Below, piece by piece: positions 1-64,000 of a DNA stretch of 64,000 nt. This DNA is from Synechococcus sp. PCC 7336 (GTDB lineage: Bacteria; Cyanobacteriota; Cyanobacteriia; Thermostichales; PCC-7336). The notes below the pieces were generated by a model. It was given only the letters and a program-made list of their open reading frames with translations, made no database searches and had not been told where the DNA came from. How positions within the stretch are numbered: the first letter of the stretch is position 1; every line of letters starts with the position of its first letter. Made by a program: the position numbers and the translations under genes. Where the stretch lies: positions 4,834,008 to 4,898,007 of the forward strand of contig NZ_CM001776.1 in the NCBI RefSeq assembly GCF_000332275.1, read 5' to 3'.

Positions 1-923
1 ATAGGGAAATGGAAATTCTCAGTACCAATGAGAGGAAAGTCGCAAAACAACTTTGGGACGTTAGCTATCTCTTTAATTAAAAACCCTTTCTCAATTTTCT
101 CAATCTCTGTGGCAATCGAAACCCCTCCATTAGAAGCATGCAAGATAAAAAGATCTGTTGTCTTATCATTCTCTGTCTTCAATATATGCAAAACAGGATA
201 ATCTTTTTTGTCATTGTCATTCGTAAAAAAAGTTTCACATTTGCTAACTCTATCTATAATCTTTACTTTAGCTATTTTAGGGATAAACGCTAATACAAAT
301 GGGATTAAATCTGAGAACTGTTTTATTCCCATCTTCGCTATTTCTTTTTGCCGATCTGTTTCCAAGTAGTAGCAAAAAGAAGTATTAAGTTGATTTTCTT
401 CAAAATCATGTGTGACTTTTTCCACAGAATCGCGGAAATCATTCCAAGACTTCTCAATTCGTGGCAATAGTTGAGATGTAGTATTACCTCGCCTGTCTAA
501 CAAAAAGTTAAAACGATACAAACTCTTGTCTTCTGCTCTTAGAACACCTCTGACCTTAATTACTCTGGAAAGAAGATGTGTTGTCAGGAAACCTGTTCCA
601 AATCGACCTGTCTTTTTTGTCTGAGCCTCCTCCTCAACTTCTTTGGATGAAATTTGGCTTATAAGACCTATAACATCCTGCTCTGTAAAGTGAGTTCCAT
701 CATGTTTAAATTCAATACTATTTTGATTTAGCTCTATCTGAATATGTAGAGTTCTTTCATCTTCATCTGCAATACTATCTTTTGCATTCTGCAAAAGCTC
801 CCACGCCCAGCGCCCTAAATTGTTTTCAACAGTTTTTTCTAGATCATGCAAGCGCTTCACTATTTTTTCAGCGATTGATCTATCTCCAGCATCCTTTCTC
901 CCTTTTTCAATAGATTGAATCAT
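1..923 (-). CDS. HSP90/sacsin-like ATP-binding protein (partial, C-terminus outside window)
   Basis: Reading the minus strand from an ATG at 921-923 gives an open frame of about 307 codons that runs off the left edge without a stop. The N-terminal part has the layout of a GHKL (HSP90/histidine-kinase type) ATPase: an N-box ELLQNAKDS near residue 44, a degenerate G1 box (HDGTHFT, where DxGxG is usual) and a clear G2 box GRFGTGFLTTH near residue 108. This form is typical of the sacsin N-terminal family, large bacterial proteins of mostly unknown role that are often met in defence or mobile islands. The gene is AT-rich and lacks HIP1 sites, unlike the DNA to the right, which suggests horizontal acquisition. 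The function of the missing C-terminal part cannot be judged. The fold call is fairly secure; a defence role is inference. Confidence 0.75.
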   Translation of the reverse strand, partial: MIQSIEKGRKDAGDRSIAEKIVKRLHDLEKTVENNLGRWAWELLQNAKDSIADEDERTLHIQIELNQNSIEFKHDGTHFTEQDVIGLISQISSKEVEEEAQTKKTGRFGTGFLTTHLLSRVIKVRGVLRAEDKSLYRFNFLLDRRGNTTSQLLPRIEKSWNDFRDSVEKVTHDFEENQLNTSFCYYLETDRQKEIAKMGIKQFSDLIPFVLAFIPKIAKVKIIDRVSKCETFFTNDNDKKDYPVLHILKTENDKTTDLFILHASNGGVSIATEIEKIEKGFLIKEIANVPKLFCDFPLIGTENFHFP

Positions 924-1363
924 AAGTACCTATATACGAAAATATTTCTACTGGTAATTCCTGAATCCTGGTATCGCCCTGCTATATTCTTTCTTTTGCA
1001 TATTTGAGAAGTCTTAATGTAGCTATTTCATTACTTGCCAGTCCTATTTGAACTACTAATGCCTAAGGTTCTCAAATAGTAGGTATATTGAGATCTAACG
1101 AACATTTTAGCCGGACCGCTGCCAAATGACGAACTATTTGAAACGAATCTGGGCTTGGTTCAACGGGGGGTTACAGTCCGAGGGGCGTTTCTGGAGCAAA
1201 TCAGCAATCTTTCCGTGGGATCTGCGATCAGCTGAGCATGAGCCTGGATACTCGGAGATCGGTGTGTCCCCTTATGATCGCAAAGAATGTTCCAAGCCCC
1301 CTCAGTCGCAGCCAGTCTGCCTCCAGCTACCCGGCAGCAATTGGCCGTGGAAGTGTTATTGGA
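924..1363. other. Intergenic region with composition change
   Basis: No convincing gene is seen in these 440 bases between two minus-strand genes. Base composition shifts from AT-rich (left of about 1100) to GC-rich (right), marking one edge of an acquired segment. A plus-strand open frame starting at 1126 has no recognisable features and runs antisense into the recombinase gene, so I did not accept it. The promoter of the ATPase gene should lie just right of 923, where a TATATA-like stretch occurs close to the start, but no confident -35 element or ribosome-binding site is visible. Confidence 0.5.
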
Positions 1364-2281
1364 TTAGGAATCCTCCCCTGGCAACTGCCCCTCCACTAAG
1401 CGATAAAACTCCTCCTCCGCCCTCAGCTCCAACGCCCGCAGATTGTAGCGCTCGTAACTCGCCTCCGAGCGATGCCCCGTCAGTAGTCGAGCCAACTGCC
1501 CCTCCATCCCCATCACGGCAAGAAGCGTCGCAAACGTATGCCGCATCTGGTGGGGATGGCTGCTGTCGATCCCCGCTGCCACTGCCAGCCCCTTAAAAAT
1601 CGAATACAGACCGTTGTAGGACAGCCGCCTCCCCCGATAGAGCGGATCGGGGCTGTGAGACACAAACAGGGGATCGCCCCCACTCCCCTCAAACCCAGCC
1701 CCCGCTCTCCAGTCCAAATACCTCGCGATCGCCTCCCGTCCCTCACTCCCCAGCGGCACTGACTTCCAACGCTGAGTCTTTGACTGAAACACCCGCAAGC
1801 GCGTCCCGTCGAAATCCTCAATATTCAGTCCGACAATTTCCGAAGCTCGCAACCCGTGAGAGAGAACGTGCAGCAGCGCCGTATCGCGCACCCGATTCTC
1901 CCCCCGATTCGCCAGCGCCTCGAACAGCTCCTGCACCTGTTCGCTCGGTAAATCCTTTGCCACCCAAGGTTTATCTTTGACCTTCTCCCACTGAGCAGTC
2001 GGATCTTTGACGCAGTAATCCCGCTCCACCATCCAGGCAAAAAAGCTTTTGAGCGCCGCCCGCGCCAAATTCAGCGACGCCGCCGATCGCCCCCTCTCCC
2101 CCACTGGCAATTTCTTCAGATAGTCGCGATAGCGATCGATCGTTCGAAAACTCGCCCCCTGCCAAGTCAGCGGCGTCCAATCCAAAAACCGCCTCAATTC
2201 GCGTCGATAATTGCGCTGGGTATTGGCCGACAGCTCCCGACTGGCAAAGAATTCCTCCACCCGCTTCCAGCGAAAGTCCAC
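1364..2281 (-). CDS. Tyrosine recombinase / phage-type integrase
   Basis: A 305-residue protein of the XerC/XerD-lambda integrase family, which cuts and rejoins DNA through a 3'-phosphotyrosine. Residues about 8-95 form the SAM-like DNA-binding domain and about 115-295 the catalytic domain. The catalytic set is visible: Arg in SHGLRASEI, a Lys in the following beta-hairpin (SKTQRWKS), HxxR in HPHQMRHTFA, His in LTGHRSEAS, and Tyr in YERYN. The start is GTG at 2279-2281, with no good Shine-Dalgarno. The gene is GC-rich and contains HIP1, unlike the two AT-rich patches on either side, and its 5' end abuts a truncated Rpn-type gene. It may have mobilised this island, though I see no attachment-site repeats. 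It could equally be a host dimer-resolution type enzyme. Confidence 0.88.
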   Translation of the reverse strand: MDFRWKRVEEFFASRELSANTQRNYRRELRRFLDWTPLTWQGASFRTIDRYRDYLKKLPVGERGRSAASLNLARAALKSFFAWMVERDYCVKDPTAQWEKVKDKPWVAKDLPSEQVQELFEALANRGENRVRDTALLHVLSHGLRASEIVGLNIEDFDGTRLRVFQSKTQRWKSVPLGSEGREAIARYLDWRAGAGFEGSGGDPLFVSHSPDPLYRGRRLSYNGLYSIFKGLAVAAGIDSSHPHQMRHTFATLLAVMGMEGQLARLLTGHRSEASYERYNLRALELRAEEEFYRLVEGQLPGEDS

Positions 2282-2291
2282 AGGCGGCGAT

Positions 2292-2636
2292 CGCGGACAA
2301 CGGGGAGATGTGGCGGCGTCGGCAGCGATTCTGGCGGGGTTAGTATTGGGGAAGGGTTTGATTCGGAGCGTACTGCGGGAGGATGTGATGAAGGAATCGG
2401 TGATTTACCAAGAGATTGTCTCGACGGCGGAAGAGCGGGGTCGAGATCTAGGCAAACGTGAGGAAGGTCTATCCTTTGTTTCCAGATTGCTCAAACATCG
2501 GTTTACGGAACTATCTCCCGAACTACAGCAACAGATTGAGAATCTTTCCCTCCAATCATTAGAAGAGTTGGGTGAGGCACTGCTGGATGTTTCTAGCGAA
2601 GCTGATTTGGCGGCTTGGCTTCAGGGGCATCGGTAG
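2292..2636 (+). pseudogene. 3' remnant of an Rpn-family / DUF4351-type gene
   Basis: The frame ending at the TAG of 2634-2636 encodes a tail typical of cyanobacterial Rpn-family (PDDEXK nuclease/transposase-like) proteins: a segment with AASAAILAGLVLGK, then MKESVIYQEI, a charged Glu/Arg-rich helix, and a C-terminal helical domain (SFVSRLLKHRF ... LEELGEALLDV) like DUF4351. The N-terminal nuclease domain is missing and the frame runs into the divergent recombinase gene, so this is a 5'-truncated remnant. Translation from the ATG at 2388 could still yield an 82-residue peptide. Intact relatives are thought to promote recombination. The family call rests on remembered sequence character. Confidence 0.6.
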
Positions 2637-2781
2637 GCGATCGTTTCTCATAATAGACCAATGACACTAAGGAAGTTTAGTGATGTAGAAAAGTCTTGAA
2701 ATGCGTGCCATGTCTTTTTGCGACTCCATCCTCCTGGCATGCTCTCAAGCCGATTACAAATTTATGAAGAGGCGTTCAGAC

Positions 2782-2991
2782 ATGGAAAAAATACTAGTTT
2801 TCTTAGAAAGGAATAAAGAATGGATATTCAGTGGCTGTGGGATGGCCTTGGTAGGAGGCTCATTGAGTCTTATTTTTTCGAAATCTCGTAGGCCAACACA
2901 ATCACAAAAATCTGGAAACAACTCTATCAATCTTCAAGCATCAGGAAATTTAGATGCCAGTAATATTAATATTTTGCATCCCAAGAAATAG
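2782..2991 (+). CDS. Short membrane protein with C-terminal Gly/Asn/Ser/Gln motif
   Basis: From the ATG at 2782 this is a 69-residue protein; GAGG about 9 bases upstream supports this start over in-frame starts at 2701 or 2764. It has a short cytoplasmic-looking N-terminus (MEKILVFLERNKEW), one hydrophobic membrane segment (about residues 15-33, rich in Gly, Ala, Val, Leu, Ile), a basic stretch (KSRRP) and a polar tail containing KSGNNSINLQASGN. A close copy of that tail motif sits at the N-terminus of the next gene, 21 bases downstream, so the two probably work together. I do not recognise a family. AT-rich like its neighbour. A membrane-effector role is only an inference from size and topology. 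Confidence 0.6.
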   Translation: MEKILVFLERNKEWIFSGCGMALVGGSLSLIFSKSRRPTQSQKSGNNSINLQASGNLDASNINILHPKK

Positions 2992-3012
2992 TAAGCCATA
3001 GAACCATTGGAT

Positions 3013-4056
3013 ATGTCAAGTAAAGCAAACCAAAGGCAAGAATCAGGAAACAACTCGCTCAATCTTCAAGCGGCAAGTATCTCTTTTAATCAAGGAGTTT
3101 CTTATAGTGAAGCGCGCCAAATTGCCTTAGATGTCTTCTCCTCCAACTTTGTAAAATTAGCCGATGAAGCCGCAAATATCGCTGAAACGAGAGTAAGGCA
3201 GTTTATCGACAATTATCTTGATGAACTTGAAGCAAGACAGCCAGAAGCATTAGTTTCAGCAAAAGATCCAGATATGCAATACATCTTGTATGAAGCTCAA
3301 AAGATGTATGCACGAACAGGTGATGATTTTCTAGCTGAACTTCTGATTGAACTTTTGGTAAAGAGAGCTCCTCTTAGGAAGAGATCTTTTGTACAGGTTG
3401 TCTTGAACGAGGCACTGGAAACTATTGGCAAAATAACAAGTCCACAAATGTATGCCTTGTCTGTGATTTTTCTGGTAGATAATTTGCTTCACGAGAGACC
3501 TGACAATATTGATGAATTCTTGAAGTTGATGAACAGCTACCTGATTCCGATGTCGATTGAAATGCCAAACATATCATCTGCTTATTTATACCTAGAGTAT
3601 ACAGGTTGTGTTCGTAGTGGTTTTTCCGGCACTAGTTTCATTGACATATTAAGAATGAACTACATGCATATATTTTCTAATATTATTAGCTCTGAAAATT
3701 ACTTGCAACTATCGACTGAGATACCGATGATTGACGAGTTTCTGCGGACTTGCCAAGGTGGTTATAAATTCAGAGTTAAAGATCTGAATGAATTTGATGA
3801 GATCCTTGGCAAGGTGGGTATTCAGTCTGACGACGAAATTAGGAATAAAAGAAAACTATTTACTGAATTTGTCGCAGATTCTGGAGAGGTAAGGAACTTT
3901 CTTATCCAAAACTGTCCCAATGTTGAAATACTATTTGACCGCTGGAAGAGAGCTAATAACTACAGGCTGACAAGCGTAGGATTTGCTATTGCGCAAACCC
4001 ACTTGAAAAAGACTTTTGGTTTGTCATATAGGCTAAGTGATTGGCTCAGCTTGTAG
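3013..4056 (+). CDS. LPO_1073/Vpar_1526-like protein, function unknown
   Basis: A 347-residue soluble, largely alpha-helical protein. ATG at 3013 is preferred to the TTG two codons upstream. The N-terminus carries QESGNNSLNLQAAS followed by SFNQGVSYSEARQIALDVF and a helical region (FVKLADEAANIAETRVRQF). This arrangement matches what I remember of the LPO_1073/Vpar_1526 family, which has no established function and is sporadically distributed. No catalytic motif or membrane segment is visible. It follows the small membrane-protein gene by 21 bases on the same strand and shares its SGNNSxNLQA motif, so they are very likely co-transcribed. AT-rich, without HIP1 sites, which suggests lateral transfer. 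A role in a conflict or stress system is a guess. Confidence 0.6.
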   Translation: MSSKANQRQESGNNSLNLQAASISFNQGVSYSEARQIALDVFSSNFVKLADEAANIAETRVRQFIDNYLDELEARQPEALVSAKDPDMQYILYEAQKMYARTGDDFLAELLIELLVKRAPLRKRSFVQVVLNEALETIGKITSPQMYALSVIFLVDNLLHERPDNIDEFLKLMNSYLIPMSIEMPNISSAYLYLEYTGCVRSGFSGTSFIDILRMNYMHIFSNIISSENYLQLSTEIPMIDEFLRTCQGGYKFRVKDLNEFDEILGKVGIQSDDEIRNKRKLFTEFVADSGEVRNFLIQNCPNVEILFDRWKRANNYRLTSVGFAIAQTHLKKTFGLSYRLSDWLSL

Positions 4057-4412
4057 ACTACAGGAGGAATAGATTATTACGCTGATGGATTCCAAATGAC
4101 ATTGGCAAATGATTGCACATTTCGTAGCTCATTAGATCTAGATGGCCCTGGTTCTTGCGGATTTTGGGGTTTGAGTAGTTGCGCGCCGCAGAAGTCGGGT
4201 GAAGGAGGGAATCAGTAAATCCCACCGATTGAGTGGAGAACCATCTCCCAGTGGAATCTGTCCCACTGTCCCTACGTAAAAGGGTCTTAGACTCCGGTCA
4301 CATTGGCGGTAAGTAATGACCCCAATGGAGAGCAGACTACGAAAGTACTTAACCTGGTAGCCCAAACCGGGAGCGGGCAAAGGGAAGTTTGGAAGGGTTA
4401 ACGAGAGTGAAC

Positions 4413-4437
4413 GGTTGATGACGAAGCGTCATCAACC
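4413..4437. repeat. Perfect 11-bp inverted repeat (hairpin)
   Basis: GGTTGATGACG at 4413-4423 is followed by a 3-base loop AAG and its exact reverse complement at 4427-4437. There is no T-run after it, so it is unlikely to be an intrinsic terminator. It sits inside the segment that resembles a group II intron, where a stem-loop of this kind would fit domain I. Confidence 0.8.
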
Positions 4438-4447
4438 TACGTATCGG

Positions 4448-4484
4448 GAGGCGTTTACGCTGAAACCCTCTCAGGGATTGAAAC
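4448..4484. repeat. Orphan CRISPR-repeat-like sequence (single copy)
   Basis: The stretch ending in CAGGGATTGAAAC at 4472-4484 has the look of the 3' end of common cyanobacterial CRISPR repeats, with partly complementary CCCTCTCAGGG inside. Only one copy is present and there are no cas genes nearby, so it is not an array. It may be a relic repeat or a chance match at the end of the neighbouring structured RNA segment. Confidence 0.3.
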
Positions 4485-4508
4485 CTCATTACCGCACTCT
4501 CTGCGGGG

Positions 4509-4925
4509 GTGGCCGCCTACAATGTGCGGGCTCGGTTTGATGCGAACCGCGTACTCGAGGTCGAGGCGAGCTCGCTGATTGCGGCCTCCGCACCGCAGCC
4601 GACATTGCTGGTAGATGTGCGCTTTGGCTGGGAATACGAGCGCGATCGCATTGGCGATAGTGCCTTGCTTCCACTGTCGGAATTGCGATCGGAGGCTGGA
4701 GTGGAACAATTGCGCGCACTCATGGCACAAGTGCAACGGGAAACCGGACAGCAACCCGAGGTAGTGCTGTATTGCGAGCGAGGTGTGCGCTCGGCTCGGG
4801 CGCAGCAGTACTTGGCTGAAGTCAGTATAGAAACCAGCAGTCTGGCTGGGGGCATTCGAGCGTGGCGACAGGAAGTCTCCGCCGAACGGGATGCAGAAGT
4901 GCTGACAGCCAACCGCCTGTTTTAG
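4509..4925 (+). CDS. Rhodanese-like domain protein
   Basis: A 138-residue single-domain protein. The rhodanese signature is clear: an N-terminal LLVDVRFGWEYERDRIGDSALLPLSEL (DVR and E-Y positions of the family) is followed by VVLYCERGVRS, whose Cys heads the active-site loop that carries persulfide sulfur, and by LAGGIRAW near the end. Such proteins move sulfane sulfur to an acceptor, but the partner cannot be told here. The start is GTG at 4509; in-frame codons just upstream (back to a stop at 4476-4478) read ITALSAG, which looks like part of a hydrophobic helix, so the gene may have lost its 5' end to the structured segment next to it. It converges on the permease gene and is probably unrelated to the biosynthetic operon. 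Confidence 0.78.
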   Translation: MAAYNVRARFDANRVLEVEASSLIAASAPQPTLLVDVRFGWEYERDRIGDSALLPLSELRSEAGVEQLRALMAQVQRETGQQPEVVLYCERGVRSARAQQYLAEVSIETSSLAGGIRAWRQEVSAERDAEVLTANRLF

Positions 4926-5006
4926 GGCTGGAGCATTTCAGCGACGCTGGCGTAGATATAACTTAATTCGGCAGGGCTCAATAGTAGCTTCAGGGCTGGA
5001 TCGCTG

Positions 5007-6230
5007 TCATACCCCAATGCGTAATGCGTCGATTGGTTCGAGATTAGCTGCACGTCGAGCGGGGACTGTCCCAAACACGAGGCCAATGCTTCCAGAAACA
5101 GCAATTGATAAGACAACTATTCCTGATGATATTTCTGGCTGAAAAGGGGTTGCCCAACCAATCACAATCGCTCCGCTCATTCCTAACAAAGCTCCAATTA
5201 TCCCACCTGAAGCCGACATTAAAATTGCTTCCAGTGTAAATTGAAAAAGTATATCTCTACGACTGGCTCCAATCGCTTTCCTCAGACCAATTTCTTGAGT
5301 CCTTTCACTAACTGATACGAGCATAATATTCATAACACCTAGACCGCCGACCAGAAGTGAAATGCCAGCGATGGAAGCTAGCAAAGCCGTTAATGCTCCT
5401 GTTACTGTCCCGGTTAACTCGAGTAAGTCTTTCTGACTGCGAACTGTAAAGTCATCTTCGCTGACAATACGATGTCGCAGGCGGAGCAAGTTAGTGATTT
5501 GGAACTGAGCAGCCCTCATACTTTGCTCGTCTTTTATGGAAAAAACGACGTAACTCAGCTCGATGCCTAATGGAGAAATATTACCAGCCAATCTACTTGC
5601 CATTGTTTGTAGAGGAATGAGAGCCGCTTCATCGTAGTCCAGGCCCACAATATTCGAGCCTTTTTCAGCTAAAACACCAATGACTTCAAAACTGACGCCA
5701 TCGAGGCGAACCTGTTGTCCGACTGGTTGTTTGCCTTCTAATAGGCGATTTGCCAACCTTGCCCCCAGTACGACAACTTGGTTGGCACGCTGCATATCGA
5801 GCTCAGAAAAGAAACGTCCTCGCCCCAAGTCAAATCTTCTCACAAGAGGGAACTCAGAACTCGTTCCGACGATCGTCAGATTTGAACTGAGATTGCCCGC
5901 AGAGATGACGCCTCGCTGATTGTACTCGGGGGCCGATCCGCGAATAGACGGAATTTGCTCGGCGATCGCTTCGGCATCGCTCAGTACTAACGTATTAGGC
6001 ACATTAAATGAAGCCCGCTGGGCCTCGACACTGCCAGGGGTGACTGACAAAATATTGGGGCCTAGACCCTCGATTTCTCTAGAAACAAATGTCTGAGCTC
6101 CTTGTCCAATGCCCACCATGACGATGACTGAAGCATTTCCAATGACGATACCTAAAATCGTCAATCCACTACGCAGCTTATATGCAGAAAAAGTTGCCGC
6201 TGCCATACTGATTACATCTTTAAAATTCAT
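5007..6230 (-). CDS. MacB/DevC-like ABC transporter permease (no ATPase domain)
   Basis: A 407-residue inner-membrane permease of the MacB/FtsX type. ATG at 6230 (MNFKDVISMAAATF) is chosen because it places the usual amphipathic N-terminus before the first membrane helix; a longer frame to 6299 overlaps the upstream gene. Visible features are TM1 (SGLTILGIVIGNASVIVMVG), a large periplasmic MacB_PCD-type domain (about residues 45-280), and three C-terminal helices with the family stretch SVSERTQEIGLRKAIGASRRDI and the ending PARRAANLEPIDALR. Family members power export of siderophores, glycolipids or peptides with a MacA adaptor and a separate or fused ATPase. The adaptor is immediately upstream, but no ATP-binding gene is present, so the ATPase must come from elsewhere. 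Last gene of the minus-strand operon. Confidence 0.87.
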   Translation of the reverse strand: MNFKDVISMAAATFSAYKLRSGLTILGIVIGNASVIVMVGIGQGAQTFVSREIEGLGPNILSVTPGSVEAQRASFNVPNTLVLSDAEAIAEQIPSIRGSAPEYNQRGVISAGNLSSNLTIVGTSSEFPLVRRFDLGRGRFFSELDMQRANQVVVLGARLANRLLEGKQPVGQQVRLDGVSFEVIGVLAEKGSNIVGLDYDEAALIPLQTMASRLAGNISPLGIELSYVVFSIKDEQSMRAAQFQITNLLRLRHRIVSEDDFTVRSQKDLLELTGTVTGALTALLASIAGISLLVGGLGVMNIMLVSVSERTQEIGLRKAIGASRRDILFQFTLEAILMSASGGIIGALLGMSGAIVIGWATPFQPEISSGIVVLSIAVSGSIGLVFGTVPARRAANLEPIDALRIGV

Positions 6231-6255
6231 GGTTATAGAGCGATTGTTTGAGATC

Positions 6256-7695
6256 CTAGGGGGCAAAGTCTTCGATCTTTCGATTGGGAGGCAACTCAAA
6301 AAAAATGCGATCGCCTTCTGCCAATCCGCTTAGCACTTGGGCTTGACGATTGGATGCCAGACCAAGCTCGATCGGTTGGAATTGAATTTCGGCATCCCGG
6401 TCGAGGATAAGGATACCTGTTTTTCCGTCGATGGTGAGAATTGTGGACGTGGGCACTGAGATGGCTGCGGGAATCTCATCTCCAATAAACGAAACATCAG
6501 CATTCATCCCCGCTTGCAGTACGTTTTCTCCACTCACCAACTCGATACGCACTTGAAAAGAGGTAACATTTTGTTCGACTACAGCTTCTGGAGCCACTAG
6601 CGTCACTCGCCCGTCAAAGATGCGATTGGGATAGGCGTCAGCGATAATCTCAACGTGCTGTCCGAGATAAATTTTGCCGATATCAACTTCGGGAACTTCG
6701 GCCAATACCTCTAGTCCACTAGCGATGGAGACGATCGCGGTTGAGGTGGCTGAAGACGCGGTAGAAGCGGATGTGGTGGGTGTCACAAAAGCGCCTGCCG
6801 TCGCGAATTTCTGAGTCACGATGCCGCTGAAGGGTGCTTTAATTACGGTATCCTCCAGTAATATCTCTGCAGATTGCAGACTGGCTTGCAACTCCTCCAA
6901 AGTAGCGGCGGCGGCGGCAATATCTTCAGCTCGATTCCCTCGACGCATTAAGGATAAATTTGATTGGGCTTCTGCCCAGTTAGCTCGTTCGAAATCGACA
7001 GTGGCCCGAGCCACTGTGACTTCATTTTCCACCCGATCGAAATCGTCCGCCGCGATCGCCCCCGCTCTGGCAAGATCTCGATTGCGGCGCAGTCTCATTT
7101 CAGCTAGTAATCGCTGAGCTTCTACTTCCCGAACGCGAGCCTCGGCTTGGGCGACACTTGCTTCGGCTTGAGAGATTTCCTCAGGGCGGTTTCCGGCTAG
7201 AGATTCTTCCAGTTCGGCGAGTGCTCGGGATACCCGAGCGCGCGTTTCTACCACCTCTGCTTCCAGTTCTCGGGCTTCCATCCGGGCAACGATTTGACCG
7301 GCTTCAACTCTATCGCCCTGTTCCACCAGCAGTTCTTCTAAAATGCCTGAGGACTTGGGGCTCAAATTGACTTTTTGCACGGGCTGAATGATGGCACTAG
7401 CCCTCAGGCGAATGGTGAAGGGTTGGGCTCGAACTATTCGAGTGAGTGCTAACAGGTCTTGGGGAGTTACCCTAGTGCGAGTGACGCGCCAATAGCTCGC
7501 TGCCCCGACTGTCGAGAGGATCGCAAGCAGTAGGGCAGCCAACCAGCGTTGCTCGAAATATCGAAAAATGGATAGTGAATAGAGCGTAGAGGCTTTCTCT
7601 GTTGTGCTAGATAGCCACAGCAGGAGAGTTGCCTCGTCAGAGCCCGCCGCGAGGGCGGCGCAGTAGAGATAAAGTCTCGAATAGAGTAAGGACAT
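6256..7695 (-). CDS. MacA/HlyD-type periplasmic adaptor protein
   Basis: A 479-residue membrane-fusion protein that would link the inner-membrane permease to an outer-membrane channel. A membrane helix lies at about residues 53-69, then a lipoyl-like half (LSPKSSGILEELLVEQGDRVEAG), a long Ala/Glu-rich coiled coil (about 125-270), the second lipoyl half (TVIKAPFSGIVTQKFATAGAFV) and beta-barrel and membrane-proximal domains (LEVLAEVPEVDIGKIYLGQ; ISVPTSTILTIDGKTGILILD). ATG at 7695 lies 2 bases past the TGA of the MbtH-like gene, suggesting coupled translation; the roughly 50-residue segment before the helix is long for the family, so a later start is possible. The permease follows after 25 bases. 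In other bacteria MacAB-type pairs export peptide siderophores (PvdRT-OpmQ is the best known), which fits the product inferred for this operon. Confidence 0.87.
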   Translation of the reverse strand: MSLLYSRLYLYCAALAAGSDEATLLLWLSSTTEKASTLYSLSIFRYFEQRWLAALLLAILSTVGAASYWRVTRTRVTPQDLLALTRIVRAQPFTIRLRASAIIQPVQKVNLSPKSSGILEELLVEQGDRVEAGQIVARMEARELEAEVVETRARVSRALAELEESLAGNRPEEISQAEASVAQAEARVREVEAQRLLAEMRLRRNRDLARAGAIAADDFDRVENEVTVARATVDFERANWAEAQSNLSLMRRGNRAEDIAAAAATLEELQASLQSAEILLEDTVIKAPFSGIVTQKFATAGAFVTPTTSASTASSATSTAIVSIASGLEVLAEVPEVDIGKIYLGQHVEIIADAYPNRIFDGRVTLVAPEAVVEQNVTSFQVRIELVSGENVLQAGMNADVSFIGDEIPAAISVPTSTILTIDGKTGILILDRDAEIQFQPIELGLASNRQAQVLSGLAEGDRIFFELPPNRKIEDFAP

Positions 7696-7697
7696 TA

Positions 7698-7919
7698 TCA
7701 GGTTTGCTGCCCTGCAGCTTCCATTTGTTTGCGTAAACTGAGTGGGCGCATATCTGTCCAGACTTCACTGATGTAGTCCAAACATGCTTGCTTGGTGCCG
7801 CTCTTGCCTACATCTTTCCAGCCCAATGGGTTTTCCCGTTCTTCTGGCCAAATGGAATATTGATCTTCATGATTGATGACAACTTTGTAGCAGGTATTGT
7901 CTCGTTCTTCCCAACTCAC
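7698..7919 (-). CDS. MbtH-like protein (NRPS adenylation-domain chaperone)
   Basis: A 73-residue MbtH-family protein. The family signature is complete: [32 protein letters not shown] and [12 protein letters not shown], including the conserved Trp residues that pack on the adenylation domain. These proteins bind A domains and are needed for their solubility or activity. The start is GTG at 7919, supported by GGAGG 9 bases upstream. It lies downstream of the NRPS genes on the same strand and its stop is 2 bases from the adaptor start, tying export to synthesis. It probably serves one or more of the seven A domains of this cluster. Confidence 0.95.
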
Positions 7920-7996
7920 GATTGAATTCCTCCGTAATAGATTGAGTCAAAGTGGGTTTGTTTTGCCGCAGTAGGTGAAGGTCTAGTCTCTGCAAA

Positions 7997-8317
7997 TTAC
8001 ATTCGGTCTTCGGCCATCATTGCTCCCCTGGTATATGCGGGGATTTCAAACCCCAGAATGCGATCGCAGAAATCCTTCCATTCATCTGTTACAGCCTCGA
8101 AAACGACGTTCTGGTTCGAGAAAATTCCATCGGTGACGACATAGTTTTCTTGGAGATAGAGCACGTCTTCGTCACTCAGCTTCCGCTGAGTTTCACGTTC
8201 CCGGCCATCAATAGTTTGAGTTTCCTTGCGCATAAAGTTGAGGGGGCGCGGCCAATGTTCGAATTGCTGCAATTGTTTGAGGGGGTAAGCCTTGCAGTAA
8301 GCACCCATTTGAGTCAT
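7997..8317 (-). CDS. Small NRPS-cluster protein, function unknown
   Basis: A 106-residue soluble protein with no membrane segment or signal peptide. ATG at 8317 has GGAGA about 8 bases upstream. Its sequence (MGAYCKAYPLKQLQQFEHW ... YLQENYVVTDGIF ... VFEAVTDEWKDFC) is well ordered and looks conserved. I have an impression of similar small proteins in other cyanobacterial peptide clusters but cannot name a family or reaction. It lies between the last synthetase gene and the MbtH-like gene on the same strand, so it is probably part of the pathway. Two Cys and several conserved-looking aromatics are present, with no recognisable catalytic motif. Confidence 0.6.
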   Translation of the reverse strand: MTQMGAYCKAYPLKQLQQFEHWPRPLNFMRKETQTIDGRERETQRKLSDEDVLYLQENYVVTDGIFSNQNVVFEAVTDEWKDFCDRILGFEIPAYTRGAMMAEDRM

Positions 8318-8448
8318 GGCACGTTCTCCATAGTGTTACGTAGCGATTATTGATTGAGGTCGGGGTGGCTTGCCTTGGAGGGGAGGTGCCCTCGATGTAT
8401 GAAAGGCAGATTGATGCATGTCAACACTCCATGTGGGAATCAAATTCG
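8318..8448. other. Largest spacer inside the biosynthetic operon
   Basis: At 131 bases this is the longest gap between genes of the minus-strand operon. It precedes the small unknown protein, MbtH-like and export genes, so it is the most likely place for an internal promoter or processing site. I see no strong -10/-35 pair or terminator hairpin. Apart from the GGAGA serving the next gene, no specific element is recognised. Confidence 0.35.
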
Positions 8449-11400
8449 TCAATCGGGAAGCAGGCCGCCCGAACGCATTGCCCTGGCACTGTCGCGAAAC
8501 GCAGCGGCGATCGCCTCGATATCGGCATCGGTGTGGGCGCTGGAGAAGGAGCCGCAGTCTGCTTGGAGGTATACCCCCCGCTCTAAGAGGTGATATCGAA
8601 AGACATTGGCACTTCCTCCGGCTAAAGCCCCCCCGATCGATACCAAGCCGAAGCGGGAGCCAAAATGTTTCAGTTGTAAGGGAACTCGCTCGGTTGAGAA
8701 CTCGGCATTGAGGCGATCGACGAATTGGTCAGTGCGCTGGTTGAGCTGAGATTGGAGTTGCGGACCCCGTCGCTGTATTGCTTGCAAAACTGCTCGTGTA
8801 GAGGCCATGGCCAGCGGGTGGGTGCTGTAGGTACTGCCAAATTCTGCGGGCGGAACTTGGGGTGCGGAATCGTCGCCATACTGCCAACTACCGCCGTCGA
8901 TCGCATCTAAATACTCCGCTTTACCCGCGACGATGCCGAGGGGCAGCCCGCCACCAGCCGGTTTGCCATACACTGCCAGATCGGCATCCACCTCAAACCA
9001 AGCTTGGCAACCACCGGGATGAATGCGGAAGCCGAACACCACTTCATCCAAGATCAGAGCGATATTCCGCTCGCGAGTCAGGTGGCGTAACTGCTGCAAA
9101 AAGCCCTTGGGTTGGAGATCGAGGCGATCGGCAATTTGGCTTTGGACGGGTTCCACCAATACTGCCGCCAGCTCTGCTGCACGGGCCTCGACAATTTCGA
9201 GGGAGCGAGGATTGCCATAATCCAACACCAACACATCTGCCACGCTGCTGGCCGGAATTCCAGCAGTTCCCGGTAAACCTTGGGGGTTGAGGTTGAGGCT
9301 GTGGGGGCGGGCAAGGGTCGTGTCGGCGGTGCCGTGGTAGGAGCCTGCGAACAGAGCGATTTTGGCTCGTTGGGTGCGGGCGCGGGCGAGGCGGATGGCG
9401 GCAATGAAGGCTTCGGTACGGGTGCCTGCAAAGCTGACTCGTTCCGAGCCCGTCAGGGTTTGGATGGTTTGGGCCACTTCGGCAGCTAGCGGAGTTGGGG
9501 GGCCGAGAGGGAAGCCTCGCTCGATTTGCTCCAATAGAGCTGCTTTGACACAGGGGGGATTGTGACCCAACAAGGTCACCCCGTAGCTCATGGTCAAATC
9601 GAGATATTCGTTGCCGTCCACATCCCAGAGGCAGGCTCCCTCAGCGCGATCGACGGCGATGGGATAGACCATCTCCTTGAGGCGGGGGTGGAAGCCATTG
9701 CGGTAGCGTCGATCGGCCACTAGCGGGCGGGCGGTGGTGGCGAGTTGCTTAGATTGTTCGGTGCGTTGGGTGTGCCGCCGGGTAAAGGCTTTGAGATAGT
9801 GCTCCTGTTTGGGGGTGGGGTAGTCGAGCAGTTCGGTGCCCGGATCGAGGGGAAGTTCCGACAGGCGGCGATCGGGGTCGGTGGCGATCGCCTCTAGGAT
9901 TACCAGGGCGTGGCGCAGCATTTCGACAATCGTGTCTGAGGTAAATAGGTCGGCGCTGTATTCCAAGAAGCCGACAATTTCGTCACCACTGTCCAACAGC
10001 GAGAGGGTGAGATCGCAGCGGGCGGTACCCCAGTTGACGGGGTAGGAACGAAATTCGAGGTTGCTGCTGCGGGTTTTGGGGTTGTCGGGGTAGCGCTTGT
10101 AGGCAAAAGCCGCTTGGTAGATGGGAGTGCGGCTGAGATCCGGTTCGATGTGGAGGGATTCCACCAATAGGTCGAAGGGCATATCTTGGTGGGCGTAGGC
10201 GGAGAGGGCGAGCTGGCGGATGCGACCCAAGTATTCTTTGAAGGTGGGATTGCCGGATAGATCCAAGCGTAGGGCTAAATAGTTGTTGAAGCTGCCGATG
10301 GAAGATTCCACTTCGGTGTGGCGGCGATCGGCGACGGAGGTCCCCACGATCGCGTCTTCTTGCTGGCTATAGGCGTAGAGCCAGATCGAGTAGGAGGCCA
10401 GCAGGGTCATGTAGAGGGTGACCCCCTCCTGCTGGCTGAGGTGGCGGCAGCGCTCCGCTAAGCCGGAGGGGATGCGCAGGAGTTGGATGTCACCTCGGAA
10501 GCTTTTGATGGCAGGACGAGGGTAGTCTGTGGGCAAATCCAGAATCGGCAAGGGAGGCGCGAGCTGCCCCTGCCAATAGGCTTGGCTGGCTTGGAGGGCA
10601 CCGCTGTCCGAGCGTTTTTGCTGCCATTCGACAAAGTCGTCGTACTGGATGGTCAAGGGCGGTAGGGGGGAGGGTCGACCACTGGCGATCGCCGGGTAGA
10701 GCAGTTCCAGTTCCCGCATAAAGACATTGCGAGACCAGGCGTCGAAAGCTAGTTGGTGGCAGGTGAATAGGGCGATCGATTGCTCGGGATGCTCCCAAAT
10801 GATGCTGGTGCGCAGGAGAGGACCGCTGGCGAGGTCGAAGGGCTGGCGGAATTCCAGGGTGGCGAGGCGCTCGGTTTCGGCAGCGCGAAGGGATTTTGGC
10901 AGGTCACTGATATCGACGACCAATAGGTTAACGGGTAAATCCGGGGGGACAGTTTTGATGACGCGATCGCCCTCAGTTCGAAACCGCGTGCGAATACTGT
11001 CGTGGCGCTGCTGGATGGTGGCGAGGCATTGCTTCAGCACCGGGATATCGAGGGGACCGGTGATGTGTCGGCCAGTGGCGGTGTTGTAGAAGTAATGGTC
11101 GGGGGACACCTGCTGAGTGAAGAACCAGAGGCGTTTTTGGGTTGGAGAAAGAGGTCGTTCCTCGGCGTGCTCGACAGGCACTAAGGGCAGGAGTTCCTGG
11201 CCGGAGGCAGTTTGGCGATCGCGATCGATGAAGGCTGCGAGTTCGGCAATGGTGGAGAATTCGAAGAGTTTGAGCAGGGGCAGGGGTCTGCCGAGCGCCG
11301 TTTGGATGCGGGAGACGAGGCGAATCGCTAGGAGCGAGTGGCCGCCTAGATCGAAGAAATTATCGTGAATGCCCACCCGTTCCACGGCCAACACCTCGGC

Positions 11401-14397
11401 CCAAAGGCTGGCAAGGAGTTCTTCGGTGGGAGTGCGGGGGGCAGTGTAGGTCGTAGCTAGGTCGAGGCGATCGCTGGATGGGGGCTGGAGGGCGCGCCGA
11501 TCGACTTTGCCGCTGGGGGTGAGGGGGAAGCTGTCTTGGATAACGAAGGCGCTGGGCAGCATGTAGTCCGGCAGCCGCTCTTGGAGAAACTGCTTCAGGG
11601 TGGCGGCAGAAGCGACTTCTGGCTCGGTGGGGATGATGTAGGCGACGAGACGGCGATCGCCCGCTGCGTTGGTGTGGACCGCAACGATCGCCGCTTTGAC
11701 AGAAGGCGCTTGGGCTAAGACGACTTCGATTTCCCCCAGTTCGATACGGTAGCCCCTCAGCTTGACGCAAGTGTCGATGCGGCCCAGATATTCGATGCGA
11801 CCGTCGGGAAGGTAGCGGGCGAGATCGCCGGTTTTGTAGAGGCGATCGCCGGGGCGATCGCTGAATGGGTTGGGGATAAAACTAGCGGCAGTCAGATCGG
11901 GGCGATTGAGATAGCCTCGCGCGAGTTGAACGCCGCCGATGTAAATTTCTCCCGGCAAGCCAGTGGCGACGGGCTGCAGTTTGGCGTCGAGTAAATCAAT
12001 GCTGGTATTGGCAATGGGGCGACCGATGGGCGGCAAGATCGGCCATTCGGAGGGGGCGTCAGAAAGGGCTTCTGCAGTGGCAACGTGGGTTTCGGAAGGG
12101 CCGTACTGGTTGTGCAAGCTGCAGTCATTCAGTGAGCTGAAGAAGGTTTCTAGCTGCGGAATCGCCTGCAATTGCTCGCCTGCTGCAATCACTTGGCGCA
12201 GGTGAGCGGGGAAGGCAGCTTGCTCGATCGCCACCTCTGCCAATTGGCGGAGGGCGACGAAGGGCAGAAATAGGCGTGTAACTTGCCAGTCATCCAGGTG
12301 GCGCAATAGCTGGGGGATGTCTCGGCGGATACTATCGGAGACGAGGATGAGGGTGCCGCCGGCATACCAGGTGGAGAAAATTTCTTGGAAAGAGACGTCG
12401 AAGTTGAGGGAGGTAAATTGCAGGGTGCGACTAGCGGCTTCGGAGGTGGATTGCGATCGCTGCCAGTGAACGAGATTGACGATCGCTCGGTGGGTCATCG
12501 CCACCCCTTTGGGCCGTCCGGTGGAGCCGGAGGTGTAAAGCAGGTAGGCCAGGTTATCGGGGTACAACTGCGGGGCTGCAGGGCGATCGCTGGAGTCAGT
12601 GTCGAACGGCTCCCAGCGGTCTAGGCAGAGAATCTGTGCTGAGGTTTCGGGGAGGCGATCGCGGAGGTGCTCTTGACTGACAATCGCTGACAGGCGAGCA
12701 TCCGAGCAAATGATGCGCAGGCGTTCGAGCGGATAACTGGGGTCGAGGGGAACGCAAGTGCCACCGGCTTTGAGAATGGCGAGGAGGCCAATCGGTAGGT
12801 CCAACGATCGATCGACACAGAGACCCACTGAAACATCTGGACCGACACCTAACTGTTGCAAATAACTGGCTAGCTGCCCCGATCGCCGCTCTAGTTCGGC
12901 ATAGGTTATCCGTTCGTCTTTGTAGGATACGGCGATCGCCTCCGGTGTTCGTTGGGCCCGATCTGCGAATAAATCTGGGAGGCAGAGGCGATCGGGATAG
13001 TCGGCGGCGGTTTGATTCCAGAGGGTCTGCTGCGCTCGATCTGGAGCCGCTGGCGTTATCTCCGACAGGGGGCAATGGGGGGCGATCGCGATTTCAGCTA
13101 AAAGGGTGCGGTAGTGCTCTAGTAGTTGTTTGGCGCTGTCGCCATTGACGCGTTCGCGATCGTACAGCAGTTCCACCGTCAGGTTAGTCCCGGGAGAAAT
13201 CAGGACGGTGATGGGGTAATTGGTTTTCTCAAATTCATCCCGCTCGACTAAGGCGAGACTGCCCGTCGGACTGCTGCTGGCAGACTCGGAGGGAGTATTG
13301 CTGAAAACAAGCAAGGAATCGAATAGAGGGGTAGAGGGAGGGAGTTCGCTATAGCTTTGGATGCGGCTGAGGGGAGTGTATTCGTACTGTCGCGATTCAG
13401 CCTGCTGGATTTGTAGACTTTGCAACCAGTCCACTAGAGGGGCGTCGGGGTCGATGCGAACCCTGACGGGTAGGGTGCTGAGAAAAAGACCGACGATCGC
13501 ATTAACGTTGGGAATTTCGGGAGGGCGACCGGATGAGGCCGTCCCGTAGACAATATCGGTTTCGCCCGTGTAGCAACTCAGCAATAGCGCCCAAGCCCCT
13601 TGAGCGATCGTATTGAGGGTGAGTTGGTACTGGCGGGAAAGCTGAACGAGCTTGTCGCTCGGGGCCGAGTCCAAAACTGCCCTAAATTTGGCACTCTCGG
13701 CTCGATTCTTCTCAGCACTGTGGGAGTTAGCTGATGTCAGGGTCGCGCGGCGATCGAGATCTAGGGCAATCGCTTCCCTAAAGCCAGCTAGAGTCTGTCG
13801 CCAATAGGTTTCGGCCTTGTCGAGATCCTGCTGTTGCAGCCAATTGATGTAGTCGCGAAAGCGAGGAGGAGGTGGCAACTGCAGAGTTTTCTGGCGCAGT
13901 TGCGCTTCGTAGCACAGCATCACCTCTTTGTAGAGGGTGGCCAGGGACCAGCCGTCTAGGAGGATGTGATGGTAGCACCACACCACTTGAAAGCGATCGC
14001 GATCGAGCTGAAGAATCGTCACCCGCATGAGGGGGGCTGCCGTCAGCTCGAATCCCCTGGAGCGATCGGCTGCGAGGATTTCCTGGCGGGCCTCCGCCTG
14101 CTCTCCTGCGGGCATCTGGCTCAAATCGCGATGCTCGAACGGTAGCTCTACCTGCTCGTAGACCACTTGATAGGGCTTTTCTAGGTTGTCCCAATGGAAG
14201 GAGGTGCGCAGGATAGCGTGGCGATCCACGACCTGCTGCCAAGCCTGCTGCAGGACGGACAAACGCAGTTCTCCCTGTAGCGTCCAGGAATACTGCTGCA
14301 CGTATACCCCCGACTGAGGTGAGGCCAGGGTATGGAACAACATCCCCTGTTGCATGGGGGAGAGTTCGTAAATGTTTTCAACGGTGCGGTCTGGCAC
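8449..14397 (-). CDS. NRPS C-A-PCP-C*-aminotransferase
   Basis: A 1982-residue protein, GTG start at 14395-14397. Domains: C at about 1-430 (opening ELSPMQQGMLFHTL, HHILLDG at 143-149, the type found after epimerase domains); A at about 455-975, whose pocket I read as D-V-Q-F-I-A-Q-V-A, nearest to proline-type codes but not exact; PCP at about 1000-1065 (FFDLGGHSLL); a second C-like domain at about 1085-1500; and a class III, glutamate-semialdehyde-type aminotransferase at about 1555-1975 with PLP lysine K1812 in VYGKPAGGGLP. In the second C domain the HHxxxDG motif reads HQLAFDA: the catalytic His is Gln1215. No carrier, thioesterase or reductase follows the aminotransferase. It is the last synthetase gene, 35 bases after a KS-AT-carrier gene lacking a ketoreductase, whose beta-keto product is a plausible amination substrate. 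Confidence 0.9.
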   Translation of the reverse strand: MPDRTVENIYELSPMQQGMLFHTLASPQSGVYVQQYSWTLQGELRLSVLQQAWQQVVDRHAILRTSFHWDNLEKPYQVVYEQVELPFEHRDLSQMPAGEQAEARQEILAADRSRGFELTAAPLMRVTILQLDRDRFQVVWCYHHILLDGWSLATLYKEVMLCYEAQLRQKTLQLPPPPRFRDYINWLQQQDLDKAETYWRQTLAGFREAIALDLDRRATLTSANSHSAEKNRAESAKFRAVLDSAPSDKLVQLSRQYQLTLNTIAQGAWALLLSCYTGETDIVYGTASSGRPPEIPNVNAIVGLFLSTLPVRVRIDPDAPLVDWLQSLQIQQAESRQYEYTPLSRIQSYSELPPSTPLFDSLLVFSNTPSESASSSPTGSLALVERDEFEKTNYPITVLISPGTNLTVELLYDRERVNGDSAKQLLEHYRTLLAEIAIAPHCPLSEITPAAPDRAQQTLWNQTAADYPDRLCLPDLFADRAQRTPEAIAVSYKDERITYAELERRSGQLASYLQQLGVGPDVSVGLCVDRSLDLPIGLLAILKAGGTCVPLDPSYPLERLRIICSDARLSAIVSQEHLRDRLPETSAQILCLDRWEPFDTDSSDRPAAPQLYPDNLAYLLYTSGSTGRPKGVAMTHRAIVNLVHWQRSQSTSEAASRTLQFTSLNFDVSFQEIFSTWYAGGTLILVSDSIRRDIPQLLRHLDDWQVTRLFLPFVALRQLAEVAIEQAAFPAHLRQVIAAGEQLQAIPQLETFFSSLNDCSLHNQYGPSETHVATAEALSDAPSEWPILPPIGRPIANTSIDLLDAKLQPVATGLPGEIYIGGVQLARGYLNRPDLTAASFIPNPFSDRPGDRLYKTGDLARYLPDGRIEYLGRIDTCVKLRGYRIELGEIEVVLAQAPSVKAAIVAVHTNAAGDRRLVAYIIPTEPEVASAATLKQFLQERLPDYMLPSAFVIQDSFPLTPSGKVDRRALQPPSSDRLDLATTYTAPRTPTEELLASLWAEVLAVERVGIHDNFFDLGGHSLLAIRLVSRIQTALGRPLPLLKLFEFSTIAELAAFIDRDRQTASGQELLPLVPVEHAEERPLSPTQKRLWFFTQQVSPDHYFYNTATGRHITGPLDIPVLKQCLATIQQRHDSIRTRFRTEGDRVIKTVPPDLPVNLLVVDISDLPKSLRAAETERLATLEFRQPFDLASGPLLRTSIIWEHPEQSIALFTCHQLAFDAWSRNVFMRELELLYPAIASGRPSPLPPLTIQYDDFVEWQQKRSDSGALQASQAYWQGQLAPPLPILDLPTDYPRPAIKSFRGDIQLLRIPSGLAERCRHLSQQEGVTLYMTLLASYSIWLYAYSQQEDAIVGTSVADRRHTEVESSIGSFNNYLALRLDLSGNPTFKEYLGRIRQLALSAYAHQDMPFDLLVESLHIEPDLSRTPIYQAAFAYKRYPDNPKTRSSNLEFRSYPVNWGTARCDLTLSLLDSGDEIVGFLEYSADLFTSDTIVEMLRHALVILEAIATDPDRRLSELPLDPGTELLDYPTPKQEHYLKAFTRRHTQRTEQSKQLATTARPLVADRRYRNGFHPRLKEMVYPIAVDRAEGACLWDVDGNEYLDLTMSYGVTLLGHNPPCVKAALLEQIERGFPLGPPTPLAAEVAQTIQTLTGSERVSFAGTRTEAFIAAIRLARARTQRAKIALFAGSYHGTADTTLARPHSLNLNPQGLPGTAGIPASSVADVLVLDYGNPRSLEIVEARAAELAAVLVEPVQSQIADRLDLQPKGFLQQLRHLTRERNIALILDEVVFGFRIHPGGCQAWFEVDADLAVYGKPAGGGLPLGIVAGKAEYLDAIDGGSWQYGDDSAPQVPPAEFGSTYSTHPLAMASTRAVLQAIQRRGPQLQSQLNQRTDQFVDRLNAEFSTERVPLQLKHFGSRFGLVSIGGALAGGSANVFRYHLLERGVYLQADCGSFSSAHTDADIEAIAAAFRDSARAMRSGGLLPD

Positions 14398-14432
14398 GGG
14401 GTCTACCTCGAACTTGACGAGAGGGTGAGGGG

Positions 14433-17400
14433 TTAATGGGACGATCGCAGGGCATCGAGGAGGCGATCGCGATCTTTGGGGTCAATTTGCGATCTGGCGA
14501 AATTGGGGGAAAGGGTCGCTTCTGCCAGTTGGCTTTCCGAAGTGGCCAAGGATTGCACTGTCTTGGCCATAGCCTCGGCGAGTCTGACAATGGTTTTGCG
14601 GTTGTGGAGGGTGGAGCTGTAGTGCCAGAGGAAGCTCAGGGAGTCGTTGGCAATGTAGCTTTGGAGTTCGAGCACGTAAGGACGTTGAGCCTCCGGGCTG
14701 CGGCTGGAGGTGCAAAGTTCCGGCACTAGCTCTAGGGGCAACCCTGCCTGCGCAGTTGGCGCTCTCTGCATAGACGCCTCCTCAGTTGAAGCCTCGCTAG
14801 TCGAGTCAGTCCCCACAAGCATGCCGAGATGGTCGAAGCAGATGGGGGAGGACGATCTCGACCCTGTTTGGCTGCCGTCCGAAGCTGGGTCGTCGAGATC
14901 GTGCAGCAGGCCGAAATGAACGCCGCTGTTGGGCACCGCTTGTAAGGTTTCGGAAACCTTACGTACAATCGCCTGGTGCGAGTCGTCGAAATCTGCCGCC
15001 AGTTTGAGGGGGAAGCGGCTACTGAAGGGGCCGACGGTTTCGCTAAAGTCAGTGTTCTCCAGCAGCTCGCGCCCCGAGACTTCGAGATCCGCCACCAGCG
15101 ATCGCGCCCCCGTCCAATCCCCCACAGCAATGAGGAGGGCAGCCAATAGAAACACCTCTATCTCGATCCCCGTTCTGGTGACTTTGTCCTGCAACTGTTG
15201 GGTATAGCGCTTGGAAATGGCGATTTTGACGGTTGCGGCTGAGACTGCGAGATTGCTGCCTCTGGGGCGATCCAGCGGTAGAAGGGGTAGGGCTTGCCAG
15301 AGGGGTTGCCAATAGCTCCGTTCGGCTTTGACGCTGGGTGAGCTGGCGATTTCAGGCAGATGTTCGGCCCATTGTTTGAACGAGCAAGTTTTGGGTCTAA
15401 ATTCCACCGCCATCCCCCGCTGTAGCAGTTGGTAAGCCAGCAGCAAATCTTCCAGCAGAATCAGCAGCGATTGACGATCGATCGCTAATTCGTGTGCCAC
15501 AATCCACAAGCGATTGGGGCGATCGTCGCCGCGCTCGAACAGAGCCACATGCAGCAAAGGTCCTGTCTCTAAGTTGAATCCAGCCTGAATCTCTGCCACC
15601 GCCGCCTTCATGGCGAATTCCTCTGCTGTTTCCTTCGGATCGGTAACGTCGAGGCAAGTCAATGGCACGGCAACAACGGTGTCAGCTTGGGCCAGGTCAG
15701 TTCGACAGGTGTCAGGCCCCCATCCCCTAACCCCTTCCCCCAAACTTGGGGGAAGGGGAACAGAACGGTAAATTGCGGGTTTGAGGCTGTTGCTCCCCTC
15801 TCCCAAACTTGGGAGAGGGGCCGGGGGTGAGGGCAATACAGAGCCATCGAACTCAGCTTGGACCGATTCCCAGCCAGCTGCCGTGCGGGTAAAGGATAAA
15901 CGCAGAGCATCGTGGCGCAGCAAACAGAGGCGTACGGCCTCTTGCAAGCAGTCGGCGTCGAGGGCAACACCGCAATCGAGCACCAACGAACGAGCCCAGT
16001 AATGGGGATTGAGGGGTTGCCGCCCAAAGAAACGCTGCTGTTTGGGGACGAGGGGAACGGCACCCGCAACGATGCCCTGTTCGGCCTCGCTGGATTGTGT
16101 GGGAACGGCGATCGCCGCCAGAGCCGCAATGGTTTGGTGCTGAAATAGTTGCGCGGGGTCCAGTTGCCAACCCGCTTGACTGACCAACGACAGAATTTGG
16201 ATACCTTGAACGGAATCGCCCCCCAGTTCGAAAAAGTTTGCGTGGATGCCAATAGGAGAGATGCCCAGTACCTTTTCCCAGGCTGTGGCGATCGCGTTTT
16301 CCGCTGCGCTCGCAGGCAGATCTTCAGGGGCGATCGAGTTGGGCTGAAGAGGGTCTTGACTGGTTGGGGTTGGCAGCGTTGATGCTGTTGCCGATGTGGC
16401 AAGTGGCGAGCTGGCGCTGTCATGAGAGGCTGGCCCTGCAAGGGGCTCTGCGGGTATGACGTTGCCAGCGAGGGCACGTAAAAACTGCGGCGACATCTCG
16501 ACCCAATGGCGCTGGCGTTGGAAGGGATAGGTGGGGAGGGGAAGGCGGTGGCGTTGCTCGCGGGCAGATCCCCCCTGCCAATCCACCTCAACCCCATGTC
16601 GCCACAGTTGACCGAGGGCTTCTAGAGCAGCGGCTAGATCGGCTCGTTCCTGTTTGGCATGGCGGGCAGAGGTCACTAGAGGGTGTTCGGGAGAGGCTTG
16701 TTTGCGAGCCAACGTCGTCAGGGCTTGCCCCGGTCCCACCTCCAAAAGAACCGTATTGGGAGTGTCGAGCAGACATTGGACGCCAGCGGCAAAGCGGACG
16801 GGCTGACGCATCTGTTGCACCCAGTAGTCGGGCTTGGTGGCGGTGTCGGGGTCGATCCAAGTGCCCGTCAGGTTGGAGATAAAGGGGAATTGTGGGGCAG
16901 CCAGGGGAATTTTTTCGAGTTCGGCAGCAAAGGTTGGGGCAATGCTCTCGACGGCGGCGGTGTGGAAGGCGTGGCTGGTGTGTAGCGGTCGATAGCTGAT
17001 GTCTTGTTGCTCCAGCTTGGTTTGGAAGGCAGCGATCGCCTCCGGAGGTCCCGCGACCGCACACAGTTCCGGCGCGTTGTCAGCGGCAATCGCCGTGCCG
17101 GGTACCAACAGGGGCTCGATCTCTCTAGCAGAGCGCGGCACCGCTACCATTGCTCCCGACGGCATTTGAGACATTAGTCTGCCGCGAACGGCCACCAGAC
17201 TAAGCGCATCTTCGAGGGAAAACACTCCTGCCAAGCAAGCCGCCACGTATTCACCGATGCTGTGGCCGATTGCCATCTGGGGCTGAACGCCCCAACAGGC
17301 CCACCACTGCGCCCAGGCATATTCCAGAACAAAAAGTGCTGGCTGGGCTAAGTCAGTTTGCTTGAGTCGCTGCTCTGCCTGGGCTTGCTGCGCGGGATCG

Positions 17401-19163
17401 GGGTAAAGAATGGTGCGCAGGTCTAGATCCAGAAGTGGCTGGAGCAGTTGGCAGCAGCGATCGACCTCCTGACGGAAGACGGGCTCGCCGTCGTAGAGAT
17501 CGCGGCCCATATTGACGTGCTGCGAGCCTTGGCCGGGAAATAAGAAAGCCACGCTACTGTCGCCAGTTTCCCGAGGTTGAATCGAGCTTCGGTCAGGTGG
17601 GGCGAGGGCGGCGATCGCCTCCGGTACGCTCTGGCAGAGGACGACCTGTTTGTGGGCGAAGGGGACGCGGCCTAACTGCAGAGTGTAGGCCAGATCGGCA
17701 AGGGATATATCGGGGTATTGCTGGAGGTGCTCGACCAGTTGCGCGATCGCGGCATCGAGGGCGGTGGCGGTTTTAGCAGACAGCGGTAGCAGTTGCCAGG
17801 GCCGCGAGGGGCCTGAAGGTTGGGGAACTGGGGCTTCTTCGAGGATGACGTGGGCGTTGGTGCCGCCGATGCCGAAGGAACTGACACCTGCCAAACGGGG
17901 GCGATCGCCGCAGTCCCAGTCTTGCAAGGTGGCGTTGACGTAGAAGGGGCTGCGGGCGAAGTCAATGGCAGGATTGGGGGATTGGTAGTGCAGGCTGGGG
18001 GGCAGTTGTCGGTGTTGTAGTGCCAATACCGTTTTGATCGTTCCGGCGATACCCGCAGCAACATCTAAATGACCGATGTTGGTTTTGACGGAGCCTAGAC
18101 CGCAGTAGCCAGTTTTAGGAGCTGTCGATGCATGGGTTCCCGCCCGAAATGCTTGCGTGAGAGCTGCCACTTCGATCGGGTCTCCCAAGGCGGTGCCGGT
18201 GCCGTGGGCTTCGATATAGGAAATTTCGCTGGGGTCTACTTCGGCCACTGCCATCGCTTCGGCAATGACGGCTGCTTGTCCTTCAATGCTGGGAGCCGTA
18301 TAGCCAATTTTGGCCGACCCATCGTTATTGATGGCGGAACCCCGGATGGTGGCGTAGAGGGTATCGCCAGCTTCGATCGCTTCTTCCAAACGCTTGAGGA
18401 CAACAATGCCAGCACCGCTGCCGAAAATCGTGCCCGCCGCACCTGCGTCGAAGGCACGGCAGTGGCCGTCGGGGGAATTAATGCCGCCGGTTTGGTGCAG
18501 GTAGCCAATTCCCTGCGGGAGCTGAATGCAGGCACCGCCAGCGAGGGCGAGATCGGACTCGCGATCGAGCAGGCTTTGGCAGGCGAGGTGAACTGCGACG
18601 AGGGAGGAAGAACACCCCGTTTGGACCGTCAGTGCTGGGCCTTTGAGGTTGAGTTTGTAGGCGACGCGGGTGGCGAGGTTGTCGGGGCGGTTACTGTGGC
18701 GGATTTGACCGACGCCAACAGTGCCGATTAGCTCTGGGTTGGAAAACAGGTTGTAGAGAAAATAGCTGCCGACGCCGACGCCGCCAAACAGACTGATGGG
18801 ATAGGGACAGAGATTGGGGTTGTAGCCTGCCGTTTCCAACGCTTCCCAAGCCAGCTCCAAAAAGAGGCGCTGCTGGGGGTCCACGATCTGGGCTTGGCGG
18901 GGGGGATAGCCGAAAAAGTCGGCATCGAACAGGTCCACATCTTCAAGCACAACGCCCGCATTGACGAAGTTGGGGCGATCGCGCATTTGCGGGCTGACGC
19001 CGTTGGCCTGTAGCTGCTCGTCCGAGAAAAAGGTGACGGACTCCACCCCCCGGCTCAAGTTCTGCCAGAACTGGGCGGGGGTGGCAGCAGCGGGAAAGCG
19101 GTTCGCCATACCGATGATGGCGATCGCGTTAGGCGAGATAGAAGTAGAAGCGGAGTCGAGCAT
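14433..19163 (-). CDS. PKS module KS-AT-carrier with degenerate E-type domain
   Basis: A 1576-residue protein starting with ATG at 19163. Ketosynthase at about 10-435 has active Cys184 in VQTGCSSSL and the His motifs in EAHGTGT and NIGHLD. Acyltransferase at about 540-830 has GHSIGEY, and SHAFH indicates malonyl-CoA. No ketoreductase follows, so a beta-keto group should remain. The carrier (FFELGGDSVQG, about 979) is of the GGDS type that normally precedes NRPS epimerase domains. Indeed an epimerase-like domain fills about 1045-1560 (start VPKQQRFFGRQPLNPHYW; later VGPFSSRFPL and PNSGVHFGLLHDL), but its HHxxxDG reads HELAIDR, with Glu1225 for the catalytic His, so it should be inactive. An intergenic-type repeat is inserted in frame near residues 1105-1153. 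The module looks like KS-AT grafted onto an NRPS PCP-E unit. Confidence 0.9.
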   Translation of the reverse strand: MLDSASTSISPNAIAIIGMANRFPAAATPAQFWQNLSRGVESVTFFSDEQLQANGVSPQMRDRPNFVNAGVVLEDVDLFDADFFGYPPRQAQIVDPQQRLFLELAWEALETAGYNPNLCPYPISLFGGVGVGSYFLYNLFSNPELIGTVGVGQIRHSNRPDNLATRVAYKLNLKGPALTVQTGCSSSLVAVHLACQSLLDRESDLALAGGACIQLPQGIGYLHQTGGINSPDGHCRAFDAGAAGTIFGSGAGIVVLKRLEEAIEAGDTLYATIRGSAINNDGSAKIGYTAPSIEGQAAVIAEAMAVAEVDPSEISYIEAHGTGTALGDPIEVAALTQAFRAGTHASTAPKTGYCGLGSVKTNIGHLDVAAGIAGTIKTVLALQHRQLPPSLHYQSPNPAIDFARSPFYVNATLQDWDCGDRPRLAGVSSFGIGGTNAHVILEEAPVPQPSGPSRPWQLLPLSAKTATALDAAIAQLVEHLQQYPDISLADLAYTLQLGRVPFAHKQVVLCQSVPEAIAALAPPDRSSIQPRETGDSSVAFLFPGQGSQHVNMGRDLYDGEPVFRQEVDRCCQLLQPLLDLDLRTILYPDPAQQAQAEQRLKQTDLAQPALFVLEYAWAQWWACWGVQPQMAIGHSIGEYVAACLAGVFSLEDALSLVAVRGRLMSQMPSGAMVAVPRSAREIEPLLVPGTAIAADNAPELCAVAGPPEAIAAFQTKLEQQDISYRPLHTSHAFHTAAVESIAPTFAAELEKIPLAAPQFPFISNLTGTWIDPDTATKPDYWVQQMRQPVRFAAGVQCLLDTPNTVLLEVGPGQALTTLARKQASPEHPLVTSARHAKQERADLAAALEALGQLWRHGVEVDWQGGSAREQRHRLPLPTYPFQRQRHWVEMSPQFLRALAGNVIPAEPLAGPASHDSASSPLATSATASTLPTPTSQDPLQPNSIAPEDLPASAAENAIATAWEKVLGISPIGIHANFFELGGDSVQGIQILSLVSQAGWQLDPAQLFQHQTIAALAAIAVPTQSSEAEQGIVAGAVPLVPKQQRFFGRQPLNPHYWARSLVLDCGVALDADCLQEAVRLCLLRHDALRLSFTRTAAGWESVQAEFDGSVLPSPPAPLPSLGEGSNSLKPAIYRSVPLPPSLGEGVRGWGPDTCRTDLAQADTVVAVPLTCLDVTDPKETAEEFAMKAAVAEIQAGFNLETGPLLHVALFERGDDRPNRLWIVAHELAIDRQSLLILLEDLLLAYQLLQRGMAVEFRPKTCSFKQWAEHLPEIASSPSVKAERSYWQPLWQALPLLPLDRPRGSNLAVSAATVKIAISKRYTQQLQDKVTRTGIEIEVFLLAALLIAVGDWTGARSLVADLEVSGRELLENTDFSETVGPFSSRFPLKLAADFDDSHQAIVRKVSETLQAVPNSGVHFGLLHDLDDPASDGSQTGSRSSSPICFDHLGMLVGTDSTSEASTEEASMQRAPTAQAGLPLELVPELCTSSRSPEAQRPYVLELQSYIANDSLSFLWHYSSTLHNRKTIVRLAEAMAKTVQSLATSESQLAEATLSPNFARSQIDPKDRDRLLDALRSSH
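15705..15850. repeat. Intergenic-type repeat inserted in frame in a PKS gene (copy 1)
   Basis: This 146-base element shares both ends (ACAGGTGTC ... CAGAGCCATCG) and a C-rich core (CCCCCATCCCCTAACCCCTT) with the copy at 49070-49232. It contains two short palindromes, CCCCCAAACTTGGGGG and CTCCCAAACTTGGGAG. Sequences of this C/G-rich kind are familiar as dispersed intergenic repeats in cyanobacteria. Here it is translated within the epimerase-like domain, adding a Pro/Gly-rich segment that ends GVRGWGPDTC, and the reading frame stays open. Confidence 0.85.
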
Positions 19164-19211
19164 AGGTGGGCTGAGTTTGACGGTTTCGGAGTGGGGATAG
19201 TGAAAACGGCG

Positions 19212-22200
19212 CTAGCGCATTCGCGAGGGGCGGCGCTGGCGGGAAGCTAGGCGGCTGGCGGCGCGATCGCGGCTGCGATCGGCGGCTGTAGATTGGGTTT
19301 GGGTTTGCGTCAAATGGGCAGCGAGGGCGCTGACGGTGGTGTATTGGAAGAGGTCGGTGATGGCAATGTTGCGATCGAATAGCTCGCGCAGTTTGGCGTG
19401 CATGGCGATGACGGAGAGGGAGTGGCCGCCTAAATCGAAGAAATTATCCTGAATGCCGACGGTTTCAAGGCCGAGAATCTCCTGCCAGAGGCTGGCAATC
19501 TGGCGCTCGGCCTCCGTGCGGGGGGGGACGTAGGTCGCTTCCAGATCGGGGCGGTTGAAGTCGGGGTCGGGTAAAGCTTTCCAGTCCACCTTGCCGTTTG
19601 CGGTGAGGGGCAAGGTTTTCAGCAGGGTGAAGCTGGAGGGGCGCATGAAGGGGGGCAGCTTCTGCCGCAAAAAGTCTCGCAGGTCGCTGGTGCTGGGGGA
19701 CGCTTGCCCCTTGGCGGCGACGAAGTAGGCGGCCAAGCGGCGATCGGTGGCGCTCTTGGTCCAGACGGTAACAGCGGCTTGTTGAATGGCTGGATGCTGA
19801 ACCAGAGCTGCTTCAATTTCCCCCAGTTCGATGCGATAGCCACGCAGTTTCACTTGGCGATCGCTGCGACCGACAAACTCCAGCTTGCCGTCGGCAAGAT
19901 AGCGAGCCCGATCGCCGGTTTTGTAGAGTCTGGCTCCCTCTTCTCGGCTGAAAGGATCTGGCAGGAATCGCTCTGCCGTGAGGCTGGGGCGATTGAGGTA
20001 ACCGCGAGCCACTTGCGCCCCGCCGATATAGAGGTCTCCCACCACCCCAATCGGCACGGGTCGAAGCTGGCTATCCAGTACGTAGGCTCGGCAGTTGGCG
20101 AGGGGTCGTCCGAGTGGGACGGTATCTCGGGTATCCGCTGAACTTGTTGCATGAGTCAGGACACCTACGGTTGTTTCAGTGGGACCGTAATGGTTGAGGA
20201 CGGCACAGTGATTCGATTGCAGCACTTCGAGCAGATCTCGACTCAAGGATTCGCCCCCCAAGACCAATTGACGTTTGGGGAGTAGCGCTTCCGGGGTACC
20301 GGAGAGTAGCAGTGCGGCCAAGTGAGAAGGAACGATCTTGAGACAATCAATCGGATGCTGCTGGAAGTAGGCGGTTAGGGCAGCGGCATCGGCCACTTGC
20401 GCTTCGGGAATGACGTGCAAGCAGCCGCCGGAGGTGAGGGCGGGGAAGAGAACGGTGTTGCCGAGATCGGCGGCCAAGGTGGAGACCAAGGCAAAATGGG
20501 CGGCTGCGGGCAGGTCCAACTGGGTCGAAATTGCTTGTAGGTAATTGAGCATTTGACGATGCTCGATCGCCACCCCCTTGGGGGTTCCCGTCGAACCTGA
20601 CGTGTAGAGCGCGTAGGCCAGATTGGTAGCGCAGTTCTGGCAGGGAAGATTGTCGTCAGGATAGGTGGCGATCGTATTGGCGTCGCTGCCATCGATATAA
20701 ACCACCGCCGATACCGAATCGGGAACCCTAGCGGCGAGGCGGGTTTGGCTAATCAGGGCGATCGCCTTAGCATCCTGAAGGCGCTGAGCTGCCGCTTCAA
20801 CAGGCAATGTGGGGTCGAGGGGCAGGTAGGCACCGCCTGCTTTGAGTACTGCTAGTAGCGCGACGATGGCATTAGGAGAGCGCAACAGAGAAATACCGAC
20901 GATTGTTTCGGGACCGACCCCCAAGCTTTGCAAGTGTCGAGCCAGTTGATTGGCCTTTGGGTTCAGTTGGCTGTAGGTGAGCTGTTGCCCGCCCCCCGCC
21001 ACGGCAACGCGATCGGGATATTGCTCGACTTGCGCTTCAAAGAGGGTGTGGAGGCCATCGATCGCGGCAAACGATTGTTCGGTTTGGTTGAACGCTTGCA
21101 GAAGTTGGTGGCGATCGCGGTCGTCGAGAATTTCTAGGCGATCGATCGGGCGATCGGGATGGGCCAGGGCATCCTCTACGAGAGCGAGAAACTGCTGTTT
21201 CAGCCGCTGGATATCTGACAGCAGCAAGCGCTGAGTGTCGTAATGGAATTCGAGGGTAAGACCGCGATCGCTGTGGAGACAGGTGAGGGCGAGCTTGAGG
21301 CGGTGACTGTAAACCCGTTGTCGTTCTAGGGCGAGGGCGGTGGAGCCGTTGCGAATAGGGGCCGAGCTACTTGCCCATTCAAAGCCAATCCCTTCGCCAT
21401 GGGTTGCAGCTTCATTCTTGTCAGATGCATAGCCGAAGCTATCTCGGTACTCTTTCGCCGTCGTGGAACTGCTCTGGGATTGGGCGAGGACTTCTGCAAA
21501 TCGGTAAGACGGTTGCAGTGGGTAGCGCAGGGGGAGCCATTTTGCCAGTGGGCCAATGACCGACGCTAATTCCTCCTCATCCCGACCGTCGGCCAGTAGA
21601 TGCAGTTTTCCCTCCGTTTCTCCCGTCAGCTTCCACAGCAAAACTTGCCAGCAAGCGAGTAAAACATCAGCGACTTCGACCTCTTGCTGTCGGGCTAGAA
21701 CCGTCAGTCGAGTCACGGTTTCGGCAGACAGTTGCTCGACCAGAGCGCTAGGGACGAATGTAGGCGTTGCCGATCGCTCCAAAGGCAATGGGAATGGAGG
21801 TGTTGGGGCCGATTGTTTTGGCCAGTAGTCGTCTTCCTCAGTTGCGAGCAATTCATTTTGCCATTCGGAAACCTGGAGGTACTGGACCGGATCTTTATCC
21901 TCCTCGATCGCTCTGCCATCCAGCTCGTAGGCGCTGGCGATCGCGCGCGATAGCAGTTGAAGCGAAAGGCGATCGCCGCAGAGCCCCGAAAGTGTCAAGA
22001 TTAGCCAGCTTTCGCGCTCGGACAAGCTCGCTCGAACTGCTCTCAGGCTCTGGCCTCCTTCCACCAGCTGCTGCTGTTCCGCTTGCAAGCAAGCTTGTTG
22101 GCGAGCGATTTGTTCCGCTTGGGGCAATTCACTCCAATCGCACTCTTTCCAGGTCGGGGGCACAGTCGCAGCGATCGCTTGGAGGGGCAGCTTGGTGCCG

Positions 22201-22427
22201 GGGCGACGGGGAAAGCTAGTGCGCAGAATATCGTAGCGATCGATGACTTGCTGCAGTGCCCTCTGGAGCCGATCGCTCTGGAGGCTGCCGGTCCAGCGCC
22301 AGACCATCTGGCAAGCATAGGTGGAGTTCTGCTGTTGCAGAGTCCAGAGATGCTGTTGCTGCGGAGATAAGCGAAACCCTTGCAGGGGTTGGGGTGCTGG
22401 CAGGGGTGTCGATGGAGCGGTGGTCAT
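19212..22427 (-). CDS. NRPS C*-A(Asp)-PCP
   Basis: A 1071-residue single module. ATG at 22427 (MTTAPS) is preferred to the TTG at 22445; no clear Shine-Dalgarno is visible. The N-terminal condensation-like domain (about 10-440, opening GFRLSPQQQHLW) has lost both histidines of HHxxxDG, reading SGLCGDR at 147-153. The A domain (about 460-965; YTSGSTGTPKG) gives the pocket D-L-T-K-V-G-H-V-G, a well-known aspartate code. The PCP (FFDLGGHSLS, about 1002) is followed by a short Arg/Ser-rich tail. The protein follows directly a synthetase ending in a TauD-type dioxygenase, so the loaded Asp is probably beta-hydroxylated. The C* domain matches the position of the interface domains that recruit such hydroxylases in siderophore synthetases; assigning it to that group is inference. 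Confidence 0.92.
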   Translation of the reverse strand: MTTAPSTPLPAPQPLQGFRLSPQQQHLWTLQQQNSTYACQMVWRWTGSLQSDRLQRALQQVIDRYDILRTSFPRRPGTKLPLQAIAATVPPTWKECDWSELPQAEQIARQQACLQAEQQQLVEGGQSLRAVRASLSERESWLILTLSGLCGDRLSLQLLSRAIASAYELDGRAIEEDKDPVQYLQVSEWQNELLATEEDDYWPKQSAPTPPFPLPLERSATPTFVPSALVEQLSAETVTRLTVLARQQEVEVADVLLACWQVLLWKLTGETEGKLHLLADGRDEEELASVIGPLAKWLPLRYPLQPSYRFAEVLAQSQSSSTTAKEYRDSFGYASDKNEAATHGEGIGFEWASSSAPIRNGSTALALERQRVYSHRLKLALTCLHSDRGLTLEFHYDTQRLLLSDIQRLKQQFLALVEDALAHPDRPIDRLEILDDRDRHQLLQAFNQTEQSFAAIDGLHTLFEAQVEQYPDRVAVAGGGQQLTYSQLNPKANQLARHLQSLGVGPETIVGISLLRSPNAIVALLAVLKAGGAYLPLDPTLPVEAAAQRLQDAKAIALISQTRLAARVPDSVSAVVYIDGSDANTIATYPDDNLPCQNCATNLAYALYTSGSTGTPKGVAIEHRQMLNYLQAISTQLDLPAAAHFALVSTLAADLGNTVLFPALTSGGCLHVIPEAQVADAAALTAYFQQHPIDCLKIVPSHLAALLLSGTPEALLPKRQLVLGGESLSRDLLEVLQSNHCAVLNHYGPTETTVGVLTHATSSADTRDTVPLGRPLANCRAYVLDSQLRPVPIGVVGDLYIGGAQVARGYLNRPSLTAERFLPDPFSREEGARLYKTGDRARYLADGKLEFVGRSDRQVKLRGYRIELGEIEAALVQHPAIQQAAVTVWTKSATDRRLAAYFVAAKGQASPSTSDLRDFLRQKLPPFMRPSSFTLLKTLPLTANGKVDWKALPDPDFNRPDLEATYVPPRTEAERQIASLWQEILGLETVGIQDNFFDLGGHSLSVIAMHAKLRELFDRNIAITDLFQYTTVSALAAHLTQTQTQSTAADRSRDRAASRLASRQRRPSRMR

Positions 22428-22446
22428 GGAATTGGCCGTTAGCAAT

Positions 22447-22490
22447 GGTTGAGCGAATCGAGGTTGAGCGAATCGAGGTTGGGCGACTGA
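22447..22490. repeat. Short tandem repeat between NRPS genes
   Basis: The 15-base unit GGTTGAGCGAATCGA occurs twice in tandem (22447-22461, 22462-22476), followed by a degenerate third unit (GGTTGGGCGACTGA). It occupies the 74-base gap between two synthetase genes. No function is evident; slippage may vary the spacing. Confidence 0.8.
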
Positions 22491-22501
22491 AACTGCACGC
22501 G

Positions 22502-25500
22502 CTATGGAGACGGCAGAGACTCCAGCGGTTCTTCTGGGATGGCAGCGGTATGCATATCTCCCATTGCCACAAAGATTTTGCGGGGGCCTCGGAAGGGATT
22601 GCGGCTGTGGGCGGCAAGCATGTTGTCGATCGCTAGCACGTCCCCCTGTTGCCAGGGGAATACCGTTTGAGCGCGATCGTAGGCGGCTTGAATGGCAGCG
22701 ATCTCTTCCGGTGCGATCGCCGAGCCGTCGCCGTAGTAAGCGTGACGGGGCAGATTCTCCTCACCCCACGTATCCAGTAGCGACTTTTGGAGGTGGGCAT
22801 CGAGGCAGGCGACGTGGTGGAGCAGCAGTTGATTGAACCAGATGCGATCGCCGGTTTTAGGGTGTTGGGCGATCGCGGGGCGAATTTGGCGGGTTTTGAG
22901 TCCTGCTGCTGCCGTCCATTCCCACTGCACCCGATCGCGCTGGCACCTCGCCTCCACCTCGGCGCGGTCTTCTGTATTGAAAAACTGCTGCCAACTGACA
23001 TCGAAGCCGGGAATAAAATGCCGCGTGTAGGCGATTTGGCGTTGCTCGAAGCGATCGAGCAGATCGGGATCGAGCAGGCGGTAGATTTCGCGTCCGTCGG
23101 CAATCGGCGTTTCGCCACCTTCTGCGGGGGCAATAGAGCAGTAAAAGCAAATTTTCATCGGCCATTGCTGCAGGTGGGAGCTCTCGTGATGGAACAGGAT
23201 TGCTTTGTCGGCTGGGTAGGGGGTAGAGCCGTAGACCTTGCCGCCGATGCTGGCCCGAGGTAGGTCGCCATAATTGGCAAACAGTTGCGGACAGATGGCT
23301 CGGGCAAAAGCTTCAAACTTCTCGATGGATTGCAGTTGCTGGCTGCGGAAGAGTAAACCGCCGCGCGCAATCAGGTTCTCTTCAATCCAACTGCGATGGC
23401 TGGCAGCCCAATCCACTAAGTCTGTATCGTCACTGGCGGGTTCCACGAGTAGCGGTAGCGGGCTGGTATCGCTCAAGGGCCGCGCTGTTACGAGTGGACG
23501 ATCGGCGATCGCCTTGGGCTCGATCTGGGCGAACTTGGAGAACTTACGCTGCGATCGCTTGGCTTTGCGGGCTGCCTGCGTCTTTTGTTCTTCTGGGGTC
23601 AACATATCGAGGCTGTCAATGCGGCTAGTGGGGCTGTGGGCAAAGCTGCTCAGAAGGAGGGTGAGATGTTGCGATAGTTGGCGGATGGTGGCTGCATCGA
23701 AAAGGTCGGCACTGTAGCGCCACATGCCCTGCAAACCCGCGCTGGTTTCGCTGACGAAAAGAGCGATGTCGAACTTGGCTCTTTCGTTGGAGATCTCCAT
23801 CGGGCTCAGGGTCAAGCCGGGGAGTTCGATCGGGGTAAACGGCACATTTTGGAACACCAGCAACACTTGGAACAGCGGCGTACTATTGGCCTGACGGTTC
23901 GGTTGCAGTTCCTCCACCAGTTGTGAGAAGGGAATATCTTGGTTGGCATAGGCATCCAAGCAGGTGCGGCGCACCCGCTGTACCAGTTCCTCGACGCTGG
24001 GATTGCCAGAGAGGTCGGTGCGAATCGTCAGCAAGTTGACGAAAAAGCCAATGGCACTTTCCAGTTCGGTGCGGTTGCGGTTGGCAACGTCCGTGCCGAT
24101 GACAACATCTTGCGTCTGGCCGTGGCGAGAGAGCAGCAGGGCCAAGGCCGCCATCACCTGCATGAAGGGGGTTGTGTCGGTTTGCTGGCACAGTTGGTTG
24201 AGGGCAGCGGTGTCTGCCGCCGAGAGCTGGAAGGACTCGCTACCGCCGCGATAGCTGCGCCGAACTGGGCGAGGGCGATCGCCCTTTAACACCAGCGGCG
24301 AACTCCCGGCCAACTGCTGCTGCCAGTACTGCAATTGCGCTTGTAGAACGGCACCATCCAATTGCTGCCGCTGCCAAACGGCAAAATCGCCGTATTGAAT
24401 CGGTAGGGCGGGTAAGGGGGAGGGCTGGCTGGCAGCGTAGGCAGTATAGAGGGCCGACAGCTCCCGCACTAAAACCCCCATCGACCAAACATCGGAAATG
24501 ATGTGATGGGTGGTGAGGATGGCAGCGTACTCGCGCTCGTCCATTTGCAGGAGTTGAAGCTGGAGCAGGGGACCGCGCTCCAAGTTGAAGCAGCGCGAGC
24601 TTTCCCCCTGCATCTGTCGTGCCAGCGCTGCCTCTCGATCGCTGGGGTCGAGGTGGCGTAAATCCTTGTGGGCAATTGCCAGTGATGCGGGCGGGGCGAT
24701 CGCCTGCACGGGCTCGCCATTCTCCAAACTGAAGGTGGTGCGCAGTGACTCGTGGCGACTCACGACTTCGTCGAGGCAGCGTTGCAGGATATCGCGATCG
24801 AGATCCCCCTCAAGGCGCACGGCTATCGGAATCGTGTAGGCGGGGTTGTTGGGATAGAGGCGATCCTCAATCCACAAGCGCTGCTGGGCTAGCGACAGGG
24901 GCAGAGGCCGATCGCGGGGCACAGTCGGAATGGCGATCGCGACCTCCTGCCGCTCCACTTGCAAGAGTCGCTCGATCTGCTCGGCGATCGCCGCAATGGT
25001 GGGGGTGGCAAACAGCGATCGCAGCGGTAGCTCCACCCCGAACTCCGTGCGGATGCGGGAGATGATTTGGGTGGCGAGGAGGGAATGGCCGCCCAGATCG
25101 AAGAAGTTGTCGTCAATGCCGATGCCATCGCGAGCGAGGATGGGAGTCCAGATTTGGCAGAGTTTTGCTTGTGTTGGGGTTTGGGGCAGCACAGCTGCGT
25201 CCGCCAACTGAGGGGCGATCGCTGGGGGGGCGGGGAATGCCTTGCGATTGACCTTGCCATTGGGGGTGAGGGGGAAGTCTTCCAGGATGACGAAGGCAGT
25301 CGGCACCATGTAAGCGGGCAGCTTCGAGCGGAGGAGATTCCGCCCAGCAGTAATTGGGCCATCACTCGCTCGGGAAGCTGCGAGTGCGGGAATGACATAA
25401 GCCACCAGTCGTCGATCGCCCTCGCGATCTTCGCGCACGACGGCAACAGCCGCTCGAATATCGGGGGCTTCCAGCAAGCAGGATTCAATTTCCCCCAACT

Positions 25501-28500
25501 CGATGCGAAAGCCGCGCAGTTTGACCTGGTTGTCGATGCGCCCGAGGAATTCCAAGCTGCCGTCGCGACGGTATCGCACGCGATCGCCAGTCTTGTACAG
25601 CCTTGCCCCCGGTCGTTCGCTGAAGGGATCGGGGCAGAAGCGAGCGGCGGTGCGAACCGGTTGCTTGCAATATCCCCGCGCCAGTCCCGCACCCCCCACA
25701 TGCAATTCCCCCGGTACGCCTAGAGGGGCCAGTTGGCCGCAGAGATCGAGGACGTAGAGCTGCGTATTGCCGAGGGCACAACCGAGGGAGATCGCTTCCA
25801 CTGCTGGTGCGATGCGCTGGAACGCCGTCCAAATGGTCGCTTCGGTGGGACCGTAGAGATTCCACAATTCCCGGCAGGAGCGGCTCAGGGCTCGTGCCAG
25901 CGGCAACGGTAACGCCTCGCCGCCGCAGAGAACTTGCAACTGCTTGTCACCCGACCAGCCCGAATCCAGAAGCATTTGCCAGGTGGCGGGGGTAGCCTGC
26001 ATCGCCGTTGCGCCACTGGAGGCAACGAGCTGGCCTAGCCGTACTCCATCCGCCGCTACGGCGCGGGTGGCGATCGCCACCCGCGCCCCAACCGTCAGAG
26101 GCAAAAACAATTCCAGTGCCGCAATATCGAACGATAAAGTTGTGACCGACAGCAGCACATCTTTCGGACTCAGACTCAACTCCTGCTGCATCGCCCTCAG
26201 GAAATTGACGACGGCAGCGTGGGAAATCTGTACCCCTTTCGGCCTGCCGGTGGAGCCGGAGGTATAGATCTGGTAGGCCAACTGCTGCGGATGGGTTGTC
26301 GTCGGCAGTGGGGCATCGTGGCCGGAGGCGATCGCCTCGGAGCCCTCGTCTAGAAGCACCACGCGAGCCTCGCCAACGGGCAAGCTCTCCAGTAGGTGCG
26401 CCTGCGTCACCACAATCGCTGCCCCACTGTCTCGCAGCATGTAGCTCAGTCGCTCGGCGGGATAGGTGGGGTCGAGAGGGACGTAGGCTCCGCCCGCTTT
26501 GAGAATGGCCAGCATTCCCACCAGCATTTCGACGGAGCGATCGATGCAGAGGGCCACGAGCGTGTCGGTGCCCACACCCAGGGGGTGGAGGTGGCTGGCG
26601 ACGCGATGGGCCAGGATATTGAGTTCGCCGTAGCTCAGCGATCGCCGCTCGTCTGTAACGGCGATTGCGTCGGGCGATCGTACCGCCTGAGTTGCAAACC
26701 ATTCGTGCAAGCCGAAGCTGGGAACGTCAGTGAAGTCCTGCCCTTGCCCCCAGCACCGCAGGCGATCGCCTTCTTCACGTTCGTAAAGGGGCAACTCCAA
26801 CCAGTTGCGATCGGGGGTGCGCACTGCCGCTGCCAGCACAGTCCGGTAATGGCTGGCCATCTGGGCGATGGTTTCGCCATCGAACAAATCGGTGTTGTAT
26901 TCCCAAGCCGCAAAGATGCCCGCTTCGGTCTCCTCCATCAGAAGGCTGAGATCGAACTTAGCGGTTTTGACTTCCGTTTCCACTGGCGAGAGGATGAGCC
27001 CCGGCAACTGCAGCTCTGCTTTGGGGGTGTTTTGCAAGGAAATGGCCACCTGAAAAACCGGACTGTGGCTCAACTGGCGTTCGATCGGCAGCGTTTCCAG
27101 CAATTGCTCGAAGGGTAAATCTTGGTGGGTATAGGCTTCGAGCGCCACCTGGCGAACCCGTTGCAGAACGGCGCGGAAGCTAGCCAATGCCGTCAAATCC
27201 GTGCGGATTGCCAACGTGTTGGTGAAAAAGCCAATGGTTCCTTCCAGCTCGGCGCGGCTGCGATTGGCGATCGGAATACCGACGACAATATCGCTGCAGT
27301 TGGCATAGCGACAGAGCAAGACCTGGTAAGCCGCCATCAGCACCCCGAACAGGGTGGCCCCTTCCGATCGGCCCAACTCCAGCAACTCGTCCCGCAGTTG
27401 GATGGGCAGTAGATCGACATGGCGATCGCCCCGATAGGTCTGGAGGGCGGGGCGGGGGCGATCGGTGGGTAACTCCAGCAGGCTGGGGGCTCCGGCAAGC
27501 TGTTGGTGCCAGTATTTGAGCAATTGCTCTAGCCCTTCCCCCTGCAGCCACTGCCGCTGCCACACGGCGAAGTCAGCATACTGAATGGGCAACTCCGGCA
27601 GGGGCACCTCTCGTCCGGTGGTGAAGGCAGTGTAGAAGGCCGCCAGTTCCCGCAGGACGATCGCGCGGGACCAGGCATCGAAAATGATGTGATGGGTGTT
27701 GAACAGGGCGATGGATTCTGTCGCCGAAAGCTTGAAGATCGTCACCCGCACCAAGGGACCTGTGGCGAGATCGAAGGGCATGCGCGCCGCTTGTGCCACC
27801 AGTCGCTCCACTTCATCGTTGCGTTGGGCTGCCGGTAAGGGTTGTAAGTCAACCACGGGCAGCGATCGCGGTTGATAAGGAGCGATCGTCTGGACGGGTT
27901 TGCCCTCCACTTCTGCAAACGTGGTCCGCCAGACTTCGTGCCGTCGGGCGATGGCGTTAAAGCTGCGTTCCAGGGCAGAAAGGTCTAGTTTCCCACTGAG
28001 GCGCAGGGTGAAGGGAATGCTGTAGGTGCTGCGATTGGGTTCGAGGCGATCGAGGAGCCACAGCCGCTGCTGGGCATACGACAGGGGCATCGTTGACTGA
28101 CGCTTGACGGCAACGAGGGGCGGGGCGTCGAGGGCTCGATCTTGACGCATCAGGGTTTCAATCGCCTGGGCCAATCCTGCTACGGAGGGCTGTTCGAAGA
28201 GTGCGGCTAGGGGCAGCTCGACCTCGAAGGCGCGGCGCAGCCGAGAGATAGCCTGCGTGGCGAGGAGAGAATGACCGCCAAGGGCAAAGAAGTTGTCCTC
28301 CAGACCGACTCGTTCGACCTTCAGTAGCTGGGACAGGATTTGGGCGATCGACTGTTCGACATCGGTGCGGGGCTGGACGTAGGTGCTGGCGGAGGCGAGG
28401 GAGCTGGGAGCGGGTAATGCTTGCAGATCTACTTTGCCGTTCGGCGTCCGAGGGAATTGCTCTAGCAAGACGAACGCAGCGGGCACCATGACATCGGGTA

Positions 28501-31294
28501 GCTGCTGCTGGGCGAACTGCTTCAAGTCAGCAATCGAAACGGACTCGGGGCGATCGCACCTCAGGTAAGCCACTAGCTGTGGCAAGCCGGGTGTTTCTTC
28601 GGTAACCCTGGCAATGCAGTCTCGAATATCGGCAGAGTGCGACAGAGTGGTTTCGATTTCCCCCAATTCGATCCGGAATCCGCGTATCTTCACCTGGCGA
28701 TCGCTGCGACCCAAGAACACCAGCGTGCCATCGGGCAGATAGCAAACTCGATCTCCCGTTTTGTAGAGGCGATCGCCAGGACGATCGCTCCAAGGATTGG
28801 GCAAGAAGGCGGCTGCCGTTAACTCCGGGCGGTTGAAATAGCCACGCGCCAAGCCTGCTCCAGCGATATACAGTTCCCCAGCTATCCCGGTTGGGACGGG
28901 CTCGAAGTGCTCGTCGAGAACGTAGAGCTGAATGTTGCCCAACGGCCTACCCAACGGTACGGTGTCCGAGGCTTTGCCGGAGCTAACTTCCGGTACGGGG
29001 TAAGTGAGGACTCCGACGGTACTTTCAGTGGGACCGTAGTGATTGAGAATGCGGCAACTGGGAGCTAGTTCGCGAAGGCGATCGATATCCGACCAATGGG
29101 ACGCTTCGCCTCCCAGCACGAGACATTTCTTGGGCAGAATGCTGGCGGCATTGGTGGCCTCCAATAGTGCGGCCAAGTGGGAGGGGACAATCTTGAGATA
29201 GTCGATCGCCTCTTGGCGACAGTAATCCGCTAGGGCATCGGGGTCGGCCAGTCGCTCTTGGGTGATGACGTGCAGGCAACCACCACGACAGAGGGCGGGG
29301 AAGATGACGGTGTTGCCCAAGTCGGCAGCGAAGGTAGAGACAGTAGCGAAGCGGTCCTGCGGGGTGATGTCGAGCTTAGGGGCGATGCCCTGTAGGTAGT
29401 TGCACAAATTCCGGTGGGTAACTTCCACCCCTTTCGGCACTCCAGTAGAGCCCGAGGTGAACAGGATGTAGGCGAGATTGTCGGGGCTAGCAGTGGGGTC
29501 GAGATCGTCCTTGGGGATGCTGGCAATATCCCAATCGCGATCGAGACAGAGAACCGGGATCTCGATCTCTGAAACCGATTCGACGAGGCTGCTATGGGTC
29601 AGTAGCAAGGCAGGGCGCACGGCCTGGAGGCGCACGCTCAAAGCAGCGGCGGGCAAGCCGGGATCGAAGGGAACGTAAGCGCCACCGGCTTTGAGAATGC
29701 CGAGCATGGCAACGATGCAATCGAGCGATCGCGGCAGCCAAAGACCGACGGGTATCTCCGGTCCTACCTCCCGACCTTGTAAGTAACGGGCCAGTTGGTT
29801 GGCTCTAGCATTTAACTGAGCAAACGTCAGACTGTCCCCTTCGCACATCAGGGCTGGTGCGTCCGGCGTGCGGGCCACTTGCTGCTCGAAGAGGTGGTGA
29901 ATGCAGTCGTTTTCTGAATAGGCGATCGTTGTGTCGTTGAAGCGTACCAATACTTGCTGGCGCTGGCGCTCGCTGAGGAGAGACAAGCTGGCAATGGCAC
30001 GATCTGGTTCTGCGATCGCCCCTTGCAAGAGGCTTTGGAACTGCTCGACTAGGGAGGCGATCGCCTCCGGCGTGCAGGCAGCAGTGTCGTAGTGAATCTC
30101 GGGATGGAGCGATCCGGTCGAACGAAGGCATTGCAACTGCAAACAGAAGCGATCGCTGTAGCTGGATTGAGCCTCGATCTCCAAAGACAGCGGCCCCGCC
30201 GATCGAGGGGCGGGTAGCTCGCTCGCAGTGAAGCTGAGCGGATAGAAAGACTCGCCAATGTCAGCACCGCCTCCAGCCGCCTCTTCCCAAGTGAAGGATT
30301 CCTGCCATTGAGCCGTTTCGCGGCTGGCTTGCAGCGATCGCCGCACGACATCGCGGAGGCTATCGGTAGCCGTCAGCGGACAAGAGACAGGAAGCACTTT
30401 GGCAAACAGGCCGAGGGCGTCTTCCAGTTCTTCGTAATTGCGTCCGTCGGTACTCACACCGATGGCGGCAGCAACGCCAGTGGTTCGCCAGAAAAGGATG
30501 CGCCAAATGGCTAATAGAACATCAGAGACAGTTGCTTCCTCCGCTTGGGCGATCGCCTCTAGGGCTGCGACATCGGCGGGTTCCAGGTCCAGCGGAATAG
30601 CGCGAGGCTGAAATGGCTGACCCTGCGGTAGCCGCAGCAACGGGGGGCAGACGGCCAAGGCGGAGCGATCCTGTTGCTGCCAGAACCGTCTCCCGATCGC
30701 AGCTTCATCGCTGTCAAAAAGCTCGTGCTGCCATTCGGAAAAATCAATGTACTGGAAAGGCTCGTCCGTTAAGGCTGAGGGACCGAGGCTAGCACTATAG
30801 AGCTGGCCGAGTTCTCGGACGAATCGTTCGAGGGAGAGGCGATCGCAGCACAGAGCGGGCAGGCGAATCAGCCACTGATGCTGTTGTTCGGCCCATTGAA
30901 TAACGGTGAAATCTACAATGGGCAAACGATCTAGCCTCAAAGGGGCCTCTGCCAGTGCCTGCTGTTGGGTAGCCAGTGCCTGCTGCCGTTCTACCTCTGC
31001 CAGGTGACCGAGATCGATCGCCCTCAAGGCAACCGGCCGATCGACTGTCTCGTGGACCACCTGTAAGGGAATATCCATCCCCGGCAGCGCCTCAAATGTG
31101 GTTCGCAGGATTTCGTGCCGTTCTACCAACTCTTGCAAAGCCGCTGTCAGCTTCTGGCGATCGAGAGGGCCGCCAACTCTTACGGAGGCGATCGCCGTAT
31201 AAGCTGCTCCATCTCCCTCCCCTTGCTGCAACCAGAGATGTTTTTGCTGGGGGGAGAGTCTAAAGCCTTGAATCGTGGTTGCTTGGGTTTGCAT
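22502..31294 (-). CDS. NRPS C*-A(Asp)-PCP-C-A(Gly)-PCP-C-TauD
   Basis: A 2930-residue bimodular synthetase with a fused hydroxylase. ATG at 31294 overlaps the stop of the free-standing dioxygenase gene by one base (TGATG). Domains: C* at about 1-440 (HHxxxDG reads PALCCDR, residues 146-152); A at about 470-965, pocket D-L-T-K-V-G-H-V-G = Asp; PCP near 1003; C with HHIIFDA near 1203; A with pocket D-I-L-Q-L-G-L-I-W = Gly (YTSGSTG near 1676); PCP near 2064; C with HHIISDV near 2263; a basic linker; and a TauD/TfdA-type Fe(II)/2-oxoglutarate dioxygenase at about 2590-2930 with HxE in FHHESSH and the distal His in LAAHSRNPF. The hydroxylase has no carrier after it in this protein, so it most likely acts on the Asp carrier of the next protein or of this one. 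Confidence 0.93.
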   Translation of the reverse strand: MQTQATTIQGFRLSPQQKHLWLQQGEGDGAAYTAIASVRVGGPLDRQKLTAALQELVERHEILRTTFEALPGMDIPLQVVHETVDRPVALRAIDLGHLAEVERQQALATQQQALAEAPLRLDRLPIVDFTVIQWAEQQHQWLIRLPALCCDRLSLERFVRELGQLYSASLGPSALTDEPFQYIDFSEWQHELFDSDEAAIGRRFWQQQDRSALAVCPPLLRLPQGQPFQPRAIPLDLEPADVAALEAIAQAEEATVSDVLLAIWRILFWRTTGVAAAIGVSTDGRNYEELEDALGLFAKVLPVSCPLTATDSLRDVVRRSLQASRETAQWQESFTWEEAAGGGADIGESFYPLSFTASELPAPRSAGPLSLEIEAQSSYSDRFCLQLQCLRSTGSLHPEIHYDTAACTPEAIASLVEQFQSLLQGAIAEPDRAIASLSLLSERQRQQVLVRFNDTTIAYSENDCIHHLFEQQVARTPDAPALMCEGDSLTFAQLNARANQLARYLQGREVGPEIPVGLWLPRSLDCIVAMLGILKAGGAYVPFDPGLPAAALSVRLQAVRPALLLTHSSLVESVSEIEIPVLCLDRDWDIASIPKDDLDPTASPDNLAYILFTSGSTGVPKGVEVTHRNLCNYLQGIAPKLDITPQDRFATVSTFAADLGNTVIFPALCRGGCLHVITQERLADPDALADYCRQEAIDYLKIVPSHLAALLEATNAASILPKKCLVLGGEASHWSDIDRLRELAPSCRILNHYGPTESTVGVLTYPVPEVSSGKASDTVPLGRPLGNIQLYVLDEHFEPVPTGIAGELYIAGAGLARGYFNRPELTAAAFLPNPWSDRPGDRLYKTGDRVCYLPDGTLVFLGRSDRQVKIRGFRIELGEIETTLSHSADIRDCIARVTEETPGLPQLVAYLRCDRPESVSIADLKQFAQQQLPDVMVPAAFVLLEQFPRTPNGKVDLQALPAPSSLASASTYVQPRTDVEQSIAQILSQLLKVERVGLEDNFFALGGHSLLATQAISRLRRAFEVELPLAALFEQPSVAGLAQAIETLMRQDRALDAPPLVAVKRQSTMPLSYAQQRLWLLDRLEPNRSTYSIPFTLRLSGKLDLSALERSFNAIARRHEVWRTTFAEVEGKPVQTIAPYQPRSLPVVDLQPLPAAQRNDEVERLVAQAARMPFDLATGPLVRVTIFKLSATESIALFNTHHIIFDAWSRAIVLRELAAFYTAFTTGREVPLPELPIQYADFAVWQRQWLQGEGLEQLLKYWHQQLAGAPSLLELPTDRPRPALQTYRGDRHVDLLPIQLRDELLELGRSEGATLFGVLMAAYQVLLCRYANCSDIVVGIPIANRSRAELEGTIGFFTNTLAIRTDLTALASFRAVLQRVRQVALEAYTHQDLPFEQLLETLPIERQLSHSPVFQVAISLQNTPKAELQLPGLILSPVETEVKTAKFDLSLLMEETEAGIFAAWEYNTDLFDGETIAQMASHYRTVLAAAVRTPDRNWLELPLYEREEGDRLRCWGQGQDFTDVPSFGLHEWFATQAVRSPDAIAVTDERRSLSYGELNILAHRVASHLHPLGVGTDTLVALCIDRSVEMLVGMLAILKAGGAYVPLDPTYPAERLSYMLRDSGAAIVVTQAHLLESLPVGEARVVLLDEGSEAIASGHDAPLPTTTHPQQLAYQIYTSGSTGRPKGVQISHAAVVNFLRAMQQELSLSPKDVLLSVTTLSFDIAALELFLPLTVGARVAIATRAVAADGVRLGQLVASSGATAMQATPATWQMLLDSGWSGDKQLQVLCGGEALPLPLARALSRSCRELWNLYGPTEATIWTAFQRIAPAVEAISLGCALGNTQLYVLDLCGQLAPLGVPGELHVGGAGLARGYCKQPVRTAARFCPDPFSERPGARLYKTGDRVRYRRDGSLEFLGRIDNQVKLRGFRIELGEIESCLLEAPDIRAAVAVVREDREGDRRLVAYVIPALAASRASDGPITAGRNLLRSKLPAYMVPTAFVILEDFPLTPNGKVNRKAFPAPPAIAPQLADAAVLPQTPTQAKLCQIWTPILARDGIGIDDNFFDLGGHSLLATQIISRIRTEFGVELPLRSLFATPTIAAIAEQIERLLQVERQEVAIAIPTVPRDRPLPLSLAQQRLWIEDRLYPNNPAYTIPIAVRLEGDLDRDILQRCLDEVVSRHESLRTTFSLENGEPVQAIAPPASLAIAHKDLRHLDPSDREAALARQMQGESSRCFNLERGPLLQLQLLQMDEREYAAILTTHHIISDVWSMGVLVRELSALYTAYAASQPSPLPALPIQYGDFAVWQRQQLDGAVLQAQLQYWQQQLAGSSPLVLKGDRPRPVRRSYRGGSESFQLSAADTAALNQLCQQTDTTPFMQVMAALALLLSRHGQTQDVVIGTDVANRNRTELESAIGFFVNLLTIRTDLSGNPSVEELVQRVRRTCLDAYANQDIPFSQLVEELQPNRQANSTPLFQVLLVFQNVPFTPIELPGLTLSPMEISNERAKFDIALFVSETSAGLQGMWRYSADLFDAATIRQLSQHLTLLLSSFAHSPTSRIDSLDMLTPEEQKTQAARKAKRSQRKFSKFAQIEPKAIADRPLVTARPLSDTSPLPLLVEPASDDTDLVDWAASHRSWIEENLIARGGLLFRSQQLQSIEKFEAFARAICPQLFANYGDLPRASIGGKVYGSTPYPADKAILFHHESSHLQQWPMKICFYCSIAPAEGGETPIADGREIYRLLDPDLLDRFEQRQIAYTRHFIPGFDVSWQQFFNTEDRAEVEARCQRDRVQWEWTAAAGLKTRQIRPAIAQHPKTGDRIWFNQLLLHHVACLDAHLQKSLLDTWGEENLPRHAYYGDGSAIAPEEIAAIQAAYDRAQTVFPWQQGDVLAIDNMLAAHSRNPFRGPRKIFVAMGDMHTAAIPEEPLESLPSP

Positions 31295-32361
31295 CAAACT
31301 GTTCCCTCCCCTTGCAGCACCGTCCGGTCGTAGGGCTCGTCCATACCGACCACCACCTGTCGTTCGCCAGTGAAGGGCCTCCGACCGTGAGCCACAAGCA
31401 TGTTGTCGAGCAGCAAAATGTCCCCCGTTTGCCAGCGGAAGGCAACGGTATGTTCGGCGTAGGCAGCGCGAACGATCGCGAGGATCCGATCTGCAATGGG
31501 AGTACCGTCGCCGTAATAGGTATTGCGGGGCAAATCTGCTTCATCTACCACTGCCAGCAGAGATTGCCGCGTTTCCGGCGGCAAATTCGCAACGTGGAAG
31601 AGATGAGCTTGGTTGAACCACACCCAAGCTTGGGTCTGGGGATGCTGTGCCACCGCCTGACACACCTGGCGCGTGCGCAGGCGATCGCCCGAGCGCCATT
31701 CCCATTCGATGCCCGCAGCCCGACAATACTGCTCCACTGCGGCCCGATCCTCCGTTTGAAACACCGTCTGCCAGGGCAAATCCAGTTCGCGGCTGTAGTT
31801 GCGCACGTAGAGCACCTGTTTGCGGGCGAAGGTATCTCGGATTTCGGGGTCGAGGCTGGCCCACACTTTGTGGCTGTCGGCGATCGGGGTTTCTCCTCCC
31901 GTGGCGGCAGATTGCAGGCAACTGAAACCGATGCGCATCGGCCAGTTGCGAGAGTAGGACATCTCGTTGTGGAGGGGAATAGATTCGGAAGCGGGATAGG
32001 CAGTGGAGGTGTAAATGCGGCCTCGAACCGGCGATCGCGGTGTGGAGCGATAGGCATATTCCATCAACTCGCCACCGAGAGCCGCAAACAAGCTTTCTAG
32101 AGTTTCGGCCCCAACGTTAGTGAAATTGCGGCAGAGGAGACCGCCGTGAAGCCACAGTTGCGCTTGAATCCATTGCCGTTGCTCGGCGGCCCAGCTCGTT
32201 AAATTCAGTCCTTCCACTGCCGGACTGACGACTAAAGGCAAGAGAGTATCGGGCTGCAGGGGGGCAGTCGTCACCAACTGAGTGGCAGACACTTGGATGC
32301 CGCTCCCGCGCTGGCGGCGCGATCGCAGTCCCAATTTTGGTTGGGTGCTGGCGTTATGCAT
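31294..32361 (-). CDS. TauD/SyrP-like Fe(II)/2-oxoglutarate dioxygenase (probable Asp beta-hydroxylase)
   Basis: A free-standing 355-residue homologue of the dioxygenase domain at the end of the next synthetase. The iron-binding triad is visible: His131 and Glu133 in PLHNEM and His325 in LVAHGRRPF. Shared blocks include LLCRNF/LLFRSQ, WPMRIGF/WPMKICF, GGETPIAD and YYGDG. Members of this group (SyrP is the prototype) hydroxylate the beta-carbon of carrier-bound Asp or His. The ATG at 32361 overlaps the TAA of the upstream synthetase by one base, and its own stop overlaps the next start, so translation is coupled. The following protein begins with C*-A(Asp)-PCP, the expected substrate site. The N-terminal 50 residues, rich in Arg/Gln, resemble the linker before the fused copy and may bind the synthetase. 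Confidence 0.9.
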   Translation of the reverse strand: MHNASTQPKLGLRSRRQRGSGIQVSATQLVTTAPLQPDTLLPLVVSPAVEGLNLTSWAAEQRQWIQAQLWLHGGLLCRNFTNVGAETLESLFAALGGELMEYAYRSTPRSPVRGRIYTSTAYPASESIPLHNEMSYSRNWPMRIGFSCLQSAATGGETPIADSHKVWASLDPEIRDTFARKQVLYVRNYSRELDLPWQTVFQTEDRAAVEQYCRAAGIEWEWRSGDRLRTRQVCQAVAQHPQTQAWVWFNQAHLFHVANLPPETRQSLLAVVDEADLPRNTYYGDGTPIADRILAIVRAAYAEHTVAFRWQTGDILLLDNMLVAHGRRPFTGERQVVVGMDEPYDRTVLQGEGTV

Positions 32362-35300
32362 TAGCGGTCTTCACCTCCCAAATAAGCTGCGGCACTGCGA
32401 CGGATCGCCTGACGGCGAATTTGGCCCAACTTTTGGCGGCGGACCTGTTTGAAGCTCTGCTGGCTGGAGGTTTGCAACAGTTTCTGTAGCTCGCCCACCT
32501 GTATCTCTGGCTGTTCGACAGCGCGTTTGAGCAATGCCCTGAGGTGTTCCCCCATCGGCTCCACGCTGGCGAGGTCGAGGCGATCGCGATCGTAAATCAA
32601 CTGCAAAAGCAATTCTTGTTTGGGTACTCCCCGCAGGGTGAGGGGATAGCCGTTGTCGATTTCGTTGCCCAACCCCTGCAGGGAGAGGTTGGCCACCTGC
32701 TGCTCTAAGGCAGCGTCGATGGGATAGTTTTCGAAGACAACGATGCTCTCGAACAGCGCCCGACCGCGCGGCACATTGCTCCAAGACTGAACTTCTGTCA
32801 GGGGACTGTAAGCATAGCGGTTGACCTCAACTTGGGCCGCCTGCAACTGCTGCAACCAGGTCAGCAAATCCGCTCGACCATCAACCCGTACCCGCACCGG
32901 TAGCGTGTTGATAAACAGGCCAACTGTGGCCTCTACCCCTTCTAAATCGGTGGGTCGGCCCGCCACCGTTGCGCCAAAAACGATATCTAGTTCGCCACTG
33001 TAATGGGCCAGCAGCAGCGACCACAACCCTTGAATCAGGGTGTTGAGGGTGAGGCGATGCTGACGCACCCAGGCATCCAGTTGCGCGCTACTTTCGACGG
33101 TGAAGGGAATATTGCACTCGGCATAGTGGGATTCAGATTTGGAGCTAGAGGCAAGACCGGCCTGATGGCCCAAGCGATCGATCGCTAGCGGCTGCGTCCA
33201 GCCCGCCAGATACTCCTGCCAGAAGGTTTTGGCCTCATCCAAGCTCTGGGACTGCAGCCAGACAATGTAATCCCGATAGGGAGGAGACGCTGGTAAAGGT
33301 ATCTCTGCTTTGCCCGCAGACAAGCTCCCGTAGGCGGATAGCACCGCTTGCACGACCAACGGCAGCGACCAACCATCGAGCAAGAGATGGTGGCGGCTCC
33401 AGACAAAGTAGTAGGTTTCCGGGTCGAGATGAATCAGAGTCAGCCGCATCAGGGGGGGCCGACCGAGGTCGAAACCCCGTTCGCGCTCGGCGAGCAAGAA
33501 AGCTTCGAGCCGTTCGGCCTGCACTTCTGTCTCAAAATCTCGCCAATCCAGCTCTATCCAGGGCAGCGGCACCTCGTGATGGACCGCCTGTAGGGGTCGA
33601 TCCAACTCCTGCCAGAGGAAAGCTGTACGGAGAACACCGTGCCGCTCGATCGCCGCTGCCCAAGCTTGTTGGAAGTTGTGGATATTGAGAGCTCCGGTAA
33701 TTTTGCAGCTCATTTGGTCGAAGTAGAGACCGGCTTCGGGGGAGTAAAGGGTGTGGAAGAGCAGGCCCGCTTGAATGGGGGAGAGGGGATAGAGATCGGC
33801 GATCGCCCGACTGCGACCGAAGAGTTTGTGGAGGGTGGGGGTGTCTAATTGCGCGAGGGGGAAGTCCGAGGGGGTGTAGCCACCTGCGTTGGGAGCTTGG
33901 CAGTGGTCGGCCAAGTCTTGCAGGGCTTGAAGGGTTTGTTGGGCCAGTTGGGTGACGGTGCCCTGTCGGTGCAGGTCCGGGCTGTAATGCCAGTGGAGGC
34001 AGAGGCTACTGTTGTCGAGGTGGGCGGTGACGGCTAGTTTTTCGGGGCGATCGGTCTGCATAGAGTCGGGACTGAGAGATTGCTTGAGGGCGGGACTCCC
34101 GTGGGATGTGCCCCCCGACAAGGGCTCGCAATAACTGAAGGCAATGGCGGCTGCGGGCCAGTGCGATCGCCCCTCACTGTCGCTGCTGCCTTGCAGGAGA
34201 TCGCAACCCACACCGCCATTGGGCACCTGTCGCACAGCCTCTTTAATGCGTTTGAGGGTGGTTCCGGGGGACTGGCGATCGCCGTTAGGTAGCAACAAGG
34301 GAAATGAGCTAGTGAAATCTCCCCCATTGCCATCCACCTGCAGCAATAAAGACTGTTTGGGGTCGCAGCAAGCGGTGGCGAGGGCACTGAGGACGGCATC
34401 AGTGAGGCTGGCGTTATAGAGGGCGGGTAAGGCTTCGAGCAGGCTGCGGGTTTCTGCGTTGCTGAGGCTAACAGAGACCGTCTCGGGCTTGGCGATGGTA
34501 GAGGCCGTGGTGGAGCAATCTGTGGGTAAGTGGGTGAGGTCCGCCGTTGCGATCGCCTGCCAATAGGTCTCCCACTCCGCCTGTAAATGAGTTGACTGAG
34601 CTTCCTGCTGCAATCGTTCTCGTCCAGCCTTAGCCGATGCCGTAGCTGCCAACTCAGCAATGGTTTGATTCTGGAATAAGTCTTTGGGGGTGAGGGGCAA
34701 ACCCGCTTGTTTGGCTTTGGCGATCGCCTGCATCGCCAGGATGGAATCTCCCCCCAGCTCGAAGAAATTGTCGCCAATACCAACGCGATCGCGATCGAGT
34801 ACATCTGCCCAGATACCGCAGAGCCGCTCTTGTACCGGAGTTTGCGGCGGCTCGAAGGCGATCGCACTTTCTGGGCTGCCCTCTGGGGCAGGTAGCGCCT
34901 TGCGATCGATCTTGCCGTTGGGGGTGAGGGGGAAGGTTTCCAGTACAACGAAGGCGTGGGGAACCATATAGGCGGGTAGCTTGGCCTGGAGGAGCTGACG
35001 CCAGACCTTGCTGCGATCGACCGCATTGGCAGGGGGTTCGTCCTGGGGAATCACGTAGGCCACCAGTCGTTTATCCCCTGCGCGATCCTCGCGGACGATG
35101 GCAACTGCGGCCCGCACAGCCGATGCCTCCAATAAGCAGGACTCGATTTCCCCCAACTCGATTCGGAAGCCGCGCAATTTGATCTGGTTGTCGATGCGCC
35201 CGAGGAATTCTAGGCTGCCATCGCGCCGATATCGGACCAGATCGCCGGTTTTGTAAAGCCTCGCCCCCGCTTGCGAGCTAAACGGATCGGGACAGAAGCG

Positions 35301-37895
35301 CTCGGCAGTGAGATCCGGTCGCTTGAAATACCCCCGCGCCAATCCGGCACCGCCAACGTGCAATTCGCCGGGGACATTCGCAGGCACCAAGTGGGAATAG
35401 CAATCGAGCACGTAGAGTTGGGTGTTGCCGATCGCCCGACCGAGGGAGACAGCAGCAGCATCGGGTGCAACGCGATCGACCGCCGTCCAAACCGTAGCCT
35501 CGGTCGGTCCGTACAGGTTCCACACTTCGCCGCAAGAGCGGCTCAGGGCTTGTGCCAGCGGCAAGGGCAGCGCCTCGCCGCCGCACAGCACTTTAAGTTG
35601 AGCGTCTCCAGTCCAGCCCGAGTCCAGAAGCATTTGCCACGTCACTGGAGTGGCCTGCATCGCCGTTGCCCCACTCGATCGCATTAGCTGGGCGAGTTGC
35701 AGCGCATCTGCTGCCGCCTCTCGACTGGCGATCGCCACCCGAGCCCCCACAATGAGCGGCAGGAAGATTTCCAAAACGGCGATATCGAACGACGAGGTTG
35801 TCACCGCCAGCAGGATATCGCTGGGCTCCAACCCCGGTGCCTGCCGCATTGCCGCCAAGAAATTGACGACCGCAGCGTGGGAAATCTGCACGCCTTTTGG
35901 CGTAGCGGTGGAGCCGGAGGTGTAGATCTGGTAGGCCAATTGCTGCGGATAGACCATGGGCAAAAGGTCGTCCCCTGCTGTTGCCCCAGCGTCCAAACCT
36001 TCAAAATCTCGATCCAGCAACACCACCTGGGCCTCGTGTTCCGGCAGAGCGCCTTGCAGGTGGCTTTGGGCGATCGCCACTGCCGCACCAGAGTCCTGCA
36101 GCATCAGGGCCATTCGCTGGGAGGGATAGGCCGGATCGATGGGAACATAGGCCGCGCCCGCTTTGAGAATGGCCAACATGCCGACGGGCATGGCAGCGGA
36201 GCGATCGGTGCAGAGGGCAATGAGGCGATCGCTGCCCGCGCCCAAGCGGCGCAATTGTCGGGCCACTCGGTTGGCTCGCTTGTCCAGTTCTCGATAGGTC
36301 AGCGATCCCTCGGCATCCACAATCGCGATCGCATCGGGGGTTTGCTGCACCTGCTGCTCGAAGAGCTGGTGCAGGCAGACATCGGGGTGAACTGGCAGGG
36401 CAGGGGCGCGGCTGGTTTGGAGAATGGGGTCGATGTCCGACTCGGCCAGCAAGACCAGCTCTGAGAGGCGGCGAGTGGGATGAGCCACGATATCGGTCAG
36501 GATCGTCTGGAAATGCTTGGCAAAGTCGGCGATCGTGGCAGTGTCAAATAAATCGGTGCTGTATTCCAAGACACAGGTGAGCTGTGCGTCAATTTCGGCC
36601 ATATCTAGGCTGAGATCGACGCGGCAGGTGCTGTGGCTGACGGGGAGAGGGCACAGTTGCAGTCCAGACAGCTCTAGCGACTTTTGCATGGGGGTCTGGT
36701 GCAAGGCAAACCACACTTGGAACAGAGGATTGCGACTCAGATCGCGATCGGGCTGGAGAGTTTTGACTAAGACATCGAAGGGGAGTTCTTGGTGGGAGAG
36801 GGCGGCAACTGTTGTCTGACTGACGCGTTGGAGCAGTGTTTTGAAAGGGGGATTATCTTGCAGGGTCGATCGCAGCAAGACCGTATTGGCGAAAAACCCG
36901 ATCGCCGATTTCAGTTGGGGGCGATCGCGGTTGACCATTGCCGTGCCGATGGTGATGTCCCCCTGCCCCGTGTAGCGATAGAGCAGGGTCTTGAAGGCGG
37001 CCAGTAGCGTGACAAATAACGTGCAGTTTTCGGCTTTGCTCAGATTTTTGAGTTCCTCGTAGAGCGCGTCTGGCAAAGCCAATCTGTATTTGGCACCCGC
37101 AAACGATTGCACGGCAGGACGCGGGCGATCGGTCGGCAGTTGTAGGGCGGGGCGTTCCCCGGCCATCTGTTGCTTCCAGAATTCCAGTTGATGGGCAAAA
37201 CGCTCTCCCTGCAACCATTGCCGCTGCCAGATGGCATAGTCGGCAGATTGAATCGGTAACTCGGGCAGCGGAGCAGGGCGACCTGTCGAAAATGCCGTGT
37301 AAAAAGCGTGGAACTCTTGCAAGAGAATGCCCACCGACCAGCCATCGGCCAGGATGTGGTGGACGGTGGCCAGCAAGATATATCGCTGCGACCCCAGCAG
37401 GAGAATGGCAGTGCGGAGCGGTGGCTGGCGATCGAGCTGGAAGGGATGTTGCGCAAACTCGGCGGTCAGCCGTTCGAGTGCTACCTCTTGCTGCCCTTCA
37501 GATAAGTCAGCCAAGTCGATCGCCACACATGGCATTGCGAGCTCGGGGGCGATCGCCTGCGTGGGCTTGCCCTCTGCAGTCTCGACAAAGTAAGTGCGCA
37601 GGACTTCGTGGCGGCGGAGGATTGCGGCAACACTCCGCTGCACTATAGGAACATCCAAATTGCCGACAATTTCGATGGCAATGGGGCTGTTGTAGGAGGC
37701 GCTCCCCGGTTGGAGCTCGTCCAGGAACCAGAGCCGCTGCTGGTTGAAGGACAGGGGAATAAAATCGGGTCTGGGATGCTGGGGCTGAATCTGGCGTTGG
37801 GGCGATCGCTCCGATTGTTGGCCCAGTTGCAGCCGTTGCATCAGGAGCTGACGCTTTTCTGGCGATAAGTTTGCAAGTCGGGCCGAAAGGCTCAT
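32361..37895 (-). CDS. NRPS C-A(Gly)-PCP-half E-C
   Basis: An 1844-residue synthetase. ATG at 37895 (MSLSARLANLSPEKRQLL) has GGAG about 8 bases upstream and gives a normal C-domain leader. Domains: C at about 40-460 (HHILADG near 181); A at about 490-990 with pocket D-I-L-Q-L-G-L-V-W = Gly, closely related to the second A domain of the next synthetase; PCP near 1047 (FFELGGDSIL, the type that precedes epimerases); then only the C-terminal half of an epimerase domain (about 1095-1345; SSFPLLL and VPNGGVGCDLLQG are recognisable, while the N-terminal half with HHxxxDG is gone); then a complete C domain at about 1365-1800 (SPIQAGLLFHTL, HHLLLDG near 1504), of the kind that follows epimerases. A basic tail follows. 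Epimerisation would be pointless on Gly, consistent with decay. Confidence 0.92.
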   Translation of the reverse strand: MSLSARLANLSPEKRQLLMQRLQLGQQSERSPQRQIQPQHPRPDFIPLSFNQQRLWFLDELQPGSASYNSPIAIEIVGNLDVPIVQRSVAAILRRHEVLRTYFVETAEGKPTQAIAPELAMPCVAIDLADLSEGQQEVALERLTAEFAQHPFQLDRQPPLRTAILLLGSQRYILLATVHHILADGWSVGILLQEFHAFYTAFSTGRPAPLPELPIQSADYAIWQRQWLQGERFAHQLEFWKQQMAGERPALQLPTDRPRPAVQSFAGAKYRLALPDALYEELKNLSKAENCTLFVTLLAAFKTLLYRYTGQGDITIGTAMVNRDRPQLKSAIGFFANTVLLRSTLQDNPPFKTLLQRVSQTTVAALSHQELPFDVLVKTLQPDRDLSRNPLFQVWFALHQTPMQKSLELSGLQLCPLPVSHSTCRVDLSLDMAEIDAQLTCVLEYSTDLFDTATIADFAKHFQTILTDIVAHPTRRLSELVLLAESDIDPILQTSRAPALPVHPDVCLHQLFEQQVQQTPDAIAIVDAEGSLTYRELDKRANRVARQLRRLGAGSDRLIALCTDRSAAMPVGMLAILKAGAAYVPIDPAYPSQRMALMLQDSGAAVAIAQSHLQGALPEHEAQVVLLDRDFEGLDAGATAGDDLLPMVYPQQLAYQIYTSGSTATPKGVQISHAAVVNFLAAMRQAPGLEPSDILLAVTTSSFDIAVLEIFLPLIVGARVAIASREAAADALQLAQLMRSSGATAMQATPVTWQMLLDSGWTGDAQLKVLCGGEALPLPLAQALSRSCGEVWNLYGPTEATVWTAVDRVAPDAAAVSLGRAIGNTQLYVLDCYSHLVPANVPGELHVGGAGLARGYFKRPDLTAERFCPDPFSSQAGARLYKTGDLVRYRRDGSLEFLGRIDNQIKLRGFRIELGEIESCLLEASAVRAAVAIVREDRAGDKRLVAYVIPQDEPPANAVDRSKVWRQLLQAKLPAYMVPHAFVVLETFPLTPNGKIDRKALPAPEGSPESAIAFEPPQTPVQERLCGIWADVLDRDRVGIGDNFFELGGDSILAMQAIAKAKQAGLPLTPKDLFQNQTIAELAATASAKAGRERLQQEAQSTHLQAEWETYWQAIATADLTHLPTDCSTTASTIAKPETVSVSLSNAETRSLLEALPALYNASLTDAVLSALATACCDPKQSLLLQVDGNGGDFTSSFPLLLPNGDRQSPGTTLKRIKEAVRQVPNGGVGCDLLQGSSDSEGRSHWPAAAIAFSYCEPLSGGTSHGSPALKQSLSPDSMQTDRPEKLAVTAHLDNSSLCLHWHYSPDLHRQGTVTQLAQQTLQALQDLADHCQAPNAGGYTPSDFPLAQLDTPTLHKLFGRSRAIADLYPLSPIQAGLLFHTLYSPEAGLYFDQMSCKITGALNIHNFQQAWAAAIERHGVLRTAFLWQELDRPLQAVHHEVPLPWIELDWRDFETEVQAERLEAFLLAERERGFDLGRPPLMRLTLIHLDPETYYFVWSRHHLLLDGWSLPLVVQAVLSAYGSLSAGKAEIPLPASPPYRDYIVWLQSQSLDEAKTFWQEYLAGWTQPLAIDRLGHQAGLASSSKSESHYAECNIPFTVESSAQLDAWVRQHRLTLNTLIQGLWSLLLAHYSGELDIVFGATVAGRPTDLEGVEATVGLFINTLPVRVRVDGRADLLTWLQQLQAAQVEVNRYAYSPLTEVQSWSNVPRGRALFESIVVFENYPIDAALEQQVANLSLQGLGNEIDNGYPLTLRGVPKQELLLQLIYDRDRLDLASVEPMGEHLRALLKRAVEQPEIQVGELQKLLQTSSQQSFKQVRRQKLGQIRRQAIRRSAAAYLGGEDR

Positions 37896-37968
37896 GGGGC
37901 AATCTCCAGGGCAATGGGAGCTAGGTCTGGGAACTCGAAGGATTTCAAGATTTGGAGTGTGACAAGAT

Positions 37969-40900
37969 TTAAGGCTGGGCCAACAAAGCTTCCACCTCCT
38001 CATCTGTCAGTCTTTCAATCTCGGTCAGGGCAGCCGCGAGGCTTGCCTCATCGGCTTGCTGGGCGATCGCCGCCAGGATCGTCTCTGCCGATGCAGCCAC
38101 CGTGGGGGCATTAAAGAAGCTCTGGTAAGACAGATCCAGTTGGAAAGTCTTGCACACCTGCGATACCAGCATCGTGGCGATGAGGGAATCGCCGCCCAAC
38201 TCGAAGAAGCCATCGTGAATGCCGATCGGAGCGACACCCAAGGCTTGCTCCCACAACTCCACCAGCGTTATTTCGACATCGTTGCGGGGCGCAACGTAGG
38301 GACCGAGAGAGCTCGGTCGCAATTGCGTTACCCCCTGTGACTTTGCCTGCTGGGCGGCGATCGCCGCCGCAGTCCGCTCGACTAAGCGAGGAAAATCTTG
38401 GGTCGAAACGATTGTCTGGGGTAGTCCCGCCGCCAGAACGCGATCGAACGCATCGAGCCCTTCCGTCGCCGTCATCCCTGCTTGCAAGCGCTCTAACACC
38501 GAGCCTGCTGAGGCCAAAGCCTCCACCTGCGTTCCCTCCAGATTCCAGATATCCCAATTGACCGCTTGCACGAGGCACTTGCCCCCAGTGCTGCGATCGC
38601 TCGCCAGAGTATTGAGGACCGCATTGGCAGCCGTATAGTTGGCCAGTTCCCAGCCGCCCAGATAGGAGGCGTGGGACGAAAACAGCAGCAGGAAGTCCAG
38701 ATCGTCTTTCGGTAAGAGGCTGTCGAGCAGGAGGGCTCCCATCGCTTTGGGGGCAAGTGCCGCCAGGGCAGATTCGGCCTCCAGCGCTTGAATGCTGAAC
38801 TTTTGGGAGGATTGGGCAGCGTGAATGGCACCGTGGATGGGACCCAATTGCTCGTTTGCTGCGGCGATCGCCGCAGCCATTTGCTCGCGATCGGTCACAT
38901 CGGCAGGCACCACCAGAACGGCAGCCCCCATCTGCTGACATGCCTGCAGTTGGCGAATTTTACTGCTGGTGGGGTCGTCCTCGTCGCGTTCCTGCAGCCA
39001 TTGCGACCATTCTGCTTGAGGCGGAAAGGCGGAGCGTCCGACAAAGACCAAATTGGCCTGTACTGTCTGGGCCAAATGCTCGGCTAGGTGCAGGCCGACT
39101 TTGCCCAGGCCGCCAATTAGCAGGTAAGTTCCCCCTTGGCGCAATCGCGGCGACTCGACGGGTTCTATCCGCACTGGCTCGAAGGTGGGAACCCAGCGGT
39201 GGCTCCCTCGATAGGCGATCGCGGGTTCGGCAGGAGATATCGCTAGCTCCGCCAATAGTGCGTTGACGAGGTTGTCCATCTGCCGACTGTCGCGGGGAGG
39301 GCAAACAATATCGACGTGGCGGGCTTTCACCTGCGCGTACTCTTGGCCCATCACGCGACAGAGGCCGATCGCAGTTGCTTTCGCCGGCATTAAAGACTCG
39401 TCCCCCGAGACTTTTTGGCTGCCGTTGGCGACGACCGAGACCTCTAGGGAGCGATCGCCAGCGGCTGGAACGAGAACTTGTAACAATAAGCTGAGGCCGA
39501 TAAATCCGTTTTCTTGCTCTTGAGTAAAGGCTTCCAGCTCCGAAGTCACCGCTTCAATGGCTGTCACTCCCCAGGCATGGAGGACTTTATTGGGAGTCAG
39601 CTGTCGTTCTTTGAGGGCGGCAACGAGAGCCTCGTAGTCGGCTTTTTGGCTGGGGTTGACGACAAACGAGAGAGCGTCGGTCTCGTCGTTTGCGATCGCA
39701 AAGGCTTGCCCCACACTGACTGTCATAACAGGGCTGCCCGTTGCGGCAATTCGCTGCTGTAGTTGGCGAGCAAAACCGATTCCATCCACAAATATCAGCC
39801 AGCAATCTGACTCGGATGTAGAGGCAGGCTCTAACGGCGGTATCGAGCGTTTCCAGACAGGTAAGTAAAACCACTCGGCGATATCGGCGCGTTTCAAACT
39901 GGCTGGCGTAGGAGTAGAAGCACTCGCGACATCCGTTTGCACGACATCTGATGCTGTCTGGGCGGTAATGCGATCGCCGACATCAATCCAATGGCGCTGT
40001 CGCTCGAAAGGATAAGTGGGAAGCAGCACGCAGTGGCGGTGCTCGCGGGCATAAAAGGCGGGCCAATCCACACTGGCCCCTGCCAGCCACAACTGGGCCA
40101 GTGCTGCCAGCAGGCATTCTAGATCGTCGCTTCCCTCGCTGGCGGGATGGCGCATAGACGCGAGCAGCCGCGTTTGTGCTTTGGCCTGCTGTCTGGCAAG
40201 GGTGCTCAATGTCCGACCGGGTCCCACCTCCAGCAAGACGCGATCGCCTTCTGCCAGCAATTGGGCCACTCCATCCGCAAACCTTACAGTTTGGCGGAGC
40301 TGCTGCCCCCAATAAGTTGGGTTCGTAGCCTCTTCAGGCAGAATCCAGGTGCCCGTGAGATTGGAGAGAAAGGGAATGCTAGGGGGATGGAGTTTAATAG
40401 CAGAGACTAATTCCACCAAGGCGGGTACAGCCTCCGCCACGGCAGTAGTGTGAAAGGCGTGAGATGTGTGGAGGCGGCGGGCTGCAATTCCTTGCTGCTG
40501 TAAAGACTGTGCGAACGCCTCGATCGCCTGCGCGGCCCCTGCCACCACACAGGCATTGGGGGCATTGATGGCAGCCAGTTCGAGTGCTTCCGGCAAAATT
40601 GACAGGACTTTATCTTCCGGCAGGGGAATTGCCAACATCGTTCCGGCGGGCTGCTGCTGCATCAATCGACCTCGCGCTGCCACCAGTTGGAGTGCATCTT
40701 CCAGACTCCAGACCCCGGCCAGACAGGCAGCGACATATTCCCCAATGCTGTGACCCAACAGCGCTTGAGGCTGAATACCCCAGCTCATCCATAGCTGGGC
40801 CAGAGCGTATTCAATTGCAAACAAGGCCGGTTGGACGATCGCCGTTTGCTGCAATTTTTCTGCATCGGCCACTTCCGCCTCGCGGGCCGAGAAGAGCAGG

Positions 40901-42651
40901 GTGGTCAGATCGAAGCCTAATAAGGGTTCGAGGAGATCGCAACAGCGATCGAACGGTTCCTGAAATCCAACTTCCTGCTCGTACAGTTGGCGGCCCATAT
41001 TGACATACTGGCTACCTTGGCCCGGAAACAGGAAGGCAATTGAGGGGGTGTCCCGCTCGCAGACATCCTCCCAATCCCGTTGAGGTGTCGGTTGCTCGAA
41101 CGAGGCGATCGCCTCTGCTGAGGTTTGGCACAGCAGCACGCGGCGATGGTTCCAATCCCGTCGTCCCACCTGGAGGGTGTAGGCTACATCGGCCAGAGGC
41201 AGGGAAGGATTCTCTGCCAGATGTTGGCTGAGGTTTTGGCTGGCCTTGTGGAGGGCAGTGGAGGTTTGGGCAGACAGCAGTAGCAACTGCCAAGGGCGAG
41301 AGGGACCGGACGGTTCGCGTTCGGGGGCTTCTTCCAGCACGGCATGGACGTTGGTGCCGCCAATGCCAAAAGAACTGACTCCCGCTCGTCGGGGCGAGTC
41401 TTGACGCGACCAAGCGGACAGGCGATCGGCCACAAAGAAGGGGCTATTGGCAAAGTTAATCTGGGGATTGGGCTGCTCGAAATTCAGGCTGGCGGGAATC
41501 TGTTGGTGTTGCAGGGCGAGAACTGCTTTGATGAGTCCGGCGACACCTGCAGCCGCATCGAGATGGCCGATGCTCGCTTTCACCGAACCAAGAGCGCAGC
41601 AGCCAGTGCGAGGGGTTCCCGTCCGAAATGCCTGCGTCAGAGCAGCGACTTCAATGGGATCTCCTAAAGCGGTCCCCGTACCGTGGGTTTCCACGTAACC
41701 AATGGTTTCGGGAGACACCTCTGCGAGCGAGAGGGCTTCGGCAATCGCCTCAGCTTGTCCGTCAACACTGGGAGCCGTAAAGCCCACTTTGACTGCGCCA
41801 TCATTGTTCATCGCCGAGGCTCGAATTACCGCCAGAACGCGATTGCCCTCCTTCAGGGCCTCTTCCAGTCGTTTCAGCACCACCACACCGACACCGCTAC
41901 CGGGCACAGTGCCGCGAGCGCGAGCGTCAAAGACGCGGCAATGGCCGTCAGGGGAAAGCACGCCGCCATCTTGGTGGAGATAGCCAGCTTTGTGCGGCAC
42001 TTGAATGGAAGCGCCTCCGGCCAACACCACGTCGCTCTGGTATGACAGCAAACTCTGACAAGCCAAGTGAATCGCCACCAGCGAGGTGGAACAGGCGGTC
42101 TGGACATCAACGCTCGGCCCCCTCAAATTGAGCTTGTAGGACACCCGCGTGGTGAGAAAGTCCTTCTCGCTGCCCAGTCCGGCCAGTCGAACGCCATCTT
42201 GAATGCTGCCAGCCGATTGAATGAAGTTCGGATTGAGATAGAGGTTGTTCAGGGCATAGCTACTGGTGCTGACCCCGGCGAACAGGCCAATCCGACCGGG
42301 AAAGGTATTGGGGTCGCAGCCCGCCCGCTCCAGGGCCTCCCAGGCACATTCGAGGAACAGGCGGTGCTGCGGATCGGCGATCGCGGCTTCTCGGGGGGTA
42401 AAGTCGAAAAAGTTAGCATCGAAGCCATCGATGTTATCTAGAATGGCGCGAGCTTTGACGTAGTTGGGGTTGGCGAGCAAGTCGGGACCCAGGCCAGCAT
42501 CGAGCAGTTCGCGATCGCTAAAGAACGTGACGCATTCCGCGCCATCGCGCAGATTCTGCCAGAACTGCTCCAGGGTGGGCGCGCCCGGAAACCGTCCAGC
42601 CATGCCGACGATTGCAATACCGTCTGGGGCGATCGCTGTCGAGTTATGCAT
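37969..42651 (-). CDS. PKS module KS-AT-KR-ACP
   Basis: A 1560-residue module adding one reduced malonate unit. ATG at 42651 (MHNSTAIAPDGIAIVGMAGRF) overlaps the stop of the upstream NRPS by 8 bases; a longer frame to 42972 is just the neighbour's shadow. KS (about 10-435) has active Cys in VQTACSTSL and the His in ETHGTGT and SIGHLD. AT (about 540-820) has GHSIGEY and SHAFH, the malonyl type. KR (about 1160-1390) has LLIGGLGKVG for NADPH, the Ser in FSSHAS and the Tyr and Asn in NYTAANA, so it looks active. ACP near 1487 (FFELGGDSLI). Because it follows the module for a basic amino acid, the expected unit is a 4-amino-3-hydroxy (statine-like) extension. The next NRPS starts 73 bases on. Confidence 0.92.
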   Translation of the reverse strand: MHNSTAIAPDGIAIVGMAGRFPGAPTLEQFWQNLRDGAECVTFFSDRELLDAGLGPDLLANPNYVKARAILDNIDGFDANFFDFTPREAAIADPQHRLFLECAWEALERAGCDPNTFPGRIGLFAGVSTSSYALNNLYLNPNFIQSAGSIQDGVRLAGLGSEKDFLTTRVSYKLNLRGPSVDVQTACSTSLVAIHLACQSLLSYQSDVVLAGGASIQVPHKAGYLHQDGGVLSPDGHCRVFDARARGTVPGSGVGVVVLKRLEEALKEGNRVLAVIRASAMNNDGAVKVGFTAPSVDGQAEAIAEALSLAEVSPETIGYVETHGTGTALGDPIEVAALTQAFRTGTPRTGCCALGSVKASIGHLDAAAGVAGLIKAVLALQHQQIPASLNFEQPNPQINFANSPFFVADRLSAWSRQDSPRRAGVSSFGIGGTNVHAVLEEAPEREPSGPSRPWQLLLLSAQTSTALHKASQNLSQHLAENPSLPLADVAYTLQVGRRDWNHRRVLLCQTSAEAIASFEQPTPQRDWEDVCERDTPSIAFLFPGQGSQYVNMGRQLYEQEVGFQEPFDRCCDLLEPLLGFDLTTLLFSAREAEVADAEKLQQTAIVQPALFAIEYALAQLWMSWGIQPQALLGHSIGEYVAACLAGVWSLEDALQLVAARGRLMQQQPAGTMLAIPLPEDKVLSILPEALELAAINAPNACVVAGAAQAIEAFAQSLQQQGIAARRLHTSHAFHTTAVAEAVPALVELVSAIKLHPPSIPFLSNLTGTWILPEEATNPTYWGQQLRQTVRFADGVAQLLAEGDRVLLEVGPGRTLSTLARQQAKAQTRLLASMRHPASEGSDDLECLLAALAQLWLAGASVDWPAFYAREHRHCVLLPTYPFERQRHWIDVGDRITAQTASDVVQTDVASASTPTPASLKRADIAEWFYLPVWKRSIPPLEPASTSESDCWLIFVDGIGFARQLQQRIAATGSPVMTVSVGQAFAIANDETDALSFVVNPSQKADYEALVAALKERQLTPNKVLHAWGVTAIEAVTSELEAFTQEQENGFIGLSLLLQVLVPAAGDRSLEVSVVANGSQKVSGDESLMPAKATAIGLCRVMGQEYAQVKARHVDIVCPPRDSRQMDNLVNALLAELAISPAEPAIAYRGSHRWVPTFEPVRIEPVESPRLRQGGTYLLIGGLGKVGLHLAEHLAQTVQANLVFVGRSAFPPQAEWSQWLQERDEDDPTSSKIRQLQACQQMGAAVLVVPADVTDREQMAAAIAAANEQLGPIHGAIHAAQSSQKFSIQALEAESALAALAPKAMGALLLDSLLPKDDLDFLLLFSSHASYLGGWELANYTAANAVLNTLASDRSTGGKCLVQAVNWDIWNLEGTQVEALASAGSVLERLQAGMTATEGLDAFDRVLAAGLPQTIVSTQDFPRLVERTAAAIAAQQAKSQGVTQLRPSSLGPYVAPRNDVEITLVELWEQALGVAPIGIHDGFFELGGDSLIATMLVSQVCKTFQLDLSYQSFFNAPTVAASAETILAAIAQQADEASLAAALTEIERLTDEEVEALLAQP

Positions 42652-45600
42652 GGGTCTGCCTCCTAGCTTGCTGGCGTCGTCTCTGGGAAAGTGCTTGTTT
42701 CTGTTTGCGGGCGCGATCGTCAGCCCGAGCGGCCAAATCCTCCGAGCGATGTCCCCGAGCGATCCGCTCGGCCAAACGCTGCACCGTCGGGTATTGGAAT
42801 AAATCCACCAGCACGAGCTCGCCATTGCCTTCGAGGGCACTGCTTTCTCCGAGCCGCTGCTGTAATTGGCTGTGTACTTGCACCAACAGGAGAGAATGAC
42901 CGCCGAGGTCGAAGAAATTGTCGTGCAAGCCGACGCGCTCGACTCCGAGCACCTGCTGCCAGATGTCGGCAATGGTTCGCTCCAATGCTGTTGTCGGCTG
43001 GACGTAGGCGGTTTCCAGTTGCGAGCGATCGCTGCCGGGTGCCGGCAGGGAGCGGCGATCGAGCTTGCCGCTGGGGGTGAGGGGCATGGCCTCCATCGCC
43101 AGGAAATGACTGGGCAGCATATACTGCGGCAGCTTGGCCTCTAGGAGGCTGCGCAAGTGGCTGGGTTTGGGCGCAGTTTGGCGGGCAGCAGTGTAGTAAG
43201 CCACTAGGCGCGGCGGCTGCGGCCGATCCTGTCGCAGGAGGACGGCGGCATCTTTCACCTCTGGCAGCGAAGCCAAAGCCGTTTCGATCTCTTCCAATTC
43301 CAGGCGGAAGCCCCGCCATTTGACCTGGCGATCGCGCCGTCCCAGATACTCGATCTCCCCATCGGCGCGGTAGCGACCGATATCGCCAGTGCGGTAGAGC
43401 CGCTCTCCAGGAATTGAGCCAAATGGGTTGGGCACAAAGGCAGCTGCAGTCAGATCCGGTCGGTTGAGATAGCCTCGTGCCAGACCGCAGCCGCCTATAT
43501 AGAGCTCGCCGGGAACGCCGACCGGCACGGGCTGGCGGTGGCGATCGAGCAGGTATACCCTAGCGTTTTCCAAAGGCGAGCCAATCGGAATCCCCACCTC
43601 GGTTTCAGGAGCAGTTTTCAGATCGGAAGCGGCAGCAGTGTCTGCGGAATAGGTGTAGGCGGTGGCAACCACCGTGGCTTCCGTTGGCCCGTAAGTATTG
43701 ATCGAGCAAGGGCGAGCTGGCGAAGGCTGGCGATCGCAGAGGGCTTGCCAATGGGTGAAACCGGCCAATGTGGCTCGTTCGCCACCGATGATGGCCAAAC
43801 GCAGGGAGGGCGGCAGCATTAGATTACTGTCCGCTAAAGACTGCACCATCTGCTGCCAGTAGGCGGTGGGTAAGTCCAACACCGTGAGCTGCCAATCCAG
43901 GCAAGCTTGCAAGAATGCCGTTGGACTGACCAGCATCTCGTCCGATCGCAAGCACAGCGTTGCCCCCACTGCCAAGCAGGGAAAGATCTCCTCCACCGCC
44001 GCGTCGAAACTGACAGAAGCAAATTGCAAGATGCGATCGCTGGCACAAAATTCATAGCGGTCGATCGCGGTTTCGGTGAAGCTCGCCAGCGCGCGATGCG
44101 GAATGCCCACCCCCTTGGGACGACCGCTCGACCCCGAGGTGTAAATGATGTAGGCCAGACTGTCGGGGTGAAGGGGGAGATCGAGATTATTGTCCCGTTC
44201 GCCAGCGATCGTCTCCCAAGCAGAATCCAAACCCAGGAGTTGGGTCTCTCGCTTTGCAAATCGCTGCGAGAGTTGCGTTTGGGTGAGAATTAGCCCCAAA
44301 GCAGCATCCTCAGCAATGTCGTTGAGACGGCGATCGGGATAGGTGGGATCGAGGGGGACGTAAGCCCCGCCCGCTTTGAGAATGCCGAGCAGCCCCACCA
44401 GCAAATCTAGGGAGCGCTGACAGCAAATACCCACTCGGACCTCCGCTCCCACTCCCCGCCCTCTCAAGTGCCGCGCTAACTGGTTGGCTTTGGCATTGAG
44501 TTGGGCATAGGTGAGGGATTGCTGGCCCGCGAGCGCCGCGATCGCCAAAGGTGTTTCGGCAACGCGAGCCTCGAACAGCGCGATCGCCGAAGCACTGGCA
44601 GGGGAAGGCTGAGTAGCGGGGTTGAACTCGACTAGCAAGCGCTGGCGCTCTTCAGGCAAAAGCAGATCCAGTTGGGCGATGGCGCGATCGCGATCGCGCA
44701 GAACAGCCTCGACAACCTGGAAAAATTGACGAATTGCCACTTCTCCCAGAGCTCGATCGAACAGGTCTGCGTGTAGGTCAAAATCAACTGCGAATTCGCC
44801 GGAGTTGGTGAAATCGCGAATCTGCACTGCGATGCTGTCGGTGCCGCTGCCAGCATGAATCCAGTTGGGCTGCAACGGCAGCGGTCCCAGCTTCAGAAAA
44901 CGCTCGGTATGGAAGTTCAAAATGGCGTCGTAAACCGGCTGCTGCGCTGGGTTGCGTAGGGGGAATTGGCCGTGGCGCATTGCCTCGAAAACAAGCCCTG
45001 CAATGCGTTGGGCCAGGTCAATAATGGATTCGCTCGGGTCGATCTCCACCTGCAGCGGTACCACCTGCATAAAGGGACCGATGGCACGCTTGAGCGATCG
45101 CGAGCGGCGGTTGTGCAGGGGAATGCCAATGGTGACGCGATCGCTGTCGCCGATGCGATAGAGGTAAGCTGCATAAATTGCCAAGAACAAATGCAATAAT
45201 GCGGCGTCCTCGGTTTGGTTGGAGGATAGGGCTGCGGCTGCGAGTGACTTTAACGCTGCTGTTTGCTGGCGATCGAGCAGGCGGGTGGTTCGAACGCTGC
45301 GGACACCGGTTTTGTAGGCGGACCGACCGAAGTAGGATGCTGTGTCGGTGGCCGTTGCGAGAGTTTGCGTCCAGTATTGTTTGGCCTTTTCGTAGCGAGC
45401 CGATTGACGATAAATCTGTTCTTTTTGCCGATAATGCTCGAATTGGGGGGAGGCGATCGCTGCGGGCAGTTGCGCTTGCAAAGCCAGCTCGTAAAGCTCC
45501 GACAACTGTTCCAAGAACATCGACAGAGAAACCCCGTCGGCGGCAATCTGATGAACGTTGACGTAAAGAATAAAGTCCGTTTCCGATCGCTTCAGCAAAG

Positions 45601-48600
45601 CACAGTCGATCGGGCTGTGACTGAGGTCGAGCGGCTGACGGGTGCGCTGCTCGATCCAAGCGGCGATCGAGTCGGGGTCGTCATTGCTCGTAAAGTCCAA
45701 CAGCTCTAGTTCGCAAGGTGAGGTCTCTAAAATCTGTTGCTGGGGGAGGGCGGCGGCGGCGGAGATCGTCAGGCGCAAAGCATCGCGAGAGCGCAGTAGA
45801 GTTTGCAATGCTGCTTGCAGGTGAGCCGGGGAGACTTTGCCAGCGATCTCAAAAGCCAGCGCGTTGTTGTAGAGAGGGCTGTGGGGATGCAATTGTTGGC
45901 CCAACCAAACCAGTAGCTGGTTGGCTGTCAGGTTGGTCTGGCCTAACAGTTGTTCGAACTGCGATCGAGCATCGCTCGCCGCGATCTGCTCTCGTGCAGT
46001 TGCCACTTCCAGCTCGCTCGGGGCGGGGCGGAACTGCGACAGATCGAATGCATCCAGAAGTTGAGAAATCGGGCGATCGCTCTGTCGAACCGCCAGTTCG
46101 AGCAGCGTTTGATAGAGCTCGACAATGCGGTCCACCGTCGGGGCATCGAACAGATCGGTGTTGTATTCCACCACGCCAGCAAGGCCACTGTCGTCGCCTG
46201 CCCCTGCATCGCGGTCGTTTAACAGAACTGTCAAGTCCACCTTGGCGGTGGCTGTCTCCAGATTAGCGAGACTGACTGTCAAACCTGGTAATTCTAAAGG
46301 AGCGGATGGAGCGTTCTGCAGAGCAAAGGCCACCTGCACGAGGGGGGCGCGACTTAAATCCCGCTGGAAGGGCAGCGTCTCCACCAGCTTTTCAAACGGT
46401 AAATCCTGATGGATATATGCCCCCAAACAGCAACCCCGTACTCGTTCCAGCAACTGCTCGAAAGTGGGGTCTCCCGAGAGATCGGCGGGTAGCACTAAAG
46501 TATTGACAAAAAAACCGACTAGCCCTTCGATTTCCGGGCGATTGCGGTTGGCAATGGGAGATCCCAAGAGGAATTTCTCCTGCCGAGCGTAGGCATAAAT
46601 CGTCAGTTGAAAGCCTGCCAGCAATGCCATGAACAGAGTGGCATCGGTCTGGCGAGCCAGCCCTAGCAGCGATCGCGTCAACTCGGCTTCGAGCGCAATC
46701 GCTGCTTTAGCCCCGTTAAACGTTTGGAGGGGCGGACGGGGGCGATCGGTGGGAAGCTCCAGGATGTCCGGCATATCCGCCAGTTGCGCTTTCCAGTAGG
46801 ACAGCAGCTCCTCCAGCACAGTGCCCTGCAGCCACTGCCGCTGCCAAATGGCAAAGTCTGCGTACTGAATTGGGAGCTCCGGCAAAGGCGAGGGCTGTCC
46901 GGCGGCATAGGCGCGATAGAGGGCGACCAGCTCCCGCACCAAAACACCTGCCGACCACCCATCCGAGACAATGTGGTGCATGGTGGCCGCCAGAATGTGG
47001 TCCTGCGCCGCCAATTTCACTAACGTCACCCGCAGGAGCGGATCGGTGGCGATGTTGAAGGGTTGTTTGGCTTCTGCAAGCAGCCATTGCTCGGCCCGAT
47101 CGCCGCGTTCCTCAGCCGCGACAGCTTGTAAATCGACAATCGGGACCTCAACGGTCAGCTCGCAGGCGATCGCCTGCGATGGCGTGCCGTTCTCTGCGCG
47201 AATATTCGTTCTTAGGGTTTCGTGGCGGCGGACAATTTCGTTCAAACTGCGCCGCAGTGCTGTCAGATCTAGCGAGCCTTTGAGGGTGACAAAGGCGGGC
47301 ATGTTGTAGGCAGGGCTATCCGGCAATAGCTGGCTGACAAACCAGAGCCGCTGCTGAGCAAACGAAAGGGGAATCGCAGGGGGTCGAGGGGTTGGGGCGA
47401 TGGCGGGGAGCGTTGTTTGCGGCGGGCGACCTTTAGCTCGATCCACGATCGCGGCCAACTCCGCCACCGTAGTGGCTTCAAACAGCGATCGCAGGGGCAA
47501 CTCCACTTGCAGATCCTGCTGCAAGCGGGACATGACTTGCGTCACCAGAAGAGAATGGCCGCCCAGATCGAAGAAATTATCTTCGCAGCCAATTCTCTCG
47601 ACCCCCAGCAGTTGGCTCCAAATCGCAGCGATCGCCACCTCCGAAGGCGTCCTCGGAGCGACGAACTCCGCCCCCGCTGGCCCCCTGAGGCTATCGGGAT
47701 CGGTCAGGGCGCGGCGATCGACTTTGCCATTGGGGCTGAGGGGCATCTCCTCCATGACCACAAACGCTGTCGGCACCATGTAGTCCGGCAAGCGCTCCTG
47801 CAAATAGCCCCGTAATTGCGGCACCAGCTCGGCAGAATGTCTGGCTTGCAACGGATTGTTGGTCAATGGCTGCAAGGACAGCTCTGCCCCTTCAGCAACC
47901 GGGAATTCGAGCGAGAAGCGATGCTGGCTGCGGGCCTGACGATGTCGCAAAATCGCGTCAAAACTGCCGTCGGGGCGATCGCCGAGCCAACTGAATTCGA
48001 CGGTGTAACCCAGATTCGCGCCCACATCCCACAACTGCTGCGGATCGATGCCCGTGACGGGGAGTTGCTGCAGGCGCGATCGCAGTTCCCCCGCAGTGGC
48101 AGGGGGTTCTTCTCCTGCCAACGCCTCGATCGCCCACTGAATCGCGCTGGTGCGGCTGTTGGGAATATTGCTCAGAGTAACGATTTCTGGCTGCGATCGC
48201 TCCAGTGTTTGGCCGAGAGTGGCTAAATCCAGCGAGGCCGAGCGCCAGTCCTGCCAAGTGAGGCGATCGGCAGAACCATCCCCTGCCGGTGCCGTTCCCA
48301 CCTGCAGGACAACGTCGTAGCGGTACTGAGTCAGTTCGTTCGCATGCTGGCCCAGTTTGGGCTGGACGCGAATCTGGGTAATTTGGGGGAATGTTTGCTG
48401 GAGGGCGCGAAAGAACGTAGGCTGCACGAGCAGTTCGTTTTCCCGCATCATGTCGTCGCGAATGCGGGTTTGTAGCTGCGCGATCGCCAAGTCAGCCTCA
48501 GCCCGGTGCAAGGCGATCGCCGTGTGGAAGGAGTTGAGCAGAGCCAGGTTGCGCACATCCCCGATGAAAATCGAGCCCCCCGGAGCAAGTGCGTGTAAAG

Positions 48601-51600
48601 CGCCGGCGATCGTCTCCAGCAAGTAATCGGCACTCGGGAAATACTGGATGACGGAATTGAGGATCGCCGTATCGAAGCTGGCTGCGGGGATGCCTTCGAA
48701 GTGATTGGCTTGCCGTTGCTCTAGAGTGACTTGCGGCAGATGGCGATCGGGCTGCCCCAGTTGAGTGCGGATAGAGTTAAGAGCCACTTCAGAAAAATCT
48801 GTCGCCCAATATTGCTCGCATTGGGGGGCAATTTGGAACAGCAGCAAACCGGTACCGCAGCCCAGCTCCAAAACTCGCTGTGGCTTCAGAGCAAGAATGC
48901 GATCGACCGTGTTGTCCACCCATTCCCGCATCGCCTCTGCAGGCAGCGGCAATCCTGTATAGCTGCTGTTCCAACCCGCAATATTAAACGTGCCTACCTG
49001 TCCGTCAGTCTTCTGGGCGTAGGTTTCGTCGTATAGCTGCTGCCAGGAACTCACTTGCTCCACGTCAGTACAGGTGTCTGGCCCCCATCCCCTAACCCCT
49101 TCCCCCCTCGCGAAGCGTGGCGTCAGCCGTAATTCTGGGGAAAGGGGAACCGAAATTGAGGCTTCAACTGACCCTCTTGCCCCCCTCTCCCCGGGGAGAG
49201 GGGCTGGGGGTGAGGGCCATGCAGAGCCATCGCTGGGTTTGATGTAAGCCACCAAGCGGGCATCGCCAGTCTGCCGCACTTTCGCTAGAACGATCGCTTC
49301 GCCGACAGCAGGGTGGCGATCGAGCATCGCTTCAATTTCACCCGGCTCGATCCGAAAGCCCCGTAATTTCACCTGAGCATCCACCCGCCCGAGGAATTCG
49401 AGCTTGCCATCGGGGCGCGCACGGACGCGATCGCCACTGCGATACAGTCGTTGACCCGGAACGTCACTAAACGGATCGGGGATAAAGCGCTCGGCAGTTT
49501 TAGCCGGTTGATGGAGATATCCCCTCGCCAAGCTAGCGCCCCCCACGAACAATTCCCCCGGCACGCCAATCGGCACGGGCTGCATCCAGGCATCGAGTAC
49601 GTAAACTCGGACATTATCGATGGGCCGACCGATGGAGGGGGGCACCATTGCATTTGCACTGGGGGCAATGCGGGTCCAAGTGGTCACCACAGTGTTTTCG
49701 GTGGGACCGTAGTGGTTGGTCAGCAGACAAGACATCTCCTCGCAGGGACGGCGGGTTAGCTTATCGCCCCCCGTCAGCAGAGCCCGCAACTGCATCGTCT
49801 GCGGCCAAGCCTCAACTAAAGCTGCCTCAGCCAATGGAGTGGGCAGAAAGGCCAGCGTAATGCGCTCCCGATCGAGCCACTTCACCAATTGGAGCGGGGA
49901 TAGACGGATATCGTCAGCAGGCAAGTGCAAGCTGGCTCCCGCCGCCAAGTAGGGCCAAATTTCCCAAACGGAGGCGTCAAAGGCAAGACTGGCAATTTGC
50001 GAAGCGCGATCTTGCGGAGTGACATCATAAACGCGCAGGTGCCAATGCACTAAATTCGAGAGGCTGCCATGGGAAACCGCCACCCCTTTGGGGTAGCCAG
50101 TCGAGCCCGAAGTATAAATGACATAGGCCAGATTTTGGCTCGTGACAGGGGTTGAGGGGGCCTCAACGGGATAGTGAAATATCTCGGCCCCGTCGCGATC
50201 GAGGTCAATCCGCTCCAGACCGGGTCGATCGAATTGCTGCAACAGCGGCATTTGGGTCAGAACCAGACCGACGCGCGCATCTTCAAGCATGTAGGCGAGC
50301 CGCTGTGCGGGATAGGCCGGATCGAGCGGCAGATAAGCCCCCCCCGCTTTCAGCACCCCCAGCAGGGCGATCGCCATGTTTACAGAGCGATTGAGACAAA
50401 CTCCTACCGGAATGTCGGGACCGACCCCCCGCTGTTGTAGAAAGTGGGCGAGTTGGTTGGCGCGTTCGTCGAGTTCTCGGTAAGTGAGCTGCTGGCTGCC
50501 GTCGGCGATCGCCAGTGCAGCCGGTTGAGTGCGGGCGCGGTCGGCCACTAGCTCGTGGAGACATTGAGGGGTGGGAATGGGGCAGGCCGTCTCGTTCCAA
50601 GCGATCGCCACCTGTTGATAGTCCGCCTCAGTCACGAGCGGGAGCCGGGAAATGCGGGTGTCGGGTGCCGCGATCGCCCCCTGCAGCAACACCTGGAAAT
50701 GCTCCAGCATCTGCTCGATCCGCCAGCGATCGAACAAGTCGGTGCTGTACTCGATCAGCACCCCCAAACCTTCAGCAATCTCGCCCATGTTGACGGTCAG
50801 ATCGAAAATGGACGTGCCTTGATCGATCTCCAAGCGCTCCAGGCTGAGGTGGGGAAAATTCAGGGAAGGGAGCAGCGAGTTTTGTGCTTCGTAGGTGGCG
50901 TCTTGGAACTGGAAGGCCACCTGGAAGAGGGGATTGTAGCTGAGGCTGCGATCGGGCTGGAGCTGCTCGACTAGCTGTTCGAACGGGATATCGCGATGGG
51001 AAAACGCATCTAGAGTGACCGTCTGTACGGCGTGCAACACATCCCGAAACGTCGGATCTCCCGATAGGTCGGTCCTCAATACGAGGGCATTGACGAAAAA
51101 GCCAATCAGCGGCTCGACTTCCTTCCAGTTGCGATTGGCAGTGGGAGATCCCACTGCAATATCTGTCTGCGCCGTGTAGCGATGCAACAGCACCTCAAAC
51201 ACCGACAGCAGCGTCATAAATAATGTCGTGCCTTCTTTCTGACTCAATTGTTTGACCGAGTCCAGCAGCTCGGGCGACAACACCCGCAGTAGCTTGGCCC
51301 CGCAATAGGTTTGCTGACCTAGACGCTGCCGATCTTTCGGTAAGGCGAGTTCGGTCAATCCCTCCAGTTGGGTTTGCCAAAACTTGAGTTGGGCGGCCTG
51401 TTGCTCCTGTTCGAGCCAATCTCGCTGCCAGAGGGCAAAATCGGCATACTGAATCGCGAGCTCTGGCAAGGGGGAAGGTTTGCCCGCCACAAACGCGGCA
51501 TAGAGATCCGCCAACTCCCGCAGCAAGACCCCGCGCGACCAGCCATCGGCAACGGTGTGATGGATAGACAGCAGCAATGTGTGATCCTCGATGTCCGCTC

Positions 51601-52117
51601 GCAGAATCGTCGCCCGCAGCAAGGGACCGCGCTCTAAATCGTAAGGGAGGCGAATTTCTGTGGCTGTGAGCCGTTCGGCCTCCGCTTGGCGATCGCCCTC
51701 GGGCAAAGCTTGCAGATCGACGAGCGGGACTGCAAGCGGCATCGTCTCGCGAATTACCTGCAGCGGCTGACCGCGATCGCTGATAAATGTGGTGCGCAAA
51801 ATGTCCTGCCGGCGGACAATCTCGGCAAAACTGCGTCTCAGCGCTTCGACCTTTAGCGGGCCTTTCATCCGCAAGCCCATCGGAATGTTGTAGAAGGGGC
51901 TATCCGTTTCCAATTGGTTGAGAAACCAGAGGCGCTGCTGAGCGAACGAAACTGGCAGCGGTCCCGCAGAGGGGGGGCGGCGTGGAATCGTTTGCTGGGC
52001 AGGAGAGATCTCCAACTTCAGCCCCTGCTGCTGCAAGCGCTGCTCGAATAGGGCTCGCTGCTCGGGCGAGAGGGCGGCAATGCGCTGACTGAGATTGTTG
52101 GGAACGGGGGCTGTCAT
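42644..52117 (-). CDS. NRPS C-A+N-methyltransferase-PCP-C-C*-A-PCP
   Basis: A 3157-residue bimodular synthetase, ATG at 52117. Domains: C at about 45-480 (HHTVADG near 187); A at about 520-965 with pocket D-A-W-F-L-G-H-V-V, close to a known leucine code; an embedded N-methyltransferase at about 1030-1380 (VLELGCGTGLLLFQIAP near 1087); A-domain end near 1460; PCP near 1519; C with HHIVSDG near 1715; a second, divergent condensation-like domain at about 2050-2480 whose motif reads HQIAADG, with Gln2190 in place of the catalytic His; A at about 2500-3000 with pocket D-A-E-D-I-G-T-V-V, whose three acids suggest a basic side chain; PCP near 3074; basic tail. An intergenic-type repeat is inserted in frame between the A core and the methyltransferase (about residues 962-1016). 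Predicted units are N-methyl-Leu-like then Lys/Arg-like. Confidence 0.93.
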   Translation of the reverse strand: MTAPVPNNLSQRIAALSPEQRALFEQRLQQQGLKLEISPAQQTIPRRPPSAGPLPVSFAQQRLWFLNQLETDSPFYNIPMGLRMKGPLKVEALRRSFAEIVRRQDILRTTFISDRGQPLQVIRETMPLAVPLVDLQALPEGDRQAEAERLTATEIRLPYDLERGPLLRATILRADIEDHTLLLSIHHTVADGWSRGVLLRELADLYAAFVAGKPSPLPELAIQYADFALWQRDWLEQEQQAAQLKFWQTQLEGLTELALPKDRQRLGQQTYCGAKLLRVLSPELLDSVKQLSQKEGTTLFMTLLSVFEVLLHRYTAQTDIAVGSPTANRNWKEVEPLIGFFVNALVLRTDLSGDPTFRDVLHAVQTVTLDAFSHRDIPFEQLVEQLQPDRSLSYNPLFQVAFQFQDATYEAQNSLLPSLNFPHLSLERLEIDQGTSIFDLTVNMGEIAEGLGVLIEYSTDLFDRWRIEQMLEHFQVLLQGAIAAPDTRISRLPLVTEADYQQVAIAWNETACPIPTPQCLHELVADRARTQPAALAIADGSQQLTYRELDERANQLAHFLQQRGVGPDIPVGVCLNRSVNMAIALLGVLKAGGAYLPLDPAYPAQRLAYMLEDARVGLVLTQMPLLQQFDRPGLERIDLDRDGAEIFHYPVEAPSTPVTSQNLAYVIYTSGSTGYPKGVAVSHGSLSNLVHWHLRVYDVTPQDRASQIASLAFDASVWEIWPYLAAGASLHLPADDIRLSPLQLVKWLDRERITLAFLPTPLAEAALVEAWPQTMQLRALLTGGDKLTRRPCEEMSCLLTNHYGPTENTVVTTWTRIAPSANAMVPPSIGRPIDNVRVYVLDAWMQPVPIGVPGELFVGGASLARGYLHQPAKTAERFIPDPFSDVPGQRLYRSGDRVRARPDGKLEFLGRVDAQVKLRGFRIEPGEIEAMLDRHPAVGEAIVLAKVRQTGDARLVAYIKPSDGSAWPSPPAPLPGERGARGSVEASISVPLSPELRLTPRFARGEGVRGWGPDTCTDVEQVSSWQQLYDETYAQKTDGQVGTFNIAGWNSSYTGLPLPAEAMREWVDNTVDRILALKPQRVLELGCGTGLLLFQIAPQCEQYWATDFSEVALNSIRTQLGQPDRHLPQVTLEQRQANHFEGIPAASFDTAILNSVIQYFPSADYLLETIAGALHALAPGGSIFIGDVRNLALLNSFHTAIALHRAEADLAIAQLQTRIRDDMMRENELLVQPTFFRALQQTFPQITQIRVQPKLGQHANELTQYRYDVVLQVGTAPAGDGSADRLTWQDWRSASLDLATLGQTLERSQPEIVTLSNIPNSRTSAIQWAIEALAGEEPPATAGELRSRLQQLPVTGIDPQQLWDVGANLGYTVEFSWLGDRPDGSFDAILRHRQARSQHRFSLEFPVAEGAELSLQPLTNNPLQARHSAELVPQLRGYLQERLPDYMVPTAFVVMEEMPLSPNGKVDRRALTDPDSLRGPAGAEFVAPRTPSEVAIAAIWSQLLGVERIGCEDNFFDLGGHSLLVTQVMSRLQQDLQVELPLRSLFEATTVAELAAIVDRAKGRPPQTTLPAIAPTPRPPAIPLSFAQQRLWFVSQLLPDSPAYNMPAFVTLKGSLDLTALRRSLNEIVRRHETLRTNIRAENGTPSQAIACELTVEVPIVDLQAVAAEERGDRAEQWLLAEAKQPFNIATDPLLRVTLVKLAAQDHILAATMHHIVSDGWSAGVLVRELVALYRAYAAGQPSPLPELPIQYADFAIWQRQWLQGTVLEELLSYWKAQLADMPDILELPTDRPRPPLQTFNGAKAAIALEAELTRSLLGLARQTDATLFMALLAGFQLTIYAYARQEKFLLGSPIANRNRPEIEGLVGFFVNTLVLPADLSGDPTFEQLLERVRGCCLGAYIHQDLPFEKLVETLPFQRDLSRAPLVQVAFALQNAPSAPLELPGLTVSLANLETATAKVDLTVLLNDRDAGAGDDSGLAGVVEYNTDLFDAPTVDRIVELYQTLLELAVRQSDRPISQLLDAFDLSQFRPAPSELEVATAREQIAASDARSQFEQLLGQTNLTANQLLVWLGQQLHPHSPLYNNALAFEIAGKVSPAHLQAALQTLLRSRDALRLTISAAAALPQQQILETSPCELELLDFTSNDDPDSIAAWIEQRTRQPLDLSHSPIDCALLKRSETDFILYVNVHQIAADGVSLSMFLEQLSELYELALQAQLPAAIASPQFEHYRQKEQIYRQSARYEKAKQYWTQTLATATDTASYFGRSAYKTGVRSVRTTRLLDRQQTAALKSLAAAALSSNQTEDAALLHLFLAIYAAYLYRIGDSDRVTIGIPLHNRRSRSLKRAIGPFMQVVPLQVEIDPSESIIDLAQRIAGLVFEAMRHGQFPLRNPAQQPVYDAILNFHTERFLKLGPLPLQPNWIHAGSGTDSIAVQIRDFTNSGEFAVDFDLHADLFDRALGEVAIRQFFQVVEAVLRDRDRAIAQLDLLLPEERQRLLVEFNPATQPSPASASAIALFEARVAETPLAIAALAGQQSLTYAQLNAKANQLARHLRGRGVGAEVRVGICCQRSLDLLVGLLGILKAGGAYVPLDPTYPDRRLNDIAEDAALGLILTQTQLSQRFAKRETQLLGLDSAWETIAGERDNNLDLPLHPDSLAYIIYTSGSSGRPKGVGIPHRALASFTETAIDRYEFCASDRILQFASVSFDAAVEEIFPCLAVGATLCLRSDEMLVSPTAFLQACLDWQLTVLDLPTAYWQQMVQSLADSNLMLPPSLRLAIIGGERATLAGFTHWQALCDRQPSPARPCSINTYGPTEATVVATAYTYSADTAAASDLKTAPETEVGIPIGSPLENARVYLLDRHRQPVPVGVPGELYIGGCGLARGYLNRPDLTAAAFVPNPFGSIPGERLYRTGDIGRYRADGEIEYLGRRDRQVKWRGFRLELEEIETALASLPEVKDAAVLLRQDRPQPPRLVAYYTAARQTAPKPSHLRSLLEAKLPQYMLPSHFLAMEAMPLTPSGKLDRRSLPAPGSDRSQLETAYVQPTTALERTIADIWQQVLGVERVGLHDNFFDLGGHSLLLVQVHSQLQQRLGESSALEGNGELVLVDLFQYPTVQRLAERIARGHRSEDLAARADDRARKQKQALSQRRRQQARRQTHA
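49070..49232. repeat. Intergenic-type repeat inserted in frame in an NRPS gene (copy 2)
   Basis: A 163-base relative of the element at 15705-15850, in the same orientation relative to the gene, with the same ends (ACAGGTGTC ... CAGAGCCATCG) and the same C-rich blocks but a longer, diverged middle (contains CTCGCGAAGCGTGGCG). It is translated between the adenylation core and the N-methyltransferase, giving a segment that starts DGSAWPSPPAPLPG and ends GVRGWGPDTC. The frame is kept. The insertion point is a linker, where extra residues are most easily tolerated. Confidence 0.85.
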
Positions 52118-52189
52118 GGCGATCGAGAATTTAAGGCCGATAGGGTGGCAGAGAAACTGGAATGGCTAGCTAGGCAGGCAGGTTTATCT

Positions 52190-53260
52190 TTAGGGCACGG
52201 GGGCTAGGGCAGGAGCGCAGTCGTTGCAGGCATCTTTAAGCGCTTTTAAGTAGGGCAGGCCATGCATCGCAGATTCGAAGCTGGGATTGAAATCCACCAG
52301 ACAGGCAATTTCCGAGACTCCGGCATCCCCGAGCTGCCGCACCAAAGGCAAACAGGATTCTGGAGAGCCGATCAGGGAACGACCGTTGATGAAACTGCGA
52401 TAGCCAAATTCAAGCAATGTATCGATGTCATCCTGCGAGAACTCGGATAGGCTCACCGCCAGACCCATGCTTTTGGCCAAACTGTCCAGCAGGTGATAGT
52501 GGGTGCTGAGATATTCGCAAAAGGGACCGCGAATTTCTTCCGCAACGGCTTTTGGGTTCTCTCCCAAAAAGGTATGGAGCATGACGGCGACCTTGCGCTG
52601 GCTGGGGTCGAACCCCTTCTCGGCTAGCACTTGGCGGTATCGGGCAACTTTGTTGTGCAGATCGTCGAGGCTGACGTTCAGTAGCGAAGTGAGAACATTC
52701 GCTCCTGCCTCAGCAGCTTTGATGAAGGTGTCTTCAGATTGAGCAGTAATCCAAAACGGTAGCTGGGGCTGGATCGGACGCGGCAAGGTTTTGACGGAGA
52801 CTGCTTTGCCGGTAGCATCCAGGAACTCCACCTCTTGCCCCTCCCACAGTTTGCTCGCCGTCGCCAGGGTTTCCCACAGCAGCTCGCGACGGCTGGCGTG
52901 GGGTCTGCGCGACAGGACAAATTCATCCATCGTCCAGCCACTGGCAAAGGCGATTTCTGCTCGACCGTGGGAGAGGTTGTCGATGACGGACCAATCTTCA
53001 GCAATGCGGACGGGATGGTGTAGGGGGGCAACCAAACTGCCCGCCCGCAGCTTAATCCGTTCGGTCACTGGCGCTAGGGCTGCACTGGTGAGGGCGGGGT
53101 TGGGATAGAGGCCGCCAAAGGCGTGGAAATGACGCTCGGGAGTCCATACCGCCACAAAGCCATTGCGATCTGCATATTGGGCGCTTTCGAGCAGCAAGCG
53201 ATATTGATTCGGCTTCGGTATGGAACCTTCGCCATCAAAGAAAAACAAGCTGAAATCCAT
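52190..53260 (-). CDS. Luciferase-like FMN-dependent monooxygenase (MupA/Atu3671 type)
   Basis: A 356-residue bacterial-luciferase-fold oxygenase. ATG at 53260 (MDFSLFFFDGEG) is preferred to the longer frame to 53584 because AGGGAA precedes it and the extra residues overlap the upstream PKS gene. Family features are visible: WTPERHFHAFGGLYPNP near residue 50, RAGSLVAPLHHPVRIAEDWSVIDNLSHGR, and GWTMDEF. This matches the class of natural-product luciferase-like monooxygenases that are free-standing or embedded in NRPS/PKS lines (MupA of mupirocin is an example). They use reduced flavin and oxygen on carrier-bound intermediates. It sits between a KS-AT-KR-ACP gene (14-base gap) and the next NRPS (72-base gap), so the growing polyketide is its likely substrate. 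The exact reaction cannot be told. Confidence 0.9.
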   Translation of the reverse strand: MDFSLFFFDGEGSIPKPNQYRLLLESAQYADRNGFVAVWTPERHFHAFGGLYPNPALTSAALAPVTERIKLRAGSLVAPLHHPVRIAEDWSVIDNLSHGRAEIAFASGWTMDEFVLSRRPHASRRELLWETLATASKLWEGQEVEFLDATGKAVSVKTLPRPIQPQLPFWITAQSEDTFIKAAEAGANVLTSLLNVSLDDLHNKVARYRQVLAEKGFDPSQRKVAVMLHTFLGENPKAVAEEIRGPFCEYLSTHYHLLDSLAKSMGLAVSLSEFSQDDIDTLLEFGYRSFINGRSLIGSPESCLPLVRQLGDAGVSEIACLVDFNPSFESAMHGLPYLKALKDACNDCAPALAPVP

Positions 53261-53274
53261 CGGGTATTTCCCTC

Positions 53275-56200
53275 TCAGTCGTTTGGGGCAGTGATGTCTT
53301 GGTGCAGTTGTGCTTCTGCTCGGGCAGGGGCCAGAGTCTCGATCTCTCCCAACAGATCGGTAATGGCTGCGAGATTTCCGGCCTGTTGCTCGCTGGCGGC
53401 GGCGATCGCCTCGGCCACTCCAGCAATTGTTGGAGCTTCCACCAACAGCGCTCGAATCGGCACTTCTACCTGGAAGTGCTCCCGCAGTCGGGAAATGATT
53501 TGAATGGCAGGCAGCGAATTGCCTCCGAGTTCGAAGAAGTTGTCGAACACGCCAATGGGATAAACGGGCAAAAACTCTTCCCACACCGCCACGATCGTTG
53601 CTTCGATGTCGTTACGCGGGGCGACGTAGTTGGTGTCGAGGTTGGGACGGCTGTGGCCCTTACTGGTGCGAGCTTCTTCTGCTACAGCCTCGGCTGGGCT
53701 GGCGGGAGGCGGTGGAGGTGTAAAAGACTGTTCGATGCGGGCGGAGAGGTCGGCGGTGGAGACAACCACTCGGGTCGCATCCGGGTGGGCCAGCAGGCGA
53801 TCGGTGGCGGTCCAAACATCCTCGGTGCTGAGGGCGAGCTCGGCCAATAAAGATCCCACAGTGCTGGTTTGCAATAGACTCTCTCCTTCCTCTGCCCAGG
53901 CTTCCCAGTTGATGCTGAGCCAGGGGTAGGGGCTGCTGCGGTTGAGGTGGCAGGTGAAGGTATCGGCAAACGTATGGGCTGCCGTGTAGGCAGCAAATCC
54001 CAAACCGCCCACCACTGTCGAGAGAGATGACTGCACCAAAACGAAATCGAGTGACTTATCCTCTAGGGCTTCGGCTAAGCAGTACAGCCCTTTCACCTTG
54101 GAATAGAAATGGATCTCGTTCTGCGCCGCCCCGATCGCGGCAATCGGATGGGCGGTACGATCGCTGCCAAACGGCGAGGTATAAGCAACTGCAGAGATTG
54201 GGCCGAGCTCTGCTTCCGCCTCGGCGATCGCTGCTTCGAGCTGCGCAGCATCCGCCAAATCTGCTCGAATCGCCACACAGTTAACGCCAGAGCTTTCGAG
54301 TTCTCGCAGTTGGCGAACGTGCTGGCTGACGCGATCGCCGCCTTCCCCTTCCGCTAAGGCCCTATCCCACTCGGAGCGCGATCGCATGTAGGGACCGATG
54401 AAGGCCAGCTTGGCTCCCGCCCGCAGCGATAGATATCTCCCCCAAGGAAATCCCAACCCTCCGATGGCGTCCCCGATAATGGCATAGGTTCCGCCTGGCT
54501 TTAACGGCAAAGACTCTATATCGGGAGCCTCCCAGCTTGCAGGTTCGTAGGTCTGCACCCAGCGGTGCCGTCCCCGATAGGCAACCGTGCGATCGCCAGT
54601 CTCTGCTGTCACCTCGACACAGAGTTGTTGGGCAAGTCTGGGAAGAGGCACCACAGTCTCTAGCTGCACATCCACCGAGCGGCAGTTGAGATGCGGATAT
54701 TCCTGCAGGAGGACTTTACAGGGAGCGAGGAGCGTTGCGACTTCGGGGCATAAGGTTTCCGTCCCCGTCACGTCTTGCAGGTTGTTTGAAATGGCGTAGA
54801 TACTGGCTGGTTCTGACTGGCTGCCCAGCGATCGCGCCAAACATAACAAGCTGCTATATCCCAAAGCCTGACTCTGCTCGAAGGCGGAGATTAACTCCGC
54901 TGCCCTGTCTTCGCGCGGGCTTTGGGGAAGTGTCACGCTCCACAAGTGGACGATCTGCTGAGGGGTTTCCCCCCGTTCGGCCAGCGTCTTCCAAAGTTGT
55001 TGCCAATCGCTATCGGCAGTCGGAGAAATCTGATAGGTACCGTCTTCAGTGCGAGAAAATGCTTCTCCGGGTCGAACGGCGATCGCTGTATGTCCCCGTT
55101 CGGCCAGCCGCGCGCACAAATCTGCCCCAATGCCGCATCCGTCCAGCAGGACGAGATAGGTTTGCGAGAGATGTGGAGAGCGCGAGCGAGCCAGGGGCGA
55201 TCGCCGCCAGGAGGGTAAATAGTACCACTGGCTCGAATGGGTTTGTCTTGCGAGGGTCCGTTGCCGCTCGGACTCCGTGCCGAACCAGCAGCGCCGCTGC
55301 TCGAATGGATAGGTGGGCAGGTCGACCCACTGACGAGCACAATCGCGATCGAACCCCCGCCAATCCACCGCTCCACCGCAGGCGTAGAGTTGGGCCAAAC
55401 TCTCTAGCAATTGCGACCAATCCTCTCGCTTGGGATGGAGGCTGGGCAGCCAGGTCGTGCCTCGATCGGGCAGGCAAGTGCGACCGAGATTGCACAGCGT
55501 TGGCTTGGGGCCAATTTCGACAAAAACTTGGTAATTCCGTTGCTTGAGTGTTTCTAGGCTGGGGGCAAATTGGACGGGCTGGCGAATGTGGCGGCACCAG
55601 TAGGCCGCATTCGCGACTTCGTTTCCGGCATAATCGCCCGTAATATTCGAGATTAAGCCAAGTTTGGGGGCTGCATAGGTGACTTCGAGGGCAACGCGCT
55701 CGAACTCCGCCAGCATCGGCTCCATTAAAGGGGAGTGAAAGGCATGCAAAACATCGAGCTGTCGAACTTCGACAAACTGTTTTGCTTGTATCGCCGCGAT
55801 CGCCGCATCCACCGCCGCATCGCCCCCCGAAATGACCGTATTCTGCGGCCCATTCACCGCCGCAATCTCGACTCCATCAAGGCCAGCCAGAGCAGCTGCA
55901 ACGCGATCGCGATCGGTCAGAATCGCCGCCATTTTGCCATTGCTGGGTAGGGCCTGCATCAAGCGACCGCGCTCGGCCACCAACTTCAAACCATCGGCCA
56001 AGCTAAAAACCCCCGCCAGACAAGCCGCAACATATTCGCCAATGCTGTGACCCAAGACTACATCTGGCTGAATACCCCAGGATTGCCACAGTTGTGCCAG
56101 GGCATATTCCAGCGCAAATAGAGCAGGCTGCGTCAATGCTGTTTGATGAATTGCTGCCTTATCCGCTGCCGCCTCGGGGTAGAGAATCGCCAGCAGCGAT

Positions 56201-58011
56201 CGCTCTAAATAAGGCTGCAACAGCTTGTCGCAGCGATCGAGGGCCGCGCGGAAGGTCGGTTGGGTTGCATAGAGCTGGCGGCCCATGCCGCTGTACTGTG
56301 CCCCTTGCCCGGAAAACAGGAAGGCAATCTTCGGCGGGCGATCGCCTGCCACCCGACCGGTAAACAGTCCTCCCGTCGCTGCGCTCTTTTGCCAAGCACT
56401 CAGTTGCGCTTGCAGCGTTTCCAGAGAGTTGGCCGTCACAGCCAGACGATGGCCAAAGTGAGAGCGACCGACATTGGCACTAAAACAAACATTAGCGAGA
56501 TCCAACTGCGCGGGAGAGTCTGCGAGCAACTGCCGATAGCGATCGACCGTGGTGTCGAGGGCAGCAGCTGTTTTTGCCGATAGAGCCAGCAGGTGGAGGG
56601 GACGTTCTGCAGTGGCTGGCTCGCGCTCGGGCAGCAGCGGTGCTTCTTCCAACACTAGGTGGGCATTGGTGCCGCTGAAGCCAAATGAGCTCACGCCTGC
56701 CAAGCGCCGCCGCTCGTTTCTGGGCCAAGGGCGAGCGGTCACTTCGAAGGGCAGTTCGTCCCAAGCAATGTGAGGGTTAGGGGTGTTGAAATGGAGGTGG
56801 GGGGGAATGGCCTGCTGCTGCAGTGACAGGATGGTTTTGATCGTCCCTGCAATACCCGCTGCAGATTCCAAGTGGCCGATATTGGTTTTGACAGACCCCA
56901 GCACTAACGGGCGATCGCGCTCGGATTGAGTTCCGAACACCGCCCCCAGTGCGTCCACCTCAATCGGGTCGCCTAACTCCGTCCCCGTACCGTGGGCTTC
57001 AATGTAGTCAATTTGGTCGGGGCTGACGCCGCCGCTGCGCAAGGCTTGCCGAATCACCGCTTGCTGGGAAGGACCGTTCGGAGCCGTCAAGCTGCTACTG
57101 CGCCCGTCCTGATTGATGGCCGAGCCGCGAATCAGGGCCAAAATGCGATCGCCATCCGCTGTGGCATCCGAGAGCCGTTTGAGCACAATCGTGCCGCATC
57201 CTTCACTGCGGCTGAACCCATTGGCTGCCGCATCGAAGGTTTTGCAGCGACCGTCGGCAGCCAGCATGTTTGCTTTGGCGAAGTTGATGTGCCCCTCCGG
57301 CTGCAGCAGGACATTCACCCCCCCAGCCAGGGCCAAATCGCATTCTTGCCAGCGCAAACTTTGGCAAGCCAGATGCACGGCCACAAGAGAGGAGGAACAG
57401 GCGGTATCCACCACCAAACTCGGTCCCGTCAGCCCCAATAAATAGGACAGCCTGCCGGCAGCCACACTAAACGCCGTGCCGGTGCCGAAATAGCCGTCGA
57501 TCTCGCGGGGGCTGACGGCTTTGCCGAGGGCAGTGGCGTAGTCCGAGCTACTCATGCCCACAAACACGCCAGTGCGGCTATCGAATAGATCCCCCGGAGC
57601 GTGGTGGGCTCGCTCCAGTGCCTCCCAGCTCACCTCTAAAAGCAGTCGCTGCTGCGGATCGAGGCTGATTGCTTCTCGGGGGGAAATGCCGAAAAACTCT
57701 GGGTCGAAGGTGTCGATGCGATCGAGAAAACCGCCGTGGCGACAGTAGGTTTTGCCCGCTGCACCCGGGTCGACATCGTAGTAGCGATCGACATCCCAGC
57801 GATCGCCAGGTATTGCCGAAATCGCATCGACACCGCTTTCAAGCAGGTTCCAGAATGCCTCGGGATTCTCAGCACCTGGAAATCGGCAGCTCAGACCAAT
57901 CACTGCAATGGGTTCTGCCTTGAAGAGTTCCAGTTGGGCTTTCGCTTGCCGAGCGGCAAAGGCCAACTTCAAGGGAGACAGTGTTGTCAGGTGCTGTACA
58001 AAATCAGTCAA
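53275..58011 (-). CDS. PKS module KS-AT-KR(atypical)-ACP
   Basis: A protein of about 1578 residues. The start is TTG; the codon at 58011 is preferred because GGGAG lies 7 bases upstream, whereas the TTG at 58017 is only one base from it. The leader before the KS looks like a docking helix. KS at about 33-455 has Cys near 207 in VDTACSSSL and the His in EAHGTGT and NIGHLES. AT at about 560-840 has GHSIGEY near 658 and HAFHS, the malonyl type. A reductase-like domain at about 1170-1390 has a weak cofactor loop ([10 protein letters not shown]); the catalytic Tyr is present (YTAAH) but the usual Asn four residues later is His (codon 53974-53976), so activity is uncertain. ACP near 1500 ([10 protein letters not shown]). 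It lies 14 bases before the luciferase-like oxygenase gene, with which it probably cooperates. Confidence 0.9.
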
Positions 58012-58025
58012 GGTCAAACTCCCAT

Positions 58026-61000
58026 TCAGCGATGCAGCCGTCGATCGGCCAATTGATTGCGGATGTCACTGTCGGACATGTCTCGAACGCTAGCCAGCAG
58101 TGACAGCAGATCTTTCTCGTTCGGCGGGGAACTCGTGGAGTCGGCGCGATCGCCATCGATCTCGGCCTCCAGCTCCACGGGGGCTGGAGATGCCCTATCC
58201 AGTTGCAAGACTGTCGTGGCCAGGTAGTCTTCGAGTTCCGCAATCGTGGGGTAGTCAAAAGCAACAGTCGGTCGTAACTGACAGTCCAAACCCGCTTCGA
58301 TGCGGTGCTTCAGTTCTAGTGAGGTGAGAGAATCCATGCCCAAGTCCATCAGCCCCTGACGGGAATCAAAGTCTTCGGCAGAGTCGAACCCCAAAACTGC
58401 GGCAATTTGAGTGCGGATGAAATTTGCCAGGAGAGAGCGTCGCTCGCTGGCGGGGGTGGCGTCGAGCTGTTTGAGAAACTTGCCAGTGACTGCATTGCCG
58501 CTCGGGCGAGCTTTACCCGAGAAACGCCTCAAAAAAGGAGAGGCATCGATCGCCCGAGCGCCCATCTGCGACCAGTCAATGGGCACGACACCCACTTGAG
58601 GGGGATTTCGGACTAAAGCTTGCTCGAAAGCTTGCAGTCCGGCCTCGGGGGAAAGGGTTCCCAACCCGGCAAAACTAGCGCGATCGCCTGCATTGCGTTT
58701 GGCCGCCGCCCCAATATCGGACCAAATACCCCAATTGATGCTGATACCCGCCAACCCCTGCGATCGCCGGTAGTGAGCCAGTGAATCTAAGAATGCGTTA
58801 GCGGCAGCGTGGTTGGCTTGGGCGGGCGAACCCAACAGTGAGGCGGCAGAAGAGAACAGAACAAACATGTCCAGCGAAAGCCCCAGCGAGAGCTGGTGTA
58901 GATTCCAAGCACCGAGAACTTTCGGGGCCAAAACGCGATCGAATTGCTCCCAAGACAAGTGAGTTAAAACCCCGTCGTCAAGTAACCCTGCCGCGTGAAT
59001 GATTCCTTTCAATGGCGGGAGCGTGGCTGCGATATTGCGGAAGACAGTTTCTAAGGGGTCGCGTTGGGCAACGTCCGCTCGGGCAGTAACCACTGTCGCT
59101 CCAGCAGCTTGCAACGCTTCCAAACGCGGTTGAACGAGACTGGAAGCCTCGCTGCGACCCACCAGCACCAAAGTCTTGGCCCCCCGTTCCACCATCCATT
59201 TGGCAGTCAGCAGCCCTAAATCTCCCAGGCCGCCAGCGATCGCATAAGTGGCGTCGGAGCGGAATTGAATGGGGCTGGCTGGAACTACCCCCACTCCATC
59301 GACCCGCGCTCCATTTCGATCTGGGCTTTGCGTCAAAACAATCTTGCCGACGTGACGCGCCTGCTGCATGTAGCGAAAAGCCGCGATCGCCTCTTCGATT
59401 GCGAACGTCGTTTGGGGCAGTGGGGTCAGAGTTCCGGCTTCAAACAGCGGCATGAATTCAGCCAGCATTGCAGCAATCGTTTGCGGCGAAGCGATCGCCA
59501 ATTCACCTAAGTCGAAAGCAGCATAGTCGATCTGGCTGTAGCTCTCCGCCACCTGTTGCGCTGAAAGCACATCGCGCTTGCCTAGCTCGACGAAGCGCCC
59601 GCCATGCTTCAGCAACCCCAAGCTTTTCGGGATAAAGGCTCCGCTCAGACAATTGAGTACGACATCGACCCCTCGACCGTCGGTGGCAGCCAGAAATTCA
59701 TCGGCAAAATCCAGCGAGCGCGAGTTCGCAATATGTCGAACCCCAGCGGCACGCAAAGACTGCCATTTCGCCGGACTGGCAGTGCCGAACACCTCGGCCC
59801 CCAAATGACGGGCCAGTTGAACGGCGGCCATACCGACACCGCCTGCGGCGGCGTGAATGAGAACGCGATCGCCTGCCTTAACTTTGGCCAGACGGGACAA
59901 GCCGTAATAGGCCGTCAAAAACGCTGTCGGTATCGTTGCCGCTGCTTCAAAGCTGAGGGAAGTTGGCTTGCGAACGACGGTGCTGAAGGGAACGGTGACG
60001 TAGCGGCTGAAACTGCCGGGGGTGACTGCAGCGATCGCGGCATCTCCCAGCGACCAACCCCTCACGTCAGAACCGAGGGCGACAATTTCGCCCGAGCACT
60101 CAAACCCAAACGGTAACGGGTTTGCTGCGATGCCCAATTGCTCCGCATAGCGACTTTCGAGGAGCCCCATCGCCTGCAAGACATCTCGAAAATTCAAGCC
60201 GGTGGCTCGTACCCGCAGTTCCACTTCGCCTGCCCCCGGCGATCGCCGCTCGCAGGGCTGAAATTCAAGTGTGTCCAACAGACCCGGGCGGGCGGTCTGT
60301 AATTGAAAGGGGAGATTGTCGGGTAATTGCAATCGCTGGCGGCTCTCTTCTGGGCGATTGCAGCGGGTCAAGCGCGCCACCAACCGCTGTCCTGCCCGCA
60401 AGGCAATTTCTTGCTCGCGATCGCCAGCCACCAATTCTTCAAATAGCGATCGCCAGCCATCCGGCCTCTTCAAATCCAGTGCCGGATCTAAATCCACCCG
60501 CGAGCAGTTCAACTCGGGGTGTTCTCGCACGAGGGTCCGTGCCATGCCCCAAAGGGAGGATTGAGAGATGCCATCGCCAGTCCCTCCAGCCGATACGGCA
60601 CCGCGAGTGACGAGCCACAACCTGGGAGGATCGGGTAGCTGAGCTCGAACCAGTGCCTGCACGAGGTTGAGGACACTGCCGCAGGTTAATTCCAAATCAG
60701 CACTCAACTGAGTCGGTGCGAGGCCGTCCGCAGCAGTGGTATCGAGGCCCCACAAATTGACGACACCGGCGAGGGGCTGACCCAATTGCTGCATTTCGGC
60801 AAGCAGTTGATGATAGTGGCTTGACTGAGCGCAATCGATCTGGAAATTGCCGTCGGCCTGGGCGACAAAAGCATCTCCCGCCTCCACCCAGCTCACAACC
60901 GCACCGTCGGCCACCCAGCAACGGACGAGTTCCCGGGCATATCCCCGCCGATCGCCCATCACCAGCCATCGCTGCTGTTCCACCACCTCCACCGCCGCAG

Positions 61001-64000
61001 ATTGCTCGACCGCTCGGGCCACGATCGCATCTTGCTGAGAGGAGGTAGAGTCTTCGCCCAGAGCAGAGGTCGCCCCAATGGCCTCCTCAAACCCACAACT
61101 GTCGAGCAGTGACTGCCATTGAGAAGTGGAGAGTAAGGGGGAATTGGGACGCAAATCGCGATCGCTAAATCGCCACCAACCTTCGGTTAAACCGAATACG
61201 AGATCGAGCCAGCGGGCGGGGCGAGTTCCTTCTAACAGAATTAACAGCCCTCCAGGAGCCAAGAGCTGCCGGATATGTGCGAGGCTCTGTCGCAGATCGG
61301 CCGTTGCGTGCAAGACATTGGCCGCGATCGCGATGTCGTATTGCTGGAGTTCGAACCCTTGCTCGCTAGGAGCGGCTTCGAGATCGAGGAGGCGATAGTG
61401 CATGCAATCGCGCTCGCCGAACTGGGCTTGTGCTTGGGTGAGGAAGGCGGTGGATATGTCAGTAAAGGTGTACTCCAGTTGGCTCTCGGGTAAGTGGGGT
61501 AAGAGATTGGCCGTTGTTGCGCCCGTTCCGGCCCCCACCTCCAAAATCCGAATAGCCCGATCGCTCGGCAGGCGATCGATCGCCTCCGTCACCGCCTGCA
61601 ACACCAAATGATTGACGGCCATTGCACCCGGCGAGTCGCGGTAGAGCTGAGTTAACAAAGACAGATCGCCATCGGGCGCGAGCAGCTCTTGCAAGGGGTC
61701 GCACTTGCCTTGCAACACTGCTGCGAGGTTCTGCCCGCAGCGGCTCGCCAAAGTCAGCTCCGCCTGAATTTCTGGATACTGCTCGGCCAATTGCTGCGCG
61801 AGCGCCGAACAGTCGATCGCCTCGGGCGATCGCAGGACAGACCAGCCTGAAGACTCCCGTTGCAAGATGTTTTCTTCTGTCAAGATGTCGAGCAAGCGGC
61901 GCAAGAGGGCATGGTGTTGCGCAACCGTTCCCGTCCGCTCGATCGCCTCCCGTTCGCTAAATCTTTCACCGCTGCTTAGAGACCACCCCATCTGTCGGAA
62001 AGCTTGAGGGATGTAGGCCGTACACAGTGCTTCCAGTTGCGGGCAAGCAGCCAAGTACTGCAGCATCTCTGGTTCGGCCAGCATCGTTGCCCATTGCCGT
62101 TGCAGGCGATCGCCAATTTGAGAGGGGGCAGGCATGTAGTCTGTAGGTTGCCTGCCCCCCAATCGCCCCTTCAGTTGCCACTCAATTTCGTAGAACCAAT
62201 CTTGCCAAGCATCAGGTTCTAATCCCAAGAGTTTCTCGCGGCTGGCTCGCTTTAACGTCAACCCTACAATTTGGGCGATCGCCGCTCCCGCTCCATCAAA
62301 TAACGTGACATCGGCAACAATTTGCTCCCCACGATTTCGAGCATCTCGGTCTAACTGAGCGTGGCTCCACACATCCGTGGCTGCAGAATTGAAACATCGA
62401 ACCTGCTCGACAGCAATTGGTAAATAGAGATCCGAACAACTAGCTCCCAAAGCTGCCCCAACCGCCTGGAAGCCTGCGTCTAGCAAAACAGGATGGAGCG
62501 AATAGCGATCGCGATCGCCTAGCAGCGACTCGGATAGTTCGATCTGTACCAACGCAGCGCCATCGCAGCGCCACGCCGCTTTGACAGCTCTGAACTCGGG
62601 ACCGTATGCGATACCCCGCCCTGCAAATTGGCGATACAAGTCCTCTACCGAGAGAGCGTCCGAGCATTGAGTTCGCAACTCAATTGGGTCGAGTATCGGC
62701 CGTTCTGCAGAATGGCTTTCAGCCACAATCTTCCCCGAGGCATGCAGACTCCAGCGAGAGGTTGCCGCAGAACTGCTATTGCGATCGAGTTCGGTTGAAT
62801 TAGCGCTCAAACTCAATATTTCAACTAACCAGTCGCGGTCATCTGAGGGAGTGAGAACAACCTGAATTGTTGTTAGGGCCTCGCTCGCTAAAAGCAGCGG
62901 TCGAGCAACTCGCAATGCTGCAATCGTCAAGCGATCGCCGAGCTGTTGCCGCCCTGCCGCCAGAACCATTTCTAGCCAGACAGCAAGCGGGACCACAGGG
63001 GTCTCAAACACGCGGTGATGGTTGAAATAGACCGGAGCGTGCGGACCCATTTGAGCTTCAAAATGGATCGAAGGCGAGCCAGCTAGATTGAGCTGCTGTC
63101 CGAGTAACGGATGCCCCGTCTCCCTCCGCTGGTCTCGCATCCCACTCGCCAGCATCCCGTTGGCTTGAATCCCACTGAAATGAGTGCCTGTCAGAGCGGA
63201 CAGCCAATACTGCTGGCGCTGGAATGGATAGGTCGGTAATTGTAGGTGCTGCCGCTGGTAGCCTCGGTCAAAGCCTTGCCAATCGATATCGAGACCTCGA
63301 ACGTATAGTTGAGCCACACTGTTCGAGAGCATCTCCCAATCCTCCCGCTCCTGGCGCAGGCTAGGTAACCACAATGCTGTTGGAAAAGCCGGACTTTCCG
63401 GCTGGTTCGCCCAACACTGGCGTCCCATCGCTATCAGTAAAGGATTGGGGCTGAGATCGATGAGTATTTCGCAGCCACGCTGCTGGATGGCCTCTATGCC
63501 TTTAGCGAACTGAACCGGCTGACGAATGTGGCGGCACCAATAACCGGGCGTGGCAATCTCATCGCCGATCGCCCTTCCCGTGACATTTGAAATCAGCTCG
63601 ATTTGAGCAGGCGCAAACTCAACTTCGCTCGCAACCCTTTCAAATGCCGATAGCATTGGCTCCATCAAGGGCGAATGAAACCCATGCGAGACGTTCAGGT
63701 ACTTCGTCCGAATCTCGCCCTCGGTCAAAATTTTGAGGACTTTCGCAACAGCCCCTTTGGTTCCAGAAACAACGGTATTCGTCGGTCCGTTGAGGGTGGC
63801 GATCGCGATCGTGTCGCCATCATCCTCGAAATGCGCCGATTGCATCGCATCGCGGACTCGATCTGGGGCAGCAGCCACAGCAGCCATAACACCGGCTGAT
63901 GGCAGTGACTGCATCAAACAGGCCCGCTCGGCAATCAACCGCAGCCCAGCTTCTAAACTAAACACCCCCGCCACACAGGCTGCGACATATTCTCCAACGC
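58026..64000 (-). CDS. Reducing PKS ..AT-DH-cMT-ER-KR-ACP (partial, N-terminus outside window)
   Basis: About 1990 residues are visible; the frame is open at the right edge, entering within the acyltransferase active site ([17 protein letters not shown]), so the ketosynthase lies beyond the window. In order (visible numbering): AT with HGFHS; DH at about 285-575, with the catalytic His in NHHRVFE (the family Gly is Glu) and the Asp in [11 protein letters not shown]-methyltransferase at about 640-960 ([12 protein letters not shown] near 811); a structural reductase half; ER at about 1230-1545 ([18 protein letters not shown]); KR at about 1570-1760 (IAGGLGDLG; the catalytic Tyr is His, codon 58809-58811, in [10 protein letters not shown]); ACP near 1880 ([10 protein letters not shown]). 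The last 40 residues look like a docking segment. The module would build a methyl-branched, reduced acyl chain: the lipid end of the product. Confidence 0.92.

Follow-up and report, generated by a model that had tools for sequence, protein, structure and literature searches.

The window, a 64,000-nucleotide stretch of DNA from Synechococcus sp. PCC 7336, encodes a PKS/NRPS assembly line whose genes run, from start to end, FAAL-PCP-KS-AT, P0010, P0009, P0011, P0008, P0007, P0006, P0005, P0004, P0003, P0002 and P0001 (Table 1). No NRPS gene lies beyond P0001 in the list of open reading frames, making P0001 the last NRPS protein. Upstream, beyond the cluster start, a PF01497 iron-type binding protein and an ABC transporter are encoded; a separate, type II-like gene, also upstream, gives the sole strong match to a thioesterase domain in the region. 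The G+C content is about 59% within the cluster versus 45-51% at window positions 1-8000, and the composition of the cluster is therefore unlike that of its downstream neighbours. The Asp code DLTKVGHVG occurs in two modules consisting of an interface-like (I) and an A domain. As in the cyanochelin-like line (PMC12628792), Asp modules, TauD hydroxylases and a FAAL-type fatty-acid loading domain occur together, and the cluster is probably a beta-hydroxy-Asp lipopeptide line of cyanochelin type with a siderophore role.

Table 1. Coordinates of features in the window (AMT, aminotransferase; asterisks mark domains with an altered catalytic motif)
Feature	Window position	Strand	Basis or remark
P0001, C-A-PCP-C*-AMT	8449-14397	-	1982-aa open reading frame without stops; domain scans
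C(8-453)-A(477-964)-PCP(994-1057) of P0001	11227..14376	-	last amino-acid module
C* of P0001, aa 1079-1519	9841..11163	-	Pfam PF00668 at aa 1079-1517
AMT of P0001, aa 1526-1982 (start approximate)	8452..9822	-	class III aminotransferase, PF00202
K1812, PLP Schiff-base lysine	8962..8964	-	kept (YGKP); alignments
R1660, PLP-phosphate loop	9418..9420	-	GTRTEA instead of N[TS]GTEA; Arg for invariant Gly
P0002, KS-AT-PCP-E*	14433..19163	-	Pfam, E profile, motif
P0003, interface-like C (I)-A-PCP	19212..22445	-	A code DLTKVGHVG (Asp)
P0004, I-A(Asp)-PCP-C-A(Gly-like)-PCP-C-TauD	22502..31297	-	profiles, motifs, A codes
P0005, stand-alone TauD-family dioxygenase, predicted Asp beta-hydroxylase	31294..32361	-	PF02668
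MacB/FtsX-type permease and HlyD-type adaptor	5007..7695	-	directly downstream of P0001; Pfam

The interface-like domains of the cluster lie N-terminal to an Asp A domain and carry the motif PALCxD. In P0008 (window 42644-52117), a tandem of C and I domains precedes one A domain; this I domain reads HQIAADG and is a second His-to-Gln domain in the cluster, of a different class from C*. P0006 (window 32361-38003) contains at aa 1101-1373 an E-type domain from which the N-terminal half, and the catalytic motif with it, is missing; the DCL C domain behind it is intact. Additionally, a luciferase-like monooxygenase, P0011 (window 52190-53584), is encoded between two PKS/NRPS genes by a reading frame that overlaps the end of P0009, and it possibly alpha-hydroxylates the fatty chain.

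The C-terminal end of P0001 is the principal subject of this analysis. Domain scans confirmed that the last NRPS ends in PCP-C*-AMT, as the initial annotation had stated, and the motif table and alignments bore out both the C* motif HQLAFDA with Gln at residue 1215 and the retention of the PLP lysine. The first C domain of the protein is of DCL type. C* is a full-length, LCL-like, terminal domain of condensation type: it follows the last carrier, has no A domain behind it and has lost the second His of its motif. Specifically, it reads HQLAFDAWSRN where related C domains read HHxxxDG/A, and it is the sole C-class case of a second His replaced by Gln among the 223 C, I and E domains of related loci included in the motif table. 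Neither a thioesterase (TE) nor a thioester reductase (TD) domain lies behind it. By profile, C* scores as an ordinary C domain (691 bits), the I domains matching a profile of their own, and in a tree computed without G511, the genome with a counterpart described below, it grouped neither with C domains that precede TauD nor with I domains. Its best structure match is the C domain of teixobactin Txo2 (263 bits); the X domain 4tx2 scores 159 bits.

Two precedents bear on what such a substitution may signify. The glycopeptide X domain is an inactive C-type domain (HRxxxDD) that follows the last carrier and brings P450s to the peptide held there (PMC5238595, PMC11546977). C* resembles it in being of C type, in its position, in the replaced second His and in having a tailoring enzyme as partner, but it lies nearer to ordinary LCL domains, and its putative partner, paired with it by gene fusion and adjacency, is a PLP enzyme. 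Conversely, the C domain of streptothricin ORF18 reads HQxxxDM and is active: it couples the chain carried on a PCP with streptothrisamine, a free amine, and mutation of its Gln abolishes activity (PMC11546977); a Gln at this position of C* thus need not mean inactivity. In following the last carrier with no A domain behind it, C* is also similar to a terminating condensation domain.

A further comparison is offered by the siderophore interface domain, which was reportedly described by Reitz et al. in 2019. The domain is named in antiSMASH 8 (PMC12230676), and, as is proposed here for C*, it is a member of the C superfamily that is thought to position a tailoring enzyme. C* differs in standing behind the last carrier with the motif HQxAFDA, whereas the I domains of the cluster are N-terminal and carry their own motif. 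The initial annotation had drawn a more specific parallel, reading the C domain joined to TauD as an altered C* as well. This was a misreading: in P0004 the C domain that precedes TauD is intact (HHIISDV), HH is kept in 7/7 of the PCP-C-TauD domains surveyed, and the parallel fails for this reason. The degenerate domain instead stands at the N-terminus of the following protein, ahead of the Asp A domain.

The protein that immediately precedes P0001 had been described as KS-AT-carrier without ketoreductase (KR). The Pfam scan likewise found no KR in P0002, but the description was incomplete, as the protein also contains a full-length E-type domain (E*, window 14523-16091, aa 1025-1547) whose motif, HELAIDR, has lost its second His. 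Lying behind the carrier of a KR-less PKS unit, E* is no less plausible than C* as a docking site for the AMT.

The AMT itself is, by alignment, a complete protein of the stand-alone type, N-terminal region included, fused behind C*. K1812 aligns to the corresponding Lys of the mycosubtilin MycA AMT and of GSA aminomutase (GSAM), and the majority of the remaining conserved residues are likewise present. The initial annotation had not recorded that Gly1660 in the PLP-phosphate loop is replaced by Arg; Gly occupies this position in 103/103 other AMTs and in the MycA and GSAM structures. The Arg could weaken PLP binding, and such a change would leave room for an AMT reaction other than transamination.

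Relatives of the AMT were drawn from 386 cyanobacterial genomes and from the 80 nearest loci out of 84,980 species genomes. Those closest to the window AMT are stand-alone, about 470-510 aa long and 48-55% identical to it, and within the 80 loci a terminal gene of the form ...A-PCP(-E)-TD lies directly upstream of 60/67 stand-alone AMT genes, at a median gap of 57 bp. The TD assignment was confirmed by TIGR01746, with MxcG-like full-length matches, and KS is absent from the locus stretches of all 60 TD-linked AMT loci. In the myxochelin pathway (MxcG/MxcL), the AMT aminates an aldehyde after its release. Given their position behind TD, the 60 relatives presumably also aminate released aldehydes. 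No TD was found near the cluster in the source genome. Compared with termini composed of TD and a stand-alone AMT, as in cyanobacterial NRPS and following MxcG/MxcL logic, the window AMT belongs to the same family (50-56% identity) and likewise ends a line of beta-OH-Asp type; the window differs in having C* in the place of TD, a changed PLP loop and changed neighbouring residues, and a KR-less PKS unit.

The proposal that this AMT is of the mycosubtilin or microcystin type was not supported. In every tree it falls within the TD-linked stand-alone family, apart from 25 in-line AMTs that include MycA, with maximum-likelihood support for its separation from the in-line clade of 99/98 and 100/99 (100/99 in the last tree); AU tests of trees grouping it with in-line AMTs gave p = 0.089 and 0.177, neither of which rejects that grouping, and in the first trees it had the longest branch, the outgroup aside. 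At the columns of R1917, F1934, W1945 and R1947, which are conserved in in-line AMTs, the window AMT has G, R, Q and D, and its discriminating positions, mostly TD-like or like neither group, are TD-like in 11 cases versus in-line-like in 3. As judged from the trees, the window AMT is probably a descendant of a family that normally works behind a TD. In-line AMTs (mycosubtilin MycA, microcystin, puwainaphycin) do share a superfamily with it, the MycA AMT structures 6kfm/6kfu giving a match of about 400 bits, and they too lie near an unreduced PKS unit; in the trees they form a separate clade, however, and they follow KS-AT-carrier within one protein, whereas the window AMT stands behind C* with KS-AT-PCP in the preceding protein.

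A counterpart surfaced in a class-wide search, in genome G511 (loci L190, G511:C4:91100-111000, and L211-L215). Its cluster begins with KS-AT-KR-DH-ER-PCP, C-A, two KS-AT-KR-PCP units, C-A, KS-AT-KR-PCP, C-A(Gly-like)-PCP-C and TauD, continues with I-A(Asp)-PCP-E, C-A-PCP-E-C-TauD and I-A(Asp)-PCP, and ends with KS-AT-PCP-E*, C-A(Pro-like)-PCP-C* and AMT, the last two being separate neighbouring genes. Gene order, together with gene lengths identical to those published for FatD, FatK, FatP and FatQ, leads us to infer that this is the published fatuamide cluster of Leptolyngbya sp. (PMC11877528). The order I-A(Asp)-PCP, KS-AT-PCP-E*, C-A(Pro-like)-PCP-C* and AMT, with TauD genes alongside, is shared with the window; the fatuamide line differs in that C* and AMT are unfused and in starting from salicylate-thiazoline, the window line starting from a fatty acid (PMC11877528).

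The resemblance extends to individual residues. The code of the A domain of P0001, DVQFIAQVA, is Pro-like and identical in G511. The G511 C* reads HQNAFDAWSRN (47% identity to the window C*), the G511 E* reads HSLVIDS, having lost its second His as in the window, and the G511 AMT loop reads GTRTEA, with the same Arg. The two AMTs have in common a 3-residue insert and 16 residues seldom seen in 103 other AMTs, among them R1660, F1788, P1813 and S1855, and they form one clade (support 100/99). With the same substitutions present in G511, the changes are not the private decay of one gene; the replacement of the second His by Gln in C* is not noise. Fused in one genome and adjacent in the other, the window gene is best described as a fusion of two co-travelling genes. 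On the residues compared, the altered C*/E*/AMT terminus is conserved in two distant lineages that use different starter units, although the two known C* loci, being homologous, count as one evolutionary event.

The search for other C*-AMT ends yielded unfused neighbours with the HQ motif, and a KR-less KS-AT-PCP lies immediately upstream in both C* loci, which partly supports the earlier suggestion that an altered C domain and an AMT occur beside an unreduced PKS module. The pairing and the KR-less module stood in both loci, and the arguments from TauD and mycosubtilin fell away. Set against the absence of KS from the locus stretches of all 60 TD-linked loci, the KR-less PKS unit upstream in both loci makes an association of this AMT with an unreduced PKS a reasonable reading.

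Across 376 and 373 cyanobacterial genomes, in overlapping sets, the window genome and G511 were the only ones with HQxxFDAW in a C domain; matches to the pattern in G395, G527, G229 and G018 were set aside, none lying inside a recognised C domain. The fusion seen in P0001 occurred in no other genome among 386 cyanobacterial genomes, a pattern scan of 84,980 species and the class-wide search. The pattern scan used two peptide patterns that are absent from the G511 AMT, so it would miss G511, further members may have been missed, and the apparent rarity is no proof of rarity. In a plasmid collection, no C*-AMT fusion occurred among the matches read, and the sole record covering the query has the order AMT-C. 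This record, Planktothrix plasmid NZ_LR882964.1, was rejected as a second C-AMT fusion: it reads KS-AT-PCP-AMT-C and is a joined-piece artefact. Similarly rejected were in-line-like open reading frames, each about 2000 aa long, from the taxonomic order to which G511 belongs; these read AT-PCP-AMT-C or AT-PCP-AMT and have a normal loop.

Interpretation of this terminus starts from what the two clusters contain, namely the architecture of P0001, the missing TD, the conserved changes in C*, E* and AMT, fusion in one locus and adjacency in the other, and the KR-less module. Fused or adjacent, and carrying the same unusual changes in both loci, C* and AMT look like a functional pair, and fusion together with adjacency is the argument for their acting together. 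The explanation favoured here, which is tentative and judged somewhat short of an even chance, is by analogy that C* serves as a non-catalytic, X-domain-like platform that presents a ketone-bearing chain on the last carrier to a re-tooled AMT. On this view an assembly line for a beta-hydroxy-Asp lipopeptide, probably a siderophore, closes with P0001, a fusion of a Pro-like module ending in C* with a stand-alone class III aminotransferase, in which C* takes the place of TD, the KR-less KS-AT-PCP-E* unit lies just upstream and the cofactor pocket of the AMT has changed. C* would form no peptide bond; it would keep the completed beta-ketoacyl-prolyl chain tethered to the final carrier and offer it to the AMT, as the X domain does for P450s. 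The AMT would aminate the ketone that the PKS unit, having no KR, leaves in the chain, and release would follow by cyclisation or through the upstream type II thioesterase. We infer that C* is non-catalytic and binds the AMT; the activity of the AMT as a transaminase, its substrate and the mode of product release are likewise presumed. Against the platform stands the fact that the AMT does not have the residues conserved in AMTs that act on carrier-bound beta-keto chains, and that C* is LCL-like by sequence, the X domain not being its closest match; membership of the X family is not claimed. A broader version, in which C* founds a new recruiting class of C-type domains separate in origin from X and interface domains, is considered doubtful. 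In it, C* would pass the complete beta-ketoacyl-prolyl peptide, still on its carrier, to a PLP enzyme with a cofactor-phosphate loop rebuilt around Arg, and transamination or another PLP reaction would replace reductive release as the final reaction on the line.

C* could instead be an active terminating condensation domain that couples the chain to a soluble amine, made by the AMT from a small aldehyde or ketone. The ORF18 precedent, an active HQxxxDM domain that uses a soluble amine (PMC11546977), allows C* to catalyse release with an amine supplied by the AMT, and the absence of TE or TD behind C* and the aldehydes on which AMT relatives presumably act agree with this. The authors of the fatuamide study, moreover, propose terminating C units, one of them after the final Pro, which corresponds to the C* of G511 (PMC11877528). 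Coupling of this kind is nevertheless judged unlikely: the likeness to ORF18 is one of motif only, no candidate soluble substrate was found encoded nearby, and both the constant KR-less PKS-E* unit and the changed AMT pocket would go unexplained. That same unit is the basis of a proposal in which the end of the line is a cyclisation. A KR-less KS-AT-PCP with a single amino-acid module after it and no TE would supply the kind of substrate from which tetramates are made, and the Pro-like module of P0001 fits this pattern. A Dieckmann cyclisation of the beta-ketoacyl-prolyl thioester, spontaneous or brought about by C*, might give a Pro-derived tetramate that serves as third metal ligand beside two beta-OH-Asp residues, the AMT acting later or on a different ketone. 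Beside the two Asp-coded modules and their TauD enzymes there is a place for a third bidentate ligand, and the iron-type binding protein encoded upstream is in keeping with such a role. The tight pairing of AMT with C* finds no explanation in a tetramate, which is regarded as rather unlikely.

The KR-less unit immediately upstream would equally permit the AMT to aminate the beta-keto group while the chain still sits on the carrier of P0002, ahead of Pro addition, in trans and in the manner of mycosubtilin, C* being the leftover of a lost downstream module. An in-line arrangement of this sort, I-A-PCP / KS-AT-PCP-AMT-TE, does follow a predicted beta-OH-Asp unit in Nostoc FACHB-110 (L142). The window AMT, however, lies outside the in-line clade and is without the conserved in-line positions, and the Gln and overall sequence of C* are kept in two distant genomes, unlike a leftover; amination in trans thus appears improbable. 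At the far end of the range is the view, held to be very improbable, that the terminus is decaying, TD having been lost and E*, C* and AMT having drifted into inactivity. Otherwise invariant residues are indeed lost in three consecutive domains, the AMT branch was the longest bar the outgroup in the first tree, and P0006 has its truncated E domain, but the reading frames are intact, the lysine and most conserved residues are kept, and G511 has the same substitutions. A simple form of decay, the amputation of a final I-A-PCP-TD gene with fusion to a redundant AMT, was dropped, as in G511 these substitutions occur unfused.

The fusion of two genes in one genome and their separation in another is classical evidence for joint function, and it is met here for a Gln-altered C-type domain and an aminotransferase. 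The altered pair is a putative conserved way of finishing such molecules. If the platform role is true, the idea of recruiting domains, established for P450s with X domains and hydroxylases with interface domains, would extend to PLP enzymes. Since altered domains of this type are known both as recruiters (X) and, with HQ, as active catalysts (ORF18), C* provides a test of whether the Gln is the mark of recruitment or of active release. Genes can also be assigned to the end of the fatuamide pathway, which had lacked an explanation. The word 'aminotransferase' appears nowhere in the main text of the fatuamide paper (PMC11877528), and as an AMT gene adjoins the last C domain, the closing part of the pathway to fatuamide B may have to be revised.

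Several further loci were observed in the course of these comparisons. At L110, L120, L100 and L131, stand-alone AMTs adjoin diverged TauD-like genes, and TD was not found in the locus stretch; at L131 a KS-AT-PCP without KR then follows, with a C-terminal tail of about 300 aa that has no domain call. In L142 (Nostoc sp. FACHB-110), the order TauD / I-A(Asp)-PCP / KS-AT-PCP-AMT-TE is followed by a second, stand-alone AMT, which has a long branch and no TD found in its locus stretch. Finally, the source genome contains a second, smaller NRPS locus (L040, G000:C1:3124000-3143000), encoding A-PCP and C-A-PCP, the latter with a partial thioesterase match.

Follow-up and report, generated by a model that had tools for sequence, protein, structure and literature searches.

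Free and fused TauD-type hydroxylases have been described within one siderophore pathway for cyanochelin B (PMC12628792) and for the potashchelins (PMC7100376, where cupriachelin is discussed too). Cyanochelin B, whose structure has been solved and which contains two beta-hydroxyaspartate (beta-OH-Asp) residues, is encoded on plasmid 2 of Leptolyngbya sp. NIES-3755 (AP017310.1). The fused enzyme of this pathway precedes the L-threo beta-OH-Asp, and the free one, together with an epimerisation (E) domain, the D-threo residue. An oxidase-modified polyketide lies beside the thiazoline at the other end of the molecule from the beta-OH-Asp residues, and the ferric complex splits under UV light (PMC12628792). 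In the case of the potashchelins of Halomonas sp. MG34, the free PtcA belongs to the R clade of hydroxylases and the fused PtcB domain to the S clade (PMC7100376). CyanoBH_Asp1 and CyanoBH_Asp2 are cyanobacterial Asp hydroxylases of cyanochelin-type clusters (PMC12971057).

The locus studied here has the same general design. We analysed a stretch of 64,000 nucleotides (the window), corresponding to bases 4834008-4898007 of a single-contig 5.07 Mb genome whose host is a cyanobacterium by its relatives, and also read the flanks, 40 kb upstream and 20 kb downstream. Every biosynthetic gene discussed is on the minus strand (Table 1). In transcription order, with genes separated by slashes and I denoting the condensation-like domains that lack the HHxxxDG histidines, the assembly line starts with FAAL-KS-AT-DH-cMT-ER-KR-ACP / KS-AT-KR-T / LLM monooxygenase / C-A-MT-T-C-C'-A-T / KS-AT-KR-T, continues with C-A(Gly)-T-(half E)-C / TauD / I-A(Asp)-T-C-A(Gly)-T-C-TauD / I-A(Asp)-T, and ends with KS-AT-T-E' / C-A(Pro-like)-T-C-AMT. 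The amino acids given for the non-Asp A domains (Gly, Pro-like and Lys-like) are tentative readings of their codes. Genome-wide, all condensation-domain matches fall in the cluster except one at 3132618, and the only two TauDs of the genome are both in the cluster. The equal length (1982 aa) of the ORFs at 8449-14397 and 58026-63974 was considered as a meaningful pairing and dismissed as a coincidence, their domains being different.

The hydroxylases lie at two consecutive junctions. At the first, an NRPS ending in an intact C domain is followed by the free TauD gene, which overlaps each neighbour by 1 nt (TAATG upstream, TGATG downstream), and then by an NRPS opening with I-A(Asp), in which LPALCCDR is found at 30859-30839. 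At the second, this same NRPS ends with a C domain (HHIISDVW) and a fused TauD, and the next NRPS again opens with I-A(Asp), the motif being LSGLCGDR at 21989-21969. An alignment of 48 A domains gave the pocket D-L-T-K-V-G-H-V-G for both Asp modules. The first-pass annotation had described two such C-TauD-I-A(Asp) junctions, one TauD being free and overlapping both neighbours and the other fused to the C-terminus of the preceding NRPS, with this Asp pocket in both A domains; the Pfam domains, motifs, coordinates and alignment agree with it on each of these points.

Table 1. Coordinates, in the window, of the biosynthetic genes and domains and of the possible export pair.
Feature	Position	Strand	Basis
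FAAL...KS-AT-DH-cMT-ER-KR-ACP, first gene of the line	58026..64000, continuing past the window edge; start at genome 4902007	-	
PKS KS-AT-KR-T	53275..58017	-	Pfam
Luciferase-like monooxygenase (MupA/Atu3671 family)	52190..53260	-	TIGR04020; start set at MDFSLFFF
NRPS C-A-MT-T-C-C'-A-T, C' with HQIAADG	42644..52117	-	Pfam, motif, code
PKS KS-AT-KR-T	37969..42700, approximate	-	Pfam; ORF opens at 42972, start likely ~MHNSTAIAPDG
NRPS C-A(Gly)-T-(half E)-C	32361..38003	-	Pfam; code DILQLGLVW; HHLLLDGW
Last C of NRPS 32361..38003, upstream of free TauD	32460-33800	-	Intact HHLLLDGW
Free TauD-type Asp beta-hydroxylase (predicted)	31294..32361	-	PF02668 E 1.4e-49; HxE...H; free clade
NRPS I-A(Asp)-T-C-A(Gly)-T-C-TauD	22502..31297	-	Pfam, codes, architecture
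I (interface) domain 1, LPALCCDR replacing HHxxxDG	29951..31258	-	PF00668 match, motif, interface clade
A domain, first Asp, pocket DLTKVGHVG	28415..29890	-	Pfam, code alignment
Fused TauD-type Asp beta-hydroxylase domain (predicted), C-terminal in NRPS 22502..31297	22550..23458	-	Ligands; fused clade with NIES-3755
NRPS I-A(Asp)-T	19212..22445	-	Pfam, codes
I (interface) domain 2, LSGLCGDR replacing HHxxxDG	21099..22373	-	PF00668 match, motif, interface clade
A domain, second Asp, pocket DLTKVGHVG	19590..21041	-	Pfam, code alignment
PKS KS-AT-T + E-like domain, HE replacing HH	14433..19163	-	Pfam, motif, E clade
NRPS C-A(Pro-like)-T-C(HQ)-aminotransferase	8449..14397	-	Pfam; code DVQFIAQVA; mycosubtilin AMT match
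Adaptor (RND/HlyD type) + MacB-type permease, possible export pair	5007..7695	-	

The cyanochelin B cluster, like the window, starts with a FAAL, includes a PKS with an LLM-type oxidase and Gly modules, and has both a free and a fused TauD, behind each of which stand an interface domain and an A domain carrying the Asp code; its TonB receptor adjoins the cluster. The monooxygenase of the window is a free relative of the cyanochelin B oxidase (44% identity). The two lines nevertheless differ. The fused hydroxylase comes first in cyanochelin B, whereas the free one does so in the window. The cyanochelin B line has a Cys cyclisation domain, a Ser module with E, an E domain after the second Asp module and a reductive end, whereas the window has a PKS after the second Asp, a Pro-like module and a terminal aminotransferase; Gly takes the place of Ser, and the tree of C-family domains revealed neither a cyclisation nor a full E domain. 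The product would thus not be cyanochelin B proper. A FAAL-initiated hybrid PKS/NRPS with two predicted beta-OH-Asp modules and siderophore transport genes accompanying the cluster points instead to a further cyanochelin-type beta-OH-Asp siderophore system, a divergent cyanobacterial addition to a class with UV-cleavable ferric complexes. The design itself is common and has been published before.

We read the two junctions as the part of a cyanochelin-type hybrid PKS/NRPS siderophore line that builds its chelating core, with two interface-docked Asp hydroxylations, and give this reading a probability of roughly 85%. In the mechanism that we infer from the architecture, the A-domain codes, the active-site residues, the clades and the uptake genes, the fatty acyl-AMP ligase would load a lipid, and the PKS and NRPS modules would extend the chain. 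At each Asp module the interface domain, devoid of the bond-forming histidines, would dock a TauD-type Fe(II)/2-oxoglutarate hydroxylase, which would hydroxylate the beta carbon of the Asp on the carrier; the first Asp would be the substrate of the free enzyme and the second that of the fused domain. The two beta-OH-Asp residues would provide four Fe(III) donor atoms. No cyclisation domain and no salicylate or hydroxamate genes were recognised, nor is a third pair of Fe(III) ligands apparent; this pair may derive from the monooxygenase-modified polyketide segment. For re-entry of the ferric siderophore into the cell, the genes upstream would supply the TonB receptor, the periplasmic binding protein and the FecCD importer.

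These transport genes were found in the upstream flank. Counted from where the cluster begins with its first gene, the only TonB siderophore receptor of the genome (TIGR01783) is 17 kb upstream and the only FecCD pair above the cut-off 24-26 kb upstream; the same stretch also encodes TonB, a FecE/FhuC-type ATPase and a type II thioesterase. The receptor, FecCD, ATPase and TonB genes span 17-28 kb upstream and are not contiguous with the biosynthetic genes. Directly adjoining the first gene, in divergent orientation and outside the window, are a TIGR01194 cyclic-peptide exporter and a Peripla_BP_2 protein. An export role had been proposed for a MacA/permease pair within the window. An adaptor and a permease are indeed present there; the adaptor is of RND/HlyD type and the permease of MacB type, and no ATPase gene stands beside them. 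The TIGR01194 protein is the more telling exporter. Upstream of the FecCD genes, a 15/19 match to a cyanobacterial Fur-box consensus was noted at about 10542-10722 of locus L002 (genome 4928443-4928622), and one of 100 shuffles gave as good a match.

Since the Asp codes, the clades of the TauD and I domains, and the proximity of the only TonB receptor and the only FecCD pair all converge, both beta-OH-Asp and a siderophore product are well supported by the sequence data. Among the alternatives, the lipopeptide might carry beta-OH-Asp and yet be no siderophore; iron would then not be its target, and it could, for instance, be membrane-active. The eLife 2026 survey reports that hydroxylase profiles give false positives for beta-OH-Asp products that are not metallophores, turnercyclamycin being one of them (PMC12971057), and a search for a Fur box in the promoter region shared by the FAAL and exporter genes gave nothing above shuffles. 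We nevertheless consider this alternative unlikely: the receptor, the FecCD pair, the siderophore-type binding protein and TonB are encoded just upstream, and both TauDs group with the cyanochelin enzymes.

This grouping was obtained from a tree of 128 TauD domains. The fused domain of the window grouped with other fused domains (29 domains, 99%), and within them belonged to a small set that includes the fused domain of NIES-3755. The free enzyme was placed in the other large group, nearest to the enzymes of Leptolyngbya PCC 7375 and Heron Island J, and the free NIES-3755 enzyme of cyanochelin B shares its subgroup. The expected affinity of both TauDs for Asp beta-hydroxylases was thus recovered on the Asp side, in a tree built without His hydroxylases or SyrP-type enzymes, which by itself does not exclude them; the Asp codes of both modules argue against a His hydroxylase identity. 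An alignment of 15 sequences revealed that the HxE...H iron ligands and the 2-oxoglutarate Arg are intact in both proteins, H92, E94, H286 and R295 being invariant. With intact ligands of an Fe(II)/2OG dioxygenase and with relatives that serve a proven beta-OH-Asp siderophore, the two enzymes appear to be siderophore Asp beta-hydroxylases, and the pair most likely belongs to the CyanoBH_Asp1/CyanoBH_Asp2 class. By analogy with the characterized clades, the free enzyme should give the 3R (L-erythro) residue and the fused one the 3S (L-threo) residue; these assignments follow from the clades and from the fact that neither Asp module carries a cis E domain. They lead to a clean prediction, namely a single molecule containing one L-erythro beta-OH-Asp, made by the free enzyme, and one L-threo beta-OH-Asp, made by the fused one.

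It could also be that a single Asp is hydroxylated or that the enzymes are redundant, one TauD or interface domain having decayed, so that one enzyme serves both modules or one Asp stays plain. The fused TauD and both I domains form long branches in their trees, as such decay might produce, and other domains of the cluster are degenerate. We regard this as improbable, however, given that neither TauD has lost an iron or 2OG ligand, that both reading frames are open, and that the free and fused enzymes represent clades of old and separate standing, which pair with interface domains of their own. Two separate hydroxylations, one by each enzyme, remain the preferred reading.

The I domains had been proposed to be interface domains, and their phylogeny supports this. 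In a tree of 98 C-family domains, all 48 interface domains, including both I domains of the window and both interface domains of cyanochelin B, formed one group (SH-aLRT 100%). The tree separates this group from the E domains, from the cyanochelin B domain of DxxxxD cyclisation type and from the ordinary C domains, which form two groups; the clade takes its reference from the cyanochelin B domains rather than from the interface set published originally. Masking the motif residues left the group at 99% SH-aLRT, ruling out an artefact of the motif alone, and the tree placement likewise rules out ordinary C, cyclisation or epimerisation domains. Both domains match the PF00668 superfamily without the HHxxxDG histidines, fall in this separate clade, and adjoin a beta-hydroxylase and an Asp module; on these grounds we identify both as interface domains.

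The association of such domains with TauDs was also followed in a survey whose TauD relatives came partly from plasmid records and partly from 80 loci in named genomes, and in which the HHxxxDG column was read in 416 nearby C-family domains. As these loci were picked by similarity to the TauDs of the window, the proportions below are no estimate for whole phyla. The second His was missing in 120 of the 416 domains, and 101 of these 120 directly followed a TauD, which excludes chance as the source of the pairing. All 101 kept the Asp of the motif. The possibility that the I domains are ordinary condensation (or epimerisation or cyclisation) domains that lost their histidines and have no link to the hydroxylase, to which the loss of HHxxxDG taken alone and the existence of decayed C and E domains in the cluster would lend themselves, is very remote and, as far as sequence can do so, refuted by the interface clade, recovered with the motif masked too, and by these 101 domains.

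The presence of a free and a fused hydroxylase in one operon had been called unusual in the first-pass annotation, and this did not hold: besides the published pathways, the survey contains 22 other loci that have both a free and a fused TauD. The identical order C / TauD / I-A-T-C-A-T-C-TauD was found in four of them, from Oscillatoria sp. HE19RPO (L067), Desmonostoc muscorum (L074), Nostoc sp. (L087) and Brasilonema angustatum (L088). These four share both the domain order and the hydroxylase order of the window; their FAAL is in the protein just before the free TauD, whereas PKS and NRPS modules come first in the window. Among surveyed cyanobacteria, an interface domain lies behind 68/68 resolved free TauDs and 21/21 resolved fused ones. 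Interface domains beside free hydroxylases too, in cyanobacteria, are possibly less known. Both hydroxylase clades would thus use interface domains in cyanobacteria and, if this is true, a rule tying interface domains to fused enzymes is not universal.

The potashchelin and cupriachelin systems, which we compared from the publication, likewise combine one stand-alone and one fused TauD and yield two beta-OH-Asp diastereomers. They belong, however, to the Pseudomonadota, where the sampled free TauDs mostly precede a C domain with HHxxxD (4/5 resolved cases); an interface domain follows the fused TauDs (3/3). Four pseudomonadotal loci (L012, L013, L086 and L095) have, behind the free TauD and in place of an interface domain, a C domain that reads HHIAxD, and the C domains of these loci group in a clade of their own (99%). 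The free enzymes of Pseudomonadota nest inside the free TauD clade, and the simplest reading is therefore that these systems lost their interface domain. Two other arrangements were seen in the survey. In an Acidobacteria MAG (L085, 8187-10157), two tandem TauD genes lie ahead of one interface-A module, and in Methylocystis bryophila (L015, 9890-13000) an interface domain comes after a free TauD, and the A domain next in line reads DSALIAEVW, which is not an Asp code.

Several other domains of the cluster are degenerate or oddly placed. At 33864-34619, where it separates the T from the C domain of a module coded for Gly, an E domain is reduced to its C-terminal half; relatives have the whole domain there, and the corresponding cyanochelin B module combines a complete E domain with a Ser code. 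Gly being achiral, a Ser-to-Gly change followed by decay of the E domain is plausible. The E-like domain at 14499-16067, which belongs to the E clade, has HELAID, its second His being replaced, and stands behind a KS-AT-T carrier, an odd place for an epimerisation domain. At 44633-45934, a divergent C' domain with HQIAADG lies between an intact C domain and a Lys-like A domain, giving a third junction of this kind, C-C'-A, here without a TauD. This domain was considered as a third interface domain, which is not supported, as it fell outside the interface clade, also with the motif masked. Its best PDB sequence match is 7c1k, which we take to be a starter C domain, and no close relative was found in 292 cyanobacterial genomes. 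The line ends with a mycosubtilin-type AMT (8659-11163), and the C domain directly before it has HQLAFD. In at least eight other clusters, cyanochelin-like ones, genes related to this AMT (47-53% identity) are found just behind I-A-T, either on their own or as part of KS-AT-AMT-T proteins. By analogy with this position, the AMT likely acts on the beta-keto chain that the KS-AT-T module would make. The HQIAADG, HQLAFD and HELAID domains, all without the second His and near other enzymes, might serve as docking sites for the monooxygenase, methyltransferase or aminotransferase in the way that interface domains would for TauD, so that docking by catalytically dead condensation-family domains would reach beyond the TauD case; we hold this to be a quite doubtful proposal, and simple decay explains these domains equally well. 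Finally, a phage-type integrase gene was noted at 1364-2281, at the downstream edge of the cluster, which may sit in or near a mobile island.
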